Counted from the first letter of the stretch, positions 1-64,000 are shown. The stretch is 64,000 nt of DNA from Planctomyces sp. SH-PL62 (GCA_945905295.1 CAMDPX010000002.1:1-64000); one strand, 5' to 3'. The notes: generated by a model not told the origin, from the sequence alone. A program made the numbers and translations.

Positions 1-308
1 ACGTAACTGGCCGCTCCCGCCCGTAGCGCCTGAACCGCGATTTCTTCGCTGCCGTAGCTGGTCATCAAAATCACCGGCACGCCATAGCCGTGAGCTTTGA
101 TGCTCTCCACCAACTGCAATCCATTCATCACCGGCATTCGCAGGTCGGAAACGACCATGTCGGGCATCGCGACGGCGATCGCATCGAGCGCTGCCTGTCC
201 ATCGCCGGCATACGTGACCGCGACCCCGGCAATTCCATTTTGCAACAACCGGCCGACGCGACGCTGTTCGATGAGCGAGTCATCGACCACCAAGATTTGA
301 GTCGCCAT
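1..308 (-). CDS. Response regulator receiver-domain protein (C-terminus off window)
   Basis: Reverse translation from ATG at 308: MATQILVVDDSLIEQRRVGRLLQNGIAGVAVTYAGDGQAALDAIAVAMPDMVVSDLRMPVMNGLQLVESIKAHGYGVPVILMTSYGSEEIAVQALRAGAASYV; typical REC DD...D...T..K-type layout. Not in the ORF track because it runs off the edge. Confidence 0.9.
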   Translation of the reverse strand, partial: MATQILVVDDSLIEQRRVGRLLQNGIAGVAVTYAGDGQAALDAIAVAMPDMVVSDLRMPVMNGLQLVESIKAHGYGVPVILMTSYGSEEIAVQALRAGAASY

Positions 309-521
309 CACAATGGACTCCATAAGGGATCGTTCCAGCCAATCAGAACGGAGCGATCACATGGCGTCCAGATTAGCCGAGTCTCCCCAGGAATTCTCGT
401 GACTGTCCGGGAATGATCCTGATTTCCGTCCCCTTTTTTCTGTCAGCCAATGGACTCCATTTCATGGCGTTGTCGGTACGAGCGAGAAATGCAAATAACG
501 CACATCAATGAAAGGCAAACT

Positions 522-2783
522 TCAGCGGAAGGCCGGCCAATCGCGGAGCGTTTTCCACAGCGGATAGCCTTGGACTTCCAAAGCCAGCACCAGTTCGGCC
601 GCTGGCAGCAGAACCGCGAGGACGATCTTCAGCCACGCCCGCCACGTCCAGCGTTCCTCCAGCCAATCGCGCGCGTGGACCCAACTGGCGAACAACAACG
701 TCGCTGCGGGCACAAGTTGATACAGCCACGGCGCGTGGATCTCCCACAACAACCGCGACCACCCCGCCAACAGCAGTGACAACACGCTCGCCAGAAACAG
801 CGACGTCAGCGGACTGCGGATCAATTGAGCCAACCATTGCCCCGCCGCGTAGCCTTGCAACGCTCCCACCAAAGCGAAGCCCGCATACAGCCAAAACTCT
901 GACTGTCTCGTCCAATGCAATTGCCAACCGAGCGTTGTGCCCGCGATCAACGCCAGCAACAAAACCTGCGGCAACCAGACCGCGTGTTTGCTCATCCAAA
1001 TCGCAGTCGGCGAGCCGCCACGATCTGACAAGAACCGAAACAATCCCTGACGCTGATCGTGATGAAGTGCCCACACACCCCACAGCGTCGGCAACATCGT
1101 CAGCATGATCGACAAGATCGCCAGCAGCGGCATCGCTCCGAGCAGGAACATGCCGCGGTTGAAGGAATTCCCAAGTCTGGAAAGCCATTGGTAGTACTCC
1201 GACGCTTCCTGCATCAAACAAGGCGCGAATGCGATCGGCAACATCCACAGCCAAACGCGAGCCTCCCGCCACTCGCGCCACAACAGCCGGCCGAAGGCTT
1301 TCATTGCGGGTGATGGTGATTGCTCGAACCAAGCCACGTCGCGCTGCACCTTCACCTTCTTGGTCGGATCGCCGCGCCAGACTTTCTTCCACCAAGGCCG
1401 CTCGTTGAGCCAACGCTCGGCCAGCCGGCATTCCACCGCCATCAGCAAAGCTCCCGCCAACAGCCACCACGGCAAGAGTCCTTCGGGGCCGATCGGTGGA
1501 AGGCGATCGCGACGAGAGGCTTCCATCGCCAGCGCCACCAGCGTCGAACCGATCGCCGCCACGCCCGCGAAGGCCAAGAATGCCAAGAACACCGCCGGCA
1601 GTACCCGACGGGTCAGCATTGAAGCTCCCAAACTGATGACGCCTGTCAGCGTCGCGGCCAGCAGCAGAGCGAGTCCTTGTATCCCTTTCAGTTTGTAATC
1701 GGCTCCCACCAGACATTGAGTCGCCAGCAACACCAGACTCGTCAGCGTCACGATGCTCGCCTGACTGACAGCCAATTTCGCGGCGAACACCGCATCGGCC
1801 GGTGCCGAGATCCGTCGCAGCCAGTCATGCGTTCCATCTTCCCGCTCGATCGCGAACGAGATCGCTCCGCAGCCCAACGCATGCAGGATCGGCATCAAGA
1901 GACCGAGCGACACCACCGTAAAGTCACGAGTCTGCACGGGGCGAAGCACCAGCCACGCCGCTCCGTCGAGTAACACCACGATCCCCAACACCGCCAACCA
2001 GAAGTCTCGCGCCGCGAGCAGTTCCTTCCAGGCCATCCGCCAGAAGACCCGCCACCAGCGCTGCGAACCAGACAGGCCGGCGCGGTCGAGCAGATTCCAA
2101 CGCGCGGCCCAAACCTGAATCGCCATGAGCACGGGGATCTCGATGATGACCATGCTCAGCAGGGCACTGCATTGCCAGCGATACTGCGTTGTCAGCCAAC
2201 CGAATTGCTCAAACCAAGTCCCCCACAAATACCACATTGCCAAACTCACCACGCCCGACAAAGCCAGAGCCTTCCACACGGAACGCGACCACTGCGAGAT
2301 CAGCAACGACACCGCCAGCGTCAGCAACACCACCAGCAGATACCACAAGGTTGGCTCGCCGAGGACTCCGATGTGCAACGGCAGCCGCATCGTCACTGCC
2401 AACGCGACGCTCAGCCCCGTCATCAAGACCGAGCCGATGGCACCGACCAGCCATTTGCTCCCGACGACTTCAAAGGCTGACGCGCTCACTGACTTGAGTA
2501 ATTCCCAAGTGCCACCGGCAATCTCCTGAGCGAACGCCCGCGCTCCAAAGATCAACGCGAATAACGCGGGGGCCGCATGCAGCCACAGCGCCGGCATAGA
2601 CTCAATCGCATGCCGATCAATCAGCGCCGCAAAGCACAACGTCGCCAGCGCGATCACAATCCAAACGCCGATGGCCTCGTTGAGTTCTTTCCAGACGAGC
2701 CGCCCAAAGCTGCCACCGCCGCGCGACCAGATCAGGTCCGCTTTGGTGGGTGCCACGTCTGAATTGGGAAGAGTTGCCGACAT
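522..2783 (-). CDS. ABC transporter permease-like multi-TM membrane protein
   Basis: Long ORF (771 aa, likely start MSATLPNSD at 2783), many TM segments, directly downstream of ABC ATPase and GntR regulator. Confidence 0.8.
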   Translation of the reverse strand: MSATLPNSDVAPTKADLIWSRGGGSFGRLVWKELNEAIGVWIVIALATLCFAALIDRHAIESMPALWLHAAPALFALIFGARAFAQEIAGGTWELLKSVSASAFEVVGSKWLVGAIGSVLMTGLSVALAVTMRLPLHIGVLGEPTLWYLLVVLLTLAVSLLISQWSRSVWKALALSGVVSLAMWYLWGTWFEQFGWLTTQYRWQCSALLSMVIIEIPVLMAIQVWAARWNLLDRAGLSGSQRWWRVFWRMAWKELLAARDFWLAVLGIVVLLDGAAWLVLRPVQTRDFTVVSLGLLMPILHALGCGAISFAIEREDGTHDWLRRISAPADAVFAAKLAVSQASIVTLTSLVLLATQCLVGADYKLKGIQGLALLLAATLTGVISLGASMLTRRVLPAVFLAFLAFAGVAAIGSTLVALAMEASRRDRLPPIGPEGLLPWWLLAGALLMAVECRLAERWLNERPWWKKVWRGDPTKKVKVQRDVAWFEQSPSPAMKAFGRLLWREWREARVWLWMLPIAFAPCLMQEASEYYQWLSRLGNSFNRGMFLLGAMPLLAILSIMLTMLPTLWGVWALHHDQRQGLFRFLSDRGGSPTAIWMSKHAVWLPQVLLLALIAGTTLGWQLHWTRQSEFWLYAGFALVGALQGYAAGQWLAQLIRSPLTSLFLASVLSLLLAGWSRLLWEIHAPWLYQLVPAATLLFASWVHARDWLEERWTWRAWLKIVLAVLLPAAELVLALEVQGYPLWKTLRDWPAFR

Positions 2784-2837
2784 GCGAACCTCGGCCTGTT
2801 TTGTTTTGCGTCTTTGCCTTTGCCCCAACGGGGACAA

Positions 2838-2997
2838 ACTCGATAGCCCAGGGCGCAGCCCTGGGTGGCTGTAACACCACTCGGATTAAGCCCCAACGGG
2901 GCGCAACTGGCGTGACAACCCGGCCAGTGACGCCCCTTCAGGGCTAAAGATTTTCTTTCGTATGACAAACCCAGGGATCCGCCCTGGGCTATCGAGT
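2838..2997. repeat. Palindromic element A (arms ACTCGATAGCCCAGGGCG.A.CCCTGGGT, inverted)
   Basis: Left arm 2838-2866, right arm 2969-2997; each arm itself a CCCAGGG/CCCTGGG hairpin; right arm contains the TAG stop of the ABC ATPase gene. Confidence 0.85.
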
Positions 2998-3912
2998 CTC
3001 GACCCTTTGGGTCGGAAGACACGAAGCACTCGTCGATTTCAAAACTTCCACAAAAATGTCTTCGAGCGACGGTTGCCGAACTTCAAACTCGCTGAGCGTT
3101 CCCTCGTCACGCAATCCCACCAGTCGCGAATCCTCGCCGCCGCGCAGCAGCACGCGCCACTGCCGGTCGCGCTGATGCTGGCTGATGATCACGCCACCCA
3201 GATCGGGTAAAGCCGTCGATCCGTTGCCGAGCGTCAGCGTGATTTCACGCACCTCCGCTTTGAGTTTGTCGAGCCGCTCGACCAGCAGCAGTTCTCCTTG
3301 GCGAATGATCGCGATCACGTCGGCGATCCGTTCCACCTCGACGATCTGATGACTGGAGAGCAGCACCGTCCGACCGCGAGCGGCGACGTCCACCATGCTT
3401 TCGAGAAACTCGCGACGCACGACGGGATCGAGACCGGAAGTCGGTTCATCGAGCACGAGCAATTCCGGCTCGTGACCCATGCACAGCGCCAACGAGACCT
3501 TCGACCGCATCCCCTTTGAAAGCGTTTTGATCTTCTTGTCGATCGGCAAACCAAACTGACCGACGTAATCGCAGAACCGCTGATAGAAACCGTCGGCGTA
3601 AAAACCCGCCGCGAACCAGCCGATCTGTTCGACGGTCATCCACTCGTACAACGCCGGCCGATCGGGCACATAGCCGACTCGTTGCCGAATCGTCTGCCCG
3701 TGAGCCTGGCTGTCGAGGCCAAAGACGTGCGATGTCCCCATCGTCGGCTCCAGCAGGCCGAGCAGAATCCGAATCGCGGTCGTCTTGCCCGCGCCGTTGT
3801 CGCCGAGCAACGCCACGACCGAACCCGGCTCCGAGGACAACGTCAGCCGGCTCAGCGCGACTTGCTTGCCGAACCGCTTGGTGACCTGATCCCAACCAAA
3901 GACCACGCTCAT
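2989..3912 (-). CDS. ABC transporter ATP-binding protein
   Basis: Walker A LLGDNGAGKTT, signature LSKGMRSKVSLA, Walker B LLVLDEPTSGLD. Confidence 0.95.
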   Translation of the reverse strand: MSVVFGWDQVTKRFGKQVALSRLTLSSEPGSVVALLGDNGAGKTTAIRILLGLLEPTMGTSHVFGLDSQAHGQTIRQRVGYVPDRPALYEWMTVEQIGWFAAGFYADGFYQRFCDYVGQFGLPIDKKIKTLSKGMRSKVSLALCMGHEPELLVLDEPTSGLDPVVRREFLESMVDVAARGRTVLLSSHQIVEVERIADVIAIIRQGELLLVERLDKLKAEVREITLTLGNGSTALPDLGGVIISQHQRDRQWRVLLRGGEDSRLVGLRDEGTLSEFEVRQPSLEDIFVEVLKSTSASCLPTQRVETR

Positions 3913-4328
3913 GAGTCCGCTCCCTTCTTGCCTCGTTTGCCTTTCGCCGCCCGCTCCAGCCGAGTCAGTTCTTCCTCGACCAGCTCACGAATTTCGCTCG
4001 TCTCCAGCCGGCTGCTGTGAGCTTCCACCAGCACATGCCTGACCCGTTCGCGCAGCAGCCCCAGCCGTTCCTTCTCGCAATGCGCGACCGCGTCCTCGGT
4101 CACGTTCAAGCCGGTGCCGCGCACGGCTTCGAGGATTCCCTCATTCGTCAGGTCGCGATAGGCCCGCACGACCGTATTCGGATTCACGGCCAGTTCCTTC
4201 GCCAGCTCGCGCACCGAGGGGACCATGTCACCCGGCATCAGCGTGCCGCTGGCCACGGCGAACTTCACCTGCCGCACGATCTGGTCAAAGATCGCCAAGC
4301 CGTTCGTGGGATTGATCGAGAAAAACAT
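3909..4328 (-). CDS. GntR family (YtrA-like) transcriptional regulator
   Basis: IFDQIVRQVKFAVASGTLMPGDMVPSVRELAKELAVNPNTVVRAYRDLTNEGIL: GntR wHTH; overlaps ABC ATPase start. Confidence 0.93.
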   Translation of the reverse strand: MFFSINPTNGLAIFDQIVRQVKFAVASGTLMPGDMVPSVRELAKELAVNPNTVVRAYRDLTNEGILEAVRGTGLNVTEDAVAHCEKERLGLLRERVRHVLVEAHSSRLETSEIRELVEEELTRLERAAKGKRGKKGADS

Positions 4329-4395
4329 GGCCGCCGCCTCGAAGTGTTCTATCGTGATAGAACACTAAAACAAGTCGGGCGAATTGGCAAGCGAA

Positions 4396-4482
4396 GGGGT
4401 CGGGAGTCTTTTTCATGCCGCCGTCGAAAACAGTCCGGTTAGTTCCCTCGTGTTCGGCGGCATGAAAAAGACTCCCGACCCC
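4396..4482. repeat. Palindromic element, GGGGTCGGG family (copy 1)
   Basis: GGGGTCGGGAGTCTTTTTCATGCCGCCG ... CGGCGGCATGAAAAAGACTCCCGACCCC inverted arms; intergenic. Confidence 0.92.
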
Positions 4483-4491
4483 GTCTCTCGG

Positions 4492-6723
4492 CTACGTTGA
4501 CGCGCCCGCGCGTCGCTTCAACGCATCCGACGGAGCCAATCGCGGCCGGCCGTTCGACATCTTCTCCAATACTTCGACGATCTTGCCGAAGCCGATTGTT
4601 TCCGCGTACCGCATCGGTCCGCCGCGGAACGGCGCGAAGCCGGTGCCGAAGACCATCGCCAGGTCGATGTCTTCCGGCTTCGAGACGATCCCTTCATCCA
4701 AGCACCGCACGGCTTCGTTAATGAGCGGGAAGATCATTCGCTGAATCAGTTCCTCACGAGAGAGTGTGCTGATGGAATAACGAACCCCGGCGAGCCCCCG
4801 GACCTTCGCGATCGCTTTGTGAACGGCGGGATTCAATCGCTTCTTCGAGCCCTTGCCGATCAACAACGACTTCGCGGCCGAGGGTTCCGTGGCGGCGATC
4901 TCTTTCAAAGCGGCCCACAACGGAGCGGGCAACATGCGGTCGCCATACGCCGCGTACATGTTCGCGGCGACGTGCTGGCCGACTTCCAAACCGACGAGGT
5001 CCGTCAGTTCCAGCGGCCCCATCGGCATCCCAAACGCGACGGCTGCCCGGTCGATCTCTAACGGATCGACGACTTCCAGCAGCAGCCAGCCCGCCTCATT
5101 CATGTACGGCGAGAGGAGTCGATTGACCAAGAAGCCGGGGCAATCCTTCACGATCACTGCCGTCTTCCCCAGCCGTTGTGTGAGAGCAAACGCCGTCGCC
5201 AACGCCACGGGACTGGTTTCGTTGGTACGCACGATTTCGACCAGCGGCATTTGATGCGGCGGATTGAAGAAGTGCAGACCGACGATTCGCTCGGGATGCG
5301 GGATGCCTTGTGCGATGTCGCTGACCAACAGCGAACTGGTGTTCGTCGCCAGCACGGTCGTCGAGGAAGTCGCATCGGCCAGATCGCGAAAGACCTGCTG
5401 CTTGATCGGCAGGCTTTCGACGATCGCCTCGATGATGAGGTCGGCGTTCTTCAACCCGGCGTAATCGGTCGTCGGCCGTAAGCGGTCGAGCGTGTCGCTC
5501 GCCTGCAACGGTGTGATGCGTTTGCGTTGCAGATCGGACTTGATGAGTTTTCGTGCGGTCGCGATCCCCTTGGCGAGGAACTCCGGTTTGATGTCCTTCA
5601 GCCGAGTCCAAATCCCCTTCTGAGCCATGAGCAGCGCGATGCCGGCTCCCATTGCACCCGCGCCGAGCACTGCGGCATTGTGGGGCACGTTTCCAACGTG
5701 CCCGCCCTTGTCGCTGGACTCGGCGATCTCCGAGTCGGGCACGTTGGAAACGTGCCCCACGAACTTCTTCGCATCCTCTTGCAGGAAGAACAACCGCAGG
5801 CATTCGCGAGTGACCGGCGAATCGGCAAGACGCCCGATTGCTGCCGACTCCGCTGCGAAGCCGGTCGATGAAGACTGTCGAAATCCCGCGCGCAGGGCTT
5901 CGATGGCCGCGAGCGGAGCGGGGTAATGCCCCTTCGTTTCGTGCCGGACTTTTCCTTCGGCTTTATTGAACGCGAACTTTCGCAGTGGCGGAAACGCTTC
6001 GGTCAGCCGAGCCGCCAGCGGTCTCTTTGGCCGCTTGAAGATCGTGCTCGCCGTCCCGAACTTCATGACGGTTCGCAGCAATTGCTCACCGACGAAGGGA
6101 AGCGCCTCGACCGGCACCATGTCATGCACCAGCCCTTTCGACCGAGCTTGCCGGCCGCTGAGCATACGGCCGGTCAGGATCATCGGCAGAGCCTCCAACA
6201 ACCCGACCAATTTCGGCAACCGCACCGTTCCGCCCCAACCGGGAATCAATCCCAGCTTCACCTCCGGCAGACCGAGCAACGTCTTCGCGTGATCGTCCGC
6301 GATGCGATATCGGCACGACATCGCAAATTCGAGCCCACCGCCAAGGCAAGCTCCCGAGATCAACGCGACCGTCGGCACATGCAGCGCTTCGAGTTGCTCG
6401 AACACGCGCTGTCCGAGTTTGGAAAGCTCCACCGCTTCGGCTCCGCCGGTCATCGTCTTCATCTCGGTCACGTCCGCGCCAACGATGAAGTTTCCTTTCT
6501 TGCCGCTGAGGAACATCACGCCGCGTATCGCCGGGTTCCGTTTGATCTCAGAGATGAGCCGTTCGAGTTCTTCCAGCATCGCTTTCGAGAGTGCATTCGC
6601 CGACTTATCACAGCGGTCGATGCGGACTCGCAACAATCCACAGGCACCGAGTTCGGCGTGCCACATCGTGGCGTCCGGAAGCAGCGTGGAAGTGGCCGGC
6701 GATTCGAGTGTCGATGTTGTCAT
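4492..6723 (-). CDS. Bifunctional enoyl-CoA hydratase / 3-hydroxyacyl-CoA dehydrogenase (FadB/FadJ-like)
   Basis: Crotonase segment (GACLGGGLEFAMSCRYRIA, GWGGTVRLPKLVG) followed by NAD-binding AVLGAGAMGAGIA and HFFNPPHQMPLVEIV; likely start MTTSTLESP at 6723. Confidence 0.95.
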   Translation of the reverse strand: MTTSTLESPATSTLLPDATMWHAELGACGLLRVRIDRCDKSANALSKAMLEELERLISEIKRNPAIRGVMFLSGKKGNFIVGADVTEMKTMTGGAEAVELSKLGQRVFEQLEALHVPTVALISGACLGGGLEFAMSCRYRIADDHAKTLLGLPEVKLGLIPGWGGTVRLPKLVGLLEALPMILTGRMLSGRQARSKGLVHDMVPVEALPFVGEQLLRTVMKFGTASTIFKRPKRPLAARLTEAFPPLRKFAFNKAEGKVRHETKGHYPAPLAAIEALRAGFRQSSSTGFAAESAAIGRLADSPVTRECLRLFFLQEDAKKFVGHVSNVPDSEIAESSDKGGHVGNVPHNAAVLGAGAMGAGIALLMAQKGIWTRLKDIKPEFLAKGIATARKLIKSDLQRKRITPLQASDTLDRLRPTTDYAGLKNADLIIEAIVESLPIKQQVFRDLADATSSTTVLATNTSSLLVSDIAQGIPHPERIVGLHFFNPPHQMPLVEIVRTNETSPVALATAFALTQRLGKTAVIVKDCPGFLVNRLLSPYMNEAGWLLLEVVDPLEIDRAAVAFGMPMGPLELTDLVGLEVGQHVAANMYAAYGDRMLPAPLWAALKEIAATEPSAAKSLLIGKGSKKRLNPAVHKAIAKVRGLAGVRYSISTLSREELIQRMIFPLINEAVRCLDEGIVSKPEDIDLAMVFGTGFAPFRGGPMRYAETIGFGKIVEVLEKMSNGRPRLAPSDALKRRAGAST
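5680..5760. repeat. Palindromic element, GTGGGGCACGTTTCCAACGTGCCC family, inside fadB-like CDS
   Basis: Perfect 24-bp inverted arms 5680-5703 and 5737-5760; each arm is itself a hairpin (GGCACGTT-TCC-AACGTGCC). Confidence 0.95.
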
Positions 6724-6775
6724 GACGAAGACCTCATGGAGTTGTTGCAACCAATCAGGGGTCGGACTTGGACCG

Positions 6776-8071
6776 CTATGTTGTTTCGACAACCACCGCT
6801 CCGCCTTGTCCGCCGCCGATGCAGAGCGTGGCCAGTCCACGCGAAAGATTGCGGCGACGGAGTTCGTGCAGCAGCGTGAGGATCAAGCGTGTGCCGGTCG
6901 CTCCGACCGGATGGCCGAGTGCGATCGCTCCGCCGTTGACGTTGACTCGATCGAGATAGATCGAGCCGAGTGATTCGAGGTCAGATCCCTCGGTAGCACT
7001 CGCCCCAACCGGCGACTCGAACCTTCGCAGGCACGCGATGGCTTGGGCGGCGAACGCTTCGTTGAGTTCAATCAACTGCATGTCGCTCAGCTTGAGGCCG
7101 GTTTGCTGCAAGACGCGCGACGTGGCGAAGACCGGGCCAAGCCCCATCCGTGCCGGATCGCACCCGGCGTAGGCGTAATCGCGGATGCGGCCGAGCGGCG
7201 TCAGGCCCAGCTCGCGAGCGGTGTTCGCTTCGACGATCAACAGCGCGGCGGCTCCGTCGGTGATTTGGCACGAGTTGCCAATCGTCACGCTCCCCCACCG
7301 GCGGTCGAAGTACGGCTTCATCTTGGCCAGCGCTTCCTGCGACTGATCCGCCCGGAAGCCGACGTCTTGCGAGATTGGTTTGGAACCTCCCTCACGATCA
7401 TCGACATAGACGGTCATCACTTCCGACGCGAGGCGATTCTCTTTCCAGGCTGCGGCCGCAAGCTGATGACTGCGGAGTGCGAATTGGTCCTGCTCTTCGC
7501 GCGTGATGTGGAACTCGCGGGCCAGCTTCTCAGCCGTGTCACCCATGAGCAGACCGGTGACCGGGTCAGTCAGCCCCAACTTGATGCCGATTTGCGGAGT
7601 CAGATCACTGAGTCGAAACGACGCGAGCGTCTTCAACTTTTGCCACGCCGACTTCGCGGTGCTCAACCGCAGCAACTTGTCGGCGAAGTTCTTGGGATAG
7701 AAGAGCGGGATGTGGCTCATCGAATCGACGCCGACCGCGACGACGCATTTGGCTCGGCCAGAGACCACACGGTCGAAGGCTTGTGTGACGCATTCGAAGC
7801 CGCTGGCACAGTTGCGGTGGACGGTGTGAGCAATTTTCTCGCGCGGAATGCCGGCTCGTAGCGCAATGACTCGGCCGACGTTCGCGGCATCCACAGGACT
7901 GGCGACGTTGCCGCAGATCAGCTCGTCCACGTGAGCGGGATCGAGGTTCGCGCGGTCGAGCAGTTCTCTGACCGCGAGCCGTCCGAGTTCTTGCGCCGGA
8001 AGCTGATTGAAGGCGGCTCCGGCTTTCACGAACGGAGTCCGCACCCCTCCGACGATGACCGCTTCTGGCAT
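6776..8071 (-). CDS. Acetyl-CoA acyltransferase / thiolase (FadA-like)
   Basis: MPEAVIVGGVRTPFVKAGAAFNQLPAQELG..., NCASGFECVTQAFD, NVNGGAIALGHPVGATG, C-terminal LCIGGGQGGAVVVE; start set at 8071 (upstream ORF extension runs through a repeat). Confidence 0.95.
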   Translation of the reverse strand: MPEAVIVGGVRTPFVKAGAAFNQLPAQELGRLAVRELLDRANLDPAHVDELICGNVASPVDAANVGRVIALRAGIPREKIAHTVHRNCASGFECVTQAFDRVVSGRAKCVVAVGVDSMSHIPLFYPKNFADKLLRLSTAKSAWQKLKTLASFRLSDLTPQIGIKLGLTDPVTGLLMGDTAEKLAREFHITREEQDQFALRSHQLAAAAWKENRLASEVMTVYVDDREGGSKPISQDVGFRADQSQEALAKMKPYFDRRWGSVTIGNSCQITDGAAALLIVEANTARELGLTPLGRIRDYAYAGCDPARMGLGPVFATSRVLQQTGLKLSDMQLIELNEAFAAQAIACLRRFESPVGASATEGSDLESLGSIYLDRVNVNGGAIALGHPVGATGTRLILTLLHELRRRNLSRGLATLCIGGGQGGAVVVETT

Positions 8072-8089
8072 GATGCCCTCGCTGGCAAA

Positions 8090-8191
8090 GTAGGTCAGCC
8101 TTTCCAGGCTGACTGAAGCTCCTGAATGACGGGAGATTAGCTGCCAGCAGCGTCTAACGAAATTCGGGTCAGCCTGGAAAGGCTGACCTAC
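8090..8191. repeat. Palindromic element, GTAGGTCAGCCTTTCCAGGCTGAC family
   Basis: Perfect 24-bp inverted arms 8090-8113 and 8168-8191; right arm contains the TAG stop of the 8188-8736 gene. Confidence 0.95.
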
Positions 8192-8736
8192 ACGGGCAAG
8201 CCGCGAGCGATCCGAATTTCGCGAACCTTTTCGACGACTTCGTTGACCAGTTGGCCGTTGCGTTCCAGGGACTGAAACTCGCGAACGTTGCCGAAGAAGT
8301 TGGCACAGACGGTTGAGAGCGCAACGAGCAAATGCCAACTGCTGGCGGACATCCCGAATCCGCCGGAGAACCCCAGGCGTGCGGCGGGATCGGCAGCGGC
8401 ACCGAAGCCGATGGTGATCAACAGCAGCAGCAGGCTGCCGGTCATCCACGGCAGAATGCGATGCTTCAACCGCTGGCATTCGAGCCGCCAACGGTCTTCG
8501 AGCTGATACGCCTTGCTGACATCCTCCATCCAGCGGCCGGTCCCCATGAAGTAGGTCAGCACGAGAGCATGCACCAGCGCGGCGAAGACCAGGCCGGTCA
8601 ACGCGAGTATTAGATGCCAGGAGACGAGCGACTGCGACTCCAGCGTGCGAGGGTCTCCGATGTTGAGTCCGAGTCCAAAGACCGTCAGCAACAACAGCGT
8701 GCTGGCGGAAGCGAGAGTTAAGAAGATGCGCGTCAC
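8188..8736 (-). CDS. Hypothetical membrane protein
   Basis: 182 aa ORF with several hydrophobic segments. Confidence 0.7.
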   Translation of the reverse strand: MTRIFLTLASASTLLLLTVFGLGLNIGDPRTLESQSLVSWHLILALTGLVFAALVHALVLTYFMGTGRWMEDVSKAYQLEDRWRLECQRLKHRILPWMTGSLLLLLITIGFGAAADPAARLGFSGGFGMSASSWHLLVALSTVCANFFGNVREFQSLERNGQLVNEVVEKVREIRIARGLPV

Positions 8737-8793
8737 GTGAGGTCTCGGTCGATGGTGGAGCCGGGAAGTTTAGTGACAGGTCGCCAATGAAAA

Positions 8794-8820
8794 AGCCCGG
8801 CGAGCGTGGCTCGCCGGGCT
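8794..8820. terminator. Hairpin terminator-like structure
   Basis: AAAAAGCCCGGCGAGCGTGGCTCGCCGGGCT: strong GC stem between two minus-strand genes. Confidence 0.6.
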
Positions 8821-8927
8821 GAGAATTTGCGGACTTGTCGTAGCCAATCTCGCCAGAGATTGGGGGCAACTGGTAGCGACATCCCAAGCTCTGACGAGCT
8901 TGGCGACGGCGGCATGAATGCGTCGGC

Positions 8928-9755
8928 TTAGTAGCCGTACGCCTTGTTGGCGGTGTCGAAGTCGAGGTCGCCGAAGCCCAGGTTCGTCTTCACGTTCGAG
9001 TACGTGTATTCCTCGACGATCGGTGCCTCGGCCCCAGCGACTGGGAAACCGAATTGCTCGACGCGCACCGGCAGGCCGGTTTCCTTTGAAATATACATGC
9101 GGCTCATGTGGAACTTCGCGTGCGGAACTTGCTTGGCATAGCTCGTCTCGACCACTTTGCAGTCGACCTTGTCGAGCTTCGCGTTCGGGAAGAACTTCAC
9201 CACGCAGTCGTCGTGCTTTTCGTCTTCCTGCCACTGTGAGGTCAGCGTGGAGACCAGGTTCGACATGCCGAACATCGTGATCGGGTAGCGGTTCTCTTCC
9301 AGCGCGTCTTTGCTGTCCGGCTTCAACTTGATGGTGCCGACGATGGAGGTGATCCCTTCGCCGTGAGCCAGCAGCTTGTCCTTGTTTCGGCCTGCGACAT
9401 AAATGACTTCGCGGCCGGCGTGCGGGTTGAGGTACTTGATGTAGACGCTGAAGGGCTCCTCGCGAAACTTCACGTACATTTCCGACTGGATCAGTTTACG
9501 GCCAACAACTTCCTTCTTGGTGAAGGTGGCTTCGTAGTCCTTGATCTTTTTCAGATTCTCTTGGACTTCTTTGGCCAACTTGATCGCGGCACCGACCTTT
9601 TGGGTATCGCCGGTGGTGGCGTCGTTGCGTTTCGCAGTCTTGGGGACGTCAGCAGCGACGGCCCAGCTCGGCAGCAACAAGCCCGCCGAGAAGGCGACCG
9701 TGTGTTTCAAAAAATCTCGACGCATCGAACTCGTGGAGGGACGACTCATCATCAA
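8928..9755 (-). CDS. DUF1571-type protein (LolA-like fold) with Tat-like signal
   Basis: MRRDFLKHTVAFSAGLLLPSWAVAADV signal; KEVQENLKKIKDYEATFTKKEVVGRKLIQSEMYVKFREEPFSVYIKYL. Confidence 0.75.
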   Translation of the reverse strand: MMMSRPSTSSMRRDFLKHTVAFSAGLLLPSWAVAADVPKTAKRNDATTGDTQKVGAAIKLAKEVQENLKKIKDYEATFTKKEVVGRKLIQSEMYVKFREEPFSVYIKYLNPHAGREVIYVAGRNKDKLLAHGEGITSIVGTIKLKPDSKDALEENRYPITMFGMSNLVSTLTSQWQEDEKHDDCVVKFFPNAKLDKVDCKVVETSYAKQVPHAKFHMSRMYISKETGLPVRVEQFGFPVAGAEAPIVEEYTYSNVKTNLGFGDLDFDTANKAYGY

Positions 9756-10193
9756 TCAATTCCTTTTGTAAAAAGCACGCGAGGTGCTTCCTTCCTGGAG
9801 AGCGTCTCGGCGAGGAGCGGAGGCTAGTGGGCGGCGTGAGGGGCACAAGTCTCCGACTGGTGGCCTTCGCGCGGTTTGGAGACAGCACCAAACCTGCTTC
9901 ACCGCAATTCGTATCGGGACGAATGACCGGTGGACTTCACGAGGTGTGACCGGCAGGGACAGAAATCACTCGCGTCCACCGATCCGCAAGCGTCGCTGGC
10001 GATGCGACCCGAAAGGTTTCGCGGCGAGTTTGTACTGACGAGGCAAATTCCTCGACAGAGCAAATCGGCGAAAACTGCCGTTGAGGCGATTTCACAAATC
10101 GGCCTACATTCCCCGCGTCGCTTCAACCTCGCATGACGTGAGGTGCGACGCACTGTCTCCGGCTTCGGCCGATGGAACGGGAGATTCGCAAGG

Positions 10194-10931
10194 ATGCGCT
10201 CTCAATCTGGCTCTTCGCTTTCGACGTTGGTGTTCTTGGTGCCGCTACTCGGCGTTCCGCTGATGGCGATCTTTGGCGTCCCGCAATTCGTGCCGGTGAT
10301 CGCGTCGTCGGCCAGCGACGATGCCGCACGATCATCGACCACACGCCGTTCACGAGGCGTGGGTGAGTCCGCGGCAGCAACGCCATTGGTCTCAGAGAAA
10401 TCGCCGCGCGATTCAACGTCACGCGATGACGAGCGAATCGACGATCTCTTTCGGCCCGCGAAATCAGCTCCGCGCGACAGCCGTCCGTTGCGGGGAGAAG
10501 CGTTGGGACGCGAGACGAAGTTTATCGAGACGTCGCAGGGCTCGGACACTTGGCTGACTCAGACCTCTGCCGAGGATCAAGCCGCTGAGATATTTTCGGA
10601 TCGGTCAAAAATGAAACAACCTGGCGAGCGGGGCGGCGTCAGCCCCCCGGTGAGTTCGCCAAGAACCGGGGGGCAGACGCCGCCCCGCTCGCCTGAGTCA
10701 TCGGACCAAGGGCTGACTTGGCGCGAGGCAGTGCGGCAATTGAACGAACTGGGCATCCAAGAGTTTCGTCTTGAGCCGGGCCGTCAGCTCGGTGAGTTCT
10801 ATTTCGCTTGCGAGTTCACTCCCGATCGCGACGCACGCATCACGCGCCGCTTTGAAGCCGAAGCCAAGGAACCGCTGCTGGCGGTCGCCGCCGTTCTGCG
10901 GCAAATCGACGAGTGGCTGCCGCGACGATGA
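10194..10931 (+). CDS. Hypothetical protein carrying an in-frame palindromic element
   Basis: ORF 10143-10931; likely start MRSQSGSSLS at 10194; contains PGERGGVSPPVSSPRTGGQTPPRSPE encoded by the repeat. Confidence 0.65.
   Translation: MRSQSGSSLSTLVFLVPLLGVPLMAIFGVPQFVPVIASSASDDAARSSTTRRSRGVGESAAATPLVSEKSPRDSTSRDDERIDDLFRPAKSAPRDSRPLRGEALGRETKFIETSQGSDTWLTQTSAEDQAAEIFSDRSKMKQPGERGGVSPPVSSPRTGGQTPPRSPESSDQGLTWREAVRQLNELGIQEFRLEPGRQLGEFYFACEFTPDRDARITRRFEAEAKEPLLAVAAVLRQIDEWLPRR
10623..10693. repeat. Palindromic element, GGCGAGCGGGGCGGCGTCAGCCCCCCGGT family (copy 1)
   Basis: 29-nt inverted arms 10623-10651 / 10665-10693 with one mismatch, inside CDS. Confidence 0.95.
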
Positions 10932-10947
10932 TTAAGGTCGGACTCTC

Positions 10948-11676
10948 ATGGCCATCGGTCCGAATTTCTCCTGCCTCCCAGGTTCACCGCCGGGGCTGGG
11001 CAACTCCCGATCTTGCTCTGGGCCGGCGCGCGGCTTCGTTTGGAACTTCTTCGCAACGAACCGCGAACGCTGTGGCGATGCGAATTCCTCCAATGGCAAC
11101 GATCGCAGCCGGCGCACACCGAAGATGGCTCGGCTAGAGGCCGTGTTGTTCGTGGCCGATGAGCCGCTGCCGATCAAACGGCTGGTGCAACTGGCGACGT
11201 TGGCCGATGCCGACGAGGCTCAAGCTTTGATCGACCGGCTGAACGGTGCCTACGACGCAAGCGATTCCACGTTTCGGATCGAACCGGTCGCCACCGGAGT
11301 CCGTTTGCTGACACGTCGCGAATTCGTCTACTGGCTCGACAAGCTGCATCAGCGGCAAGCGGCGTTCAAACTGACGCCGCCAATGCTCGAAACGTTGGCG
11401 ATCGTCGCGTACCGACAACCGCTGACGCGAGCGGACCTCGAAGCCGTTCGCGGCGTGCAATCGGCCGAGATGCTCAAGCAGTTGATGGAGCGTGAACTGG
11501 TCCGCATCGCGGGCGAAGACGACTCGCTCGGCCGCCCGTTCTTGTACGAGACCACACGCAAGTTTCTGGAGCTTTACGGCCTGCAATCGCTCGACGACTT
11601 GCCGATGGCCGAGCGACTTCGTCGCGGCCGAACACCGCCACCTGCCACGACGGACGTCTTCACCAGCGCAGCGTGA
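10948..11676 (+). CDS. scpB: Segregation and condensation protein B
   Basis: LEAVLFVADEPLPIKRL... LTPPMLETLAIVAYRQPLTRADLEAVRGVQSAEMLKQLMERELVRIAGEDDSLGRPFLYETTRKFLELYGLQSLDDLP; real start probably MARLEAV at 11125. Confidence 0.92.
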   Translation: MAIGPNFSCLPGSPPGLGNSRSCSGPARGFVWNFFATNRERCGDANSSNGNDRSRRTPKMARLEAVLFVADEPLPIKRLVQLATLADADEAQALIDRLNGAYDASDSTFRIEPVATGVRLLTRREFVYWLDKLHQRQAAFKLTPPMLETLAIVAYRQPLTRADLEAVRGVQSAEMLKQLMERELVRIAGEDDSLGRPFLYETTRKFLELYGLQSLDDLPMAERLRRGRTPPPATTDVFTSAA

Positions 11677-11790
11677 ATCCGCATCGCCAGAAGCTGTTTC
11701 AAAACTTGCCCGACGCGCAAAGCGAGGGAATGAAAACTTTTTTTGTCGCTGCGGCGTCAAGTTCTGGTAGATGTTGAACACGATTTGTTT

Positions 11791-11876
11791 CGCACACGGA
11801 TGCGAGGGGCACACACGGATGGCGGCGGTGCGAACGATTCTCTTTGATCCGTGTGCGCCTCTCGCATCCGTGTGCG
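11791..11876. repeat. Palindromic element, CGCACACGGATGCGAG family (copy 1)
   Basis: CGCACACGGATGCGAGGGGCACACACGGAT / ATCCGTGTGCGCCTCTCGCATCCGTGTGCG inverted; second copy at 58179. Confidence 0.92.
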
Positions 11877-11992
11877 AAGTCCGTGTGCAACACTTTCGAA
11901 TCCGCAATCCCAATCCAGAAGACACTGCCATCGAACTCGTGGTCTAAAGCAAAACCTCGTGAGTGATTCCATTTTGGAATCGCTTCCAACAC

Positions 11993-12028
11993 AAAAAGCC
12001 CGGCCGCCACTCAGGCAGCCGGGCTTTT
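11993..12028. terminator. Bidirectional terminator-like hairpin
   Basis: AAAAAGCCCGGC-N-GCCGGGCTTTT flanked by A/T runs, directly 3' of the minus-strand HU gene. Confidence 0.8.
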
Positions 12029-12059
12029 GTGTTTTTGCAATTCGCTTCGGATCAGTCGA

Positions 12060-12380
12060 TTACTGAACCATGTCCTTGAGGGACTTGAGCGGACGCACCT
12101 TGACGACGTTCTTAGCCGGCTTGGCCGGGACGTCCATCAGTTCGCCCGGCTTGAACGGGTTGGGCACACCCTTCTTGGCTTTGGTCGCCGGCTTCGAGAT
12201 GCGGACGATCTTCAGCAAGCCTGGGATGGCGATGATGCCCGACCCCTTCTTGCCGATTTGGCTGGCGACCAGCTTCGTCAGCGCGTCAAGCACAGCCGAG
12301 ACCTGCTTCCGGTTCAGTTCCGAACCTTCGGCCAGCTTGTTGAGAATGTCAGACTTCGAGATCGATTTCGGGGCCGCCAT
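12060..12380 (-). CDS. HU family DNA-binding protein
   Basis: SKSDILNKLAEGSELNRKQVSAVLDALTKLVASQIGKKGSGIIAIPGLLKIVRISKPATKAKKGVPNPFKPGELMDVPAKPAKNVVKVRPLKSLKDMV. Confidence 0.92.
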   Translation of the reverse strand: MAAPKSISKSDILNKLAEGSELNRKQVSAVLDALTKLVASQIGKKGSGIIAIPGLLKIVRISKPATKAKKGVPNPFKPGELMDVPAKPAKNVVKVRPLKSLKDMVQ

Positions 12381-12600
12381 TGTGACTTCCTTTCAAACAG
12401 AGCGGTGACAAACAGGATCCGGGCCACGCAACGCTTCAGATGTTTTTGTGCCCGACGTGATTCGGCTGAAAAGCTCGCTGAATCTCGCGATGAACCTCGC
12501 GAACGGGCCGGAAATTAGCGGTGCCTTTCCGTGAAATCAACCACTGCAACCGTGACGAATTGCGATTTTCTCGGAGAAATTTGGCAGTTTTTCGCGACAG

Positions 12601-14706
12601 TCAATGTGGCTTTGAAGAGTTCAATGAAGGAAATGGAGACGCCTCGACCGCCGTCAGTCGTTGAAAGGTCAGCATCTGACCGGTCGGTGGATCGGTGATC
12701 GTGATCTCGATCTGCGCAACGCCGAACGGAATCTCATTGCACAACCACAAGTCGCAACGATAGCGCAACGGATGATCGAAGTGCTGCGGTTGAAACAAAA
12801 CTTGAGCAGCCGCTCGCTGACAACGAAACGCTTTCTCTGATCGCAGCGGCGTCTTGAGATACCGAATGTGCCCCGGCTTGTACTCCACCGACTGCGGCAA
12901 GCCGGTGACGAGACGCTGCGCGGCGAGCAGTCGCTCGCGCGTGTCACCACCAGCATCACTAAGTTCGCGAAAACTCAAAGCTTCAGATGCTTTCGTGTCT
13001 GGATTGAAGCTGACGAGACGCAGAAACTCGGACGACTTCCTGCCAACATTGAACAAACTGTTGTCGATTGTGACGCCGACTTTAGGCGCGCTATCAAAAG
13101 CGGATCGAATGTGATCAAGATGGTTCCAACGGAAGGTCACCGCTTGAATGTTGGGGAGCTTGGGGTCCGTTCGCTTGTCTGTTTCAACCGTCAATGAAAA
13201 CTCGCCAATAAACCTGTTGTCTGAAAAAGGATTCTCGACGGTTCCAAGCAGATTTGCCCCAGTACCCGCAAATCGCACGAAGACTCGGCCTTCGATCGCC
13301 GGATCACCGAGCTTCGGGAACCACGACCACAATGGATGGCCAAACTCGAACGGTGGCGGAGACTCGGAGTATTCGAGCCATCCCCATCGTTCCATCGCCG
13401 AAAGCAGCCACGTCGATTGCCACGGATTGCTACCGGGCAAACTGGCAGAGACGACCGACGCCGCGAGCAGGCACGACGAAAGAATTTGAAAACCGCGCCG
13501 CGAGCCCCACGCATCGAAGACCGGGATCATCGCAAGCAGCCACAGCGGCGCGAGCCACAGCATCCAACGCAGCGCGATGCTGTTGCCACCGTAGTTGTAG
13601 TTCTGCGTGCGAGTCAGATAGAAGCCGAGGACCACCGCCGTCAGCCCCGCTCCGACAATCAACATCGTGCGCTGCCGGCACTCCGGCCAGCGACGCCAGC
13701 CGAGCCAGCCGACCAGCGTCAGCAGCCAGACGGGCGTCAGCGACAACAAGCCGTGATGGCCGATCGTGCAATGCACGAAGTACATCAGCGGCGAGTCGAG
13801 GTTGCGATCCAAGCCTTGCGGGTGCGACCAGTAGCTGGGAATGCCTGCGTGCTCGTAGACGTACTTGTCGCTGCCGTAGCTGGAATAGAACGGCGACAGC
13901 GAGCCGGTCACGACGCAATTCAACGCCACGAACGCGACGATCGGGATCAACGCCGCCGGAACGAACACAGTCAGCGTTCGCTTCCGATCGACCTTGAACA
14001 ACATCGCTCCAAAGACCACGACGAGCAGCGCGGCGGGAAGCTCGAACGTGAATGTTGCCGCCGCGAAGAAGCCCACCAGCGCGAAGAACCGATTGCGATG
14101 TTCGCCGTCGGTTATGACGCGCAACAGCGGGTACAGCGCCAGCACGACACAGATCGCGGCGGGCGAATGATTGTTGAGCGACGACGTGAACGGGCCGAGC
14201 AGTGTCGCCCAACTCGCCACGACCAATACGAACAGCTTGCCGAAATCGCGGCGAGCGTATCGCTCGACCAACATCGCGATGACGATCAGCGACAGGACTT
14301 GCGGGAGCCAGTTGACGATCAGCAGAACCAGACGCGAGACCTCCACCGTATTTTCGGTCAGGTTCCAGCCGGTGAGCCGTTTGACGCACCAGTAAACTCC
14401 GGCGACCAAAGTGCTTTGCAGCGGCGGCTTCGACGAATAGAAGTCCCCCTCGTGTCGCACTTTGTCGATCGTGCCCCAACCGGGCACGGCGTCAATCTCG
14501 TCGATTTGAAACGTGCCTCGTTCGACCAGCGACCAGACGGTCTCCCAGCGCGAACGATCATTCGCCGACTGCAATGGCGTGGATTGCACGATCTGAGTGA
14601 ACGACATCGCCGACGCCACGACAACGATCAGCAGCATCGCGAACCGTCGCACTGCACGGGCTTCAGTCACGGGATCGCTGGCAGAATTCGCGCTGTGATC
14701 CGTCAT
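12601..14706 (-). CDS. Large multi-TM membrane protein (glycosyltransferase/mannosyltransferase-like)
   Basis: 701 aa with many TM helices and N-terminal GT-C-like topology. Confidence 0.6.
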   Translation of the reverse strand: MTDHSANSASDPVTEARAVRRFAMLLIVVVASAMSFTQIVQSTPLQSANDRSRWETVWSLVERGTFQIDEIDAVPGWGTIDKVRHEGDFYSSKPPLQSTLVAGVYWCVKRLTGWNLTENTVEVSRLVLLIVNWLPQVLSLIVIAMLVERYARRDFGKLFVLVVASWATLLGPFTSSLNNHSPAAICVVLALYPLLRVITDGEHRNRFFALVGFFAAATFTFELPAALLVVVFGAMLFKVDRKRTLTVFVPAALIPIVAFVALNCVVTGSLSPFYSSYGSDKYVYEHAGIPSYWSHPQGLDRNLDSPLMYFVHCTIGHHGLLSLTPVWLLTLVGWLGWRRWPECRQRTMLIVGAGLTAVVLGFYLTRTQNYNYGGNSIALRWMLWLAPLWLLAMIPVFDAWGSRRGFQILSSCLLAASVVSASLPGSNPWQSTWLLSAMERWGWLEYSESPPPFEFGHPLWSWFPKLGDPAIEGRVFVRFAGTGANLLGTVENPFSDNRFIGEFSLTVETDKRTDPKLPNIQAVTFRWNHLDHIRSAFDSAPKVGVTIDNSLFNVGRKSSEFLRLVSFNPDTKASEALSFRELSDAGGDTRERLLAAQRLVTGLPQSVEYKPGHIRYLKTPLRSEKAFRCQRAAAQVLFQPQHFDHPLRYRCDLWLCNEIPFGVAQIEITITDPPTGQMLTFQRLTAVEASPFPSLNSSKPH

Positions 14707-14726
14707 ACTGACTCGATCCTTTGGTC

Positions 14727-14810
14727 TTCATTTTTTGCCCCACATTTTTTTGCCAGCTCAGGCCAGAACGTAACGCAGCTGGCAAAAAAATGTGGGGCAA
14801 AAAAATGAAG
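14727..14810. repeat. T/A-rich palindromic element
   Basis: CTTCATTTTTTGCCCCACATTTTTTTGCCAGCT ... AGCTGGCAAAAAAATGTGGGGCAAAAAAATGAAG inverted arms. Confidence 0.92.
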
Positions 14811-14846
14811 GCAGAGGAAATGATCTCTAGCGAGGGGTTCTCGATG

Positions 14847-15779
14847 TCACAGCAATTCGCGCAAGTGATAGTGATGCTTTCCCAACTTGCCGCCGTAATT
14901 ACCGGCAGTGATGAGGGTCAGACCGGAACAGCGCGCGGCGGCGTGCAAACCGGCTCGCATCGCAGCGCGAACGGCGTCGGCGGAGAGGCCGTCGATCACC
15001 AGCTCGTAGACTGCTCCGGTGCCGGGCGGCAGTTCGCTGCGCGTCAGAGCAATCAGCGTCGGGCAATAGGCGTCGTTGGTGCTGGCCTTCAATTTCTTGT
15101 AGCGCGAGCCGATCTTACTGCCGGCTCGGACAATGCCGCCGGGGAACGGCAGCGCGACGTCGGCGACTTCGCGCATGGCGTTGGCGGCGGATTCCGCAGC
15201 GAGTAACGCTTGAGTTTGATCGGCCGCACACAGCAACAAGTTGCCGCCGGCGACCCCTTTGATCGTGCCGATGCGATCTTCGCAGAGGAACTCGCCGTCC
15301 ATGACGGGGATGCGCCAGAAGCGGCGTGTGCCGAGTTTCTTGGAGGACTGAAAGCCGTCGCCAAAGAATCGCAGTTGGCCGCCGACGGCGATTTGTTTGT
15401 CGCGTGGAATCCCCGGCAGGCCGCCATAGCAGGCGGTTGTCGGGCAGGTCAGCACGCATTGGCCGACACGTTCGGTCACCGCTTTTTGAAGAGCGTCACG
15501 GCTGAAGGCGAACAGCAGCACGCTGACCCCCGGTCGTCCATCCGGCGTCTCATCCGCAGACAAGGAGCGTTCGAGGGCCGCTTCACAATCGCACGCGATG
15601 ACGCTGGTGGCGAAGCCACAGAGTTCATTCGCCGCCGTTCGCGCCCAGTTTTCTGTCGCGGCGGTGATGATCAACCGCGTGCCAGTGATCGGGAACGCCT
15701 CTGCGAACGTATCGGCGACAGGTGTGCCATGCAGATTCAGAAGTGCCGGCGGAGCGGCGGTGTCAGTCGCGGCGGTCAA
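14847..15779 (-). CDS. ftr: Formylmethanofuran--tetrahydromethanopterin formyltransferase
   Basis: [79 protein letters not shown]... matches Ftr/FhcD family; start uncertain (TTG at 15779 proposed; ORF open to 16127). Confidence 0.88.
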
Positions 15780-16051
15780 TATCGTCTGCCTTTTTGAGAG
15801 TTGATCAGCGGTCTTGTCATCGGAGTTTAGCCGGACGTTCGTGAGTGACAAACGCAGAAGAGCCAAACAGGGTTCCGGGACCGGTGTTCGCCAGGATCTG
15901 TGTGTGACCGGCAGGAATTGTCGAGCGGCCGATCTCTCTGAATTTGACACCCTTGCTTGAAAAACAGATTCACATTCGTATTCTGCCGGTCGTCGTGGCC
16001 CAGAGCATGACTGAATCACGTTCGCGAAGATTGAAGATTGAGGCATCCGTG

Positions 16052-16498
16052 ATGAAACGGGCACTGATTTGCAGTTTGCTCCTGCTTTTTCCGATGTGCG
16101 GTTGTGGCCAACGAACTGTCGTGGCACCAGTGGATAAGACTCGCATCAAGCTGCAGTCCATTAGCGGAGCCTATATGGCCGCAACGCTGAAAGCCGACAA
16201 AGCCCCCGCAAAAGCCGAAGATCTGCTGCCGTTTTTGGGAGATGAATCGACGTCCGAGGAACAAAAACGGCAGACGTTCCGCTCGGACAATGACGGAGAA
16301 GAATTCGTCATTGCGTGGGGTGTCGATTTCCGCAAGCAGGGGGCGGATGGTCTTTCGAGGGATGTCATTTTCGTTTACGAGAAGAAGGGCAAGAGGAGCC
16401 AACGATATGTGCTCAAACTGCCCTCGGATATCTTCGTCATTCCGGATGACGTCTTTCAGAAATCACAGTTTCCCAAGGGAAACGAACCAAGTCCTTAA
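16052..16498 (+). CDS. Hypothetical lipoprotein
   Basis: [20 protein letters not shown] lipobox-like signal; 148 aa. Confidence 0.65.
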
Positions 16499-16580
16499 TG
16501 CCGCCTTCAGACTGAATCCGGCATGATCCCTGCGTTATTGTCCAACGATTATTTTTTTTGCATGACCCGAGGCACGTCGC

Positions 16581-17510
16581 ATGCGAAGCCAACGAAGTCG
16601 ATCGGTTCCCTTTTGCCGCTCTGGACGAAGTGGATTCACGCTCATTGAGCTGCTGGTCGTGATTGCGATCATCGCGGTCTTGATCGCCCTTTTATTGCCG
16701 GCCGTGCAACAAGCTCGCGAGGCAGCGCGGCGTGCGCAATGCACGAACAATTTCAAGCAGATCGGATTGGCCTTCCAAAATCACCATGAGATCCACAAGG
16801 TCTTGCCATCGGGCGGACATAGTTGGATGGACGATCGAAATTTCGACACCCGTGGAAATCCCGAAGGGCCGATGTTGCAGAATTGGGGCTGGTGTTATCA
16901 GTTGCTCCCGTTGTTGGAGAAAAAAGCCCTCTGGGCCAACCCGTCCGATGCCGCCGTCGCGGCGTATCATTTGCCGGTCTATTCCTGTCCGAGCATCGAC
17001 ATCCGCACGTTTCCCTATGGGAACCCGAAATCTCCGACGCGCGCCCAATCGGATTATTCGGGAAATGGCGGCACCTGGGGTGTGAACGCGCCGAACGGAC
17101 CGCCGTCCAACGCGTGTGACGGTCCACTTCGTCCTCGAGGCTTGAATGCGACGTTTTCCAAATTGACCGACGGTCTTTCGACAACGATGTTCGCTGCCGA
17201 AAAATATCTGGACGGGGGTGGGCCGCGCTGCAACGACGATCAAGGTTGGACCGATGGTTGGGACAACGACACGATTTGCTTTTCGCACGGACAGGGGGGG
17301 GCCGGCGCACCTCCTTTGCCGCCGTATAAACATGGGACTTATGCCGCCACGCTGGGGTCGTGCGGTTCGTATTTTGGGAGTACTCACGTGGGCGCGATGA
17401 TGTGTGTTTTTTGCGACGGCTCCGGCAAGCGGATCTCGTTCAACATCAACGCTACGGTGTTTGAACGAGTTTTGAGCGGGACCGACGGGAAGGTCTACAC
17501 GCTGGAGTAA
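16581..17510 (+). CDS. DUF1559 domain protein with prepilin-type N-terminus
   Basis: [55 protein letters not shown]-terminal ...[19 protein letters not shown]. Confidence 0.95.
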
Positions 17511-17553
17511 TCCTCGTCCGCCAAAAAGCTCAGTCGGGTTGCTTGCTTGAGCC

Positions 17554-20500
17554 CTATTGCCCGACCGGCAGAGTGAACAGGAACGTCGCTCCGCGATCGG
17601 GATTTTGTTCGGCCCACAGCTTGCCGCGATGGGCTTCGATGATCGAGCGGCTGATCGTCAGGCCGAGGCCGAGGCCGTCCGGTTTGGTCGTGAAGAACGG
17701 ATTGAAAATCTCATCGGGGGTGACCCCTTTGAAGCCGTGGCCGTTATCGCGAACAGAGACTCGCAGAACCTCGCCGCACAGTTCCGTGCGGATCGCCACG
17801 AGCCGGTCGTCGAGCGCGTTCTCGGCCAGCGCGCGGTAGGCGTTGCGAAGCAGGTTGACCAGCGTTTGCTCGATCTGGATGCGATCCACGAGCACTTGCA
17901 GGCCCGCGGGTTGCAGATCGCACGTCAACGCGATGTGCTGCGACTTGGTTTCCGAGCCGACGAGTTCGATGGCCTCATCGATCATTTCAGCGACAGCGAC
18001 GGTGGACTGATGCGGGGTCGATTTGCGGCTGAAGTCGCGCATGCGGCGGATGATCTCTCCCGCACGAGTGGCTTGCTGGCCGATCTTGTGGGTCCATTCC
18101 TGCAGCTTGTCGATTTGATCGAGCTTGCCATCTGAGAGCGTCTTCTCGCACGCCTTCGCGAAGTTGGAGATGGCGAACAGCGGTTGATTGATCTCGTGGG
18201 AGATGCCCGCCATCAGTTCGCCCATCAGGCTCAGTCGGCCGACGTGTGCCAGTTGTGCCTGGGCTTCGAGGGCCTTGTCTTCGGCTCGCTTGCGTTCGGT
18301 AATGTCCCGGACGTGCAGCACGAGCGCAGGCTGAAAGGCATACTCGGTCTTGTTGACATGCACGCTGACGGGGACTTCGCCACGTTCGGAATGAAGACTG
18401 AAGCCCTCGAACTGCCGCAGTTCTCCCGCGGCAATTCTGGGGAAGTCGCGCCGCACGTTGTCACGTTCGTGCGGCGGGACCAGTTCGAGGACGTGCTTAC
18501 CAATCAGCTTCTCGCGCGTCAGGCCATGTAATTCGCACGCGGCGGGGTTCACATCCAGCACGATGCCGGTGAGCGACTCGACGAAGATCGCGTCGGGCGA
18601 GTGCTCGAACAATGTGCGGAACCGTTTTTCGCTGTCGCGCAGAGCCTGCTCGGCGCGCGTGCGGTGAATTGCGATGCCGGCCAGGTACGCGCCCGTCTCG
18701 AGCAGTTGCAGTTCCACATTGCCGGGCGAGCGTGGCCACAGAAAAAAGATCGACAACACTCCCAGCACATCGTGGCTGAATCCGCGAATCGGCTGCGACC
18801 AGCAGGAGCGGAGTTGAAAGCGATCCGCCAACGTGCGGAGTCCTTGCCACGACGGATCGGTCGTCGTGTCCTCTACAATTCGCCGTTGACCACTGGCCAC
18901 GGCATCGGCGAACGACGGCGAGCCTGCCAGCACCGGCACCTGTGACAGCCGCCGGCTGATTTCTTCCGGCATCGGCGACGACGCCGAGACCATCAACCGC
19001 GGTTCGTCTTCTTTCAGCAGCAGGATCGAGCACAGTGCGCCGGGGAGTTGGCTCTCCAACATCTTGATGACCGTTCGCAGAGCGCTCGGCAGGTCGCGTC
19101 CGGAGGCGATCTCTTCCAGAACCTGCTGTTCTCCTTCGCGCAACGCATCGGCTTTGCGGCGGGCAGTGACATCTTGAGCCGCAGCCAGCAACCGGATGAC
19201 CTGGCCACCGGCATCGCGCAGCGGAACCATTTGCCCTTCCAGCCAGCCGCGTGAATTCATCTCGCCCTGAATCTGTGCGTGCCACGACCGAGCGGCTCCT
19301 TCGCGGACGGCCTCCACCACTTTGCCAAATAAGAACCGCGATGGCGGCGCGAGCCATTCGCTGACCGCGCGACCCAGCAGTTGCTCTGCCGCGTCCGCCT
19401 CGAAAATCAAGCGACCGGTCGGGTTGATGTCGAGCAACTTGCCGTCGAGGGACAGAATCATCAAGCATTGCGGCGCGTTCTCGAAGATCGTGCGGAACCA
19501 GCTTTCCCGTTCTTCGAGCAATTCTTGTTGCCGCTTGCGTCCGGTGATGTCGATGGCGGTCCCGGTCGTGCCGACGACGCGTCCCTCGGCATCGCGCATG
19601 GCAATGGCGTTGAAGCTGAGGTCAATCCGCCGGCCATCTTTGCGCACATGCACGGTTTCGTAATCGAACAACCGCTGGCCGGCGAGCACCGCCTCGAACA
19701 CCTTCCAGTCGATCGAGATTTGCTCCGGCGGCAACAGGATGCTGAAGACGTGGCCGAGAACTTCTTCCGGTTCGTAGCCATAGATTTCGGTGATCGCCTG
19801 ATTCACGAACGTCAGCCTTCCGAGCGCATCGACCGACCAGACCAATTCGTTCGAGGTCTCGACGAGGTCACGGTATTTCTGCTCGCTGGCGGTCAGTTTG
19901 AGCAGAGCCAGCATCCGTTCGGTCACGTCCTGGCAGGTGCCATAGAGCCGGATCAGCCGGCCGTCCTCGTCGCGTGAGACTTTGGCCTGTGTCCGCAGAT
20001 GCCGCACCGTGCCATCCTTCCACAGCGTGCGGAAGTCGCTGATGAACGGCTCGCCGCGAGACAGCGTTGTGGCCAATTGCTCGTTCACGCGAGTGCGATC
20101 GTCCGGGTGGACCCCTTCCAGAAACGCTTCCAACGTGCCGCCGATTTCCCCCGACGGAATCCCCATGATCTCGAACAGCGAATCCGACCACGCGATCGCG
20201 TCGCGAGGCACATCCCATTCCCACCAACCCAGCCGAGCCACACGCTGTGTGTCCTCCAGTCGCGCCTCCGCATGGTCGAGCCGTTCGGCCAATGCCTGCG
20301 GTTCGCGACGGTCATCGAACACCAAGAAGTGCTGTGGACCGCCGCTCGCAGCGTTCTCGATTTGCACCGCGCGTATCGTGATCGGCGTCTTCGCATCGTC
20401 CGCTCGATGCAACCACAAACCCGCGCGTTCCGGCGGAGCCGCGCCGCTCCGCCATTGCGCGATCCAATCCGTCAGTCGCCGAGTCGATTCCGATTCGAGC

Positions 20501-20655
20501 AATTCCCACCACGGTCTCGCGACCATCTGCTCGGCGGACAGTCCGCACAAGTTGCCAGCCTGACGATTGGCCGCCAGCACTTCGCCTTCCGGCCAGCGGA
20601 CCAACAGCCAGCCCTCGCGCGAGTGCATCCACAAGGCATCAGCTTCACACGTCAT
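17554..20655 (-). CDS. Multi-PAS/GAF sensor histidine kinase
   Basis: Several PAS/PAC blocks, GISHEINQPLFAISNFAKAC H-box, LVNLLRNAYRALAE N-box, GLGLTISRSIIEAHRGKL; proposed start MTCEADALW at 20655. Confidence 0.93.
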   Translation of the reverse strand: MTCEADALWMHSREGWLLVRWPEGEVLAANRQAGNLCGLSAEQMVARPWWELLESESTRRLTDWIAQWRSGAAPPERAGLWLHRADDAKTPITIRAVQIENAASGGPQHFLVFDDRREPQALAERLDHAEARLEDTQRVARLGWWEWDVPRDAIAWSDSLFEIMGIPSGEIGGTLEAFLEGVHPDDRTRVNEQLATTLSRGEPFISDFRTLWKDGTVRHLRTQAKVSRDEDGRLIRLYGTCQDVTERMLALLKLTASEQKYRDLVETSNELVWSVDALGRLTFVNQAITEIYGYEPEEVLGHVFSILLPPEQISIDWKVFEAVLAGQRLFDYETVHVRKDGRRIDLSFNAIAMRDAEGRVVGTTGTAIDITGRKRQQELLEERESWFRTIFENAPQCLMILSLDGKLLDINPTGRLIFEADAAEQLLGRAVSEWLAPPSRFLFGKVVEAVREGAARSWHAQIQGEMNSRGWLEGQMVPLRDAGGQVIRLLAAAQDVTARRKADALREGEQQVLEEIASGRDLPSALRTVIKMLESQLPGALCSILLLKEDEPRLMVSASSPMPEEISRRLSQVPVLAGSPSFADAVASGQRRIVEDTTTDPSWQGLRTLADRFQLRSCWSQPIRGFSHDVLGVLSIFFLWPRSPGNVELQLLETGAYLAGIAIHRTRAEQALRDSEKRFRTLFEHSPDAIFVESLTGIVLDVNPAACELHGLTREKLIGKHVLELVPPHERDNVRRDFPRIAAGELRQFEGFSLHSERGEVPVSVHVNKTEYAFQPALVLHVRDITERKRAEDKALEAQAQLAHVGRLSLMGELMAGISHEINQPLFAISNFAKACEKTLSDGKLDQIDKLQEWTHKIGQQATRAGEIIRRMRDFSRKSTPHQSTVAVAEMIDEAIELVGSETKSQHIALTCDLQPAGLQVLVDRIQIEQTLVNLLRNAYRALAENALDDRLVAIRTELCGEVLRVSVRDNGHGFKGVTPDEIFNPFFTTKPDGLGLGLTISRSIIEAHRGKLWAEQNPDRGATFLFTLPVGQ

Positions 20656-20681
20656 CCAATTCTCCGCAGCGTTCTCGCCTG

Positions 20682-20786
20682 TTGTGGCCGGTCTCCTGAC
20701 CGAGCCACCTCGGTTGACCGAAGGTCTCCCAGTGCGCGTGAGACCTTCGGTCGCGGCCTGTGGCTCGGTCAGGAGACCGGCCACAA
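20682..20786. repeat. Compound palindromic element (TTGTGGCCGGTCTCCTGACCGAGCCAC arms, inner GACCGAAGGTCTC arms)
   Basis: Two nested inverted-repeat stems read directly between the histidine kinase and DUF1501 genes. Confidence 0.93.
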
Positions 20787-20804
20787 TAGCTTTGCTCACG
20801 CGCA

Positions 20805-22250
20805 CTACGCCAATACCTCACGCACCACGCGCCCAGCCACGTCGGTCAATCGTTCGTTGCGGCCGTTGTGAAAATAAGTCAGTTGCTCGTGGTCAAAGCC
20901 GAGCAGATGCAGAATCGTCGCGTGCAAGTCATGCACATGAACCTTGTCCTCGACGGCTCGCAAACCCACGGCATCGGTCGCTCCGTAGGCCATACCGCCG
21001 CGCACGCCTGCTCCCGCCAGCCAGACCGTGTAGCCCCAGGGATTGTGATCGCGACCCTTGCCTTGTTCGCTCATCGGCATCCGTCCGAACTCGCCGCCCC
21101 AGATGACCAGCGTGTCGTCGAGCAACCCGCGCTGCCGCAGATCACGCAGCAAACCGGCGACCGGCTTGTCGGTCTTCCGGCACATGGTCGTGTGATTGCC
21201 GAGCACGTTCGTGTGAGCATCCCAGCCGTTCGTGTCGCCAGAATAAACCTGCACGAAGCGGACGCCCCGCTCGATCATCCGCCGAGCCAGCAAGCAGCGC
21301 GTACCGTATTCATCGGTGTCCGATTCGCCGATGCCATATTGCTTCAGAGTCGCCGCCGACTCGCTGCGCAGATCGACGACTTCGGGAGCCTCCGACTGCA
21401 TCCGAAACGCGAGTTCGTAAGCGTTCATCCGCGCGGCGAGTTGGTCATCGAAGTTGCGTTCCGCGAGATGCCGCTCATTCGCCCGCTGCACGAACGATAG
21501 CAGCCGGCGCTGACGCTCCTCGGTCACACCGGCCGGAGGCTGCAAGTACAACAGCGGACTCTTGCCCGGCCGCATCGTCGTCCCCTGAAACGTCGCCGGC
21601 AGATAACCGCTCCCCCAAGCCGGAGGTCCACCTTTCACTCCGCCACCCGGATCGGGCAACACGACAAACGCCGGTAAGTTTTGGTTCTCGGTCCCCAGCC
21701 CATAGGCGACCCACGAGCCGACGCTCGGCCGTCCCGTCAGAATGCTGCCGGTATTCATCTGATAAACCGACTGCGGATGATTCACGCTGTCGCCGTGACA
21801 CGACCGCAGCACGCACAACTCGTCCGCGCATTCACCGATGTGCGGCAAGAAATCGGAGACTTCCAATCCCGACTCGCCGCGCGGCCGAAACGGTTTGATC
21901 GCCGGCAGCAACGGATTCGCCGCGACCTTGCGCCGAGTCATCACCTCGCCAAAACTTTCGGGCAACGTCTGACCGGCCAGCTTGGTCAGTTCCGTTTTTG
22001 GATCAAATAGGTCCACATGACTAGGACCACCGTGCATAAAAAGCCAAATGACGCGCTTCGCTCGCGGCTCAAAGTGCGTGAGCTTTGGAGTCAGCGGATT
22101 CGCAGACGATTCGCCCGCCAACATCGACGCCAGCGCAATCGCTCCCAGTCCGCTCCCCGCGCGAGAGAAAAAGTCGCGCCGAGCCGAGCTTCGATCCACG
22201 TCCGGGGTAGGGTGTTCGGTTTTTCGGAATTGGCGGGAGGTAAGCGTCAT
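20805..22250 (-). CDS. DUF1501 domain-containing protein (sulfatase-like, Tat-exported)
   Basis: SSARRDFFSRAGSGLGAIALASMLAGE; VIWLFMHGGPSHVDLFDPK; LVIWGGEFGRMPMSEQGKGRDHNPWGYTVWLAGAGVRGG; VHDLHATILHLLGFDHEQLTYFHNGR. Confidence 0.95.
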   Translation of the reverse strand: MTLTSRQFRKTEHPTPDVDRSSARRDFFSRAGSGLGAIALASMLAGESSANPLTPKLTHFEPRAKRVIWLFMHGGPSHVDLFDPKTELTKLAGQTLPESFGEVMTRRKVAANPLLPAIKPFRPRGESGLEVSDFLPHIGECADELCVLRSCHGDSVNHPQSVYQMNTGSILTGRPSVGSWVAYGLGTENQNLPAFVVLPDPGGGVKGGPPAWGSGYLPATFQGTTMRPGKSPLLYLQPPAGVTEERQRRLLSFVQRANERHLAERNFDDQLAARMNAYELAFRMQSEAPEVVDLRSESAATLKQYGIGESDTDEYGTRCLLARRMIERGVRFVQVYSGDTNGWDAHTNVLGNHTTMCRKTDKPVAGLLRDLRQRGLLDDTLVIWGGEFGRMPMSEQGKGRDHNPWGYTVWLAGAGVRGGMAYGATDAVGLRAVEDKVHVHDLHATILHLLGFDHEQLTYFHNGRNERLTDVAGRVVREVLA

Positions 22251-22303
22251 TTGCAATCCAAGTCCTCCTCCCGCCAATTCCAAAAAACCGAACACCCGAC
22301 CCC
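22204..22303. repeat. Palindromic element, GGGGTCGGG family (copy 2)
   Basis: GGGGTAGGGTGTTCGGTTTTTCGGAATTGGCGGGAGG (22204-22240) vs CCTCCCGCCAATTCCAAAAAACCGAACACCCGACCCC (22267-22303); overlaps the 5' end of the DUF1501 CDS. Confidence 0.93.
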
Positions 22304-22400
22304 AGATTGGTGATCACGACGACTTTGTAGACGCCTCACCGCGCGAAGGCTAGAAACTGCTCATTCTCCACCGAGCTATCTCACCTCAGAAAGTCATCTC

Positions 22401-23327
22401 ATGCAACTCGGATTCGTCAGTGCGGTGTTGCCCGAACTCTCGCTCGAAGAGGTCTGCCAGGTCGCGCAGGCCAAAGGCTACGACTGCGTGGAACTCTGCT
22501 GCTGGCCGGTCAGCAAGGCCGAGCGGCGATACGCCGGCGTCACGCACGTCGATGTCAGCCACTTCGGCACCAGCGAAGCCGAACGAGTTCACGAGACGGT
22601 CGCCAAGTACGGCGTGACGATCAGCGGACTTGGCTATTACCCGAACCCGCTCAGCCCGAACCATGACGAATCTCACACGGCGGTCGAGCACATTAAGAAG
22701 GTCATCCAAGCGGCGGCGTTGCTCGGAGTCCGGCAAATGAACACGTTCATCGGCCGAGATTGGACCAAGTCGGTCGCCGACAACTGGCCCCGCATGTTGG
22801 AGACGTGGGGACCAATCGTCCGCTTCGCCGAGCAACACGAAGTCCGCATCGGTATCGAGAACTGCCCGATGCTGTTCGGCAAAGACGAGTGGCCGGGGGG
22901 CAAGAACCTCGCGACCAGCCCGGCCATCTGGCGGAAGCTGTTCGCCGACCTGCACAGCCACAACCTCGGCCTGAATTACGATCCGTCGCACATGATCTGG
23001 CAGCACATGGACTACATCGCCCCGCTGCGGGAATTCAAAGACCGACTGTTCCACATCCACGCCAAGGACGCTCGCATCGACCGGCACAAGCTGAACGAAG
23101 TCGGCATCCTCGCGCATCCGAATGATTATCACACACCGAAACTCCCGGGCCTCGGCGATGTCGATTGGGGCAAGTTCTTCTCCGCCCTGACCGACGCCGG
23201 CTATCGCGGCCCCGTCTGCGTCGAAGTCGAAGACCGAGCCTATGAAGACACACTCGACTCCCGCAAAGCCGCGCTGCGTCAAAGCGCGACGTACCTCCGA
23301 AACTACATCCCGCGACACACGGCGTAA
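22401..23327 (+). CDS. Sugar phosphate isomerase/epimerase (xylose isomerase-like TIM barrel)
   Basis: [35 protein letters not shown]... [11 protein letters not shown]... [17 protein letters not shown]... [10 protein letters not shown]. Confidence 0.92.
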
Positions 23328-23336
23328 ATCCGACAG

Positions 23337-23414
23337 GCGAGCGGGGCGGCGTCAGCCCCCCGGTGCATTCGTCGTTCGCCCAAGAACCGGGGGGCTGACG
23401 CCGCCCCGCTCGCC
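23337..23414. repeat. Palindromic element, GGCGAGCGGGGCGGCGTCAGCCCCCCGGT family (copy 2)
   Basis: Near-perfect inverted arms; intergenic, 9 nt after the isomerase stop. Confidence 0.95.
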
Positions 23415-23430
23415 AGAAAGGTAGACCATC

Positions 23431-24156
23431 ATGCCCTACACCTACTCCGACATCGCCAAGATGATCGACCACTCGTTGCTGCAGCCGATGCTGACGGTCA
23501 ATGAACTCGAAGCCGGCTGCAAACTCGCTCGCGACTATGACGCCGCCAGCGTCTGCATCCTGCCGTACTCCGTGAAACGCTGCGCCGAGATCCTCGCCGG
23601 CAGCACGGTCAAAGCCAGCACGACGATCGGCTTTCCGCACGGCGGCCACACCACCGCGATCAAAGTCGCCGAGGCCATGCAGGCATTGAAAGACGGCTGC
23701 CAGGAACTCGACATGGTCGTCAACATCAGCCAGGTGCTCAGCGGCCAATGGGACTACGTGCGTCGAGAAATCCAAGAGATCACCGCCGCCGCGCACTCGG
23801 CCGGGCAGAAGATCAAAGTGATCTTCGAGAACTGCTACTTGCAGGACTCGCACAAGCTGCGGCTCTGCGAAATCTGCGGCGAGCTGAATTGCGACTGGGT
23901 GAAAACCTCGACCGGCTACGGCACCGGCGGCGCGACGCTCGCCGACTTGAAGCTGATGCGCGAGCACTCGCCGCCGCACGTCCAAGTCAAAGCGGCCGGA
24001 GGCATCCGCACGCTGGACCAACTGCTCGAAGCCCGCCCCTTCATCACCCGCTGCGGAGCCAGCAAGACGGCGGAGATTCTGAATGAGTGCCGCCAGCGAT
24101 TGGGACTATCGCCGATCACATCGGCAACCACGGCTGGTTCTTCATCGAGTTATTGA
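23431..24156 (+). CDS. deoC: Deoxyribose-phosphate aldolase
   Basis: IAKMIDHSLLQPMLTVNELEAGCKLARDY... CQELDMVVNISQVLSGQWDYV... DWVKTSTGYGTGGATLADLKLMRE... VQVKAAGGIRTLDQ. Confidence 0.95.
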   Translation: MPYTYSDIAKMIDHSLLQPMLTVNELEAGCKLARDYDAASVCILPYSVKRCAEILAGSTVKASTTIGFPHGGHTTAIKVAEAMQALKDGCQELDMVVNISQVLSGQWDYVRREIQEITAAAHSAGQKIKVIFENCYLQDSHKLRLCEICGELNCDWVKTSTGYGTGGATLADLKLMREHSPPHVQVKAAGGIRTLDQLLEARPFITRCGASKTAEILNECRQRLGLSPITSATTAGSSSSY

Positions 24157-24183
24157 GTCCGTACCGTTCATTGAATTGCACGA

Positions 24184-24660
24184 TTGTCGCGGATAAACCG
24201 TGACTATTTTTTTATCCGCGATCAAGCGGGATGCAAACAAGTTATTCCTGGGAGTGGCCGCTTGAGGTTTCCGCCGGGAAAGTTGCCTGAAATCATCGAC
24301 GCATACGAACGCGAGGGCCGGTACTTCGCCGCAATACGCCTAGCGCGTGCGGGGGACGATCGCATCTTCGAGTTAAGTATCTCTGCGACCTCCCATGCCG
24401 CATTGCGTCGCGTGTTCCAGACTCGTCCATTCGATCAGATGCCGGGGCTATCGCGGCGCTATTTCTTCGTACCGTCGTACAGCAAACGAGACGATCCTGA
24501 GCGGTGCGTTGGATGGATACGTATCGAGCAAGGTAAAGATGGACGCAGCGTCGAAGTTAAGATGCCAGAGACGCTAATTGCGAATCTACTGTGGCTCTAT
24601 GAAATGAAGACACTGGAGTCGGCAAAGCATCTGCACTCGCGGCCGTCTGCCGAGAAATAA
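24184..24660 (+). CDS. Hypothetical protein (start uncertain)
   Basis: 158-codon ORF starting with TTG inside a hairpin; no family recognised. Confidence 0.45.
   Translation: MSRINRDYFFIRDQAGCKQVIPGSGRLRFPPGKLPEIIDAYEREGRYFAAIRLARAGDDRIFELSISATSHAALRRVFQTRPFDQMPGLSRRYFFVPSYSKRDDPERCVGWIRIEQGKDGRSVEVKMPETLIANLLWLYEMKTLESAKHLHSRPSAEK
24187..24221. repeat. Short inverted repeat (TCGCGGATAAA ... TTTATCCGCGA)
   Basis: 11-bp stem 24187-24197 / 24211-24221 with T-run, 30 nt after the deoC stop; may be a terminator. Confidence 0.6.
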
Positions 24661-24700
24661 CCACCTGACGCACCTGAGTTTTGAGGGGGAATGACGGTCT

Positions 24701-24898
24701 ATGAACAAGGCATTCGTTCGCGAACCTGACTCCGACGTGCGGCACTGCCCATTTTGCGGCTCGCTGGGGCAGGCGGTCGGGCGAGTCACACTCGATGCGT
24801 GGCTGAAGCCAAGGGGTGGCACAGCTTGCTTCAAGCTGTGTGCGCAGCATCGGAAACCCTGGAGAAGACACTCAATAATCGTTGGACGTCATTCTTGA
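24701..24898 (+). pseudogene. Truncated duplicate of the downstream CopZ-domain-like gene, interrupted by a palindromic element
   Basis: MNKAFVREPDSDVRHCPFCGSLGQAVGRVTLDAWLKP then repeat-encoded RGGTACFKLC...; compare MNKAFVRESESDVRHCPFCASLGQAVERITLDAWLKPESRGQIG at 24996. Confidence 0.8.
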
Positions 24899-24960
24899 AA
24901 CCGCGCCAACTCTCAGTTTCCAATGCCTTCGGCACACAGCTTGAAGCAAGCTGTGCCACC
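24815..24960. repeat. Palindromic element, GGTGGCACAGCTTGCTTCAAGCTGTGTGC family
   Basis: 29-bp inverted arms 24815-24843 / 24932-24960; arm is itself a hairpin (ACAGCTTG-CTT-CAAGCTGT). Confidence 0.95.
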
Positions 24961-24995
24961 CAATGCCTCTGAGTTTCTCTGATGAATGGCTGGCG

Positions 24996-25439
24996 ATGAA
25001 CAAGGCTTTCGTTCGCGAATCGGAATCTGATGTGCGGCACTGCCCATTTTGCGCCTCGCTGGGGCAGGCGGTCGAGCGGATCACGCTCGATGCGTGGCTG
25101 AAGCCGGAGTCTCGCGGGCAAATTGGTGAGACCGCGATGTTCTGCATCCAACCGGAATGCGAAGTCGCTTACTTCGACTCGTTCGAGCGGGTCGTGACGA
25201 TCGACAAGCTGACTCGGCCGGCGTATCCCAAGTCGGCGGACGCGCCGATCTGCGGTTGCTTCGGGCTGATGTGCGGCGAAATCGAAGAAGATGTCGCCGA
25301 AGAGAGCGTCGCTCGCACACGCGCGGCGGTCGCACGAGCCAAGACGCCGGAGGCTCGCTGCTCGGTGATGTCGGCCAACGGGCAGCCGTGCGTGGCGGAG
25401 ATTCAGCGGTACTATTTCAAATGCAAAGGCGGGATGTAG
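24996..25439 (+). CDS. CopZ N-terminal-domain-like (Zn/2Fe-2S cysteine cluster) protein
   Basis: CPFCASLGQAVERITLDAWLKPESRGQIGETAMFCIQPECEVAYFDSFERVVTIDKL...ICGCFGLMCGEI: cysteine pattern as in CopZ-type domains; ORF open from 24963. Confidence 0.65.
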   Translation: MNKAFVRESESDVRHCPFCASLGQAVERITLDAWLKPESRGQIGETAMFCIQPECEVAYFDSFERVVTIDKLTRPAYPKSADAPICGCFGLMCGEIEEDVAEESVARTRAAVARAKTPEARCSVMSANGQPCVAEIQRYYFKCKGGM

Positions 25440-25488
25440 GTTGGGACTCCGTCCCGACCAATCGGGTCGGGACGGAGTCCCAACCTAC
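25436..25488. repeat. Palindromic element, GTAGGTTGGGACTCCGTCCCGACC family
   Basis: Perfect 24-bp inverted arms 25436-25459 / 25465-25488; left arm contains the TAG stop (25437-25439) of the preceding gene. Confidence 0.95.
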
Positions 25489-25499
25489 TTGAGGCAACT

Positions 25500-26432
25500 A
25501 TGCAAACGACCTTCGGCAAAAATGCTCGCGATGACGTGCCGCTGTCAGACCCGACGGCGTTGGCCAAGTTTGGCAAGTTGGAGGTCGTCGCCAAGCTGGT
25601 GGTCGAGGGCTACTTGATCGGTCAGCACAAGAGTCCGTTCAAAGGGGCCAGCGTCGAGTTCGTTGAGCATCGGCAGTATTACCCCGGCGACGAGATTCGG
25701 CACATCGACTGGCGCGCGTTCGGCAAGACCGGCCACTACTACATCAAAGAGTACGAAGACGAAACCAACCTGCGGGCGTATCTTCTGGTCGATGCGTCCG
25801 GAAGCATGGCCTACGCCGGGAAGACGCTGAGCAAGTGGCATTACGCTCGGCAGGTGGCGGCGGCGATGGGTTATCTGTTGTTGTCGCAGCGCGACTCGGT
25901 GGGGCTGATGACATTCGACACAGCGGTGCGCGACATTGCTCAGCCCTCCACGGCGGCACACAGTTTTCAGCGCATTGCCGAGTTGCTCGAACTACGCGAA
26001 CCGGGGGGCGAGACGAGCCTCGGCGAAGTGCTGGCCGGCATCGTGCCGACGCTCAAGCGCCGCAGCTTGGTGTTGGTGGTCAGCGACATGTTTGATGAAG
26101 TCGAGAAGGTGCTGACAGCGATGAAGGAGCTACGGCACTCGCGGCACGAGGTCGTGCTGCTGCAGGTGGTCGCGCCGGAGGACGAAGAGTTTCCCTTCGC
26201 GCGGCCGACGCAGTTTCGGAATCTCGAACGGCTGACGAATCGCGTGCTCGTCGATCCGCATCGACTGCGGAAGCATTACTTGGAAAACTACCGCCGGTTC
26301 TGCGCGGCGCTGTCGGCGGGTTGCGGAGCGTTGGGCTGCGACTACTTCAAGCTGAAGACGACCGATCCCTATGACCGCGCGTTGGGCGAGTACCTCGATT
26401 CGCGGTCTCGCGGGCGGCGCGGCGGGCGATGA
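25500..26432 (+). CDS. DUF58 domain-containing protein (vWA-like)
   Basis: LVVEGYLIGQHKSPFKGASVEFVEHRQYYPGDEIRHIDWRAFGKTGHYYIKEYEDETNLRAYLLVDASGSMAY. Confidence 0.95.
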   Translation: MQTTFGKNARDDVPLSDPTALAKFGKLEVVAKLVVEGYLIGQHKSPFKGASVEFVEHRQYYPGDEIRHIDWRAFGKTGHYYIKEYEDETNLRAYLLVDASGSMAYAGKTLSKWHYARQVAAAMGYLLLSQRDSVGLMTFDTAVRDIAQPSTAAHSFQRIAELLELREPGGETSLGEVLAGIVPTLKRRSLVLVVSDMFDEVEKVLTAMKELRHSRHEVVLLQVVAPEDEEFPFARPTQFRNLERLTNRVLVDPHRLRKHYLENYRRFCAALSAGCGALGCDYFKLKTTDPYDRALGEYLDSRSRGRRGGR

Positions 26433-26462
26433 GCAACATACGTTTTACGAAAGGAACGCAGC

Positions 26463-26636
26463 ATGACTGGTTACACGGTTCACTCGGGGACAACGATCAA
26501 GTTTTCGGAAGGCTGGGACCGCATCTTTGAAGAGCGCGCCGCCAAGTCCGGTAAGAAGACGTCAGTGAGCGGATCGGCAAAAGGCCAAGCGAAGGCGAAA
26601 GCTCGCGTGAAACGGAAGGCCAAGGGGCGGCGCTAA
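26463..26636 (+). CDS. Small basic protein (57 aa)
   Basis: MTGYTVHSGTTIKFSEGWDRIFEERAAKSGKKTSVSGSAKGQAKAKARVKRKAKGRR; AAAGGAACG upstream RBS-like; below the ORF-track length cut-off. Confidence 0.6.
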   Translation: MTGYTVHSGTTIKFSEGWDRIFEERAAKSGKKTSVSGSAKGQAKAKARVKRKAKGRR

Positions 26637-26679
26637 GCATTGGTCCGGTGCCTGCCCCCTGATCTTGATCGCGGCTCGG

Positions 26680-29600
26680 TCACGCTTTCTTCTTGCGTCC
26701 AGCGAGTTGCGAGGTGCGGTTGCGGGCTTCGCGAATGGCGATGAACAGGTCCACCCACGTCATCACGCCCAATCCGCCCGCGCACACTCCCAGCACCAGG
26801 AAGTCCGGCTGGTACGAATAGCCCAGAAACAGCAACCCGGCACTGAGCACGAACGAGAACACCGCGAGACTCGACTTCATTTTGAGCGACCGCTTCAGGC
26901 GATTCGAATTCGAGGCGCGCACGTTGTTGAACGTTTGCTGATTGGCGACTTGACGCATTTTTTCGGTCGCCGCACGGACGGCGTCTTTGTCCTGCCTGTG
27001 AGCCGGCTCAGCTTGCAGCGCCCGCAGCTTCGCGCTGGAGGGGCTTTCGACCTCGGACGAATCCGACTCGGCATTGATTTCGATTTCGGCCACCGAGATC
27101 AGCGAGGCCGCGGGAGTTGGACGCGTCGGCTCGGTTCCGGGTGACTTCTGCGTGCTGGCTGGAACGAATCGCTCGCTCCCATTTTCGCTAGGTCTTTGCG
27201 ACCGAGCCAGCAAGTGTTGCATGTAGCGCGACACCGAATCATCGACATTCTCATCGTCAGCGAACGCCAGCGATCCAAGGATGTTGACGGGCGAACCAGA
27301 ATTCGGAGACTCGACCGGTTCGACGATTGATGCCTCGACGACGACAGGCGCGTCGTTGACCGTCTCATCGACAACTTGTTCTCCGGCGATCAACTCGTCA
27401 GCGGTCGGTTCGTCGACGATCAAAGTTTCCGGCAGAGTTTCGCGCAGGCCCGGCAAATCAAACTTTTCGGCGAGTTCCGCCCGCAAGGCCGCCACGTCGT
27501 CATCGAGGGTTTCCATGACGGACCGCGGACGGTCTGTCGCTGTCTCCGGAGGACTTTCCGAAGCTGGGGTGCGCGGCTCCTCGGCGTTAACGAAGCCGTT
27601 GAGTTCACGGGCTTGCGACGGGATGTCCCATTCGGCCGCGGGAGCGGAGGTTTCACTGTCGCTGACTTGATCCAGCGAAGTCGCTTCCGTGAGCGGATGA
27701 GTGATCGAAGTTGTCGGCCAGTCGGAGACGGCCGCAGGCTCAAAGAGCGGCTCGGCCCCAGGCATCTCGCGCGGAGCGGTCAGATCGACACCGATGCTCC
27801 AATCATCGGTCAGTGACTGCGACGGTTCCTCGGCGAGAGTGGGCTGATGGCCCCATCCGGAGTCAGGCACCGCCGATGGCAAGTCGGTGCCCCACGCCGT
27901 GCGATCGTTCTCCCAAGCACCGCGGTCCTCCGAAAACGCCTGAGGTTCGGGGTCCACTGCTTGACGCTCGACCTGGACTTCGGCGGCGCGGGCATCCCAA
28001 TCGGCACGCAGAGTTTGCAACTGGGCCCGTTCGTTGTGGAGCGTTTGCTGTTGTGTTTGTAGTTCCGCGTAAGCGGCTTCGAACTGTGTGGAGTTGGTTT
28101 GCTGTTCGGTCTCCGATTGCGCTCGCTGCTGCATCCAGGCCGCTCGTTCGGCCGTGAGTTGATCTCGTTCAGCCGTGAATTGATCTCGCTCGGTCGTGAG
28201 TTGATCTCGCTCGGCCGTGAATTGATCTCGTTCAGCCGTGAGTTGATCTCGTTCGGCCGTGAGTTGCTCACGTTCCACCGCAAGCTGTTGAGTCGCGTCG
28301 CGTTCATCGCGGCACAGTCCACGAGCTTTCTCCAACTCGTCGCGGAGAAGTCGCTGTTGTTCGCGCTCAGCTTCCCAGCCTTCGCGTTCGGTCTGCCGTT
28401 CGGCACATTGCTGCTGCCACTCGGTTTTCTCTTCGACGAGCCTGCGGCGATCGGATTGCACCCAGTTCCGAGAATGCTCCAGCACCTGTTGATCGCGAGC
28501 GAGTTGGGCTTGTTGTTGCTCGACCTCAGCCATACGTCGCGTGTGTTCTTCGGACTTGGACAGCACCTCCGCGGCGTGGTCTGCGATTCGCTGACGTTCC
28601 GCCGACAACTCCGCGAGCGCTTGCTCCAAATCCAGCCGCGTGGCCTGAAGCGTTCGCCGTTCCGATTCAATCTGCTGACGCTCCGCGAGCAACTGCTGCG
28701 ATTGTTCCGACCATTCCTGCTCGCGCTGTGCCGCGGCTTGCGAGATTTGCTGAGCGACGTCGACTTTTTGCCGCTGCGACTCCTCTAGCAACTGCTTGCG
28801 CTCTTCCGCCCAGCCGGCTTGTTGACGCTGCCAATCAGCGTGCAGTGTTTCGCACTTCGTTTGCCAGCCTGTCGCCGTCTTTTTTAGTTCGGATTGCCGT
28901 TGCTCAAACTCCGCCGCCAACTGTTGCCGCGCCTGGGTGAGCGACTCCAACTCCTGCTGGTATTGCTCGCGTTCAACTTCTTGAGCGGCGATTTGCTGCT
29001 GCCGGTCGGCTCGCAGTACTTCGCATTCCGTCCGCCAGCGTGTCGCTTCGGTTTGCAGTTCGGATTCCCGTTGCTCAAGTTTCGTCGCCAACTGCTGCCG
29101 CGCGTTTGCGAGCGAGAGTAATTCGTCCTGCCACTGCTCATGCTCGACGCCCCAAGCGTCGGCTTGCTGCTGCCAGGCGTGTTCTCGCTCGGCACTTTCG
29201 GCCAAGAGTTGGTCGCGAGCGTGTTGCCATTCCGCGTTGCGCTGGGCTTGCTCCGCGCGCAGGGCGGAGAGTTCTTGCTGAGTTTGCTCGGCGAGTTGCC
29301 GGTCCTCGATCGCCGATTGTTCCAGCTCCGCGACTCGAGCGGACATTCGCTCGACATCCGGATGAGTTGCCGCGATGGGCGGCGGTGCTGGGATGGCGAC
29401 CGTCCGTCGGCTGACTCGTTGCGACAATTCGTCGCGCAAGTTTTGGATTTGACCGCGCAGGCGTTCCAAGTCCCTGCCGTCCGGTTCTGGCGGAGTCGCG
29501 ATTGTGGACTGTGCGCTCGCGGTCCCCTCTCGGCCGGGGTCAGGCACCCCGGGTTGGGACTCGACGGACAATTCGACCGAGCCAACAGTCACCCGATCGC

Positions 29601-29886
29601 CCTCTTGCAGACGCACCTCGCCACGGACTGGCTGACCGTTGTGCCAAGTGTGGGAGTCCCACGCCTTGAGCAACGTCGTCTGACCTCCGCACAGCAGCAG
29701 TGCATGACGTGGTCGCACTCCTTCGGCCACGATCCGATAACTACACGTCGCCGCCGAGCCGACGGTCCAACGACCGGGCCTCAACAGCAGCTTCGGAAGT
29801 GATGTTGTGAGCGGAGACAAAACCATCAGGGTTTCAACCTTGCGGGTCGCACGACTTGGACGAATCAAATCGGTTATCGCGGCCAT
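26680..29886 (-). CDS. FHA-domain, long coiled-coil, C-terminal membrane protein
   Basis: N-term RWTVGSAATCSYRIVAEGVRPRHALLLCGGQTTLLKAWDSHTWHNGQPVRGEVRLQEGDRVTVGSVEL (FHA); long Q/E/R coiled coil; C-terminal two hydrophobic helices. Confidence 0.88.
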   Translation of the reverse strand: MAAITDLIRPSRATRKVETLMVLSPLTTSLPKLLLRPGRWTVGSAATCSYRIVAEGVRPRHALLLCGGQTTLLKAWDSHTWHNGQPVRGEVRLQEGDRVTVGSVELSVESQPGVPDPGREGTASAQSTIATPPEPDGRDLERLRGQIQNLRDELSQRVSRRTVAIPAPPPIAATHPDVERMSARVAELEQSAIEDRQLAEQTQQELSALRAEQAQRNAEWQHARDQLLAESAEREHAWQQQADAWGVEHEQWQDELLSLANARQQLATKLEQRESELQTEATRWRTECEVLRADRQQQIAAQEVEREQYQQELESLTQARQQLAAEFEQRQSELKKTATGWQTKCETLHADWQRQQAGWAEERKQLLEESQRQKVDVAQQISQAAAQREQEWSEQSQQLLAERQQIESERRTLQATRLDLEQALAELSAERQRIADHAAEVLSKSEEHTRRMAEVEQQQAQLARDQQVLEHSRNWVQSDRRRLVEEKTEWQQQCAERQTEREGWEAEREQQRLLRDELEKARGLCRDERDATQQLAVEREQLTAERDQLTAERDQFTAERDQLTTERDQFTAERDQLTAERAAWMQQRAQSETEQQTNSTQFEAAYAELQTQQQTLHNERAQLQTLRADWDARAAEVQVERQAVDPEPQAFSEDRGAWENDRTAWGTDLPSAVPDSGWGHQPTLAEEPSQSLTDDWSIGVDLTAPREMPGAEPLFEPAAVSDWPTTSITHPLTEATSLDQVSDSETSAPAAEWDIPSQARELNGFVNAEEPRTPASESPPETATDRPRSVMETLDDDVAALRAELAEKFDLPGLRETLPETLIVDEPTADELIAGEQVVDETVNDAPVVVEASIVEPVESPNSGSPVNILGSLAFADDENVDDSVSRYMQHLLARSQRPSENGSERFVPASTQKSPGTEPTRPTPAASLISVAEIEINAESDSSEVESPSSAKLRALQAEPAHRQDKDAVRAATEKMRQVANQQTFNNVRASNSNRLKRSLKMKSSLAVFSFVLSAGLLFLGYSYQPDFLVLGVCAGGLGVMTWVDLFIAIREARNRTSQLAGRKKKA
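28141..28290. repeat. 21-bp in-frame tandem repeat encoding (DQL/FTAER)n
   Basis: Protein REQLTAERDQLTAERDQFTAERDQLTTERDQFTAERDQLTAERAAW; DNA unit close to TTGATCTCGTTCAGCCGTGAA. Confidence 0.9.
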
Positions 29887-29956
29887 GTGACTGACTCGGT
29901 CTCATTGACCATCTGAATTCCACCTCTCCATAATCGTCCATCGGCTAGTCGGACTC

Positions 29957-31174
29957 ATGGCCGAATTGAGGATCAATGCCATGTCGGGGTGGCTCTCGCG
30001 AGCAAAAGGCGCTTTCGGCGGTCGTGAGGCTGAAATCAGTCCCGAACCGATCGAGATCGCCTGCCCCTGCGGTCGAAAAGTCGAAGCCACGCGCCGTCGC
30101 GACTTTCAGCGCGTCCTTTGCAAAAACTGCGGCGAGCCATTCTTTCTGTTGCCGCTGGACGTTTACCCGCGGCCGGTCATGAAGGTCCGCAAGGTTAAGC
30201 TGCCCGAGCGCGACCTCAAAAAAACGAAACCCGCCACCGGAACGAAGTCGCCACCCGCCCAGCCTGACGCACAGACCGCGACGGCCCCGGCTCGGCCGAG
30301 CATCGACCTGCGGAAAGATCTGTCGGTCGTTGGTGACCGAGTACGTACGCAGTTCACTCCGCTGCGATTGATGGTCCTGAGCCTGCTGGCGGTGATCGGC
30401 CTGACCGGTTGGTGGCAATGGACTCGTGCGGCTCGAACCAGCGCGGAGTTCGATTTCAAAACTGCCAGCGAAGCGGGGCAGGCGGCACTCCAAAAGAAAG
30501 ACTTCGTCGACGCCGCGCAGCAATTCTCTCGCGCGGCGAACGCGGCGGATCTCCTGAAACGACACGACGTACACGCCGAGCAAGCGCGACAGAGCGTTCG
30601 CCAACTGACCGCGATCAACTCGCTGCTGACCCGCTCACTGGTCGAACTGCTGGAAGCGGCGAAGGCCGGACGGCAGAAGGGATCTGTCGCCGCGGTCGAA
30701 TCGGAATTCGCCAGCCTGCACGCTGACCGCTGGGTCGTATTGCACAGCGAGGTCACTCCCGAGTCCGGTCCCTCTGATCCCGCGGCGGCCAGCAGGTGGG
30801 AACAACGCGTTCAAATCGAAGGGGAAGCGCTCGTGCTCACCGGTTCGCTGTCGATCTTCGCGAAAGTTCTCGCGCCCCCTCCGCCGCCTTCTGCTCCCGA
30901 TGAAGACGCCGCACCCGATGCTCAGCCTCAACTCAATGTCGCACTCAACGATCTGGGCCAACGCGAAGTTCTGTTTGCCGCACAAGTCGAATCACTGAAA
31001 TGGAACCCGGCGCAATCCGTCTGGGTGCTGACGCTCAAGTCTTCGTCCGGCTGCCTGTGGACCGACTACGACCTGCTGCTGGCGACCGGATTTCTGCCCG
31101 ATGAACTGCGCAGCGAACAGCAATTGCGCGCACTGCTGCTCGAGCAAGGCCGCTGGATCGGAGCCATCGAATGA
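29957..31174 (+). CDS. Zinc-ribbon-like, single-TM hypothetical protein
   Basis: CPCGRKVEATRRRDFQRVLCKNCGEPFFLLP; TM LMVLSLLAVIGLTGWWQW. Confidence 0.7.
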   Translation: MAELRINAMSGWLSRAKGAFGGREAEISPEPIEIACPCGRKVEATRRRDFQRVLCKNCGEPFFLLPLDVYPRPVMKVRKVKLPERDLKKTKPATGTKSPPAQPDAQTATAPARPSIDLRKDLSVVGDRVRTQFTPLRLMVLSLLAVIGLTGWWQWTRAARTSAEFDFKTASEAGQAALQKKDFVDAAQQFSRAANAADLLKRHDVHAEQARQSVRQLTAINSLLTRSLVELLEAAKAGRQKGSVAAVESEFASLHADRWVVLHSEVTPESGPSDPAAASRWEQRVQIEGEALVLTGSLSIFAKVLAPPPPPSAPDEDAAPDAQPQLNVALNDLGQREVLFAAQVESLKWNPAQSVWVLTLKSSSGCLWTDYDLLLATGFLPDELRSEQQLRALLLEQGRWIGAIE

Positions 31175-32763
31175 ATCAGCCTGGCGGATTCCAATTTGCA
31201 ATTTGCAATGCCCTTCTCATTCTCGCACTGATCTTCCCGGCCACCACGCAAGCTGCCGGCGCGCAGTCGTTGGAGAGCTTCATCGCGCTCAAGCCTCAGT
31301 GGCCCGAACTGGTTGACTCCACGTTTCGCATCGAAGGGCGTTACGCCATCCTCACTCGCGACTCATTGCGGATGCGGAACTGCGACCTGCCGTTTAAGTC
31401 GACGCAACAACTGAAAGCTTCGGGCACTTCCAAAGTGATCGAGGTCTCAGGCCGGCTGGCGAAAGAGACCACCAGCGGCAAGCTGTACTTTGAAATTGAC
31501 CAGATTCGTTTTCTGCCGACCGATCTGCAATCGCTGACGGAACGCGAACGAGCCATCTCACGCGGCGCGGCCAAACAGTGGTATGAGTTGGCGGAATGGG
31601 CCACGGCACGCGGCAAGTTCTACAACGACGATGAACTGCTGGAGCGCGCCAAGGTCATCACTCGCAATGGGCTGAAACTCGAACGAGGGGAGTTGAAAGA
31701 ACTCACCCCGCAAGCGCTGCGGCAATTGTCGGCCCGCGTGACGGTATTGGGTTTGGATGAGGCGCTGCGACTCGACTGGCTGCACGAGTCGCTGTCGCTG
31801 GAATGGGAAAGCTTGCAAAAGTCCGCTCCGAAGCCCGATCTCACCGCGGACGAGTTCGACGTCACGAAAGACCCGCTGTTTCAATTTCTCCAGAAGGTCG
31901 ACCAGGACATGCCCGGCGCGACGACTCGCGCGGACAACGTCTTGCCTCTGGAGGTCAACGAGTACCGTCGGAATTCGGTGCTGACCTACCGGAACGCGAA
32001 CGATTCGCGCCGGCGCAAGTTCGAGCGATTGTTCCATGTCGAAGTCGCGACGGCGGCGATCCGGCGGATCACGAAGCCCGACGACAGCAACGGCGACGAG
32101 GTTGCCAATCGACTCGATGAATTCCTTCCCGAACAGCACGACTTGGCCGAACAGCATCGAGACCGCGAACTCGCGTTTCTTTCCAAAAACTCGGCCACGC
32201 TGTCGCGCAATCGGCTCGGCGAACTGGTGCAACGCTGTCGAGACCGCAAACAGGAAGCGCTCGCCAAGGAGGCGATCACCCTCTGGCTGACACGACGCGA
32301 ACAGTCATTGCGAAAGGATGGCGTCACCGGCTTAATCCAGATCGCCGACGACCGGCTGGCGCTGTTGCAGGATCAACCGGGAGCCGGTGCGCTGCTGCTT
32401 GAAGCACTGAAACTCGCGCCGACGAATGAGGACATTCACGAACGACTCACGAAGCTGGGCTATCAAAAGGTCAATGACCAATGGGTCCAACCGCAGGGGG
32501 CCCCGCTGACGCCGAACTCACCCCAGCCAGCCGGGGCAGAGACGGACCTTGAGCGCAACATCCGCTTAGGCGTGCCCAAAGTCGACATGACGTCGGCCGA
32601 GTTGTTGAAGTGTCTGGGTTCGCCGCAATCGCTCACGCGCGTCGCGACCTCCGGCGGAATCACCGAGACCTGGATCTATCGCGACGGTGTGACTGTCAGG
32701 CACACGATCACGGTCGAACGCAAAATCCAGCGCGGCACCGCCAAAGTCGTGGCCGTGCAATGA
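31171..32763 (+). CDS. Hypothetical secreted protein
   Basis: 530 aa, signal peptide-like N-terminus FAICNALLILALIFPATTQAAGA; start overlaps the upstream gene stop. Confidence 0.7.
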   Translation: MNQPGGFQFAICNALLILALIFPATTQAAGAQSLESFIALKPQWPELVDSTFRIEGRYAILTRDSLRMRNCDLPFKSTQQLKASGTSKVIEVSGRLAKETTSGKLYFEIDQIRFLPTDLQSLTERERAISRGAAKQWYELAEWATARGKFYNDDELLERAKVITRNGLKLERGELKELTPQALRQLSARVTVLGLDEALRLDWLHESLSLEWESLQKSAPKPDLTADEFDVTKDPLFQFLQKVDQDMPGATTRADNVLPLEVNEYRRNSVLTYRNANDSRRRKFERLFHVEVATAAIRRITKPDDSNGDEVANRLDEFLPEQHDLAEQHRDRELAFLSKNSATLSRNRLGELVQRCRDRKQEALAKEAITLWLTRREQSLRKDGVTGLIQIADDRLALLQDQPGAGALLLEALKLAPTNEDIHERLTKLGYQKVNDQWVQPQGAPLTPNSPQPAGAETDLERNIRLGVPKVDMTSAELLKCLGSPQSLTRVATSGGITETWIYRDGVTVRHTITVERKIQRGTAKVVAVQ

Positions 32764-32814
32764 GCGGGCCTCGCTGATGACGGACAGGAGCGACCGGCCT
32801 ACACTGGCCACATC

Positions 32815-33954
32815 ATGGCAGGAAATTCCTTCGGACAAGCGTTGCGGATCACAACCGCGGGTGAGAGTCACGGACCAGGCAACGTCGTCATCATCGACGG
32901 CGTGCCTCCAGGTATCCCACTGAGCGTTGAAGACCTGTTGGTCGATTTGCGACGTCGCCGGCCGGGGCAGAGCAAGATCGTCACTCAGCGCCAGGAAGAC
33001 GACCTGCCGGAGATTCTCGCCGGCGTCTTCGAGGGGCGCACGACCGGCACCAGCTTGGCCATTCTGGTCCGCAACAGCGATCAGCGCAGCCGCGACTACG
33101 AAGACATCAAAGACAAATACCGCCCCGGCCACGCCGACTTCAGTTTCGATGCGAAGTATGGCTTCCGAGATTACCGCGGTGGCGGACGTTCGAGCGCTCG
33201 CGAGACAACCGTGCGAGTTGCCGCTGGTGTCGTGGCCAAGAAGATTCTGCGCGAGGCGTTTGGTGGCGAGGTGGTCGGCTACGTCGTGCAAGTCGGGGAT
33301 ATCAAAGCCAACATTCCCGATCCGGTCGCCGTCACGTTGTCTCAAGTCGAAACTCTGCCAAACGGCGACCCCAACATCATCCGCTGCCCCGATGCGAACG
33401 CCGCAGCGAAAATGATCGAGTTGATCGATGCCGTCCGCAAAGAGGGCGATTCGATCGGCGGCGCGGCGGAGATCGTCGCCGCAAACATTCCCGCCGGACT
33501 CGGTGAGCCAGTCTTCGACAAACTCAAAGCCGACCTCGCCAAAGCGCTGTTCAGCCTGCCGGCGGTCCTGGGAGTTGAATACGGCATCGGCTTCGGCTGC
33601 GTGACCATGCGCGGCAGCCAACACAACGACTTGTTCGTCCCCCAACGTAGTGCAGGCGGCTCGCCTGCATCCCCCGACGGTCTCATTACCACATCCAGCA
33701 ACCGCCACGGCGGAATGCTCGGCGGAATCTCAACCGGCCTGCCGATCGTGCTCCGCGCGGCGGTGAAGCCGACCAGCAGCTTGCCGATTGAGCAAGCCAC
33801 GGTGACTCGCGATGGCGAGCCGACCACCATCAAAACGAAAGGCCGCCACGATCCTTGTCTGTTGCCGCGATTCATCCCGATGGCGGAGGCCATGGTCGCA
33901 ATCGTACTCGCCGACCACTGGCTCCGCTGGAAGGGCCAGTCACACAAAAATTGA
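32815..33954 (+). CDS. aroC: Chorismate synthase
   Basis: [37 protein letters not shown]..., [85 protein letters not shown]. Confidence 0.97.
33651..33669. repeat. Short hairpin (TGCAGGCG-GCT-CGCCTGCA) inside aroC
   Basis: 8-bp perfect stem in GTAGTGCAGGCGGCTCGCCTGCATCC; encodes the extra residues [10 protein letters not shown]. Confidence 0.8.
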
Positions 33955-33975
33955 GATTTGAGATTTGAGATTTGA
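33951..33975. repeat. Heptamer tandem repeat (TTGAGAT)n
   Basis: TTGAGATTTGAGATTTGAGATTTGA between aroC and the next CDS, overlapping the aroC stop. Confidence 0.9.
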
Positions 33976-33981
33976 ATCCTC

Positions 33982-34458
33982 ATGCCTTGGCTTCAAAAAC
34001 AACTCCGTTTGCCAGAGTTCCCGCGCGGGTTTCATATCGTGACGGAACATGTGCTCAGCGCATTGCCCGAACTACCGCAGGTCAAAGTCGGGTTGTTGCA
34101 CGTCTTTATTCAGCACACCTCCGCATCGATCACAATCAACGAGAATGCGGATGCCGATGTCCCTGCGGATCTCGAAGCGTCGTTCAATCATCTCGCGCCG
34201 GAGCGGTTTCCCTATCGTCACACGGTCGAGGGTCCGGATGACATGCCGGCTCACGTGAAAGCCGCGATGCTGGGAAGCTCGGTGTGGGTGCCGGTCGCCA
34301 ACGGGCGACTTTGTTTGGGGACGTGGCAAGGCATTTACTTGTGCGAGCACCGCAATCACGGCGGCTCGCGCCGACTGGTGCTGACATTGCAAGGCGAGTG
34401 GCCCGAATCGAGCCACCACAACATCATCGAACAGACTCCGCCGGTGATCGTTCCTTGA
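33982..34458 (+). CDS. YjbQ/UPF0047-family (secondary thiamine-phosphate synthase-like) protein
   Basis: MPWLQKQLRLPEFPRGFHIVTEHVLSALPELPQVKVGLLHVFIQHTSASITINENADADVPADLEASFNHL... GRLCLGTWQGIYLCEHRNHGGSRRLVLTLQGE. Confidence 0.93.
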   Translation: MPWLQKQLRLPEFPRGFHIVTEHVLSALPELPQVKVGLLHVFIQHTSASITINENADADVPADLEASFNHLAPERFPYRHTVEGPDDMPAHVKAAMLGSSVWVPVANGRLCLGTWQGIYLCEHRNHGGSRRLVLTLQGEWPESSHHNIIEQTPPVIVP

Positions 34459-34544
34459 TGAAATCGAGCACGTTGACACCCTCTGGGAGCAGGTCTAGCA
34501 TCCTGACCACTGTATTGCGGGGTCTTAACCGGACGGATTTAACC

Positions 34545-36311
34545 ATGTCAGATGATCGCGATTTCTCTCCGCGGCCTTGTGGACTGGAATGCGTCCGACC
34601 ATCGCTCGGACGTCGCATGTTGCTGTTCGTGATGGCTGTCGCGACGGCGTCCGTGTGCGGTTCGTCAGGCTGGTGTGCGGATCGCCCCCCCGAAGTGGAA
34701 GCGGCGATTCAACGCGCGGTGAAAAGTCTCGCCGGCAGTAAAGTCATTGCTGAGTCGGAAGCCGGCTTGGTCGTGTATGCCTGCATGTCCGCGGGAGAAT
34801 CGGCCGACAGCCCGCTTGTCAGAACTCAAACGGACATCATTCTGAAAAAGTGCTCCAACATCTATAAGCCAACCCTGCACCACAATTACGAAGCGGGCGT
34901 CGACGTGATGGGTTTGGTCGCCGCCGACCGCGAGAAGTACAAAGCTCAAATTCAGCAGATCGGCGAGTTCTTGATCCGTGAGCAGAAGCCGTATGGTGTC
35001 TGGGATTATTCCGTCGGTGACAGCAAGGGAGACACGAGCATTTCCCAGTATGGTGTCCTGGGTCTGTGGGCCGCAGCTCGCGCGGGAGTTCAGGTGCCCA
35101 CAAAAGTTTGGGATGATGCGGCGCAGTGGCACATTCGGACGCAGCTTAAAGATGGCGCTTTCGGATATCACCCTTTGGGTGGAGACCCGGCCCCCAAGCA
35201 CAGCATGACCGTGGCTGGAGTTGGCAGCTTGGCCGTCATCAAGCTCATGTTGTCAAAGTTGCCGGAAGAGCCAAATGCGCCATCAGCGGGCGCGGAACCG
35301 AAGACCAAGAAAAGCGATAAGGCCTTCGGCGTTCTGGAACGAGTCACCCCCCAGGAACCGGTCGACGCACCGGCCGCCGCGAGCTCGCCGATGGACACGA
35401 ATTTCAAGCCAAGGTCCACGCGCGGCGAGTTAGACCGGAGCATCAACGGTGGTCTGGGCTGGCTCGCTCGCTCTTATACCATCGACAAGCCGTCCGGCTG
35501 GGGCTTGTATTACCTGTATGGGCTCGAACGAGTCGGATCGCTGACGAACTCAGAGAAAATCAATGGCCGCGACTGGTACAAGGAGGGCTGTGCTTTCCTG
35601 ATGAAGAGTCAACAACCCGACGGAAGTTTCTCCGATTTGGGAGGGCCCACACCGTCGACCTGTTTCGCGATCTTGTTCATGACTCGTGCCACCGAAAAGC
35701 TGGTCCCCGTCACTCAGCAAGTGGCTCGCGTGCGGGCGGCAACGTATGGCGGTGGCACTCTGGAAGGGGGACGCGGCCTGCCTAAAGATTTGGGAAAAGT
35801 CGATAAGCAAGGGGGACAGCTTTCGGAGAAGAAGCTGGATACGGAACTCGACAAGGTACTGGCGGAACTGGGTGATCCAAAATCCGACCGAGTCGAAGCC
35901 GCTCAAAAGGCGCTGGTGGATGCGATTCAGGTTGGGCAGCGGCAGGAACTGATCGGTCAGAAAACCTTGTTGCTGAAACTGGCGAAGGATTCGCGGGTCG
36001 AAGTGCGCCGGACGGCGTTCTGGGCGTTGGGACGCTGCAACGATCTGCTCGTCGCACCGGTCTTGATCAAAGGTCTGGAGGACGTTGACTACGATGCGGC
36101 CGTGGAAGCTCGCAACGCCTTGTGCGTGCTCAGCCGTCGTCCGCGCGGATTCGGACTGCCAAGCGATTTGGACGCCAAATTCACTGCGGATGCGACGGTC
36201 GCCGAGAAAGAAGCCGCCTTCGAGAAATGGCGCGGCGACGACCTCCGCAAATGGCGCGAGTGGTATCAAACCGTCCGACCGTACTCCGAACGGGACAAAC
36301 TCCCCGATTGA
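34545..36311 (+). CDS. Prenyltransferase/terpene-cyclase-repeat-like secreted protein with HEAT-like C-terminus
   Basis: Start MSDDRDFSPRPC; signal MLLFVMAVATASVCGSSGWCA; GVWDYSVGDSKGDTSISQYGVLGLWAAARAG and QPDGSFSDLGGPTPSTCFAILFMTRA alpha/alpha repeats. Confidence 0.75.
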   Translation: MSDDRDFSPRPCGLECVRPSLGRRMLLFVMAVATASVCGSSGWCADRPPEVEAAIQRAVKSLAGSKVIAESEAGLVVYACMSAGESADSPLVRTQTDIILKKCSNIYKPTLHHNYEAGVDVMGLVAADREKYKAQIQQIGEFLIREQKPYGVWDYSVGDSKGDTSISQYGVLGLWAAARAGVQVPTKVWDDAAQWHIRTQLKDGAFGYHPLGGDPAPKHSMTVAGVGSLAVIKLMLSKLPEEPNAPSAGAEPKTKKSDKAFGVLERVTPQEPVDAPAAASSPMDTNFKPRSTRGELDRSINGGLGWLARSYTIDKPSGWGLYYLYGLERVGSLTNSEKINGRDWYKEGCAFLMKSQQPDGSFSDLGGPTPSTCFAILFMTRATEKLVPVTQQVARVRAATYGGGTLEGGRGLPKDLGKVDKQGGQLSEKKLDTELDKVLAELGDPKSDRVEAAQKALVDAIQVGQRQELIGQKTLLLKLAKDSRVEVRRTAFWALGRCNDLLVAPVLIKGLEDVDYDAAVEARNALCVLSRRPRGFGLPSDLDAKFTADATVAEKEAAFEKWRGDDLRKWREWYQTVRPYSERDKLPD

Positions 36312-36367
36312 AAGAGGACTCTCCCCACGCGAGAGTGCGGGGCGTCCATTGAGAAAGAGTCCAAACC

Positions 36368-37330
36368 GTGAGCACCGTTGCCGACAATTCGACTCGCACA
36401 CGCCCCCCGCCGATCGCGTTGTCTCAGCACGACAAAGTGTCGTCGGGGTTGCTGGCCGTCTGCATGTTGCTCGGCACGCTGACGGTTTTGCTGATCACGG
36501 CCTGGATCGCCAACATGCTGCCGTCCCCCAAACTGCCACCGCCGGTGACGTTGTTGGAGGAAGATCCCGGCGGCGATCCGCACGGCTTCATCGACGGCAC
36601 ACCCGGCGAAACATTGGCGCTCGGCTCGCCGGATGCCGATGCGAACGACCCCGTGATGGCCGAAGCGGAAGCGCTGCCGGACACGGCCGAGGTCTCGGCC
36701 GAATCGCTCGACGCGGTCGCCGATGTGTCCGATGCCACCGAGATGAACACGTCGGACTCTGCCGATGCTCCCGTGGCGAATCAACAACTCGCGCAGGCTT
36801 CTTTGATTCCCACGCGCCCCGGAAGCCCCTTCGGAAAACCGGGCGGGACTGGTCGTCCGCCGCTGGGGTCCGGCACCGGCAAAGGGGGCTTCCCGCGCGA
36901 GATGCGGTGGTTCATCAAGTTTACCGAACGTGGAACGCTCGATGAGTACGCCGCGCAATTGGAATTCTTCGGAATTGAACTCGGAGCGCTCATGCCTGAT
37001 GGAAAACTGATCTTGGTCAGCAAGCTCAACACACCGTCGCCGACGAAGCGAACCGTGACCAACGGCCAGGAAGAGAAGCGGCTGTACTTCACTTGGAAGG
37101 GAGGCACTCGCAAAGGGGTCGATCTGCAAATCCTGCAAAAGGCGGGCATCGACGGGACCAATGCCCTCGTCATGCACTTCTATCCGCCGCAAACGGAGAA
37201 TCAATTGGCCGTCTTGGAGCAGCAATACAAAGGGCGCAAAGCCAACCAAATCAAACGCACTTACTTCTCCGTCCGCAACGCCAAGGATGGCTTTGAATTC
37301 ACGATCACCAGCCAGACCGAGTTGAAATAG
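36368..37330 (+). CDS. Hypothetical single-TM protein with acidic low-complexity region
   Basis: LLAVCMLLGTLTVLLITAWIANML TM; C-terminal conserved-looking domain. Confidence 0.65.
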   Translation: MSTVADNSTRTRPPPIALSQHDKVSSGLLAVCMLLGTLTVLLITAWIANMLPSPKLPPPVTLLEEDPGGDPHGFIDGTPGETLALGSPDADANDPVMAEAEALPDTAEVSAESLDAVADVSDATEMNTSDSADAPVANQQLAQASLIPTRPGSPFGKPGGTGRPPLGSGTGKGGFPREMRWFIKFTERGTLDEYAAQLEFFGIELGALMPDGKLILVSKLNTPSPTKRTVTNGQEEKRLYFTWKGGTRKGVDLQILQKAGIDGTNALVMHFYPPQTENQLAVLEQQYKGRKANQIKRTYFSVRNAKDGFEFTITSQTELK

Positions 37331-37393
37331 GCCACCGTCAAGCGGGGCCGATCGAGCAGGGAACAGGGAAGTCACCCTTGAGGAGCGGCGTTG

Positions 37394-38437
37394 ATGCCTG
37401 AGTCGGAGATTCTTCGCGACCTGTGGTACATGGCGGTGCCAGGGCAGCAGCTCAAGCGCGGGCAGATGGTGGGAAAGATTCTGCTCGGTCAATCGCTGGT
37501 GTTGGGCCGAGATGCCAACGGCGAGGTCTTCGCACTCCGCGACATCTGCCCGCATCGGGGCATCCCACTGAGTCACGGTCAGTTCGATGGCCGCGAGATC
37601 GAGTGCTGCTACCACGGCTGGCGGTTCAATTGTGGCGGCGGTTGCACACACATTCCTTCGTTGCTGCCCAATCAGAAGTTTGATCTCGACCGTGTGTTCG
37701 TCACGCGCTATCCCTGCCGCGAAGTCCAAGGCAACGTCTGGGTCTTCTTCCCGGCAGACGAACGCAGAGTTCCCGATCCACTGCCAGAGATTTCGGTCGT
37801 GCCCGGCGTTGAAGCTTGTCACTATCGGCTGGTGGAGCGAGCCCTCTTTCCGTGCTCGATCGACCATGCTGTCGTCGGCCTGATGGACCCGGCCCACGGC
37901 CCGTTCGTGCATCGCTCCTGGTGGTGGCGTTCACGTCACTCAATGCACCAGAAGTCGAAAGCCTTCGCCCCGTCGCATCTGGGCTTCACGATGGTCCGGC
38001 ACAAACCTTCATCCAACTCGAAGGCGTACAAGCTGCTCGGCGGCGAAGTCTCGACCGAGATTCGGTTCGAGTTACCCAGCACGCGCATCGAATCCATCGT
38101 CGCGGGCCGGCATCACATCTGCGGACTGACAACGCTGACCCCACTGGCCGACAAGCAGGTCGAGCTGCATCAAGTCTTCTACTGGACGACCCCCTGGCTG
38201 ACGGCATTTCGCCCACTCATGCGTCCGTTAGTCCGGACCTTTATCGAGCAAGACCGAGACGTCGTGGACAAGCAACAGCAAGGTCTCAACGAAGACCCGC
38301 AACTCATGCTCATCAACGACGCCGACCGCCCTGCCCGCTGGTATCACCAACTCAAAAAAGAATTCCAGCAGTCAAAGGCCGAGCAACGCGCGTTCGTCAA
38401 TCCGGTGCCAGAGACCACACTGCATTGGTGCAGTTAG
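37394..38437 (+). CDS. Rieske [2Fe-2S] oxygenase (aromatic ring-hydroxylating type)
   Basis: DICPHRGIPLSHGQFDGREIECCYHGWRFNCGGGCTHIPSL Rieske motif. Confidence 0.9.
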   Translation: MPESEILRDLWYMAVPGQQLKRGQMVGKILLGQSLVLGRDANGEVFALRDICPHRGIPLSHGQFDGREIECCYHGWRFNCGGGCTHIPSLLPNQKFDLDRVFVTRYPCREVQGNVWVFFPADERRVPDPLPEISVVPGVEACHYRLVERALFPCSIDHAVVGLMDPAHGPFVHRSWWWRSRHSMHQKSKAFAPSHLGFTMVRHKPSSNSKAYKLLGGEVSTEIRFELPSTRIESIVAGRHHICGLTTLTPLADKQVELHQVFYWTTPWLTAFRPLMRPLVRTFIEQDRDVVDKQQQGLNEDPQLMLINDADRPARWYHQLKKEFQQSKAEQRAFVNPVPETTLHWCS

Positions 38438-38454
38438 TCCGCAGCGTTCTTTCA

Positions 38455-39360
38455 TTGGCGACGATCAGAGTTGCATCCCCTTTTCCTGCCCCGGCCCCCT
38501 TCGGACGATTTCACGTCGAACGTTTGCTCGGGCGTGGTGCGATGGGGGAGGTCTATTGGGCCTGGGACACGCAACTCGACCGCCCCGTGGCGCTCAAGGT
38601 GCCGCGATTCTCTGGCGACGAAGGAGACGAATTGGCTCGGCGGCTGCTGCGCGAGGCCAAGGCGGCGGCCAACTTGAATCACGCGAACATCTGCCGCGTG
38701 TACGACAGCGGCGTCGAGGCGGGCACCTATTTCATCGCGATGGAATTCATCGAAGGCCGGACGCTGTCGGCCGACATCACTCCCGGCCACTTGACGAGCG
38801 AACGGCGGAGCGTGGACTTGATCCGCAAGCTGGCCTCCGCGTTGGCCGAAGCTCACGCCAAGGGAGTCATCCACCGTGACCTCAAACCGGGAAACATTCT
38901 CGTCAACGAGCGTGGCGAGCCGATCCTCACGGACTTCGGTTTGGCGCGACGATCCGATGTGGCTCACGACGTCCGAGTCACTCAAACGGGCATGTTGATC
39001 GGTTCGCCGGCCTACATGTCTCCCGAGCAAGCGGATGGCGAAACCGGCCGAGTCGGCCCGTGGAGTGACATCTACAGCCTGGGCGTGGTGCTGTTCGAAT
39101 TGCTGACCGGTCAGTTGCCGTTCCAAGGTTCGGTGGTGGCGATCCTGTCGCAAGTGATGCTGAAAGAACCGCCGCGGCCGCCGCGGCCGTCGCCGCTGCG
39201 ACCGGACCTCGATCCGCGTCTGGATGTGATCTGCCTCAAGATGATGGCCAAGCGCCCGCAAGATCGCTTCGCGTCGATGATCGAGGTCGAACAAGCGTTG
39301 ACGAAGTGGCTACCGTCAGCAAGCACAAACTGGGTCGGATTTCGCGTGGCCCGTAACTGA
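38455..39360 (+). CDS. Serine/threonine protein kinase (catalytic domain only)
   Basis: FGRFHVERLLGRGAMGEVYWAWDTQLDRPVALKVPRF, VIHRDLKPGNILVNERGEPILTDFGLARR, GSPAYMSPEQADGE, SDIYSLGVVLFELLTGQLPF; TTG start proposed. Confidence 0.93.
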   Translation: MATIRVASPFPAPAPFGRFHVERLLGRGAMGEVYWAWDTQLDRPVALKVPRFSGDEGDELARRLLREAKAAANLNHANICRVYDSGVEAGTYFIAMEFIEGRTLSADITPGHLTSERRSVDLIRKLASALAEAHAKGVIHRDLKPGNILVNERGEPILTDFGLARRSDVAHDVRVTQTGMLIGSPAYMSPEQADGETGRVGPWSDIYSLGVVLFELLTGQLPFQGSVVAILSQVMLKEPPRPPRPSPLRPDLDPRLDVICLKMMAKRPQDRFASMIEVEQALTKWLPSASTNWVGFRVARN

Positions 39361-39380
39361 CGGGACGGCATGGTGTCAGT

Positions 39381-39522
39381 CACCGCAACATTCCGAATTG
39401 TCGGATGGAATCGTGGAGCCAATCGAAAGCGTCGTTCCACGAATGTTTCACCGCGACGCCATCGGCGTGCGCGGAGATCGGGTCGGCCGCTCGCCACCCA
39501 CTCGCGCCCACGCCGCTGGCGT
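39381..39522 (+). repeat. Dispersed ~140-bp repeat (copy 1)
   Basis: CACCGCA..TTCCGAATTGTCGGAT.GAATCGTGGAGCCAATCGAAAGCGTCGTTCC.CGAATGTTTCACCG... shared with copy at 40515. Confidence 0.9.
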
Positions 39523-39597
39523 CAAACAATCGGACTGACGGTGATTTCTTGAATGGAATCATTGCTCACCGGACGAGTTGCCGTTCAAAATGGTTCC

Positions 39598-40038
39598 ATG
39601 AGTACGAGAGCTGTGAACTTGACCGCGAGTCGGCGATATCAGTCGCCGAATATTCCCCTGTCAGCGATTCGGCGGTACGTGCAACAGGTTGTCGAGAAGT
39701 TCCAACCGGAAAAAGTGATCCTCTTCGGCTCGTACGCGCGCGGCGATCAACGTGAAGGGAGTGACGTGGACTTGCTGGTGGTGATGCCGGCCTGGAACGA
39801 GATCAGCAAAGCGACTCGGATTAGTTGGGAATTGCAGGCACCGTTCACGTTGGACCTCATCGTGCGCACGCCCAAGCATCTGCAACGTGGTTTAGACGAG
39901 AACGATTGGTTTTTGCGTGAAGTCATGGAAACGGGAAAGGTGTTGTATGCAGCGCCAAACCGCGTGATGGGTCCAAAAAGCCGAAGCCGATTGGCACGCA
40001 GCTCAGCGCCTCGACGCGGAGCCGGAAAGACTCAATGA
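39598..40038 (+). CDS. Minimal nucleotidyltransferase (MNT) antitoxin-like protein
   Basis: AIRRYVQQVVEKFQPEKVILFGSYARGDQREGSDVDLLVVM: GSxARG...SDxDLLV motif. Confidence 0.92.
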   Translation: MSTRAVNLTASRRYQSPNIPLSAIRRYVQQVVEKFQPEKVILFGSYARGDQREGSDVDLLVVMPAWNEISKATRISWELQAPFTLDLIVRTPKHLQRGLDENDWFLREVMETGKVLYAAPNRVMGPKSRSRLARSSAPRRGAGKTQ

Positions 40039-40330
40039 CATCATCTGCTTTCATTGCCAGCAGACGGCGGAGAAGTACCTGAAGGCGTTGCTCCAAGAAC
40101 TGGGACTGCCGATCCCGCGCACCCACGTTTTCGTCGACCTGCTGGACTTGTTACTGCCGCATGATTCCACGTTGCATGGTTTGCGGCGAAGCCTGACTGC
40201 GTTGAGCCGATTTGCCGTGGAATACCGATATCCCGGCATGAGCGGGACGACTCGCCAAGCCAAAGCCGCGCTCCGTTCGACGGCGCGTGTTCGCGAAGAA
40301 CTTCGCCGGAGATTGGGCCTTCCCAATTGA
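39947..40330 (+). pseudogene. HEPN-domain toxin-like gene with in-frame TGA at codon 7
   Basis: ATG at 39947: MQRQTA*WVQKAEADWHAAQRLDAEPERLNDIICFHCQQTAEKYLKALLQELGLPIPRTHVFVDLLDLLLPHDSTLHGLRRSLTALSRFAVEYRYPGMSGTTRQAKAALRSTARVREELRRRLGLPN; HEPN-like; TGA at 39965-39967. Confidence 0.8.
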
Positions 40331-40348
40331 TGAGGCGAATGAGAGTGT

Positions 40349-40448
40349 GGGGTCGGGTCTACGATTTTTCGGATTTGGCGGGGACAGAGCCTGATTTGCC
40401 AACAAAGCTTTCTTCCCGCCAAATCCGAAAAATCGTAGACCCGACCCC
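40349..40448. repeat. Palindromic element, GGGGTCGGG family (copy 3)
   Basis: GGGGTCGGGTCTACGATTTTTCGGATTTGGCGGG ... CCCGCCAAATCCGAAAAATCGTAGACCCGACCCC. Confidence 0.95.
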
Positions 40449-40514
40449 GCGTTCAGACCGCGTTCGTGGACCAGGAACTCACCCTGCCACGCCGATTGCG
40501 AATCGAGCTTGAGG

Positions 40515-40660
40515 CACCGCAGCCTTCCGAATTGTCGGATTGAATCGTGGAGCCAATCGAAAGCGTCGTTCCGCGAATGTTTCACCGCCACGCCATCGGC
40601 GCGAGGGAATCGGGGCGACCGCTCGCCACCCACTCGCGCCCACGCTGATGGCGTGGCGGT
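40515..40660 (+). repeat. Dispersed ~140-bp repeat (copy 2)
   Basis: Same orientation as copy at 39381; contains internal inverted repeat ACCGCCACGCCATC / GATGGCGTGGCGGT. Confidence 0.9.
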
Positions 40661-40797
40661 TCAACGACAAGCTCTTCGGATATGGCGCATCGAACTTAGT
40701 GACAGAATCACTACACTGCTCGCCTTGATTTAGAGATCGCCAGCGAGCGAACTTCCAGGAATCAAACAGATCCCGTCGAAGTTGGGGCAATGCCGTC

Positions 40798-41061
40798 ATG
40801 AGAAAAACCACCATCACCACGAAACCGGCCAAACGAACGCGCTCAAGGGGACGTGCAGCGTCAGACATCGCCGTGGCCGCCGCATTAAAAGACATCAATC
40901 GGCTGACTCCAGGCTCGGCCAAGGCGGCGGAAACGATCGCGTTGCTCAAGTCCTGGCTCAAGGATGATTCGGGGTACGATGAGCAGACGTGGCCCAAACT
41001 GAAAAAGGCGCTCGATCAGCAACGTGCCAAGGTGGGAGCACGGAGACTGTTCGATGAGTGA
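40798..41061 (+). CDS. Putative antitoxin partner of PIN toxin
   Basis: 87 aa basic N-terminus; stop overlaps PIN start (ATGAGTGA). Confidence 0.65.
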   Translation: MRKTTITTKPAKRTRSRGRAASDIAVAAALKDINRLTPGSAKAAETIALLKSWLKDDSGYDEQTWPKLKKALDQQRAKVGARRLFDE

Positions 41062-41494
41062 CGTCGTGCTGTTGGACGCAGGTCCGTTGGGAATGATTTC
41101 ACATCCGCGCGCGACGGTGGAGATCGTCACTTGGTTGGCTCGGCTACTGGCTGCGAGAGTCGAGGTTCTGATTCCCGAAATTGCGGATTACGAAGTCCGC
41201 CGCGAATTGCTTCGCGTTGGCAGCACACGAGGGATTGAGCGATTGAACGAGCTCAAGACCACGCTGGGATTCGTCCCCATCACATCGGAAGCGATGTTGC
41301 AAGCCGCAGCCTTTTGGGCGGACGCGCGGCGACGTGGCCGCCCCACGGCCGATGACGTGTCCTTGGATGCCGACGTGATCTTGGCCGCGCAGGCGGCGAC
41401 TCTACCAGACAAAGAAGTCGTCATCACATCGACAAACCCACGGCACATTTCGCGGTTTGTACACGCAGAGCATTGGCAGGACATTACCGGATGA
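41054..41494 (+). CDS. PIN-domain ribonuclease-like toxin
   Basis: MSDVVLLDAGPLGMISHPRA... EVLIPEIADYEVRREL... DADVILAAQAATLPDKEVVITSTNPRHISRFV: PIN-like acidic residues. Confidence 0.85.
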   Translation: MSDVVLLDAGPLGMISHPRATVEIVTWLARLLAARVEVLIPEIADYEVRRELLRVGSTRGIERLNELKTTLGFVPITSEAMLQAAAFWADARRRGRPTADDVSLDADVILAAQAATLPDKEVVITSTNPRHISRFVHAEHWQDITG

Positions 41495-41773
41495 ATGAAT
41501 CCGGTGTCAGGCCCTTCGGACTTCGGAATTGTCCGTCTCAGCCGCCGCTCGCCATCACCACTGGGGAGGGCAAACGGGACAGGTTTATATAACGACTGTT
41601 CCCTTCTCCAACCTCGTCTTGATCGTGGCATCCCATTGTTGTTCGCCGTGATGCAAAAACTCGCCTCCTTGGGGTGAGTGCCAAATTCGTTCGAGATCAT
41701 CCAACGCGGAGCAGTCCCGTTTCGTCTCGAAACCTGCGACGATGTGTCGAACAGGTTCGAGGCGAGGGCTGCG

Positions 41774-42988
41774 ATGATTTTGTTTGTAATCGGGTGTGTG
41801 GTGCCGGCATTTTTGGTGTCGGTGGTGGCGACCGGGGCGATGCGTGTCCTGTCGCCGAAAATCGGGTTGATCGATCATCCGGCGGCTCGGAAAGTTCATA
41901 AGGCTCCGACGTCGTTGGGGGGTGGGATTGGGATTTGGCTGGGGGTCGTCTTGCCGCTGGCGGTCGTGCAGTTGGTGGCGTGGCTGATCACTCACGAACA
42001 TCTGCCGGAGTCTTGGATTCCTGCGGAACTGCGGCCGCATCTGAACGGCGTCATGTATCGGTCGGGCCGGATGTGGGCGGTGTTGGCGGGTGGCACCGTG
42101 TTGTCGATCATGGGGCTGATTGACGATCTGCGCGACTTGCCGTGGCAGCCGCGGTTGGTGATTCAGCTTGGCGTGGCGGCTTTGCTGGTTTGGGCGGGGG
42201 TACGCGGGACGGCGTTTCTGGGTGTGCCGGCGCTGGAGTTTCTCATCAGCGTGCTGTGGCTGGTGGTGCTGATGAACTCGTTTAATTTTCTCGACAACAT
42301 GGATGGTCTGTCGTCGGGCATCGGACTGATCGCATCGGTGATCTTCGCGATCATCATGCTGACCTCTCTGTCAGAACCGCGCTGGTTGGTCGGCGGGGCG
42401 TTGCTGGTTCTGTCGGGTTCGCTGCTGGGATTTCTGTGTCACAACTGGCCGCCGGCGCGAATCTTCATGGGGGATACCGGCAGCTATTTCATTGGCGTGG
42501 TGCTGGCGTCGATGGTGGTGCTGGGGACGTTCTACGAACAAGGGGGAGCGGCACAGCATGGTCCGCATGTGATTCTCGCACCGCTGTGCGTGCTGGCGGT
42601 GCCGTTGTATGACTTTGTTTCGGTGCTGCTGATTCGCCTGATCGAGCGACGCAGTCCGTTCAAGCCGGACAAGAGCCACTTCTCGCATCGGTTGGTGCAG
42701 CTTGGACTGAAGTCGAAGCACGCCGTGCTGACGGTGCATCTGGCAACACTGACGACCGGCCTCGGCGCGTTGCTGCTCTATCGAGTACCAGATTGGTCCG
42801 GAGCCTGGCTGGTGGTCGCGCTGGTGATCTGCGTGTTGGCGATCATCGCCATTTTGGAAACCATCGGACGCGGAGGGGGCGAGAAGGCGAGCGGGGTGGC
42901 GTTAGCCCCCCGGTCCAGCGACGAATACACCGGGGGGCTGACGCCGCCCCGCTCGCCAGAACGTCTGACGGATGAGGGTGCGAGGTAA
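41774..42988 (+). CDS. Undecaprenyl-phosphate GlcNAc-1-phosphate transferase-like (WecA/TagO/MraY family)
   Basis: LIDHPAARKVHKAPTSLGGGIGIWLG, MGLIDDLRDLPWQPRL, NSFNFLDNMDGLSSGIGLIAS, CHNWPPARIFMGDTGSYFIGV. Confidence 0.93.
   Translation: MILFVIGCVVPAFLVSVVATGAMRVLSPKIGLIDHPAARKVHKAPTSLGGGIGIWLGVVLPLAVVQLVAWLITHEHLPESWIPAELRPHLNGVMYRSGRMWAVLAGGTVLSIMGLIDDLRDLPWQPRLVIQLGVAALLVWAGVRGTAFLGVPALEFLISVLWLVVLMNSFNFLDNMDGLSSGIGLIASVIFAIIMLTSLSEPRWLVGGALLVLSGSLLGFLCHNWPPARIFMGDTGSYFIGVVLASMVVLGTFYEQGGAAQHGPHVILAPLCVLAVPLYDFVSVLLIRLIERRSPFKPDKSHFSHRLVQLGLKSKHAVLTVHLATLTTGLGALLLYRVPDWSGAWLVVALVICVLAIIAILETIGRGGGEKASGVALAPRSSDEYTGGLTPPRSPERLTDEGAR
42886..42957. repeat. Palindromic element, GGCGAGCGGGGCGGCGTCAGCCCCCCGGT family (copy 3)
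   Basis: GGCGAGCGGGGTGGCGTTAGCCCCCCGGT / ACCGGGGGGCTGACGCCGCCCCGCTCGCC; forms the C-terminal tail of the WecA-like CDS. Confidence 0.93.
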
Positions 42989-43021
42989 CAGCAATGCCGC
43001 GTAAACAACAATCCGCTCGAC

Positions 43022-43075
43022 CTCTGTCTGTCTCCCCCTCTCCCCCTCTCCCTCTCTCCCCCTCTCCCCCTCATC
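43022..43075 (+). repeat. CT-rich microsatellite-like tract
   Basis: CTCTGTCTGTCTCCCCCTCTCCCCCTCTCCCTCTCTCCCCCTCTCCCCCTCA immediately upstream of the likely ATG at 43081. Confidence 0.9.
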
Positions 43076-43080
43076 AGGGA

Positions 43081-45393
43081 ATGCTGGCATGGCTCGCCGC
43101 GCTGCTCGCCGCTCGCTGGCTGATCCCGACCGAGGGAGCAGTCGAGGGGCTGACGTTGTGGTTGGTGCAATTGGTTCTGCTGACGGCGGTGGCTCGGATG
43201 GTTTGGGCCTGGCGATTTGACGAGCGGCCGTTTCGGTTCGATGCGATGGATGGCGCGATCGCGTTGTTGATTGTGGCTCAAGTGGTCTCCGCGCTGGCGG
43301 TGGTGTGGGGGGGTGGCAACTCGCGTGCGGCGATCAATCTCGCGTGGGAATGGGTTGGCTCCGGCGTGTTGATTTGGTTGTTGCGTCAAGAATTGAGAGC
43401 GACTCGCGCGGTACTGCCACTCTGTCTGGGTTTGTCGCTGACGGCGGGTGTGCTGGCGGGATATGGGTTGTGGCAGCATTACGTCTGGTACGACGAGATG
43501 AGCCGCGATTACGACCGGCTCACGACGGAGCATGATCGGCTGAGTCAGTCTCCGTCCGATGGACGACGCTTGCAGTCTTTGCGAGCCGAGATGTCTCGGC
43601 AGGGGATTCCCGTCGAACCGGCCGCTCGGCAGTCGCTGGAGCAACGGTTGAAAGCGAGTCGTGAACCGTTCGGACTGTTCGCACTGGCGAACACGTTCGC
43701 GGGATTGTTGGGGGTGATGTTGCTGATCGTCGCCGGGACAATCCCGGCCGGCACGAAACCTTGGGATTGGATCGCGGCTGCGCTCGTGGCGCTCGTCATC
43801 GGCTATTGCCTGGTGCTGACGAAGAGCCGCACGGCTTGGGTTGGATTGCTCGCGGGGATCGGTTGGTGGGTGTTCCGAGTCGTGGCCGCTCGCTGGCGAC
43901 GTGGCGACTCACCGACGCAGCAGCGATCAGCGTTCGTCCGATGGATCGCCGGTGGCGCGGTCGTCGTGGGAATCGCGGTAACGATTGCGGTCGTCAGCGG
44001 AGGCTTGGACAAGGCGGTGTTGTCGGAGGCTCCGAAGTCGGTGCGATATCGGCTGGAGTATTGGCAAGGAGCATGGGCCACCATCCGTGAGCACATCTGG
44101 TTTGGCACGGGGCCAGGCAACTTTCGGGATTACTACACGGCTCACAAACTGCCGGAGTCGAGCGAGGAGATTGCCGATCCGCACAATTTGATTTTCGACG
44201 TGTGGGCCAACGCGGGAACGTTCGGGTTGATCGGCTTGCTGGCGTGTCTTGGGCTGATGCTGCGCGAAGTTTTCAAACGGCGCGACGGGGTCGGGAGTCT
44301 TTTTCAGAGCGGCGGAACCTCTCACGACCAGCCACGGGGGATCGACTGCCGCTCTGAAAAAGACTCCCGACCCCTTTTGTCGGCCGGCGCGTGGGGCGTC
44401 GGCTTGGCGTTTCCGCTGAGCGCGGTCGGCATGGAGTTGATGGGGCACGGGACTGATGAGCGGTTGTGGTGGCTCGGTGGGATTTGGTGGGTGTTGTGGC
44501 TGGTCGGCGTCTTGGTTGCGAAGCGATCAGCGTCCAAGCAATTCTCGGAATCTGGTTGCTCCCGAACGGTCGCAGTCCGCTGGTCTCTGGAGGGGGCGAA
44601 CGTCGTGTTGCTGGTGCATTTGTTGGGAGCGGGCGGGATCGCGATGCCGGCGATCACGCAGTTGTTGTGGCTGGTGTGGGCGCTGCGAGTCGCGTGTGCG
44701 GAGTCGTCGGCGATCGCGCGAGATGAAAAATCGCCCAGCGAGTCGGCGAGCAGAGGCGTAAAGGCCGGACGTCTTCCGGTGGGAGTGTCCGCGTTGGCCG
44801 CCGGAGGACTGTTTGTTTTGTGTTGGTGGACGGCGACCATGCCGGAGTTATTGGGCCGCACGTCACTGCAAATAGGGGATGCCGAGTGGGGACGCGGTCA
44901 ATTCGCAGCAGCGAGCAAACGATATCTCGATGCGAGCGGTGCCGATCCGTATGCGATCGAGCCGCTCGAACGATTGGCCGAAGCCGCATTTCAACGCTGG
45001 CAAGCCACGCATGCCGAGCACGATTTCGAGGAGTCGGTGCAACGCCGGCAAGTGGTCATCACCCGGTTGCCGTTCGCCTCACGGTCGTTTCGACGATTGG
45101 GGCAAGTCTGGATGGCTCGATTCGAACACTCACGCGAAGTGCCAGACGCGACGCACGCCGTCGAGGCGTACTCGGCCGCGGTCGAGCGTTATCCCCATCA
45201 TGCGGAACTGCTCTCGGAGTCGGCGACCGCCAGCGAGCAGGCGGGATTGATCGAGCACGCTCGCGAAACGGCGCGGCGAGCGATTCGGCAAGACGATCTC
45301 AATCGGCGCGCGGGGCACTCGGACAAGTTCCTCGACGACAAGACGCGGCGGCGAATGGAACGTCTCGCGGCCGAACCGTCGGAACCGAATTGA
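43081..45393 (+). CDS. O-antigen ligase/polymerase (Wzy/WaaL-like) family membrane protein with C-terminal TPR-like region
   Basis: Many TM helices; LTKSRTAWVGLLAG, FGTGPGNFRDYYTAHKLPESSEEIADPHNLIFDVWANAGTFGLIG; ORF open from 42994, start 43081 preferred. Confidence 0.88.
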   Translation: MLAWLAALLAARWLIPTEGAVEGLTLWLVQLVLLTAVARMVWAWRFDERPFRFDAMDGAIALLIVAQVVSALAVVWGGGNSRAAINLAWEWVGSGVLIWLLRQELRATRAVLPLCLGLSLTAGVLAGYGLWQHYVWYDEMSRDYDRLTTEHDRLSQSPSDGRRLQSLRAEMSRQGIPVEPAARQSLEQRLKASREPFGLFALANTFAGLLGVMLLIVAGTIPAGTKPWDWIAAALVALVIGYCLVLTKSRTAWVGLLAGIGWWVFRVVAARWRRGDSPTQQRSAFVRWIAGGAVVVGIAVTIAVVSGGLDKAVLSEAPKSVRYRLEYWQGAWATIREHIWFGTGPGNFRDYYTAHKLPESSEEIADPHNLIFDVWANAGTFGLIGLLACLGLMLREVFKRRDGVGSLFQSGGTSHDQPRGIDCRSEKDSRPLLSAGAWGVGLAFPLSAVGMELMGHGTDERLWWLGGIWWVLWLVGVLVAKRSASKQFSESGCSRTVAVRWSLEGANVVLLVHLLGAGGIAMPAITQLLWLVWALRVACAESSAIARDEKSPSESASRGVKAGRLPVGVSALAAGGLFVLCWWTATMPELLGRTSLQIGDAEWGRGQFAAASKRYLDASGADPYAIEPLERLAEAAFQRWQATHAEHDFEESVQRRQVVITRLPFASRSFRRLGQVWMARFEHSREVPDATHAVEAYSAAVERYPHHAELLSESATASEQAGLIEHARETARRAIRQDDLNRRAGHSDKFLDDKTRRRMERLAAEPSEPN
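44287..44374. repeat. Palindromic element, GGGGTCGGG family (copy 4), inside O-antigen ligase CDS
   Basis: Perfect 27-bp arms GGGGTCGGGAGTCTTTTTCAGAGCGGC (44287-44313) / GCCGCTCTGAAAAAGACTCCCGACCCC (44348-44374). Confidence 0.95.
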
Positions 45394-45491
45394 CCGGTTT
45401 TGGCGCGGCCATCACAATGCCGCGCCGGTGGATTGGCCGTTAGTTTGATTTTGTTTTTTCTCAGTGAGTTGTACCGAACGCGGGGGACATT

Positions 45492-45605
45492 GGCACAAAC
45501 CCCACCGAGCTTACCTCGGTGGTTTTTGGGCTTTTGCACTACGTTTTTCAGACACGTAGTGCAAAGGCCCGTTTCCACCGAGGCAAGCTCGGTGGGGTTT
45601 GTGCC
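45492..45605. repeat. Palindromic element, CCCCACCGAGCTT.CCTCGGTGG family (copy 1)
   Basis: GGCACAAACCCCACCGAGCTTACCTCGGTGG...GGGCTTTTGCACTACGT / ACGTAGTGCAAAGGCCCG...CCACCGAGGCAAGCTCGGTGGGGTTTGTGCC. Confidence 0.95.
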
Positions 45606-45682
45606 ATCCGCACCCTTGCGAGGAATATGAAATTTGTGGCAGGTTGGGTAGGTTGAAAACTGCCGCACCCAATGGAGGCTTC

Positions 45683-47017
45683 ATGAATATCCGAGCGGTC
45701 GCGATTGTGGTGTTCCTCTTGCTGACAAGCGGCGGCTTGGCGGTGCATTTCCGCCAACAGGCCGTGTCCGAGCACGACCCGGATCATAAACCGGTCGACG
45801 TCAGCGAGATTCCGGTGCCGCCGAAATCCGGGCCGTACGGCAAGTTTGTTGTCGTCGGAGAACCCGTGCATAACTTCGGCGTGATGGAGCACATGCAGGA
45901 GGGACAACATGAATTCAAGATTCGTAACGACGGGCAAGCGCCCATCAAGATGGTGGCTCTCAAAAGAGACCAGACCTGCCAATGCACGCTCGGCAGCTTA
46001 GGACAGGACGGTCTGAAGCCCGGCGAAGAAACCATCGTCAAGCTGAGCTGGACCATCAAGAATCCGGCTGCGGTGTTTGAGCATTCGGCCAAGATTCGCA
46101 CGGACGATCCTGAGAACCTCGTGACGACCTTCCGTGTCCGTGGCTTGGTTGGCAAACGGCTGATGATCAAGCCATCGCAGGAAGTCAATTTGGGCGCGCT
46201 CTCTGAAAAACAACCGACCGAACGGACGATGCACCTGTTTTCTCAGATCGTCGATGCGTTCGAGATCACCAAGTTCGAGCCCAGCAATCCACTCATCGTT
46301 GTCACCTCCACTCCGTTGAACGCCGAACAATTAAAGCTCGTCACGTATGATCCGGCCGCCGAAGAGTCCCGCGCGATGATGGCAAAAATGACGGCGAAAA
46401 CTCCAACAAACCCGGCCGCACCGGGACCGCCTGGCTCCACCGAGGCCGCACACGAACATCTCGTCGATGACCTCGCCGGTAAAACGCCGGATGCCAAGTG
46501 TGGCTATGAATTGAAAGTCACCTTTCAACCCGGCTTTTCCATCGGCAAGGTGCGCGAGGTCTTGCATATTCACACCAACGTCCCCACGAGCCCGCAAGCC
46601 GATGCACCCGTCGCTCCGCCATTCAGCGTGACATTCACGGGAACTCGTTCGGGGCCGGTCCAAATCCTCGGCACACCCGGCATCAGTTGGTCGCCGGAAG
46701 ACAGCATCTTGCGGATGGGGCGTTTCCCGGCCAAAGAGGGAAAGAAGGCCAAGCTAGTCGTGTTCGTGAAGAAGATGGAACAGGAATTGGAAATCACGGA
46801 AGCCAAGTTGGATCCCCCAAAGTTGAAATACGAATTCCGCAAAGATGAAAAGTTCAACGCCCCCGGCCGCAATAAATACGAGATCATCGTCGAGGTTCCC
46901 GCCGACGGAGTTCCGCTGAGCCTGGGAGGTGGCGAGCGAGCCGGCTCGGTCGTCCTGCAGACCAACCACCCGGAAGCCAAGACCATCAAATTCGACCTCG
47001 AGTTCACCTCGTTCTGA
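45683..47017 (+). CDS. DUF1573 domain-containing protein
   Basis: HNFGVMEHMQEGQHEFKIRNDGQAPIKMVALKRDQTCQCTLGSLGQDGLKPGEETIVKLSW. Confidence 0.88.
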   Translation: MNIRAVAIVVFLLLTSGGLAVHFRQQAVSEHDPDHKPVDVSEIPVPPKSGPYGKFVVVGEPVHNFGVMEHMQEGQHEFKIRNDGQAPIKMVALKRDQTCQCTLGSLGQDGLKPGEETIVKLSWTIKNPAAVFEHSAKIRTDDPENLVTTFRVRGLVGKRLMIKPSQEVNLGALSEKQPTERTMHLFSQIVDAFEITKFEPSNPLIVVTSTPLNAEQLKLVTYDPAAEESRAMMAKMTAKTPTNPAAPGPPGSTEAAHEHLVDDLAGKTPDAKCGYELKVTFQPGFSIGKVREVLHIHTNVPTSPQADAPVAPPFSVTFTGTRSGPVQILGTPGISWSPEDSILRMGRFPAKEGKKAKLVVFVKKMEQELEITEAKLDPPKLKYEFRKDEKFNAPGRNKYEIIVEVPADGVPLSLGGGERAGSVVLQTNHPEAKTIKFDLEFTSF

Positions 47018-47034
47018 AGACAAGGAATGTTCGC

Positions 47035-48708
47035 ATGAGCCGCCTTCGACACGGACTGGTCGCAAGCTTGCTAAGCCTCTCGCTCGGCAGCTTGAGCGGC
47101 TGCAACGAAGCTCCCGTTTCAGATCCATCATCCAAGTCAGACACGCCGCTTCTCTTATCGTCCGAACAGAATTCGGTCACGGCCGAAAAGTCGGGCGGTC
47201 TCAAGCTCGACTCCGCCAGCACGGCTGACACGGTGGCAGACAAGGCTTCGTCGAATGACGTCGTGCTGACCTCGAACGATCAACCGAAGTCCGACGCCAA
47301 GAAGCCACTCGTCGCCGACAAGCCACTGTTCGACGGTTGGGGCAAACCAGCTCTCGCGTTGGTGCTCTCGGGCGAACAACACGGCTACTTCGAACCGTGC
47401 GGCTGTGCCGAGAACCAATCGGGGGGCGTGTCGCGGCGGCATGACCTCATCAAAAAGATCCAAGCCAAGGGCTGGCCGCTGACCAGCTTCGATCTCGGCG
47501 GCACCGTCAATCGCAATCGTCCGCAGACGAAGCTGAAGTTCCAGACGTTCCTCGCGGCGATGAAAGACATGCGCTACAGCGTGCTCAACCTCGGCCCCGA
47601 AGAATTGAAACTCGGTGCGGCCGACTTGCTGGCCTACCACAACCCGGACCCGAAAGACCCCAGCAGTCTGGCGTTCGTCTCCGCCAACGTGACGTTGTTT
47701 GGTTCACCGGATCTCGGCACGCCGGTCCGTTCCAAAGTGCTGACGCTCGGCAAGCACAAGGTCGGCGTGACGTCGGTGCTCGGCGTGAGCTTCCGCAACG
47801 AGATCGCTCCGCCCGGTGCCAACGTCGATATCGTCATCGACGATCCCGCCATCGCGCTGCCCCCCGTGCTCAAAGAGATGCAAACTCAGCAACCCGACTT
47901 GCTGGTGCTGCTGTCTCACGGCACGCTCGCCGAAGGCAAAGCCCTCGCAACCAAGTTTCCGCAGTTCGCAGTGGTACTCACTTCTGGCGGTGCCGAAGAC
48001 CCTGAGTTCGATAACCCACAGAAGGTCGGTCAATCACTGGTCGTCCAAGTCGGACACAAAGGGAAATACACCGGAGTTGTCGGGTTCTTCCCGGAGGACT
48101 CGCAAAACCGCCTTCGCTTTGAACTCATCAAACTGACTCAAGACCGCTTCCAAGACTCGGACAAGATGGTCGAGCATATGAAGTTCTACCAAGAACTGCT
48201 GATGACCTCGCAACTCGCTGAGACCGAACCGCCGATCAAAACGTCCAACGGGGCGAAGTTCGTCGGCTCAAAAACCTGCGGTGAGTGCCATACCAAAGCG
48301 TTCGCCGTTTGGGAGAAGTCTGGCCACGCACACGCTTACGACAGTCTCATCAAGGGTCGGCCGGAGAAGGCCGCCACTTGGGTCTCGCGCATCCACGACC
48401 CCGAATGCCTCGCCTGCCACGTCACCGGCTGGCACGCTCAAGACGTCTTGCGCTACGTCAGTGGCTTCGAGAGCAAACCAAAGACGCCGCTCTTGCTCGA
48501 CAACGGCTGCGAAAACTGCCACGGCCCCGGCAGCAAACACATCGCACTGATCAACGACGGCAAAAAGGCAGAAGCGAAAAAAGAGATCCGCATCACGCTC
48601 GCCGAGTCCAAGAAGACGCAGTGCTACACCTGTCACGACGGCGACAACAGCCCCAAGTTCAAAGCCGATGCGTACTGGGAGAAGATCAAGCACTCCGGTT
48701 TGGATTAA
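47035..48708 (+). CDS. Metallophosphatase/5'-nucleotidase-like + tetraheme cytochrome c554-like protein
   Basis: Lipoprotein signal; SGEQHGYFEPCGCAENQSGGVSRRHDLI; C-terminal CGECHTKAF, CLACHVTGW, CENCHGPG, CYTCHDGD. Confidence 0.88.
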   Translation: MSRLRHGLVASLLSLSLGSLSGCNEAPVSDPSSKSDTPLLLSSEQNSVTAEKSGGLKLDSASTADTVADKASSNDVVLTSNDQPKSDAKKPLVADKPLFDGWGKPALALVLSGEQHGYFEPCGCAENQSGGVSRRHDLIKKIQAKGWPLTSFDLGGTVNRNRPQTKLKFQTFLAAMKDMRYSVLNLGPEELKLGAADLLAYHNPDPKDPSSLAFVSANVTLFGSPDLGTPVRSKVLTLGKHKVGVTSVLGVSFRNEIAPPGANVDIVIDDPAIALPPVLKEMQTQQPDLLVLLSHGTLAEGKALATKFPQFAVVLTSGGAEDPEFDNPQKVGQSLVVQVGHKGKYTGVVGFFPEDSQNRLRFELIKLTQDRFQDSDKMVEHMKFYQELLMTSQLAETEPPIKTSNGAKFVGSKTCGECHTKAFAVWEKSGHAHAYDSLIKGRPEKAATWVSRIHDPECLACHVTGWHAQDVLRYVSGFESKPKTPLLLDNGCENCHGPGSKHIALINDGKKAEAKKEIRITLAESKKTQCYTCHDGDNSPKFKADAYWEKIKHSGLD

Positions 48709-48829
48709 CCACTGACTTCCGCCGCCCCCAGTCATTTCTCTGGCCCCATTCCTTTGCCAGACTCTCTGCTTGACGGCGTCTGAATTGCGACCGCGCGCGA
48801 CGTCCCATAACGTACCGCCCCGCGCCTTC

Positions 48830-48853
48830 GTGGGGCACGTTTCCAACGTGCCC
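48830..48853. repeat. Solo arm of the GTGGGGCACGTTTCCAACGTGCCC element
   Basis: Identical to one arm of the 5680-5760 element; forms a single hairpin. Confidence 0.9.
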
Positions 48854-48899
48854 ATCCGCTTCCCAGTCAGCCAAAAGCTGGCTTCCCCGTCAGGTTGAC

Positions 48900-51800
48900 A
48901 TGAGCAAAATCGAAAAACTGTTGGTGGCGAATCGCTCCGAAATCGCGATTCGCGTCTTCCGCTCGGCCTACGAGTTGGGCATTCGCACCGTCGCGATCTA
49001 CACGCACGAAGACCGCTTCGCCCTGCATCGCTTCAAGGCGGACGAGGCGTATCAGATCGGCAAAAAAGGGGAGCCGATCAAGTCGTATCTCGACATCGAC
49101 GCGATCATCGACATCTGCCGTCAACGCGGCATCGACGCGATTCATCCCGGCTACGGCTTCCTGTCCGAGAACCCGAAACTCGCTCAGGCGTGCGCGGACA
49201 ACGGCATCACGTTCGTCGGGCCCAGCGTCGAGGCGCTGCACAAGCTCGGCGACAAGACAATCGCGCGCGAGATCGCCCAGGCGGCCGGCGTGCCGGTCCT
49301 CAGCGGCAGTCTGCGAGCGATCGTGGACGCTGATGAAGGACTCACGCTCGCCAAGTCGCTCGGCTTCCCAGTGATTCTGAAGGCCGCTCACGGCGGCGGC
49401 GGACGCGGGATGCGTGTCGTTCGCGACGAGGCCGACTTCGTCGCGCAGTACGAACAAGCCAAGCGTGAATCGCTTTCGGCGTTCGGCAGCCCGGACATCT
49501 TCATCGAAAAATTCATTCAGCGAGCACGGCACATCGAAGTGCAATTGCTCGGCGACCAGCACGGCCACCTCGTGCATTTGTTTGAGCGTGACTGCTCGGT
49601 CCAGCGACGGCATCAGAAAGTCGTCGAGATCGCGCCCGCTCCGAATCTCGATCCGAAAGTCCGCGAGGCACTGTGCGACGCGGCGATCAAGATCGGCAAG
49701 CAAGTCGGTTACTACGCAGCCGGCACCGTCGAGTTCCTCGTCGATGCCGACACGAACCAATTCTTTTTCATCGAGGTCAATCCGCGCATCCAGGTCGAGC
49801 ACACCGTCACCGAAGAAGTCACCGGCCTCGATGTCGTGAAGTCGCAGATTCTGATCGCGCAAGGCGAGCCGCTCTCCAACGAGTTAATCGGTATCAACTC
49901 GCAAGCCGACGTGCGAACGACCGGCTTCGCCGTGCAGTGCCGAGTCACGACCGAAGACCCAGCCAACAATTTTCTGCCCGATTATGGTCGCGTCGCGCAC
50001 TATCGCTCGGCGGGTGGCATGGGCATTCGCCTGGATGCCGGCTCGGCCTTTAGCGGCGCGGTCGTCAATCCGTTTTATGACTCGCTGCTGGTCAAGGTGA
50101 CGGCCCGCGGCCGACGGTTCGTGGATGCGCTCAAGCGGCTGGATCGCTGCCTCGCCGAATTCCGCGTGCGCGGCGTCAAAACAAACATCCCGTTCCTTGT
50201 GAAACTGCTGCGGCATCCAACGTTTCAAGACGGTCTCTGTACGACAAGGTTCATCGATCAAACGCCGGAACTGTTCCAGTTTCCGAAGCGGCACGACCGA
50301 GCAACCAAGCTGCTGACGTATCTCGGCGAGATCATCGTTAACGGCAACACGCTTTTCGGCGATCAGCGCCCACAACCCGCACGGCGCGAACCGGCACCGG
50401 TGCCGGACGTCAGTCATCTGAATGCGATCCCGCTTGGGACACGCGACCGCTTGCACGACCTCGGCCCGACGAAGTTTGCCGGTTGGGTCCGTGAGCAGAA
50501 GTCGTTGCTGATGACCGACACGACGTTCCGCGACGCGCATCAATCGCTGCTGGCGACACGACTCCGCACGAAGGATTTTCTGGAGATCGCCGAAGCGTAT
50601 TCGAGACTCTGTCCACAACTCTTCTCGCTGGAGATGTGGGGCGGAGCGACCTTCGACACCTCCATGCGGTTCCTCAAAGAGTGCCCGTGGCAGCGGCTGG
50701 CCGACATGCGCGAGCGGATTCCCAACATCCTCTTCCAGATGCTGCTGCGAGCCTCGAACGCCGTCGGTTACACGAACTACCCGGACAACGTCGTCCGCGA
50801 GTTCGTCCACGAATCGGCGGAATGCGGCATGGACGTGTTCCGTATTTTCGATTCGCTCAACTGCATCCCGAACATGAAGGTCGCGATGGACGCGGTGCTC
50901 TCGGCGACGCCGTCCCACGGAGTCCGGCCGATCTGCGAGGCGGCGATCTGTTACTCCGGAGACATCACGAATCCGGGTCGCACGAAGTACTCGCTGAAGT
51001 ATTACCTCGACATGGCCAAGCTGCTCGAAAAGATGGGCGCGCACATTCTGTGCATCAAAGACATGGCCGGCCTGTGTAAGCCGCGAGCGGCTCGCGAATT
51101 GGTCCGCGCGTTGAAGCAAGAGATCGGCATCCCGATCCACTTCCACACGCACGACACCGGAGGCATCCAGTCGGCGTCGATCCTGATGGCCGCCGAGGAA
51201 GAACTCGACATCGCCGACGCCGCGATGGCCCCCATGAGCGGCGGCACATCACAGCCGAATCTCAATTCGCTCAGCGAAAGTCTGCGGTTCTCGCCGCGCG
51301 AGACGGGCCTGAACTCGCAGCATCTCGACGACATCGCCCTGTATTGGAAAGCGGTGCGCCAATTCTATTCGCCGTTTGAAAGCGAACAGCAGCCGGCCAC
51401 GACCGATCTGTACTCACACGAGATGCCCGGCGGGCAGTACACGAATCTGTATCAGCAGGCGAAGTCACTGGGCCTCGCCGGCCAATGGACGGAGATCTGC
51501 AAAGCGTACGCGCAAGTCAACCTGATGGTCGGCGACATCGTGAAGGTCACGCCCAGCTCGAAGGCCGTCGGTGACATGGCTCTGTTCATGGTCGCCAATA
51601 AGCTCACCCCTGAAGCAATCCTCGACGGCGGCCGAGAACTCGCCTTCCCGGAATCGATCATCGAATTGCTAAGCGGCGCGATGGGCTTCCCCGAAGGAGG
51701 CTTCCCCGAACGCATCCAGCAAATCATTCTCCGCGACCGCAAACCGTTCACGACTCGCCCCGGCGAAACGCTGCCGGCGGCCGACTTCGACAAAGTCGGC

Positions 51801-52364
51801 GAAACATTGAAGGGGACGCTCAAGCACGAACCAACTCGCCGCGAGAAGCTCAGCAGCGTGCTGTACCCGAAGGTCTTCGACGAGTTCGCTCAACACGTCG
51901 CGAAGTATTCCGACACCAGCATCTTCCCCACGCCGGTCTTCTTCTACGGCATGAACACCGGCGAAGAGATCTCGATCGACATCGAGTCCGGTAAGACGCT
52001 CATCATCAAGTACCTGACGATGAGTGAACCTCACGCCGACGGCTCGCGCAACGTCTTCTTTGAACTCAACGGCCAACCGCGCGACGTGACCGTCGTCGAC
52101 CGCTCGCTGGAACCGACCGAGAAACGTGCCGTCAAATCCGACCCCGCCGACGCGAACCAAGTCGGAGCCTCCATGCCCGGCATGGTCGTCACCGTCGCCA
52201 TCCAACCGGGCGACAGCGTCAAGAAGGGCCAAAAGCTCCTGACCGTCGAAGCCATGAAAATGGAAACGACGATTTCAGCAGAACGGGACGGCAAGATCGC
52301 TGACATACTCGTCAAACCGGGCAGCCAAGTTTCGACAGGCGATCTGCTGCTGAAGTTCGCGTGA
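48900..52364 (+). CDS. pyc: Pyruvate carboxylase
   Basis: Biotin carboxylase (KLLVANRSEIAIRVFRSAYELGIRTVAIYTHEDRFALHRFKADEAY; HGGGGRGMRVV), carboxyltransferase (LLMTDTTFRDAHQSLLATRLRTKDFLEIAEAYSRLCPQLFSLEMWGGATFDTSMRFLKECPWQRL), BCCP (TVEAMKMETTI). Confidence 0.98.
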   Translation: MSKIEKLLVANRSEIAIRVFRSAYELGIRTVAIYTHEDRFALHRFKADEAYQIGKKGEPIKSYLDIDAIIDICRQRGIDAIHPGYGFLSENPKLAQACADNGITFVGPSVEALHKLGDKTIAREIAQAAGVPVLSGSLRAIVDADEGLTLAKSLGFPVILKAAHGGGGRGMRVVRDEADFVAQYEQAKRESLSAFGSPDIFIEKFIQRARHIEVQLLGDQHGHLVHLFERDCSVQRRHQKVVEIAPAPNLDPKVREALCDAAIKIGKQVGYYAAGTVEFLVDADTNQFFFIEVNPRIQVEHTVTEEVTGLDVVKSQILIAQGEPLSNELIGINSQADVRTTGFAVQCRVTTEDPANNFLPDYGRVAHYRSAGGMGIRLDAGSAFSGAVVNPFYDSLLVKVTARGRRFVDALKRLDRCLAEFRVRGVKTNIPFLVKLLRHPTFQDGLCTTRFIDQTPELFQFPKRHDRATKLLTYLGEIIVNGNTLFGDQRPQPARREPAPVPDVSHLNAIPLGTRDRLHDLGPTKFAGWVREQKSLLMTDTTFRDAHQSLLATRLRTKDFLEIAEAYSRLCPQLFSLEMWGGATFDTSMRFLKECPWQRLADMRERIPNILFQMLLRASNAVGYTNYPDNVVREFVHESAECGMDVFRIFDSLNCIPNMKVAMDAVLSATPSHGVRPICEAAICYSGDITNPGRTKYSLKYYLDMAKLLEKMGAHILCIKDMAGLCKPRAARELVRALKQEIGIPIHFHTHDTGGIQSASILMAAEEELDIADAAMAPMSGGTSQPNLNSLSESLRFSPRETGLNSQHLDDIALYWKAVRQFYSPFESEQQPATTDLYSHEMPGGQYTNLYQQAKSLGLAGQWTEICKAYAQVNLMVGDIVKVTPSSKAVGDMALFMVANKLTPEAILDGGRELAFPESIIELLSGAMGFPEGGFPERIQQIILRDRKPFTTRPGETLPAADFDKVGETLKGTLKHEPTRREKLSSVLYPKVFDEFAQHVAKYSDTSIFPTPVFFYGMNTGEEISIDIESGKTLIIKYLTMSEPHADGSRNVFFELNGQPRDVTVVDRSLEPTEKRAVKSDPADANQVGASMPGMVVTVAIQPGDSVKKGQKLLTVEAMKMETTISAERDGKIADILVKPGSQVSTGDLLLKFA

Positions 52365-52440
52365 TGTTCCGCCGCGCGGTGCCTCCGCCGTCAACAACAC
52401 TCAAATTGAATCAATCAGAAGTGAGCCCTATGTTGGTGAG

Positions 52441-52869
52441 GTGAGCGATTTGCCAACACGACCACCAACGGCCAGCGAGCTACTTGCTGATCCCATCGTG
52501 GTACAAGCGTTGGATCAAGCCTGGGAAGATTCTCAGTCCGATGACCCGGCGAATCGGCATGAAGAAGGGGGCTGGATCTTCATGAATCTCACGACCGGCG
52601 AGCTCACAGCTCGCCGTGCCGCGAGAGGCGAACAAGCGGCAATTGATCTGAGTCAGCCACCGCGCGGTGAGGGGCTGGTTGTGGGAAAGTTTCATACTCA
52701 TCCCAATCCATCGAGCGAAGGTTGGGAGTCCGGTCCCAGCGAGTCCGACAGAATCGTGGATGATCGACATGGCGTGCCCGACCTGATTCGTGCCGACGAC
52801 GGCGTGTTTGTTTCGGGGCCGAACAGCCGCCGAGGTGGACTCGCGGGTGGATCGGGCTTTCCAAGCTGA
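52441..52869 (+). CDS. JAB/MPN-like metallopeptidase-domain protein
   Basis: EEGGWIFMNLTTGEL...LVVGKFHTHPNPSSEGWESGPSESDR: HxHP...S..D-like JAB signature; GTG start. Confidence 0.75.
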   Translation: MSDLPTRPPTASELLADPIVVQALDQAWEDSQSDDPANRHEEGGWIFMNLTTGELTARRAARGEQAAIDLSQPPRGEGLVVGKFHTHPNPSSEGWESGPSESDRIVDDRHGVPDLIRADDGVFVSGPNSRRGGLAGGSGFPS

Positions 52870-52895
52870 TACGATGCCCGTGAAGGAGACCAAGC

Positions 52896-53141
52896 ATGGC
52901 CACCACAGTGATTTCCCCTGGCGACAAAACGATCTCGTGCGACCAGGCCCTGAAGATTGCACGCACCGACGCCGAACGGGTCTATCGTGACCTGTCGCCG
53001 TATCGTATTAGCGTCGTCCTGGAGTCCGATGGTTGGCAGATCGATTACGTCTTGAAGGATGCGGCCTTGCAAGGAGGCGGTCCCCATTACCTCATCGACG
53101 ATCAGACCGGCGTCATCCTTTCCAAACGCTACGAGCAGTAA
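52896..53141 (+). CDS. Small PepSY/immunity-like protein
   Basis: MATTVISPGDKTISCDQALKIARTDAERVYRDLSPYRISVVLESDGWQIDYVLKDAALQGGGPHYLIDDQTGVILSKRYEQ; directly follows the JAB gene. Confidence 0.65.
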   Translation: MATTVISPGDKTISCDQALKIARTDAERVYRDLSPYRISVVLESDGWQIDYVLKDAALQGGGPHYLIDDQTGVILSKRYEQ

Positions 53142-53269
53142 GACGAACTGCCTCCTTCACCATTGAACCCCAGCCTCTGGTTTCCGTTGCTTTGCAAATT
53201 CGATGCAACGGACAGCGGTGCCCTGAATCGTTTGCCGAACTCTCGAGCGGCCTCTTCCGGAGAACTGAA

Positions 53270-53944
53270 ATGAGAATTTGTGTCGGCCTGTTTTCGCTGT
53301 TGGCGTTCGTATTCGTGGTTGCTCCGCTGCGGGCCGAGGACAAGTCGCCCAGTGCGAAGTGGGAGAAAGACATTCAAGCGTTTGAGGCCGCCGATAAGCA
53401 GAATGCGCCGCCGACCGGAGGCGTGTTGTTTGTCGGAGCGTCAGGCATCAAGTTGTGGACCTCGTTGGAGAAGGACTTTCCGAATCATCGCGTCATCAAT
53501 CGTGGGTTCGGGGGCTCGCAGATTGCGGATGTCACGTACTTCGCGGATCGGATCGTCGTCCCCTACAAGCCGAAGCTGATCGTGCTGCAATCGGGGGGCA
53601 ACGACATCAACGCCGGTAAGACTCCCGAACAAGTGGCCGACGATTTCAAAGCCTTCGTCGCCAAAGTGCGAGCCGCTCTGCCGGAGACGCGCATTGCGTA
53701 CTTCTCGATGCAGCCCGCACCGGCGCGGTGGTCTCAGGCCGAGAAGCAGAAGAAGGGCAATCAGCTCATCAAAGAGCAGATCGCCGCCGGTAAGAACATG
53801 GTTTACATCAACGCCTGGGATGCGTTCATCGGCCCCGATGGGATGCCACGAGGCGAACTGTTCGTCGCTGACAAATTGCATCACAACGCGGAGGGCTACA
53901 AGGTTCGCGCGGAGTTGACGAGGCCGTATCTTGAGGACAAGTAA
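53270..53944 (+). CDS. SGNH/GDSL-type hydrolase (secreted)
   Basis: FVGASGIKLWTSLEKDFPNHRVINRGFGGSQIADVTYFADRIV; VLQSGGNDINAG; DKLHHNAEGY. Confidence 0.9.
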   Translation: MRICVGLFSLLAFVFVVAPLRAEDKSPSAKWEKDIQAFEAADKQNAPPTGGVLFVGASGIKLWTSLEKDFPNHRVINRGFGGSQIADVTYFADRIVVPYKPKLIVLQSGGNDINAGKTPEQVADDFKAFVAKVRAALPETRIAYFSMQPAPARWSQAEKQKKGNQLIKEQIAAGKNMVYINAWDAFIGPDGMPRGELFVADKLHHNAEGYKVRAELTRPYLEDK

Positions 53945-54007
53945 ACGATCGTCCGACAGTGTCCGTTGCTCAAACACATGGAAAATCGTTCGTCACAGGA
54001 ACGACGC

Positions 54008-54364
54008 ATGAACCGAATTGATCCGAAGCTGGTGACGACATCCTTCTACTTTCCGGGCTATCGAATCCGCCAAAACATGGGCTTGGTTCGCGGGCTGGTG
54101 GTCCGGTCTTGCAGTGCCGCGGGAAACTTCAGCGCCGGGATTCAGAGTTTCTTTGGGGGCGAAGTCACGGCCTACCAGGATCTGTGCGAGAAGGCGCGAG
54201 CGGACGCCTACGACCAGATGCTCAAACATGCGAGCGAACTGGGAGCGAATGCCATCATCGGTGCGCACTACGATGCCACCGAGGTCTCGCCGGGCATCAC
54301 GGAGGTGCTCGCCTACGGAACGGCAGTCTTCGTCCATGCGTCCTCACATTCTGCTCCAGCGTGA
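54008..54364 (+). CDS. YbjQ family (DUF74) protein
   Basis: GYRIRQNMGLVRGLVVRSCSAAGNFSAGIQSFFGGEVTAYQDLCEKARADAYDQMLKHASELGANAIIGAHYDATE. Confidence 0.9.
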   Translation: MNRIDPKLVTTSFYFPGYRIRQNMGLVRGLVVRSCSAAGNFSAGIQSFFGGEVTAYQDLCEKARADAYDQMLKHASELGANAIIGAHYDATEVSPGITEVLAYGTAVFVHASSHSAPA

Positions 54365-54374
54365 TTGGCACACC

Positions 54375-55670
54375 ATGCGAATGCTCGGTCTTATTCTCGT
54401 CGTCGTATTCGTTGGTCAGCAGGGAGACGCTGAGGAGTTCGGCTATCAGAAGGAAGTCGCCGTCCGCGAGGCGACTCGGCTGGATTGGGTCTTCGCAAAT
54501 GCGAACCAGAGCGTGACCAATCCTCCGGCTGAATGGTTGGAGGGCTACGACTCGACCAAGCAGCGGTACGAATTGTTCGTGCCGGCAGCGGCCAAAGCAG
54601 CGGTTCCAAAAACCAACGCCAAACTGAAAGGGAAGAATGCCGAGCCGGCGAATCCGGGATTGCCGCTGGTGCTGTTCATCTCGGCGGGAGATCAGCCAGC
54701 GGGTTGGAGCCAGCTTCAAACCGTCTGTCAGCAAAAGGGGATCGCCTTCGCGAGTCCCTACAACGCGGGCAACAACACCCCGATGCCGCATCGCATTCGG
54801 TTGCTGTTCGATGTGCTGGATGATGTTCGGCGAAGGCATCGCATCGACGCGGATCGGACCTACATCGCCGGCTTCTCCGGCGGCGGCCGAGTCGCTTGTG
54901 GGATCGCCTTCTCCTTGCCGGAGCTCTTTGGCGGAGTGATTCCCGTCTGCGCGAGCGGCGACCTACGTGAAGAACCGTGGCTGCGGCATCGCGTCATCGA
55001 TCGGCTGAGCGTTGCGCTGATCACCGGCACTGGCGACTTCAATCGCGGAGAAGTCGAACGCTTTCGAGGTCCAATGCTGGCCGACATGGGCGTTCGCACG
55101 AAGGTCACAACGGTCGACAAACTCGGTCACGGCATTCCCGATGCGAAGACGTTTGCGGAAGTGATCGACTGGCTCGATGCGGGCGCGGCCGATCGGCGGA
55201 AGGTAGCGGCGAAATATCCCGCCAGCCGCATTGGTTCGGACGCAACACCGACTCGCGACGAGTGGGCGAAATCATTGCTCACCGAGGGACAGTCGCGGCT
55301 GAAAGATGCCAAGACGCTGTACTCCGGCTTGATGCAGTTGCAAGGGACGATGCAGCGTTGGCCGGACGTGAAAGCGGCGGACGAGGCGAAGCGGATCCTG
55401 CTCGAATACGAAGCTCGCCCAGAGAAGCCGTGGGAAGAAGACGACATCGACGAGCAACGCCGCTTCTTGATCGCCCGCGCACGGGCCTTAGATGCGTACG
55501 CCACCGGCGAGTTGCCGCCGCAATACGCCAACCAGCGCAAGGACATGTTGGAAGCGGCCATCAATCTATGGCTGCTCGTCGTCCAAGACGGACAGGATGA
55601 CAAGGCCGTCGACGACGGCCAGCGACGCTTGCCGAAGTTGAAAGCCATGCTGATGGCGGAAGAAAAGTAG
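54375..55670 (+). CDS. Secreted alpha/beta hydrolase-like protein
   Basis: Signal MRMLGLILVVVFVGQQGDAE; TYIAGFSGGGRVACGIAFSLPELFGGVIPVCASGD; TTVDKLGHGIPDAKTF. Confidence 0.8.
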   Translation: MRMLGLILVVVFVGQQGDAEEFGYQKEVAVREATRLDWVFANANQSVTNPPAEWLEGYDSTKQRYELFVPAAAKAAVPKTNAKLKGKNAEPANPGLPLVLFISAGDQPAGWSQLQTVCQQKGIAFASPYNAGNNTPMPHRIRLLFDVLDDVRRRHRIDADRTYIAGFSGGGRVACGIAFSLPELFGGVIPVCASGDLREEPWLRHRVIDRLSVALITGTGDFNRGEVERFRGPMLADMGVRTKVTTVDKLGHGIPDAKTFAEVIDWLDAGAADRRKVAAKYPASRIGSDATPTRDEWAKSLLTEGQSRLKDAKTLYSGLMQLQGTMQRWPDVKAADEAKRILLEYEARPEKPWEEDDIDEQRRFLIARARALDAYATGELPPQYANQRKDMLEAAINLWLLVVQDGQDDKAVDDGQRRLPKLKAMLMAEEK

Positions 55671-55792
55671 ACCGGTCACTCCGAGGCTGTGAAAGAATTG
55701 ATAGCTGAACTCGCCAGAGTTCAGTTTTCTCGGCGAATTCCGAAGTCTGGCGACTTCAGCTACCCAAACCTTCACAGGCTCTCCGTGACCGG
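55671..55792. repeat. Diverged palindromic element with AACTCGCCAGAGTT-type hairpins
   Basis: CCGGTCACTCCGAGGCTGTGAA...AGCTGAACTCGCCAGAGTTCAG / CGAAGTCTGGCGACTTCAGCT...TTCACAGGCTCTCCGTGACCGG imperfect inversion. Confidence 0.75.
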
Positions 55793-55818
55793 AACGTTCA
55801 AGTCACGGAGTGACTCGT

Positions 55819-57147
55819 CTACTTTCGCTCCGCTTCGCGAAGCACCGGAATCGTGCAGTCGATGACCAGCCACGACAGAGCACAAAGCGCATAGACCACT
55901 CCAACGATCACAAACACCGGACGCCAACCGTGATGTTCGGCGACGTAACCGAAGACTCGCGGGGCCGCGATGAACGCGATGCCGGCGATCGTATTGCTGA
56001 ATGCAAACACGGATGCGGTAGCGCGGCCGCCGATGTCCGACACCACGCCCCAACTGGATGTCAGGCTCCAGTCGCCGAACAGCTTGATGAAAAATAAAAA
56101 CGTGCAGAACACATACGGCCGGTCATAGAACATCAGCGCGGCGAACATCAGTGCCGCCGCCATCCCCTTGCCAAGAAAGCCCACTCCGGAACGTGCCCAG
56201 CGGCGATTCCCCGTGCGGGTGATCCACAAATCATTCAGATGTCCGCCAACAATCCCGGCCAGCGCGCCGCCCAGCAGCGGCAGGGCCGAGTACAAGCCCA
56301 TCTTCTTGAACTCCAAGTGATGCACTTCCGAGAGAAATAACGGAATCCAGCTCAAATAAATGTTGTCTGCAAACGTGCTGAGCACGTTTTGCAGGCTCAG
56401 CCAAATCAGATTGAGCAGCGATCGCGGCGTCATCGACCGGAACATGGTCGCAACGCTCATGCGCTGTGGCGTGGCGACTGGCGATCCGGTGACCGGTGAA
56501 GTCTCCCCTTCGATCAGACGGACCTCGGCGTCGTTGACGCGCGGATGCTCGCGCGGTGAGTTCCGAAATATCGTCGCGAACAACAGCAAGTGGATGACGC
56601 CGACCGCCACGAGAATCCAGATCGCGGTGCGCCAATCGAACTTCAGCATGTCTACCAGCAGGACCGCGAACACCAGCCCGGAACTCAATGCTCCCAGCCG
56701 GCCGGCGAGGATGCCGACCGCACCTTGCATCGTCGTTCGCACCGCCGGTGGAAACCATGTCCGCGAGACACGGTTGAGGCACGCATACACCGCCGACTGG
56801 CCAGTCCCCAAAGTCACTTGGCCGAACCACAGGACTTTGGCCGAAGGTGCCCAAGCCATCAGCGCCAGTCCGCTGCACCAAACGGCGATCAACCCCGTGA
56901 GCACCAGATGCACGCCCACCGCATCGGCGGCGATCGCCAGCGGGAATTGAAACAGCGTGTAGCACGCCGCGAAGTCGCTATCAATCCGTCCCAGATCGGT
57001 CTTACTCAACCCCCATTCCTTCGGCAGCACCGGTTTGATGAACCCGAAGACGTAGCGATGCAGATACAGCAACGCCGAAGTCGCAAACGCCAAAGAGAAC
57101 ACGCTCCAGCGAACATTCGTCGGCACAGGCTGTTGAGCAACGGTCAC
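55819..57147 (-). CDS. MFS transporter
   Basis: 12-TM-like; HRYVFGFIKPVLPKEWGLSKTDLGRIDSDFAACYTLFQFPLAIAADAVG; GTG start at 57147 proposed because the ORF N-terminus up to 57222 lies in a palindromic element. Confidence 0.85.
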   Translation of the reverse strand: MTVAQQPVPTNVRWSVFSLAFATSALLYLHRYVFGFIKPVLPKEWGLSKTDLGRIDSDFAACYTLFQFPLAIAADAVGVHLVLTGLIAVWCSGLALMAWAPSAKVLWFGQVTLGTGQSAVYACLNRVSRTWFPPAVRTTMQGAVGILAGRLGALSSGLVFAVLLVDMLKFDWRTAIWILVAVGVIHLLLFATIFRNSPREHPRVNDAEVRLIEGETSPVTGSPVATPQRMSVATMFRSMTPRSLLNLIWLSLQNVLSTFADNIYLSWIPLFLSEVHHLEFKKMGLYSALPLLGGALAGIVGGHLNDLWITRTGNRRWARSGVGFLGKGMAAALMFAALMFYDRPYVFCTFLFFIKLFGDWSLTSSWGVVSDIGGRATASVFAFSNTIAGIAFIAAPRVFGYVAEHHGWRPVFVIVGVVYALCALSWLVIDCTIPVLREAERK

Positions 57148-57182
57148 GGGGCGATCTCCATTGCCAATGTTGGAAGACAAAG

Positions 57183-57248
57183 GCCCGACGAATCGAAGGA
57201 GACGACGAATGAGGACCGGCATTCGTCGTCTCCTTCGATTCGTCGGGC
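57183..57248. repeat. Palindromic element, GCCCGACGAATCGAAGGAGACGACGAATG family
   Basis: Perfect 29-bp arms 57183-57211 / 57220-57248. Confidence 0.95.
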
Positions 57249-57258
57249 TCCCCTCAAC

Positions 57259-58098
57259 CTACTGATTGATCTTCGGCTTCATTTGCTCAGCCAACGTTTT
57301 TCGGAACGCCTTCTGTTTTAGTTCGACATAGCCACGATAGCCGTCGGGATCGATGAACGGATTCTTCTCAGCGTCTTTCAAACGCTCGTGCTTGGCGATC
57401 ATGCCGTAGTACTCGCCGTGCGCTCCCAGAAAGATGTCACAGCGCAGCGATTTCAGAACCTCAAACGTCTTGGCGAAGTCGGCAGTGATCTCCGGATAGT
57501 CATTGTTGTCGACCAGTTGGTATCCCGGATTGACGTTGGGGCTGCCGATGACGACGACGTTGTAATTCTTGTCCCCCTCGGTGACGCGCCAGGCCCAGGT
57601 CGTGCAGCCGCGCGTATGGCCGGGCGTTAGCCGAGCCACCAGTGTCGTGCCGCCGAGTGTCACTTCCTCACGATCCTTGAGAACGCGATCCACTTCGCAC
57701 TCCTTCCAGCGGCTGTCCTCATAGAGGTACTGCCCCTTGCCTCCCGATGCGATCACACCATCGTCGCCGCGCATGACGTAGACTTTCGCCCCCGTCAGTT
57801 CTTTCAGCAGTGCGTGTCCGGCGACATGATCGGAATGAGCGTGACTCGCCAGAATGATCTTCATATCGCGCATCTTGAAGCCGAGCGACTCGACCGACGC
57901 ACGGATCAGCGGCACGGTTTCCTCGAAGCCGCTGTTGATCAGGATGTGCCCGTCAGGCGTCGTGATCAGATAAGTCGCCAACGCCTTCGAGCCAACGTAA
58001 TAGACATTGCCAACGACACGATGCCCCGGAAACGCATCGTCCGCGTGGGCCGAACGACAGAACAGCACCGCAATCGCGACGAGGATGAAAGTCCGCAT
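57259..58098 (-). CDS. Metallo-beta-lactamase-fold hydrolase, subclass B3-like
   Basis: LASHAHSDHVAGHALLKELTGAKVYV (HxHxDH), LTPGHTRGCTTWAW, FLGAHGEYYGM; signal MRTFILVAIAVLFCRSAHA. Confidence 0.88.
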   Translation of the reverse strand: MRTFILVAIAVLFCRSAHADDAFPGHRVVGNVYYVGSKALATYLITTPDGHILINSGFEETVPLIRASVESLGFKMRDMKIILASHAHSDHVAGHALLKELTGAKVYVMRGDDGVIASGGKGQYLYEDSRWKECEVDRVLKDREEVTLGGTTLVARLTPGHTRGCTTWAWRVTEGDKNYNVVVIGSPNVNPGYQLVDNNDYPEITADFAKTFEVLKSLRCDIFLGAHGEYYGMIAKHERLKDAEKNPFIDPDGYRGYVELKQKAFRKTLAEQMKPKINQ

Positions 58099-58178
58099 GA
58101 GTACGCCTCCCGGGATTCGAGTTTCGATCACAAACTTCGCGCGATCAGTGTATTGGGCCGGCACGGCGAATTCCCATG

Positions 58179-58262
58179 CGCACACGGATGCGAGCGGCGC
58201 ACACGGATGGAAGCGGCCTCATTACTGTCTTCATCCGTGTGCGCCTCTCGCATCCGTGTGCG
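58179..58262. repeat. Palindromic element, CGCACACGGATGCGAG family (copy 2)
   Basis: CGCACACGGATGCGAGCGGCGCACACGGAT / ATCCGTGTGCGCCTCTCGCATCCGTGTGCG. Confidence 0.93.
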
Positions 58263-58346
58263 AAGCCATCTTCTATTTCGAGACCAAAGACAACCCCGCG
58301 TTAGTCATTGCCAACTCACCAGCAACCGTTTGAAATCCCCGCCATC

Positions 58347-61300
58347 ATGAAACAGCACTCCTTCTCAACCGTCGCGGCATTGCTCTTCGCAACGTCGCTC
58401 ATCGCCCCCGCGATCACCAAGGCTCAAGCCCCCGACCCCAAAGGGATCGAGTTCTTCGAGCAAAAGATCCGCCCGGTATTGGCACAGCATTGCTACTCGT
58501 GCCATTCGGACGAGGCTCGCGCCGCCAAAAAGCTGAAGGCGAAACTGTACCTCGATTCGGCCGAAGGACTGCTGGACGGTGGCGAGAGTGGCTCGGTCAT
58601 CGTCAAAGGCAAAGGGGCCGACAGTCTGCTGGTCAAAGCGCTGAAGTACGACGGATTGGAGATGCCGCCAACCGGAAAGCTGTCGGACGAAATCATCGCC
58701 GACTTCACGAAGTGGATCGACATGGGAGCTCCCGATCCGCGTGAAGGTCGCAAGCCGGGAGCGGCCAAGCGAGTGATCAACCTCGAAGAAGGCCGCCAGT
58801 TCTGGTCGTTCCAGCCATTGAAAAGCATCACCCCACCGGACGTGAAGAACGCCGACTGGAACCGAACGGCCATCGACCGATTCGTCGCGGCGAAGCACGA
58901 AGAGAAAGCTCTGCGTCCCAATGGACCCGTCAGCAAAGAAAAACTGATCCGTCGCGCGTATTTCGATCTCATTGGTCTGCCACCCACTCCGGAACAGATC
59001 GCGGCGTTCGTGCAGGACGCCTCGCCAAATGCCTTCGAGAAAGTCGTCGACGAACTGCTGCAATCCGAACGCTACGGCGAGCGTTGGGGCCGGCATTGGC
59101 TGGACGTCGCGCGGTTTGCCGAGAGCGGCGGTTATGAGTTCGACGGTTTCCGCCCCGGCGCGTATCACTACCGCGACTGGGTCATCCGCGCGATCAATGG
59201 CGACATGCCCTTCACCGAGTTCGTGCGGATGCAGATCGCCGGCGACAAGCTCTTGCCGGATGACTATCGCGGAGCGGCCGCCACCGGTTTCCTGGTCGCC
59301 GGACCGTATCCCGGCCAGATCACCGCGAAGACCGTCGAGCGGATTCGCTACGACCAGCTCGACGACATGATCATGACGATCGGCGGTTCGATGCTCGGCC
59401 TGACGCTCGGCTGCGTCCGTTGCCACGAGCACAAGTACGATCCGATTCCGGCGCAGGATTATTACGGCGTCGCATCCTCGCTGGCGCGAACGGCGCACGG
59501 TTCAAAAACGTATGACCCCGATCCGGCGGCGACTCAACGAGCGGTCGAAAAGCACCGCGCGGATGGCGAGCCGCTCAATGCGGCTCTCAAGAAGTTCGCA
59601 TCAGAAGAACTGCCGAAACGATTTGCCGAATGGCAGAAGACGGAACTCGCCAAGCAACCGGAGACACCGCGCTGGCAAGTGCTCGAACCGGTGACGGTCG
59701 AAGCCGAACGATCCTGGTTGAAGATGCTCCCCAACGGGATCGTGGCCCACGACGGAACGTTCGCGATCGAATCCAACGCTCGCCGCCGTCCCCGCGCCGC
59801 GCGTGCGGCCGAGGAATACACCGTTACGACGCACACGTTTCAGAAGAACCTCACGTCGTTGCGGTTCGATGCCTTCACCGAGAAGTCGCTTCCGAAGCGC
59901 GGCCCCGGAGTCAGCGGCGACGGCAGCTTTGAATTGCTGGAGATAAAGGTCACAGCCCGCCCACTCGATCGCGCGAACCTTTCGGCGAGCCAGAGGGCGT
60001 TAGCCCCTGGACAGAGCGATCAAGCGGAATCGTCCGGGGGCTTACGCCCTCCGGCTCGCCAAGATTCTGACAAGCCGATTGAACTGAAACTCAAACCGGT
60101 CTTTGCCGCATTCGAAGATAAGGACCAGCCGCTGGCCAACGTCTTCGATGGCAAACCCGCAACCGCCTGGGTCGTGCGAGCCAATGCCGGCAAAGACAAC
60201 GCGGCGATCTTCGAGATTGAAGGAGGACTTCCGGGCTTTGCGAGCGGCACCGAACTGACTTTCGAGTTGAACTTTCGCGATCTCGGAATCGGCCGCGTCC
60301 GGTTCGCGATGAGCACGGAAGCGAACCCAGCCACCTGGGCGGGCGACGTCGCTCCGCAGCATCTCGCGGAGATCCGTGCGACGTTGGCCGCCAACAACAA
60401 TCTGATTCCTGAAGCCGCTCGCGAGCCGCTCGCCCGCTGGTTCAGCCCCTTCGATCTTGAGACCGCGAAGGTCTTCAATACGGTGCGCGATCACGTGAAC
60501 CGCGAACCGCGACCGTCGCTGACGGAGGTCTACACCACGATTCCTGGTGGGCAGGATGTCTTCCTGCTGCGGCGCGGTGAGGTCGACAACAAGCAGGGCA
60601 AGGCCGAACCGAGCTTTCTCCAAGTCGTCGCGACCGCCGCCGACAAAGAAGCTCGCTGGTTACCGAAGCCAGCGGCTGGCCAACCAGCAATCGACCCGCG
60701 CATCGGATTGGCGAATTGGATGACCGATGCCGAATTTGGAGCGGGTGCGCTGCTGGCTCGCGTAATGGCCAATCGGCTGTGGCAGCATCATTTCGGCGAG
60801 GGGATCGTCGGCACCTCGAACGACTTCGGAGCACAGGGCGAGCGGCCCACGCATCCGGAACTTCTCGAATGGCTCGCCGCCGAATTCGTCAAAGGAGGCT
60901 GGAAGCTCAAGCCGTTGCACAAAGCGATGATGCTCACGGCGGTCTATCAGCAATCCAACGACGTCTCGCCGGACAACCTGAAGATCGACTCGCAGAACCG
61001 ATACCTGTGGTATCACAAGCCTCGTCGCCTGGAAGCCGAAATCATTCGCGATGCGCTGCTGGCCGTCGGTGGCTCGCTCGACACGACGATGTACGGCCCC
61101 AGTCTGCTCGACAACACGCCGCGACGCAGCGTCTACCTGCGCGTGAAACGCAGCGAACTGATTCCGTTCATGACGATGTTCGACGCCCCCGAACCAACGC
61201 AAAGCATCGGCGAACGGATCAGCACGACGCTGCCGACGCAGGCATTGACGATGATGAACTCACCGTTCGTCCGCCAGCAGGCCGAGAAACTGGTCGCCCG

Positions 61301-61502
61301 CATTCGCCCCACTGCCGACGTCCCCCTCGAAACCGCCGTTGATCGAGCCTACCAATTTGCGTTCGCACGGTTGCCCTCGAAAGAAGAACGCGACCGGATG
61401 CTCGCCTTCATCACTCAACAGACCGATGCCAACCCCAACATCACCCTGACCGAATTCTGCCAAGTCTTATTCTGTCTCAACGAGTTCGTTTACGTGGACT
61501 AG
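58347..61502 (+). CDS. PSCyt1/DUF1549/DUF1553 domain-containing protein (planctomycete cytochrome C type)
   Basis: IRPVLAQHCYSCHSDEARAAKKLKAKLYLDSAEGLLDGGESG; LIRRAYFDLIGLPPTPEQIAAFV; RYGERWGRHWLDVARFAESGGYEFD; ARVMANRLWQHHFGEGIVGTSNDFGAQGERPTHPELLEWLA. Confidence 0.96.
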   Translation: MKQHSFSTVAALLFATSLIAPAITKAQAPDPKGIEFFEQKIRPVLAQHCYSCHSDEARAAKKLKAKLYLDSAEGLLDGGESGSVIVKGKGADSLLVKALKYDGLEMPPTGKLSDEIIADFTKWIDMGAPDPREGRKPGAAKRVINLEEGRQFWSFQPLKSITPPDVKNADWNRTAIDRFVAAKHEEKALRPNGPVSKEKLIRRAYFDLIGLPPTPEQIAAFVQDASPNAFEKVVDELLQSERYGERWGRHWLDVARFAESGGYEFDGFRPGAYHYRDWVIRAINGDMPFTEFVRMQIAGDKLLPDDYRGAAATGFLVAGPYPGQITAKTVERIRYDQLDDMIMTIGGSMLGLTLGCVRCHEHKYDPIPAQDYYGVASSLARTAHGSKTYDPDPAATQRAVEKHRADGEPLNAALKKFASEELPKRFAEWQKTELAKQPETPRWQVLEPVTVEAERSWLKMLPNGIVAHDGTFAIESNARRRPRAARAAEEYTVTTHTFQKNLTSLRFDAFTEKSLPKRGPGVSGDGSFELLEIKVTARPLDRANLSASQRALAPGQSDQAESSGGLRPPARQDSDKPIELKLKPVFAAFEDKDQPLANVFDGKPATAWVVRANAGKDNAAIFEIEGGLPGFASGTELTFELNFRDLGIGRVRFAMSTEANPATWAGDVAPQHLAEIRATLAANNNLIPEAAREPLARWFSPFDLETAKVFNTVRDHVNREPRPSLTEVYTTIPGGQDVFLLRRGEVDNKQGKAEPSFLQVVATAADKEARWLPKPAAGQPAIDPRIGLANWMTDAEFGAGALLARVMANRLWQHHFGEGIVGTSNDFGAQGERPTHPELLEWLAAEFVKGGWKLKPLHKAMMLTAVYQQSNDVSPDNLKIDSQNRYLWYHKPRRLEAEIIRDALLAVGGSLDTTMYGPSLLDNTPRRSVYLRVKRSELIPFMTMFDAPEPTQSIGERISTTLPTQALTMMNSPFVRQQAEKLVARIRPTADVPLETAVDRAYQFAFARLPSKEERDRMLAFITQQTDANPNITLTEFCQVLFCLNEFVYVD
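59984..60060. repeat. Palindromic element (GGCGAGCC.GAGGGCGT.AGCCCC), inside DUF1549/DUF1553 CDS
   Basis: GGCGAGCCAGAGGGCGTTAGCCCCTGG / CCGGGGGCTTACGCCCTCCGGCTCGCC inverted arms, few mismatches. Confidence 0.9.
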
Positions 61503-61558
61503 AAGAAGGATGGCAAAATCATGGTTCACAAGATCATGTCTTTATGATTCTGTGATCC

Positions 61559-62992
61559 ATGAATTTGCCAAAAACAAACATGATTCAACTCCCCTCACGC
61601 CGCCGCTTCCTCCAAGACAGCGGCCTCGGATTCGGTTCCCTGGCACTCGCGTCTCTTCTCAACCAAGAGACAAACGCGAATCCACTGGCTCAGAAGCAAC
61701 CGCAGTTCGCGGCGAAGGCCAAGTCCGTCATTTGGCTCTTCATGACCGGTGGTCCTTCGCAAGTCGACACCTGGGATTACAAACCGGAACTGCAAAAGCG
61801 GGACGGCCAAGATCTTGCCGGAGCCGATCCGAAGACCGGCTTCTTCACGACCAGCGGCAAGTGCCTGAAGTCGCCGTTCGAGTGGCGGCAGCACGGCGAG
61901 TCAGCCACCTGGGTTCCGGACATCTTTCCGCACCTGTCGCAACACGTCGATGAGATGACCTTCATCCACTCGATGTATCTGCGGCAGAACAATCACGCTC
62001 CGGCGGCCATCGAATTGATGTGCGGCACCAACCGACCCGGCCTGCCAGCGATGGGAGCCTGGATGACTTACGGACTCGGTGCCGAGAACCAGGATCTCCC
62101 TGCCTACGTCGTGCTGCATGACACTCGGCCGCGCGGCGACGACCAGATCTGGTCGGCTGGTTTCTTGCCGAAGACGTATCAGGCGCTGACGCTCGACGCC
62201 CGCCGCAAAGAGGCGATCGACAACCTCGCCCGCGACGGCAAACACAGCGACGCGCAACAGCGAGCACAACTCGAATTGATTCGCACGTTGAACCAGGAGC
62301 ACGCCGCGACTCGCGCGACGCAAGCCGACCTCGCCGCGCGGATCAACTCCTACGAACTGGCCTATCGCATGCAGATGGCCGCTCCTGAAGCGCTCGACAT
62401 CGCGAAAGAGTCCGAAGCGACTCACAAGCAATACGGCATGGACCAACCCGAATGCGCCACGTTCGCGCGGCAATGTTTGATCGCTCGGCGATTGGTGGAG
62501 CGAGGCGTTCGCTTCGTGCAGATCTTCGCCGGCAAAGGGGTCGGCGGTGACGGCAGCGTCAACGATGTGCCGTGGGATTGCCATTCCGACTTGCAGACGA
62601 ATCACCGCTCGAACGGCCTGCACACCGATCAGCCGGCCGCCGCGTTGCTGGCCGATCTCAAGACGCGCGGCTTGCTGGAAGACACGCTGGTCATCTGGGG
62701 CGGCGAGTTCGGCCGCACGTCAGATTCGCAAGGAGCCAAGGGCCGAGACCACAACCCGAACGGCTTCACCATCTGGATGGCCGGCGGCGGCGTGAAGCGC
62801 GGTCTGCATTACGGAGCGACCGATCCGTTCGGCTACAAAGCGGTCGAGAAGAAGGTCCACGTCAACGATCTCCACGCCACGCTGCTGCACCTGATGGGGC
62901 TCAACCACGAGGAACTGACCTATCGCTTCAACGGCCGAGATTTCCGACTGACCGACGTTGCCGGAAGCGTGATCAACGAGATTCTCGCGTAA
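61559..62992 (+). CDS. DUF1501 domain-containing protein
   Basis: SRRRFLQDSGLGFGSLALASLLNQ Tat-like; VIWLFMTGGPSQVDTWDYKPEL; GGEFGRTSDSQGAKGRDHNPNGFTIWMAGGGVKRG. Confidence 0.96.
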   Translation: MNLPKTNMIQLPSRRRFLQDSGLGFGSLALASLLNQETNANPLAQKQPQFAAKAKSVIWLFMTGGPSQVDTWDYKPELQKRDGQDLAGADPKTGFFTTSGKCLKSPFEWRQHGESATWVPDIFPHLSQHVDEMTFIHSMYLRQNNHAPAAIELMCGTNRPGLPAMGAWMTYGLGAENQDLPAYVVLHDTRPRGDDQIWSAGFLPKTYQALTLDARRKEAIDNLARDGKHSDAQQRAQLELIRTLNQEHAATRATQADLAARINSYELAYRMQMAAPEALDIAKESEATHKQYGMDQPECATFARQCLIARRLVERGVRFVQIFAGKGVGGDGSVNDVPWDCHSDLQTNHRSNGLHTDQPAAALLADLKTRGLLEDTLVIWGGEFGRTSDSQGAKGRDHNPNGFTIWMAGGGVKRGLHYGATDPFGYKAVEKKVHVNDLHATLLHLMGLNHEELTYRFNGRDFRLTDVAGSVINEILA

Positions 62993-63007
62993 TTCGCAAC
63001 GAAGAAA

Positions 63008-63121
63008 CCCCACTGAGCTTGCCTCAGTGGTTCACGGGCTTCTGCACTACGCACGCGAGTGTTCGCCGTGATTCGGACGTAGTGCAAAAGCCCGCAAGCC
63101 ACTGAGGCAAGCTCAGTGGGG
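63008..63121. repeat. Palindromic element, CCCCACYGAGCTT.CCTC.GTGG family (copy 2)
   Basis: CCCCACTGAGCTTGCCTCAGTGG...GGGCTTCTGCACTACG / CGTAGTGCAAAAGCCCG...CCACTGAGGCAAGCTCAGTGGGG. Confidence 0.95.
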
Positions 63122-63141
63122 AGTGCTTGATTGAAGCGCGA

Positions 63142-64000
63142 TCACACTTCGGCCAGCGGCGCGGAGGCATCTCCCAGTTTTTCGGCGTGCAGCCCGGACT
63201 TGTTCATCAGCGAGAGGAACAGCCGACACATCTGCCGATCGGGTTTGCCAGAGTAGTCGAGCACTCGGCCACCCTTGATCTGGCCGCCCGCACCGCCGAG
63301 CACGACCACCGGTAGCTGCGTCGCGTCGTGATGACCGGTCATCATGCTCGAGCAATACATGATCATCGAGTTGTCGAGCAGAGTGCGTTCGCCTTCTTGG
63401 ATCGCGTCCAGCTTGCGGGCGATGTAGCCAAGTTGCTCCAGGAAGAACCGATTGACCTTCAGCCAGTCGGCTCCGTCCGAATGCGACAGCAAGTGGTGGA
63501 TCATGTAATCGACATTGAGGTTCGGGAACCGCAGCGACGAGTGATCGTTGTTGAGCTTCAGCGTGCAGACCCGCGTCGTGTCGGTCTGGAAGCCAAGCAC
63601 CAGGATGTCGCACATCAACTTCATGTGCTCGGCAACGTCCTGCGGAATGCCGTCGGCCGGACGCGGGATGTTCGGCTTGTCGAGCGTTGGCCGCCAACCT
63701 TGCAGCTCGCCGCGCTTGCCGGATTGTTCGATGCGCTGTTCGACGTCGCGCACCGAATCGAGGTACTCGTCCAGCTTACGTTGATCGTTCTTGCTGATGT
63801 CGCGCCGCAGGTCACTCGCATCGGCGAGTACTGCGTCGAGCACGCTCTTGTCGCCGCGTTGCACTTCGTCTTTGAAGAGCCGATCGAAGGCGAGTGCGGG
63901 ATAAACCTCCAGCGGAGTCGGCGTGGTTGGCGAGCTCCACGAGATGTGCGAGCTGTAAAGCATCGAATAGTTTTTGTGGACCGACGGATTCGCCTTTTCG
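63142..64000 (-). CDS. DUF1552 domain-containing protein (N-terminus beyond window)
   Basis: DVEQRIEQSGKRGELQGWRPTLDKPNIPRPADGIPQDVAEHMKLMCDILVLGFQTDTTRVCTLKLNNDHSSLRFPNLNVDYMIHHLLSHSDGA; frame open to window edge (...VHKNYSMLYSSHISWSS). Confidence 0.93.
   Translation of the reverse strand, partial: EKANPSVHKNYSMLYSSHISWSSPTTPTPLEVYPALAFDRLFKDEVQRGDKSVLDAVLADASDLRRDISKNDQRKLDEYLDSVRDVEQRIEQSGKRGELQGWRPTLDKPNIPRPADGIPQDVAEHMKLMCDILVLGFQTDTTRVCTLKLNNDHSSLRFPNLNVDYMIHHLLSHSDGADWLKVNRFFLEQLGYIARKLDAIQEGERTLLDNSMIMYCSSMMTGHHDATQLPVVVLGGAGGQIKGGRVLDYSGKPDRQMCRLFLSLMNKSGLHAEKLGDASAPLAEV

Follow-up and report, generated by a model that had tools for sequence, protein, structure and literature searches.

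The 64-kb stretch of DNA analysed here (the window) contains many palindromic elements, and the question that it raises is what these elements are and which genes may mobilise them. The initial annotation had placed about 20 such elements in it and had taken them for one possibly undescribed group, akin to REP/BIME and Rickettsia palindromic elements and mobilised in trans.

Palindromes of the window and their turnover

A scan for strict inverted repeats (score ≥18) revealed 19 of them in the window, or 3.0 per 10 kb; the same scan found 216 in an 864-kb sample of the same 8.6 Mb genome (2.5 per 10 kb) and none in 344 kb of a first-order Markov control. It is confirmed that the inverted repeats are real and that their frequency is far above chance. 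They are present at essentially all the positions listed initially; the element at 59984 misses the strict threshold, and the one at 55671 is a double, nested palindrome. The 21 elements are listed below with coordinates, strand (given as a dot) and description; "no partner" means that no partner gene was found, and G150 and G151 are sister genomes.

2838..2997,., TAGCCC-type palindrome; no partner; resembles, as a likeness only, the repeat beside Y1 gene L001
4396..4482,., GGGGTCGGGAGTC element of the family that flanks Y1 gene L007; other families here in sister species
5680..5760,., GTGG-tagged REP pair, in frame within an ECH/3HCDH gene; no partner
8090..8191,., GTAG-tagged REP pair, common to G150 and G151; no partner
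10623..10693,., GGCGAGC hairpin pair, of one superfamily with the elements at the class-3 Y1 gene
11789..11878,., direct-repeat palindrome, iteron ATCCGTGTG; candidate partner, GxxExxY gene at C20
14731..14804,., direct-repeat palindrome, iteron GGCAAAAAAATG, close to, though distinct from, the iteron of GxxExxY gene L141; in this genome and G151, missing from G150
20682..20786,., GTGG-tagged REP pair; missing in G150, with a GGGGTC element at this site in G151; no partner
22204..22303,., GGGGTCGGGTGTTCGG element of the family that flanks Y1 gene L009
23336..23414,., GGCGAGC hairpin pair, of one superfamily with the elements at the class-3 Y1 gene
24814..24961,., GTGGCACAGCTTGC palindrome; no partner
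25436..25488,., GTAGGTTGGGACTCC REP pair of the family that flanks Y1 genes L011 and L012
40349..40448,., GGGGTCGGGTCTACG element of the family that flanks Y1 gene L008
42886..42957,., GGCGAGC hairpin pair; located in a glycosyltransferase gene, at its C-terminus
44287..44374,., GGGGTCGGGAGTC element within a Wzy_C gene, of the family that flanks Y1 gene L007; common to G150 and G151
45491..45606,., GAGCTTGCCTCGG palindrome of the family that flanks Y1 gene L013; missing in G150 and G151
55671..55818,., GTAGCTGAA unit bounded by outer AGGCTGTGAA ends; the older palindrome in which it is nested is uninterrupted in G150; no partner
57183..57248,., direct-repeat palindrome, iteron CGACGAAT; candidate partner, GxxExxY gene at C174; missing in G150
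58179..58262,., direct-repeat palindrome, iteron ATCCGTGTG; candidate partner, GxxExxY gene at C20; present in G150
59984..60070,., GGCGAGC hairpin pair within a PSCyt1/PSD1 gene; missing in G150
63008..63121,., GAGCTTGCCTCAG palindrome of the family that flanks Y1 gene L013

The arms are 24–44 nt long and frequently perfect. Arm clustering gave 57 clusters, about 20 of them with at least three copies; the earlier figure of at least six sequence families was too low. Further genomic copies of the families are present; copy numbers were taken from 1.26 Mb of sampled genome stretches, and, since these had partly been picked for direct-repeat elements, the ATCCGTGTG and CGACGAAT counts come from genome-wide half-site scans. 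Four broad kinds of arms can be distinguished, namely GTAG/GTGG-tagged hairpin pairs, GGCGAGC..GTYAGCC hairpins, hairpin-free GGGGTC[AG]GG arms and direct-repeat arms. The description of the arms as mini-hairpins suits the GTAG/GTGG and GGCGAGC families, but not the GGGGTC and direct-repeat ones.

According to a codon-usage gene call, 13 of the 21 elements are intergenic and most of the others merely touch gene ends; the claim that many lie inside genes was overstated, although three are in frame within conserved genes (5680, 44287, 59984) and one is located at a C-terminus (42886). In three species, a Wzy_C ligase is longer by 29 residues that stem from the element at 44287; the same spot holds a different palindrome in G149; the element at 59984 accounts for about 27 extra residues in the PSCyt1/PSD1 protein of this genome only. 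The position of 5680 corresponds to the linker of the ECH/3HCDH protein, where the spacer EIAESSDK resembles the native linker EIADIASK.

A comparison with G150, which is about 90% identical, covered the elements with both flanks found there. Among 35 elements of this genome, 11 were shared, 10 had an empty site, 9 were replaced by another palindrome family and 5 by other sequence, i.e., 24 of the 35 differ in the sister genome; reciprocally, the 29 elements of G150 included 11 shared ones, 3 empty sites, 10 with another family and 5 with other sequence. Clean insertions have terminal overlaps of 9 bp (L018:19767, within another REP), 5 bp (L019:1206) and 11 bp (G150 L311:18752). Direct-repeat elements are polymorphic as well (L131:5915 is missing in G150), and the site at 4396 is occupied by three different families in three sister species; since elements are concentrated in short intergenic spaces, such sharing of sites may be partly due to chance. 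The palindromes turn over fast. In shared elements, conservation is 0.96 for arms, 0.90 for flanks and 0.86 for spacers (n = 8). Perfect arms had been read as a sign of recent insertion, conversion or selection on the stems; recent insertion does not account for all of them: 8090 and 44287 are shared with G150, their arms being 100% identical and their flanks 88–92%. The proposal that the spacer is always host DNA is ruled out, as clean insertions bring their own spacer; 5680 is an exception.

Y1 transposase genes and their palindromes

The genome contains 13 Y1_Tnp (PF01797) genes, and, as had been suggested for checking, some of them are flanked by the palindrome families of the window. Complete window-family elements form both flanks of L007 (family of 4396 and 44287), L008 (40349), L009 (22204), L011 and L012 (25436) and L013 (45491 and 63008). 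A GT[AG]G foot beside a hairpin, in inverted pairs, was read directly at the outer arm ends of 25436, 8090, 5680, 20682 and 55671; a Y1 gene flanked by the same REPIN family was found for 25436 (L011, L012), and no such partner for the other four. In the families of 4396, 22204, 40349 and 44287, most copies have GGGGTCGG in place of GGGGWSAS, and some have GGGGTCAG.

An unbiased scan for genes between two palindromes of the same family revealed, in G150, a class-3 Y1 gene between elements of the GGCGAGC superfamily. Its product, P0008, has the NHVH and YILEAQ signature and matches PF01797 (E 1e-6). The class-3 gene of this genome, at C374, is partial and has GGCGAGCC elements upstream; the intact gene was read in G150 only. 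The CnGA foot appears as CTGA in L307; it is not clearly present in the window elements 10623, 23336, 42886 and 59984, because their arms start with GGCGAGC. Judged by sequence, the Y1 families of this genome fit known REP/TIRYT/class-3 biology, of which they appear to be a very rich new example.

Direct-repeat palindromes beside GxxExxY and IVP genes

Four of the 21 elements (11789, 14731, 57183 and 58179) have arms that consist of direct repeats ("iterons") and are not mini-hairpins; neither a hairpin with a GT[AG]G foot nor a GGGGWSAS motif was found in these arms, and none of the 13 Y1 genes is flanked by these families. Genome-wide, there are 113 ATCCGTGTG..ATCCGTGTG and 247 CGACGAAT..CGACGAAT half-sites, with no match for the reversed-pattern control in either case. 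Both families occur on both sides of their own GxxExxY (PF13366, PD-(D/E)XK) gene; at C20, three ATCCGTGTG elements are clustered and the gene lies exactly between two of them. The genome has 12 PF13366 matches and seven intact GxxExxY genes, all seven with an adjacent palindrome and nearly all with their own iteron, as follows:

C20, ATCCGTGTG
C174, CGACGAAT
C15, CTCTGCG
C267, AAATCATG (one side)
C449, GGCAGAAAAATG
C82, TCAAGAA (one side)
C31, ACTAATC

At the GxxExxY genes L137 and L139, the element is on one flank only. Up to 300 bp from the seven genes, there are 12 inverted repeats (2.86 per kb), and farther away 2 in 12.9 kb (0.155 per kb). Direct-repeat arms make up 9 of the 12 near arms, compared with 3 of 19 at the 13 Y1 loci. 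The association of gene and element, largely with one iteron per gene, the copy number and the presence or absence in sister genomes are direct observations.

The same arrangement was found elsewhere. At 36 unique GxxExxY loci in other genomes of the class, inverted repeats occur at 0.74 per kb near the gene versus 0.047 per kb far from it; 13 of these loci have a strict inverted repeat and 23 have none. Of the 16 near arms, 13 consist of direct repeats. A contig scan revealed orthologues of the single-domain protein P0007 flanked by CACTAATC-repeat elements in many Planctomycetota and in MAGs of Verrucomicrobiota (L214, L215); in the genome studied, three of the five ACTAATC tandem sites are at the P0007 gene. 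Iterons with a period of 9–10 accompany the GxxExxY genes of Bernardetia (Bacteroidota) and Gemmatirosa (Gemmatimonadota), and the flanks in Treponema and Persicobacter are suggestive of iterons as well. The association is strong and recurs in Planctomycetota, Verrucomicrobiota, Bacteroidota and Gemmatimonadota. Among 60 proteins, more similar pairs have more flank 8-mers in common, in the range below 80% identity (Mantel r 0.43, 0/2000), a correlation to which common descent may contribute.

Apart from P0007, the intact genes encode six proteins of about 265 residues. Pfam assigns two PDDEXK_3 domains to three of them and one to the other three, whose C-terminal half still aligns to the remaining proteins; the second half of the ~265-residue proteins lacks the PD-(D/E)XK residues, and the C-terminal domain of P0001 is degenerate. 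Residues E93 and K95 are the same in all 43 homologues compared, and P82-D83 in nearly all. The AlphaFold model (pLDDT 87) has lambda exonuclease (E 5e-4) and Cas4 SSO0001 (E 1e-3) as its top Foldseek matches; the TM-scores are modest, about 0.5, and therefore only the general fold is claimed, GxxExxY being predicted to be a PD-(D/E)XK nuclease-fold protein and a putative nuclease. A Holliday-junction resolvase fold is unsupported, because lambda exonuclease and Cas4-like folds rank first, themselves with modest TM-scores; T7 endonuclease I gave a profile E-value of 1.3, and a resolvase ranked 32nd (E 0.23). Searches of open-licence papers revealed two that mention GxxExxY by name, but neither a link of GxxExxY or IVP proteins to such repeats nor any match for PDDEXK_3, and the direct-repeat class with a GxxExxY partner is apparently undescribed so far.

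Since one IVP (PF05635) gene of this genome also adjoins an iteron palindrome, 30 foreign planctomycete IVP loci were examined. Tandem repeats were present in 36 of their 60 flanks, with period 7 in 30, versus 4 of 59 control flanks. The left and right flanks share 10-mers (used because 7-mer sharing saturates) in inverted orientation at 22 of 29 loci and in direct orientation at 3, with 2 in the control. In cyanobacterial plasmids, IVP genes lie between inverted heptamer arrays in Nostoc edaphicum, Anabaena 90, Calothrix brevissima and Nostoc C052; the array is on one side only in Nostoc 53789 and direct, not inverted, in Pseudanabaena, and period-7 arrays are weak or absent in Calothrix PCC 7716 and Picosynechococcus. 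In planctomycetes and cyanobacteria, IVP/S23 genes between inverted 7-bp arrays are a parallel to the GxxExxY system.

Two candidate machineries and known systems

It is fairly probable that two unrelated machineries, Y1 transposases and GxxExxY proteins, mobilise the palindromes as non-autonomous repeats whose partner genes are elsewhere. The GTAG/GTGG REP pairs and the GGGGTC, GAGCTTGCC and GGCGAGC elements would be served by Y1 HUH (IS200-like) proteins of the RAYT/TIRYT and class-3 TnpA_Y1 kinds; these proteins would cleave hairpins in single-stranded DNA and insert the element at another place. GxxExxY, as a single domain or a tandem double domain, would be the partner of 11789, 14731, 57183 and 58179; for 14731, the resemblance of iterons points to a merely related partner, gene L141. 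Each GxxExxY protein, acting as a pair of protomers or by way of the fused double domain, may recognise its own iteron and cut DNA at the iteron or at similar native sites, and repair would then copy the iteron palindrome into new places. Recognition, cleavage and the causation of mobility are what we infer for both machineries. Mobilisation in trans, as proposed initially, was right in outline and fits most families, given their Y1 partners, extra copies and empty or differently occupied sites. The elements are not one group, being mostly REP/REPIN, TIRYT-like and class-3 TnpA_Y1 elements of known kinds; what may be undescribed is the four direct-repeat elements with their PD-(D/E)XK partner, which had not been foreseen.

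Y1 proteins might move all the families, the direct-repeat ones included, with GxxExxY genes as cargo or hitchhikers inserting near palindromes. Y1 genes are numerous and coexist with GxxExxY genes in one genome, and, as 13 of them were found in an assembly that is 97% complete, an undetected Y1 gene could serve the direct-repeat families; this explanation is nevertheless unlikely, since GxxExxY genes are enclosed by members of one direct-repeat family, with an iteron particular to each gene, and no Y1 gene is so flanked, the hairpin and foot that mark Y1 substrates are missing from the direct-repeat arms, and the association of GxxExxY with iterons recurs across genomes. There is a similarly small chance that GxxExxY (and IVP) proteins have a regulator, addiction or defence role and bind the iteron arrays as regulatory or partition-like sites, which would have spread by selection or local duplication and not by transposition. 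Dozens of dispersed copies, presence or absence in sister genomes and the conserved PD-(D/E)XK residues argue against such sites; the constant adjacency of a GxxExxY gene to its own sites and the local arrays of copies at some loci (L194, L196) would agree with them.

That the palindromes are ancient immobile structures under selection (terminators, RNA processing, chromosome structuring) is very improbable as a general explanation. It would account for the intergenic position of most elements and for arms better conserved than flanks or spacers in shared ones, and it may hold for old elements, e.g., 8090; for most elements it is contradicted by empty sites, with 24 of 35 differing in the sister, by clean insertions with overlaps of 5, 9 and 11 bp, and by in-frame insertions some of which are missing from relatives.

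The two-machinery reading can be extended, more tentatively and at somewhat less than an even chance, to a cross-phylum class of mobile DNA comprising GxxExxY and IVP/S23 four-helix-bundle genes, in which a gene or a short spacer would lie between inverted iteron arrays of gene-specific sequence. The period would depend on the protein family (7 bp for IVP, 9–10 for single and about 15–19 for tandem GxxExxY), and long-known orphan tandem repeats, among them cyanobacterial STRRs and TAACTGA arrays, would have one of their origins in such elements. The direct-repeat class is of greater importance than the Y1 part, as it ties a widespread, uncharacterised nuclease-fold family to a specific repeat architecture; each gene–iteron pair offers a ready test of protein–DNA specificity, and through the IVP parallel the origin of the cyanobacterial heptamer repeats can be tested directly.

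Heptamer repeats, namely cyanobacterial STRRs and the TAACTGA arrays of Beggiatoaceae, have been described without a link to IVP or GxxExxY (PMC4679880). The tandem 7-bp units at IVP genes of cyanobacterial plasmids and planctomycetes resemble them in period, and the likeness concerns IVP flanks, not the window elements. Palindromes inside protein genes are known as intragenic REPs and Rickettsia palindromic elements (PMC3733652), which the in-frame insertions 5680, 44287 and 59984 resemble in architecture; the window families differ in being tied to Y1, to GxxExxY or to no gene. Class-3 TnpA_Y1 genes of Planctomycetes, Acidobacteria and Proteobacteria have NHVH and Y...Q signatures, high-copy atypical flanking structures and a 5' foot CnGA (PMC6006769); the signatures and the high-copy atypical flanking structures recur here, but the gene of this genome is partial. 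In TIRYTs (TIRtrons), a Y1 gene lies between inverted repeats with GGGGWSAS (PMC3733652), much as GGGGTC arms, with copies as dimers, flank L007–L009; the arms found here, GGGGTCGG, are one base off that motif, and some copies (GGGGTCAGG) fit it. In REP/REPIN populations with RAYT REPtrons, short palindromes are arranged in inverted pairs and repeated many times, and one Y1 gene is flanked by them (PMC3116915, PMC3733652, PMC6006769); the GTAG family of 25436 likewise has inverted pairs, many copies and a flanked Y1 gene. Newness is confined to the direct-repeat class, 4 of the 21 window elements, the others being of known kinds; unlike REP/REPIN–RAYT systems, this class is without a Y1 partner, an arm hairpin and a GT[AG]G foot, and its candidate partner is a PD-(D/E)XK protein.

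Element 5680 and a family member pair enclosing an ORF

In the window element at 5680-5760, the stretch that separates its two REP arms is similar to the native linker of the host protein; the arms look as if they had been placed around pre-existing coding DNA. At L027 18953-19953, a locus outside the window, two GTGGGGCACG elements of the same family enclose an ORF of about 275 codons, which gave no match to PF01797 (Y1_Tnp); this ORF is a possible partner of the 5680 family, or it may be placed there by chance.

Nested units and orthologous sites

Some units whose outer ends resemble AGCCTGTGAA..TTCACAGGCT lie nested within the hairpins of other REPs, in the window and at two loci outside it; their terminal overlaps are 5-9 bp:

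L019 1190-1286, nested unit
L018 19754-19846, nested unit
window 55671-55818, nested unit

In sister species, palindromes of other families occupy the positions orthologous to window sites 4396, 20682, 22204, 23336, 24814 and 25436; since the elements cluster in short intergenic spaces, chance may account for part of this.

IVP/S23 genes

Three IVP genes lie in Cas gene neighbourhoods outside the window:

L373 1480-1848, IVP gene
L375 1480-1836, IVP gene
L376 1486-1845, IVP gene

Among these loci, cas6 and cas4 flank the IVP gene on two plasmids, and a type III-B Cmr operon contains another IVP gene; the neighbouring genes at all three show no sign of disruption. In planctomycetes and cyanobacteria (L341-L370; L371, L373, L374, L377), arrays of 7-bp repeats, inverted relative to each other, lie on both sides of IVP/S23 (PF05635) genes, and at most of them the heptamer sequence differs from gene to gene, a parallel to the GxxExxY genes flanked by iteron palindromes.
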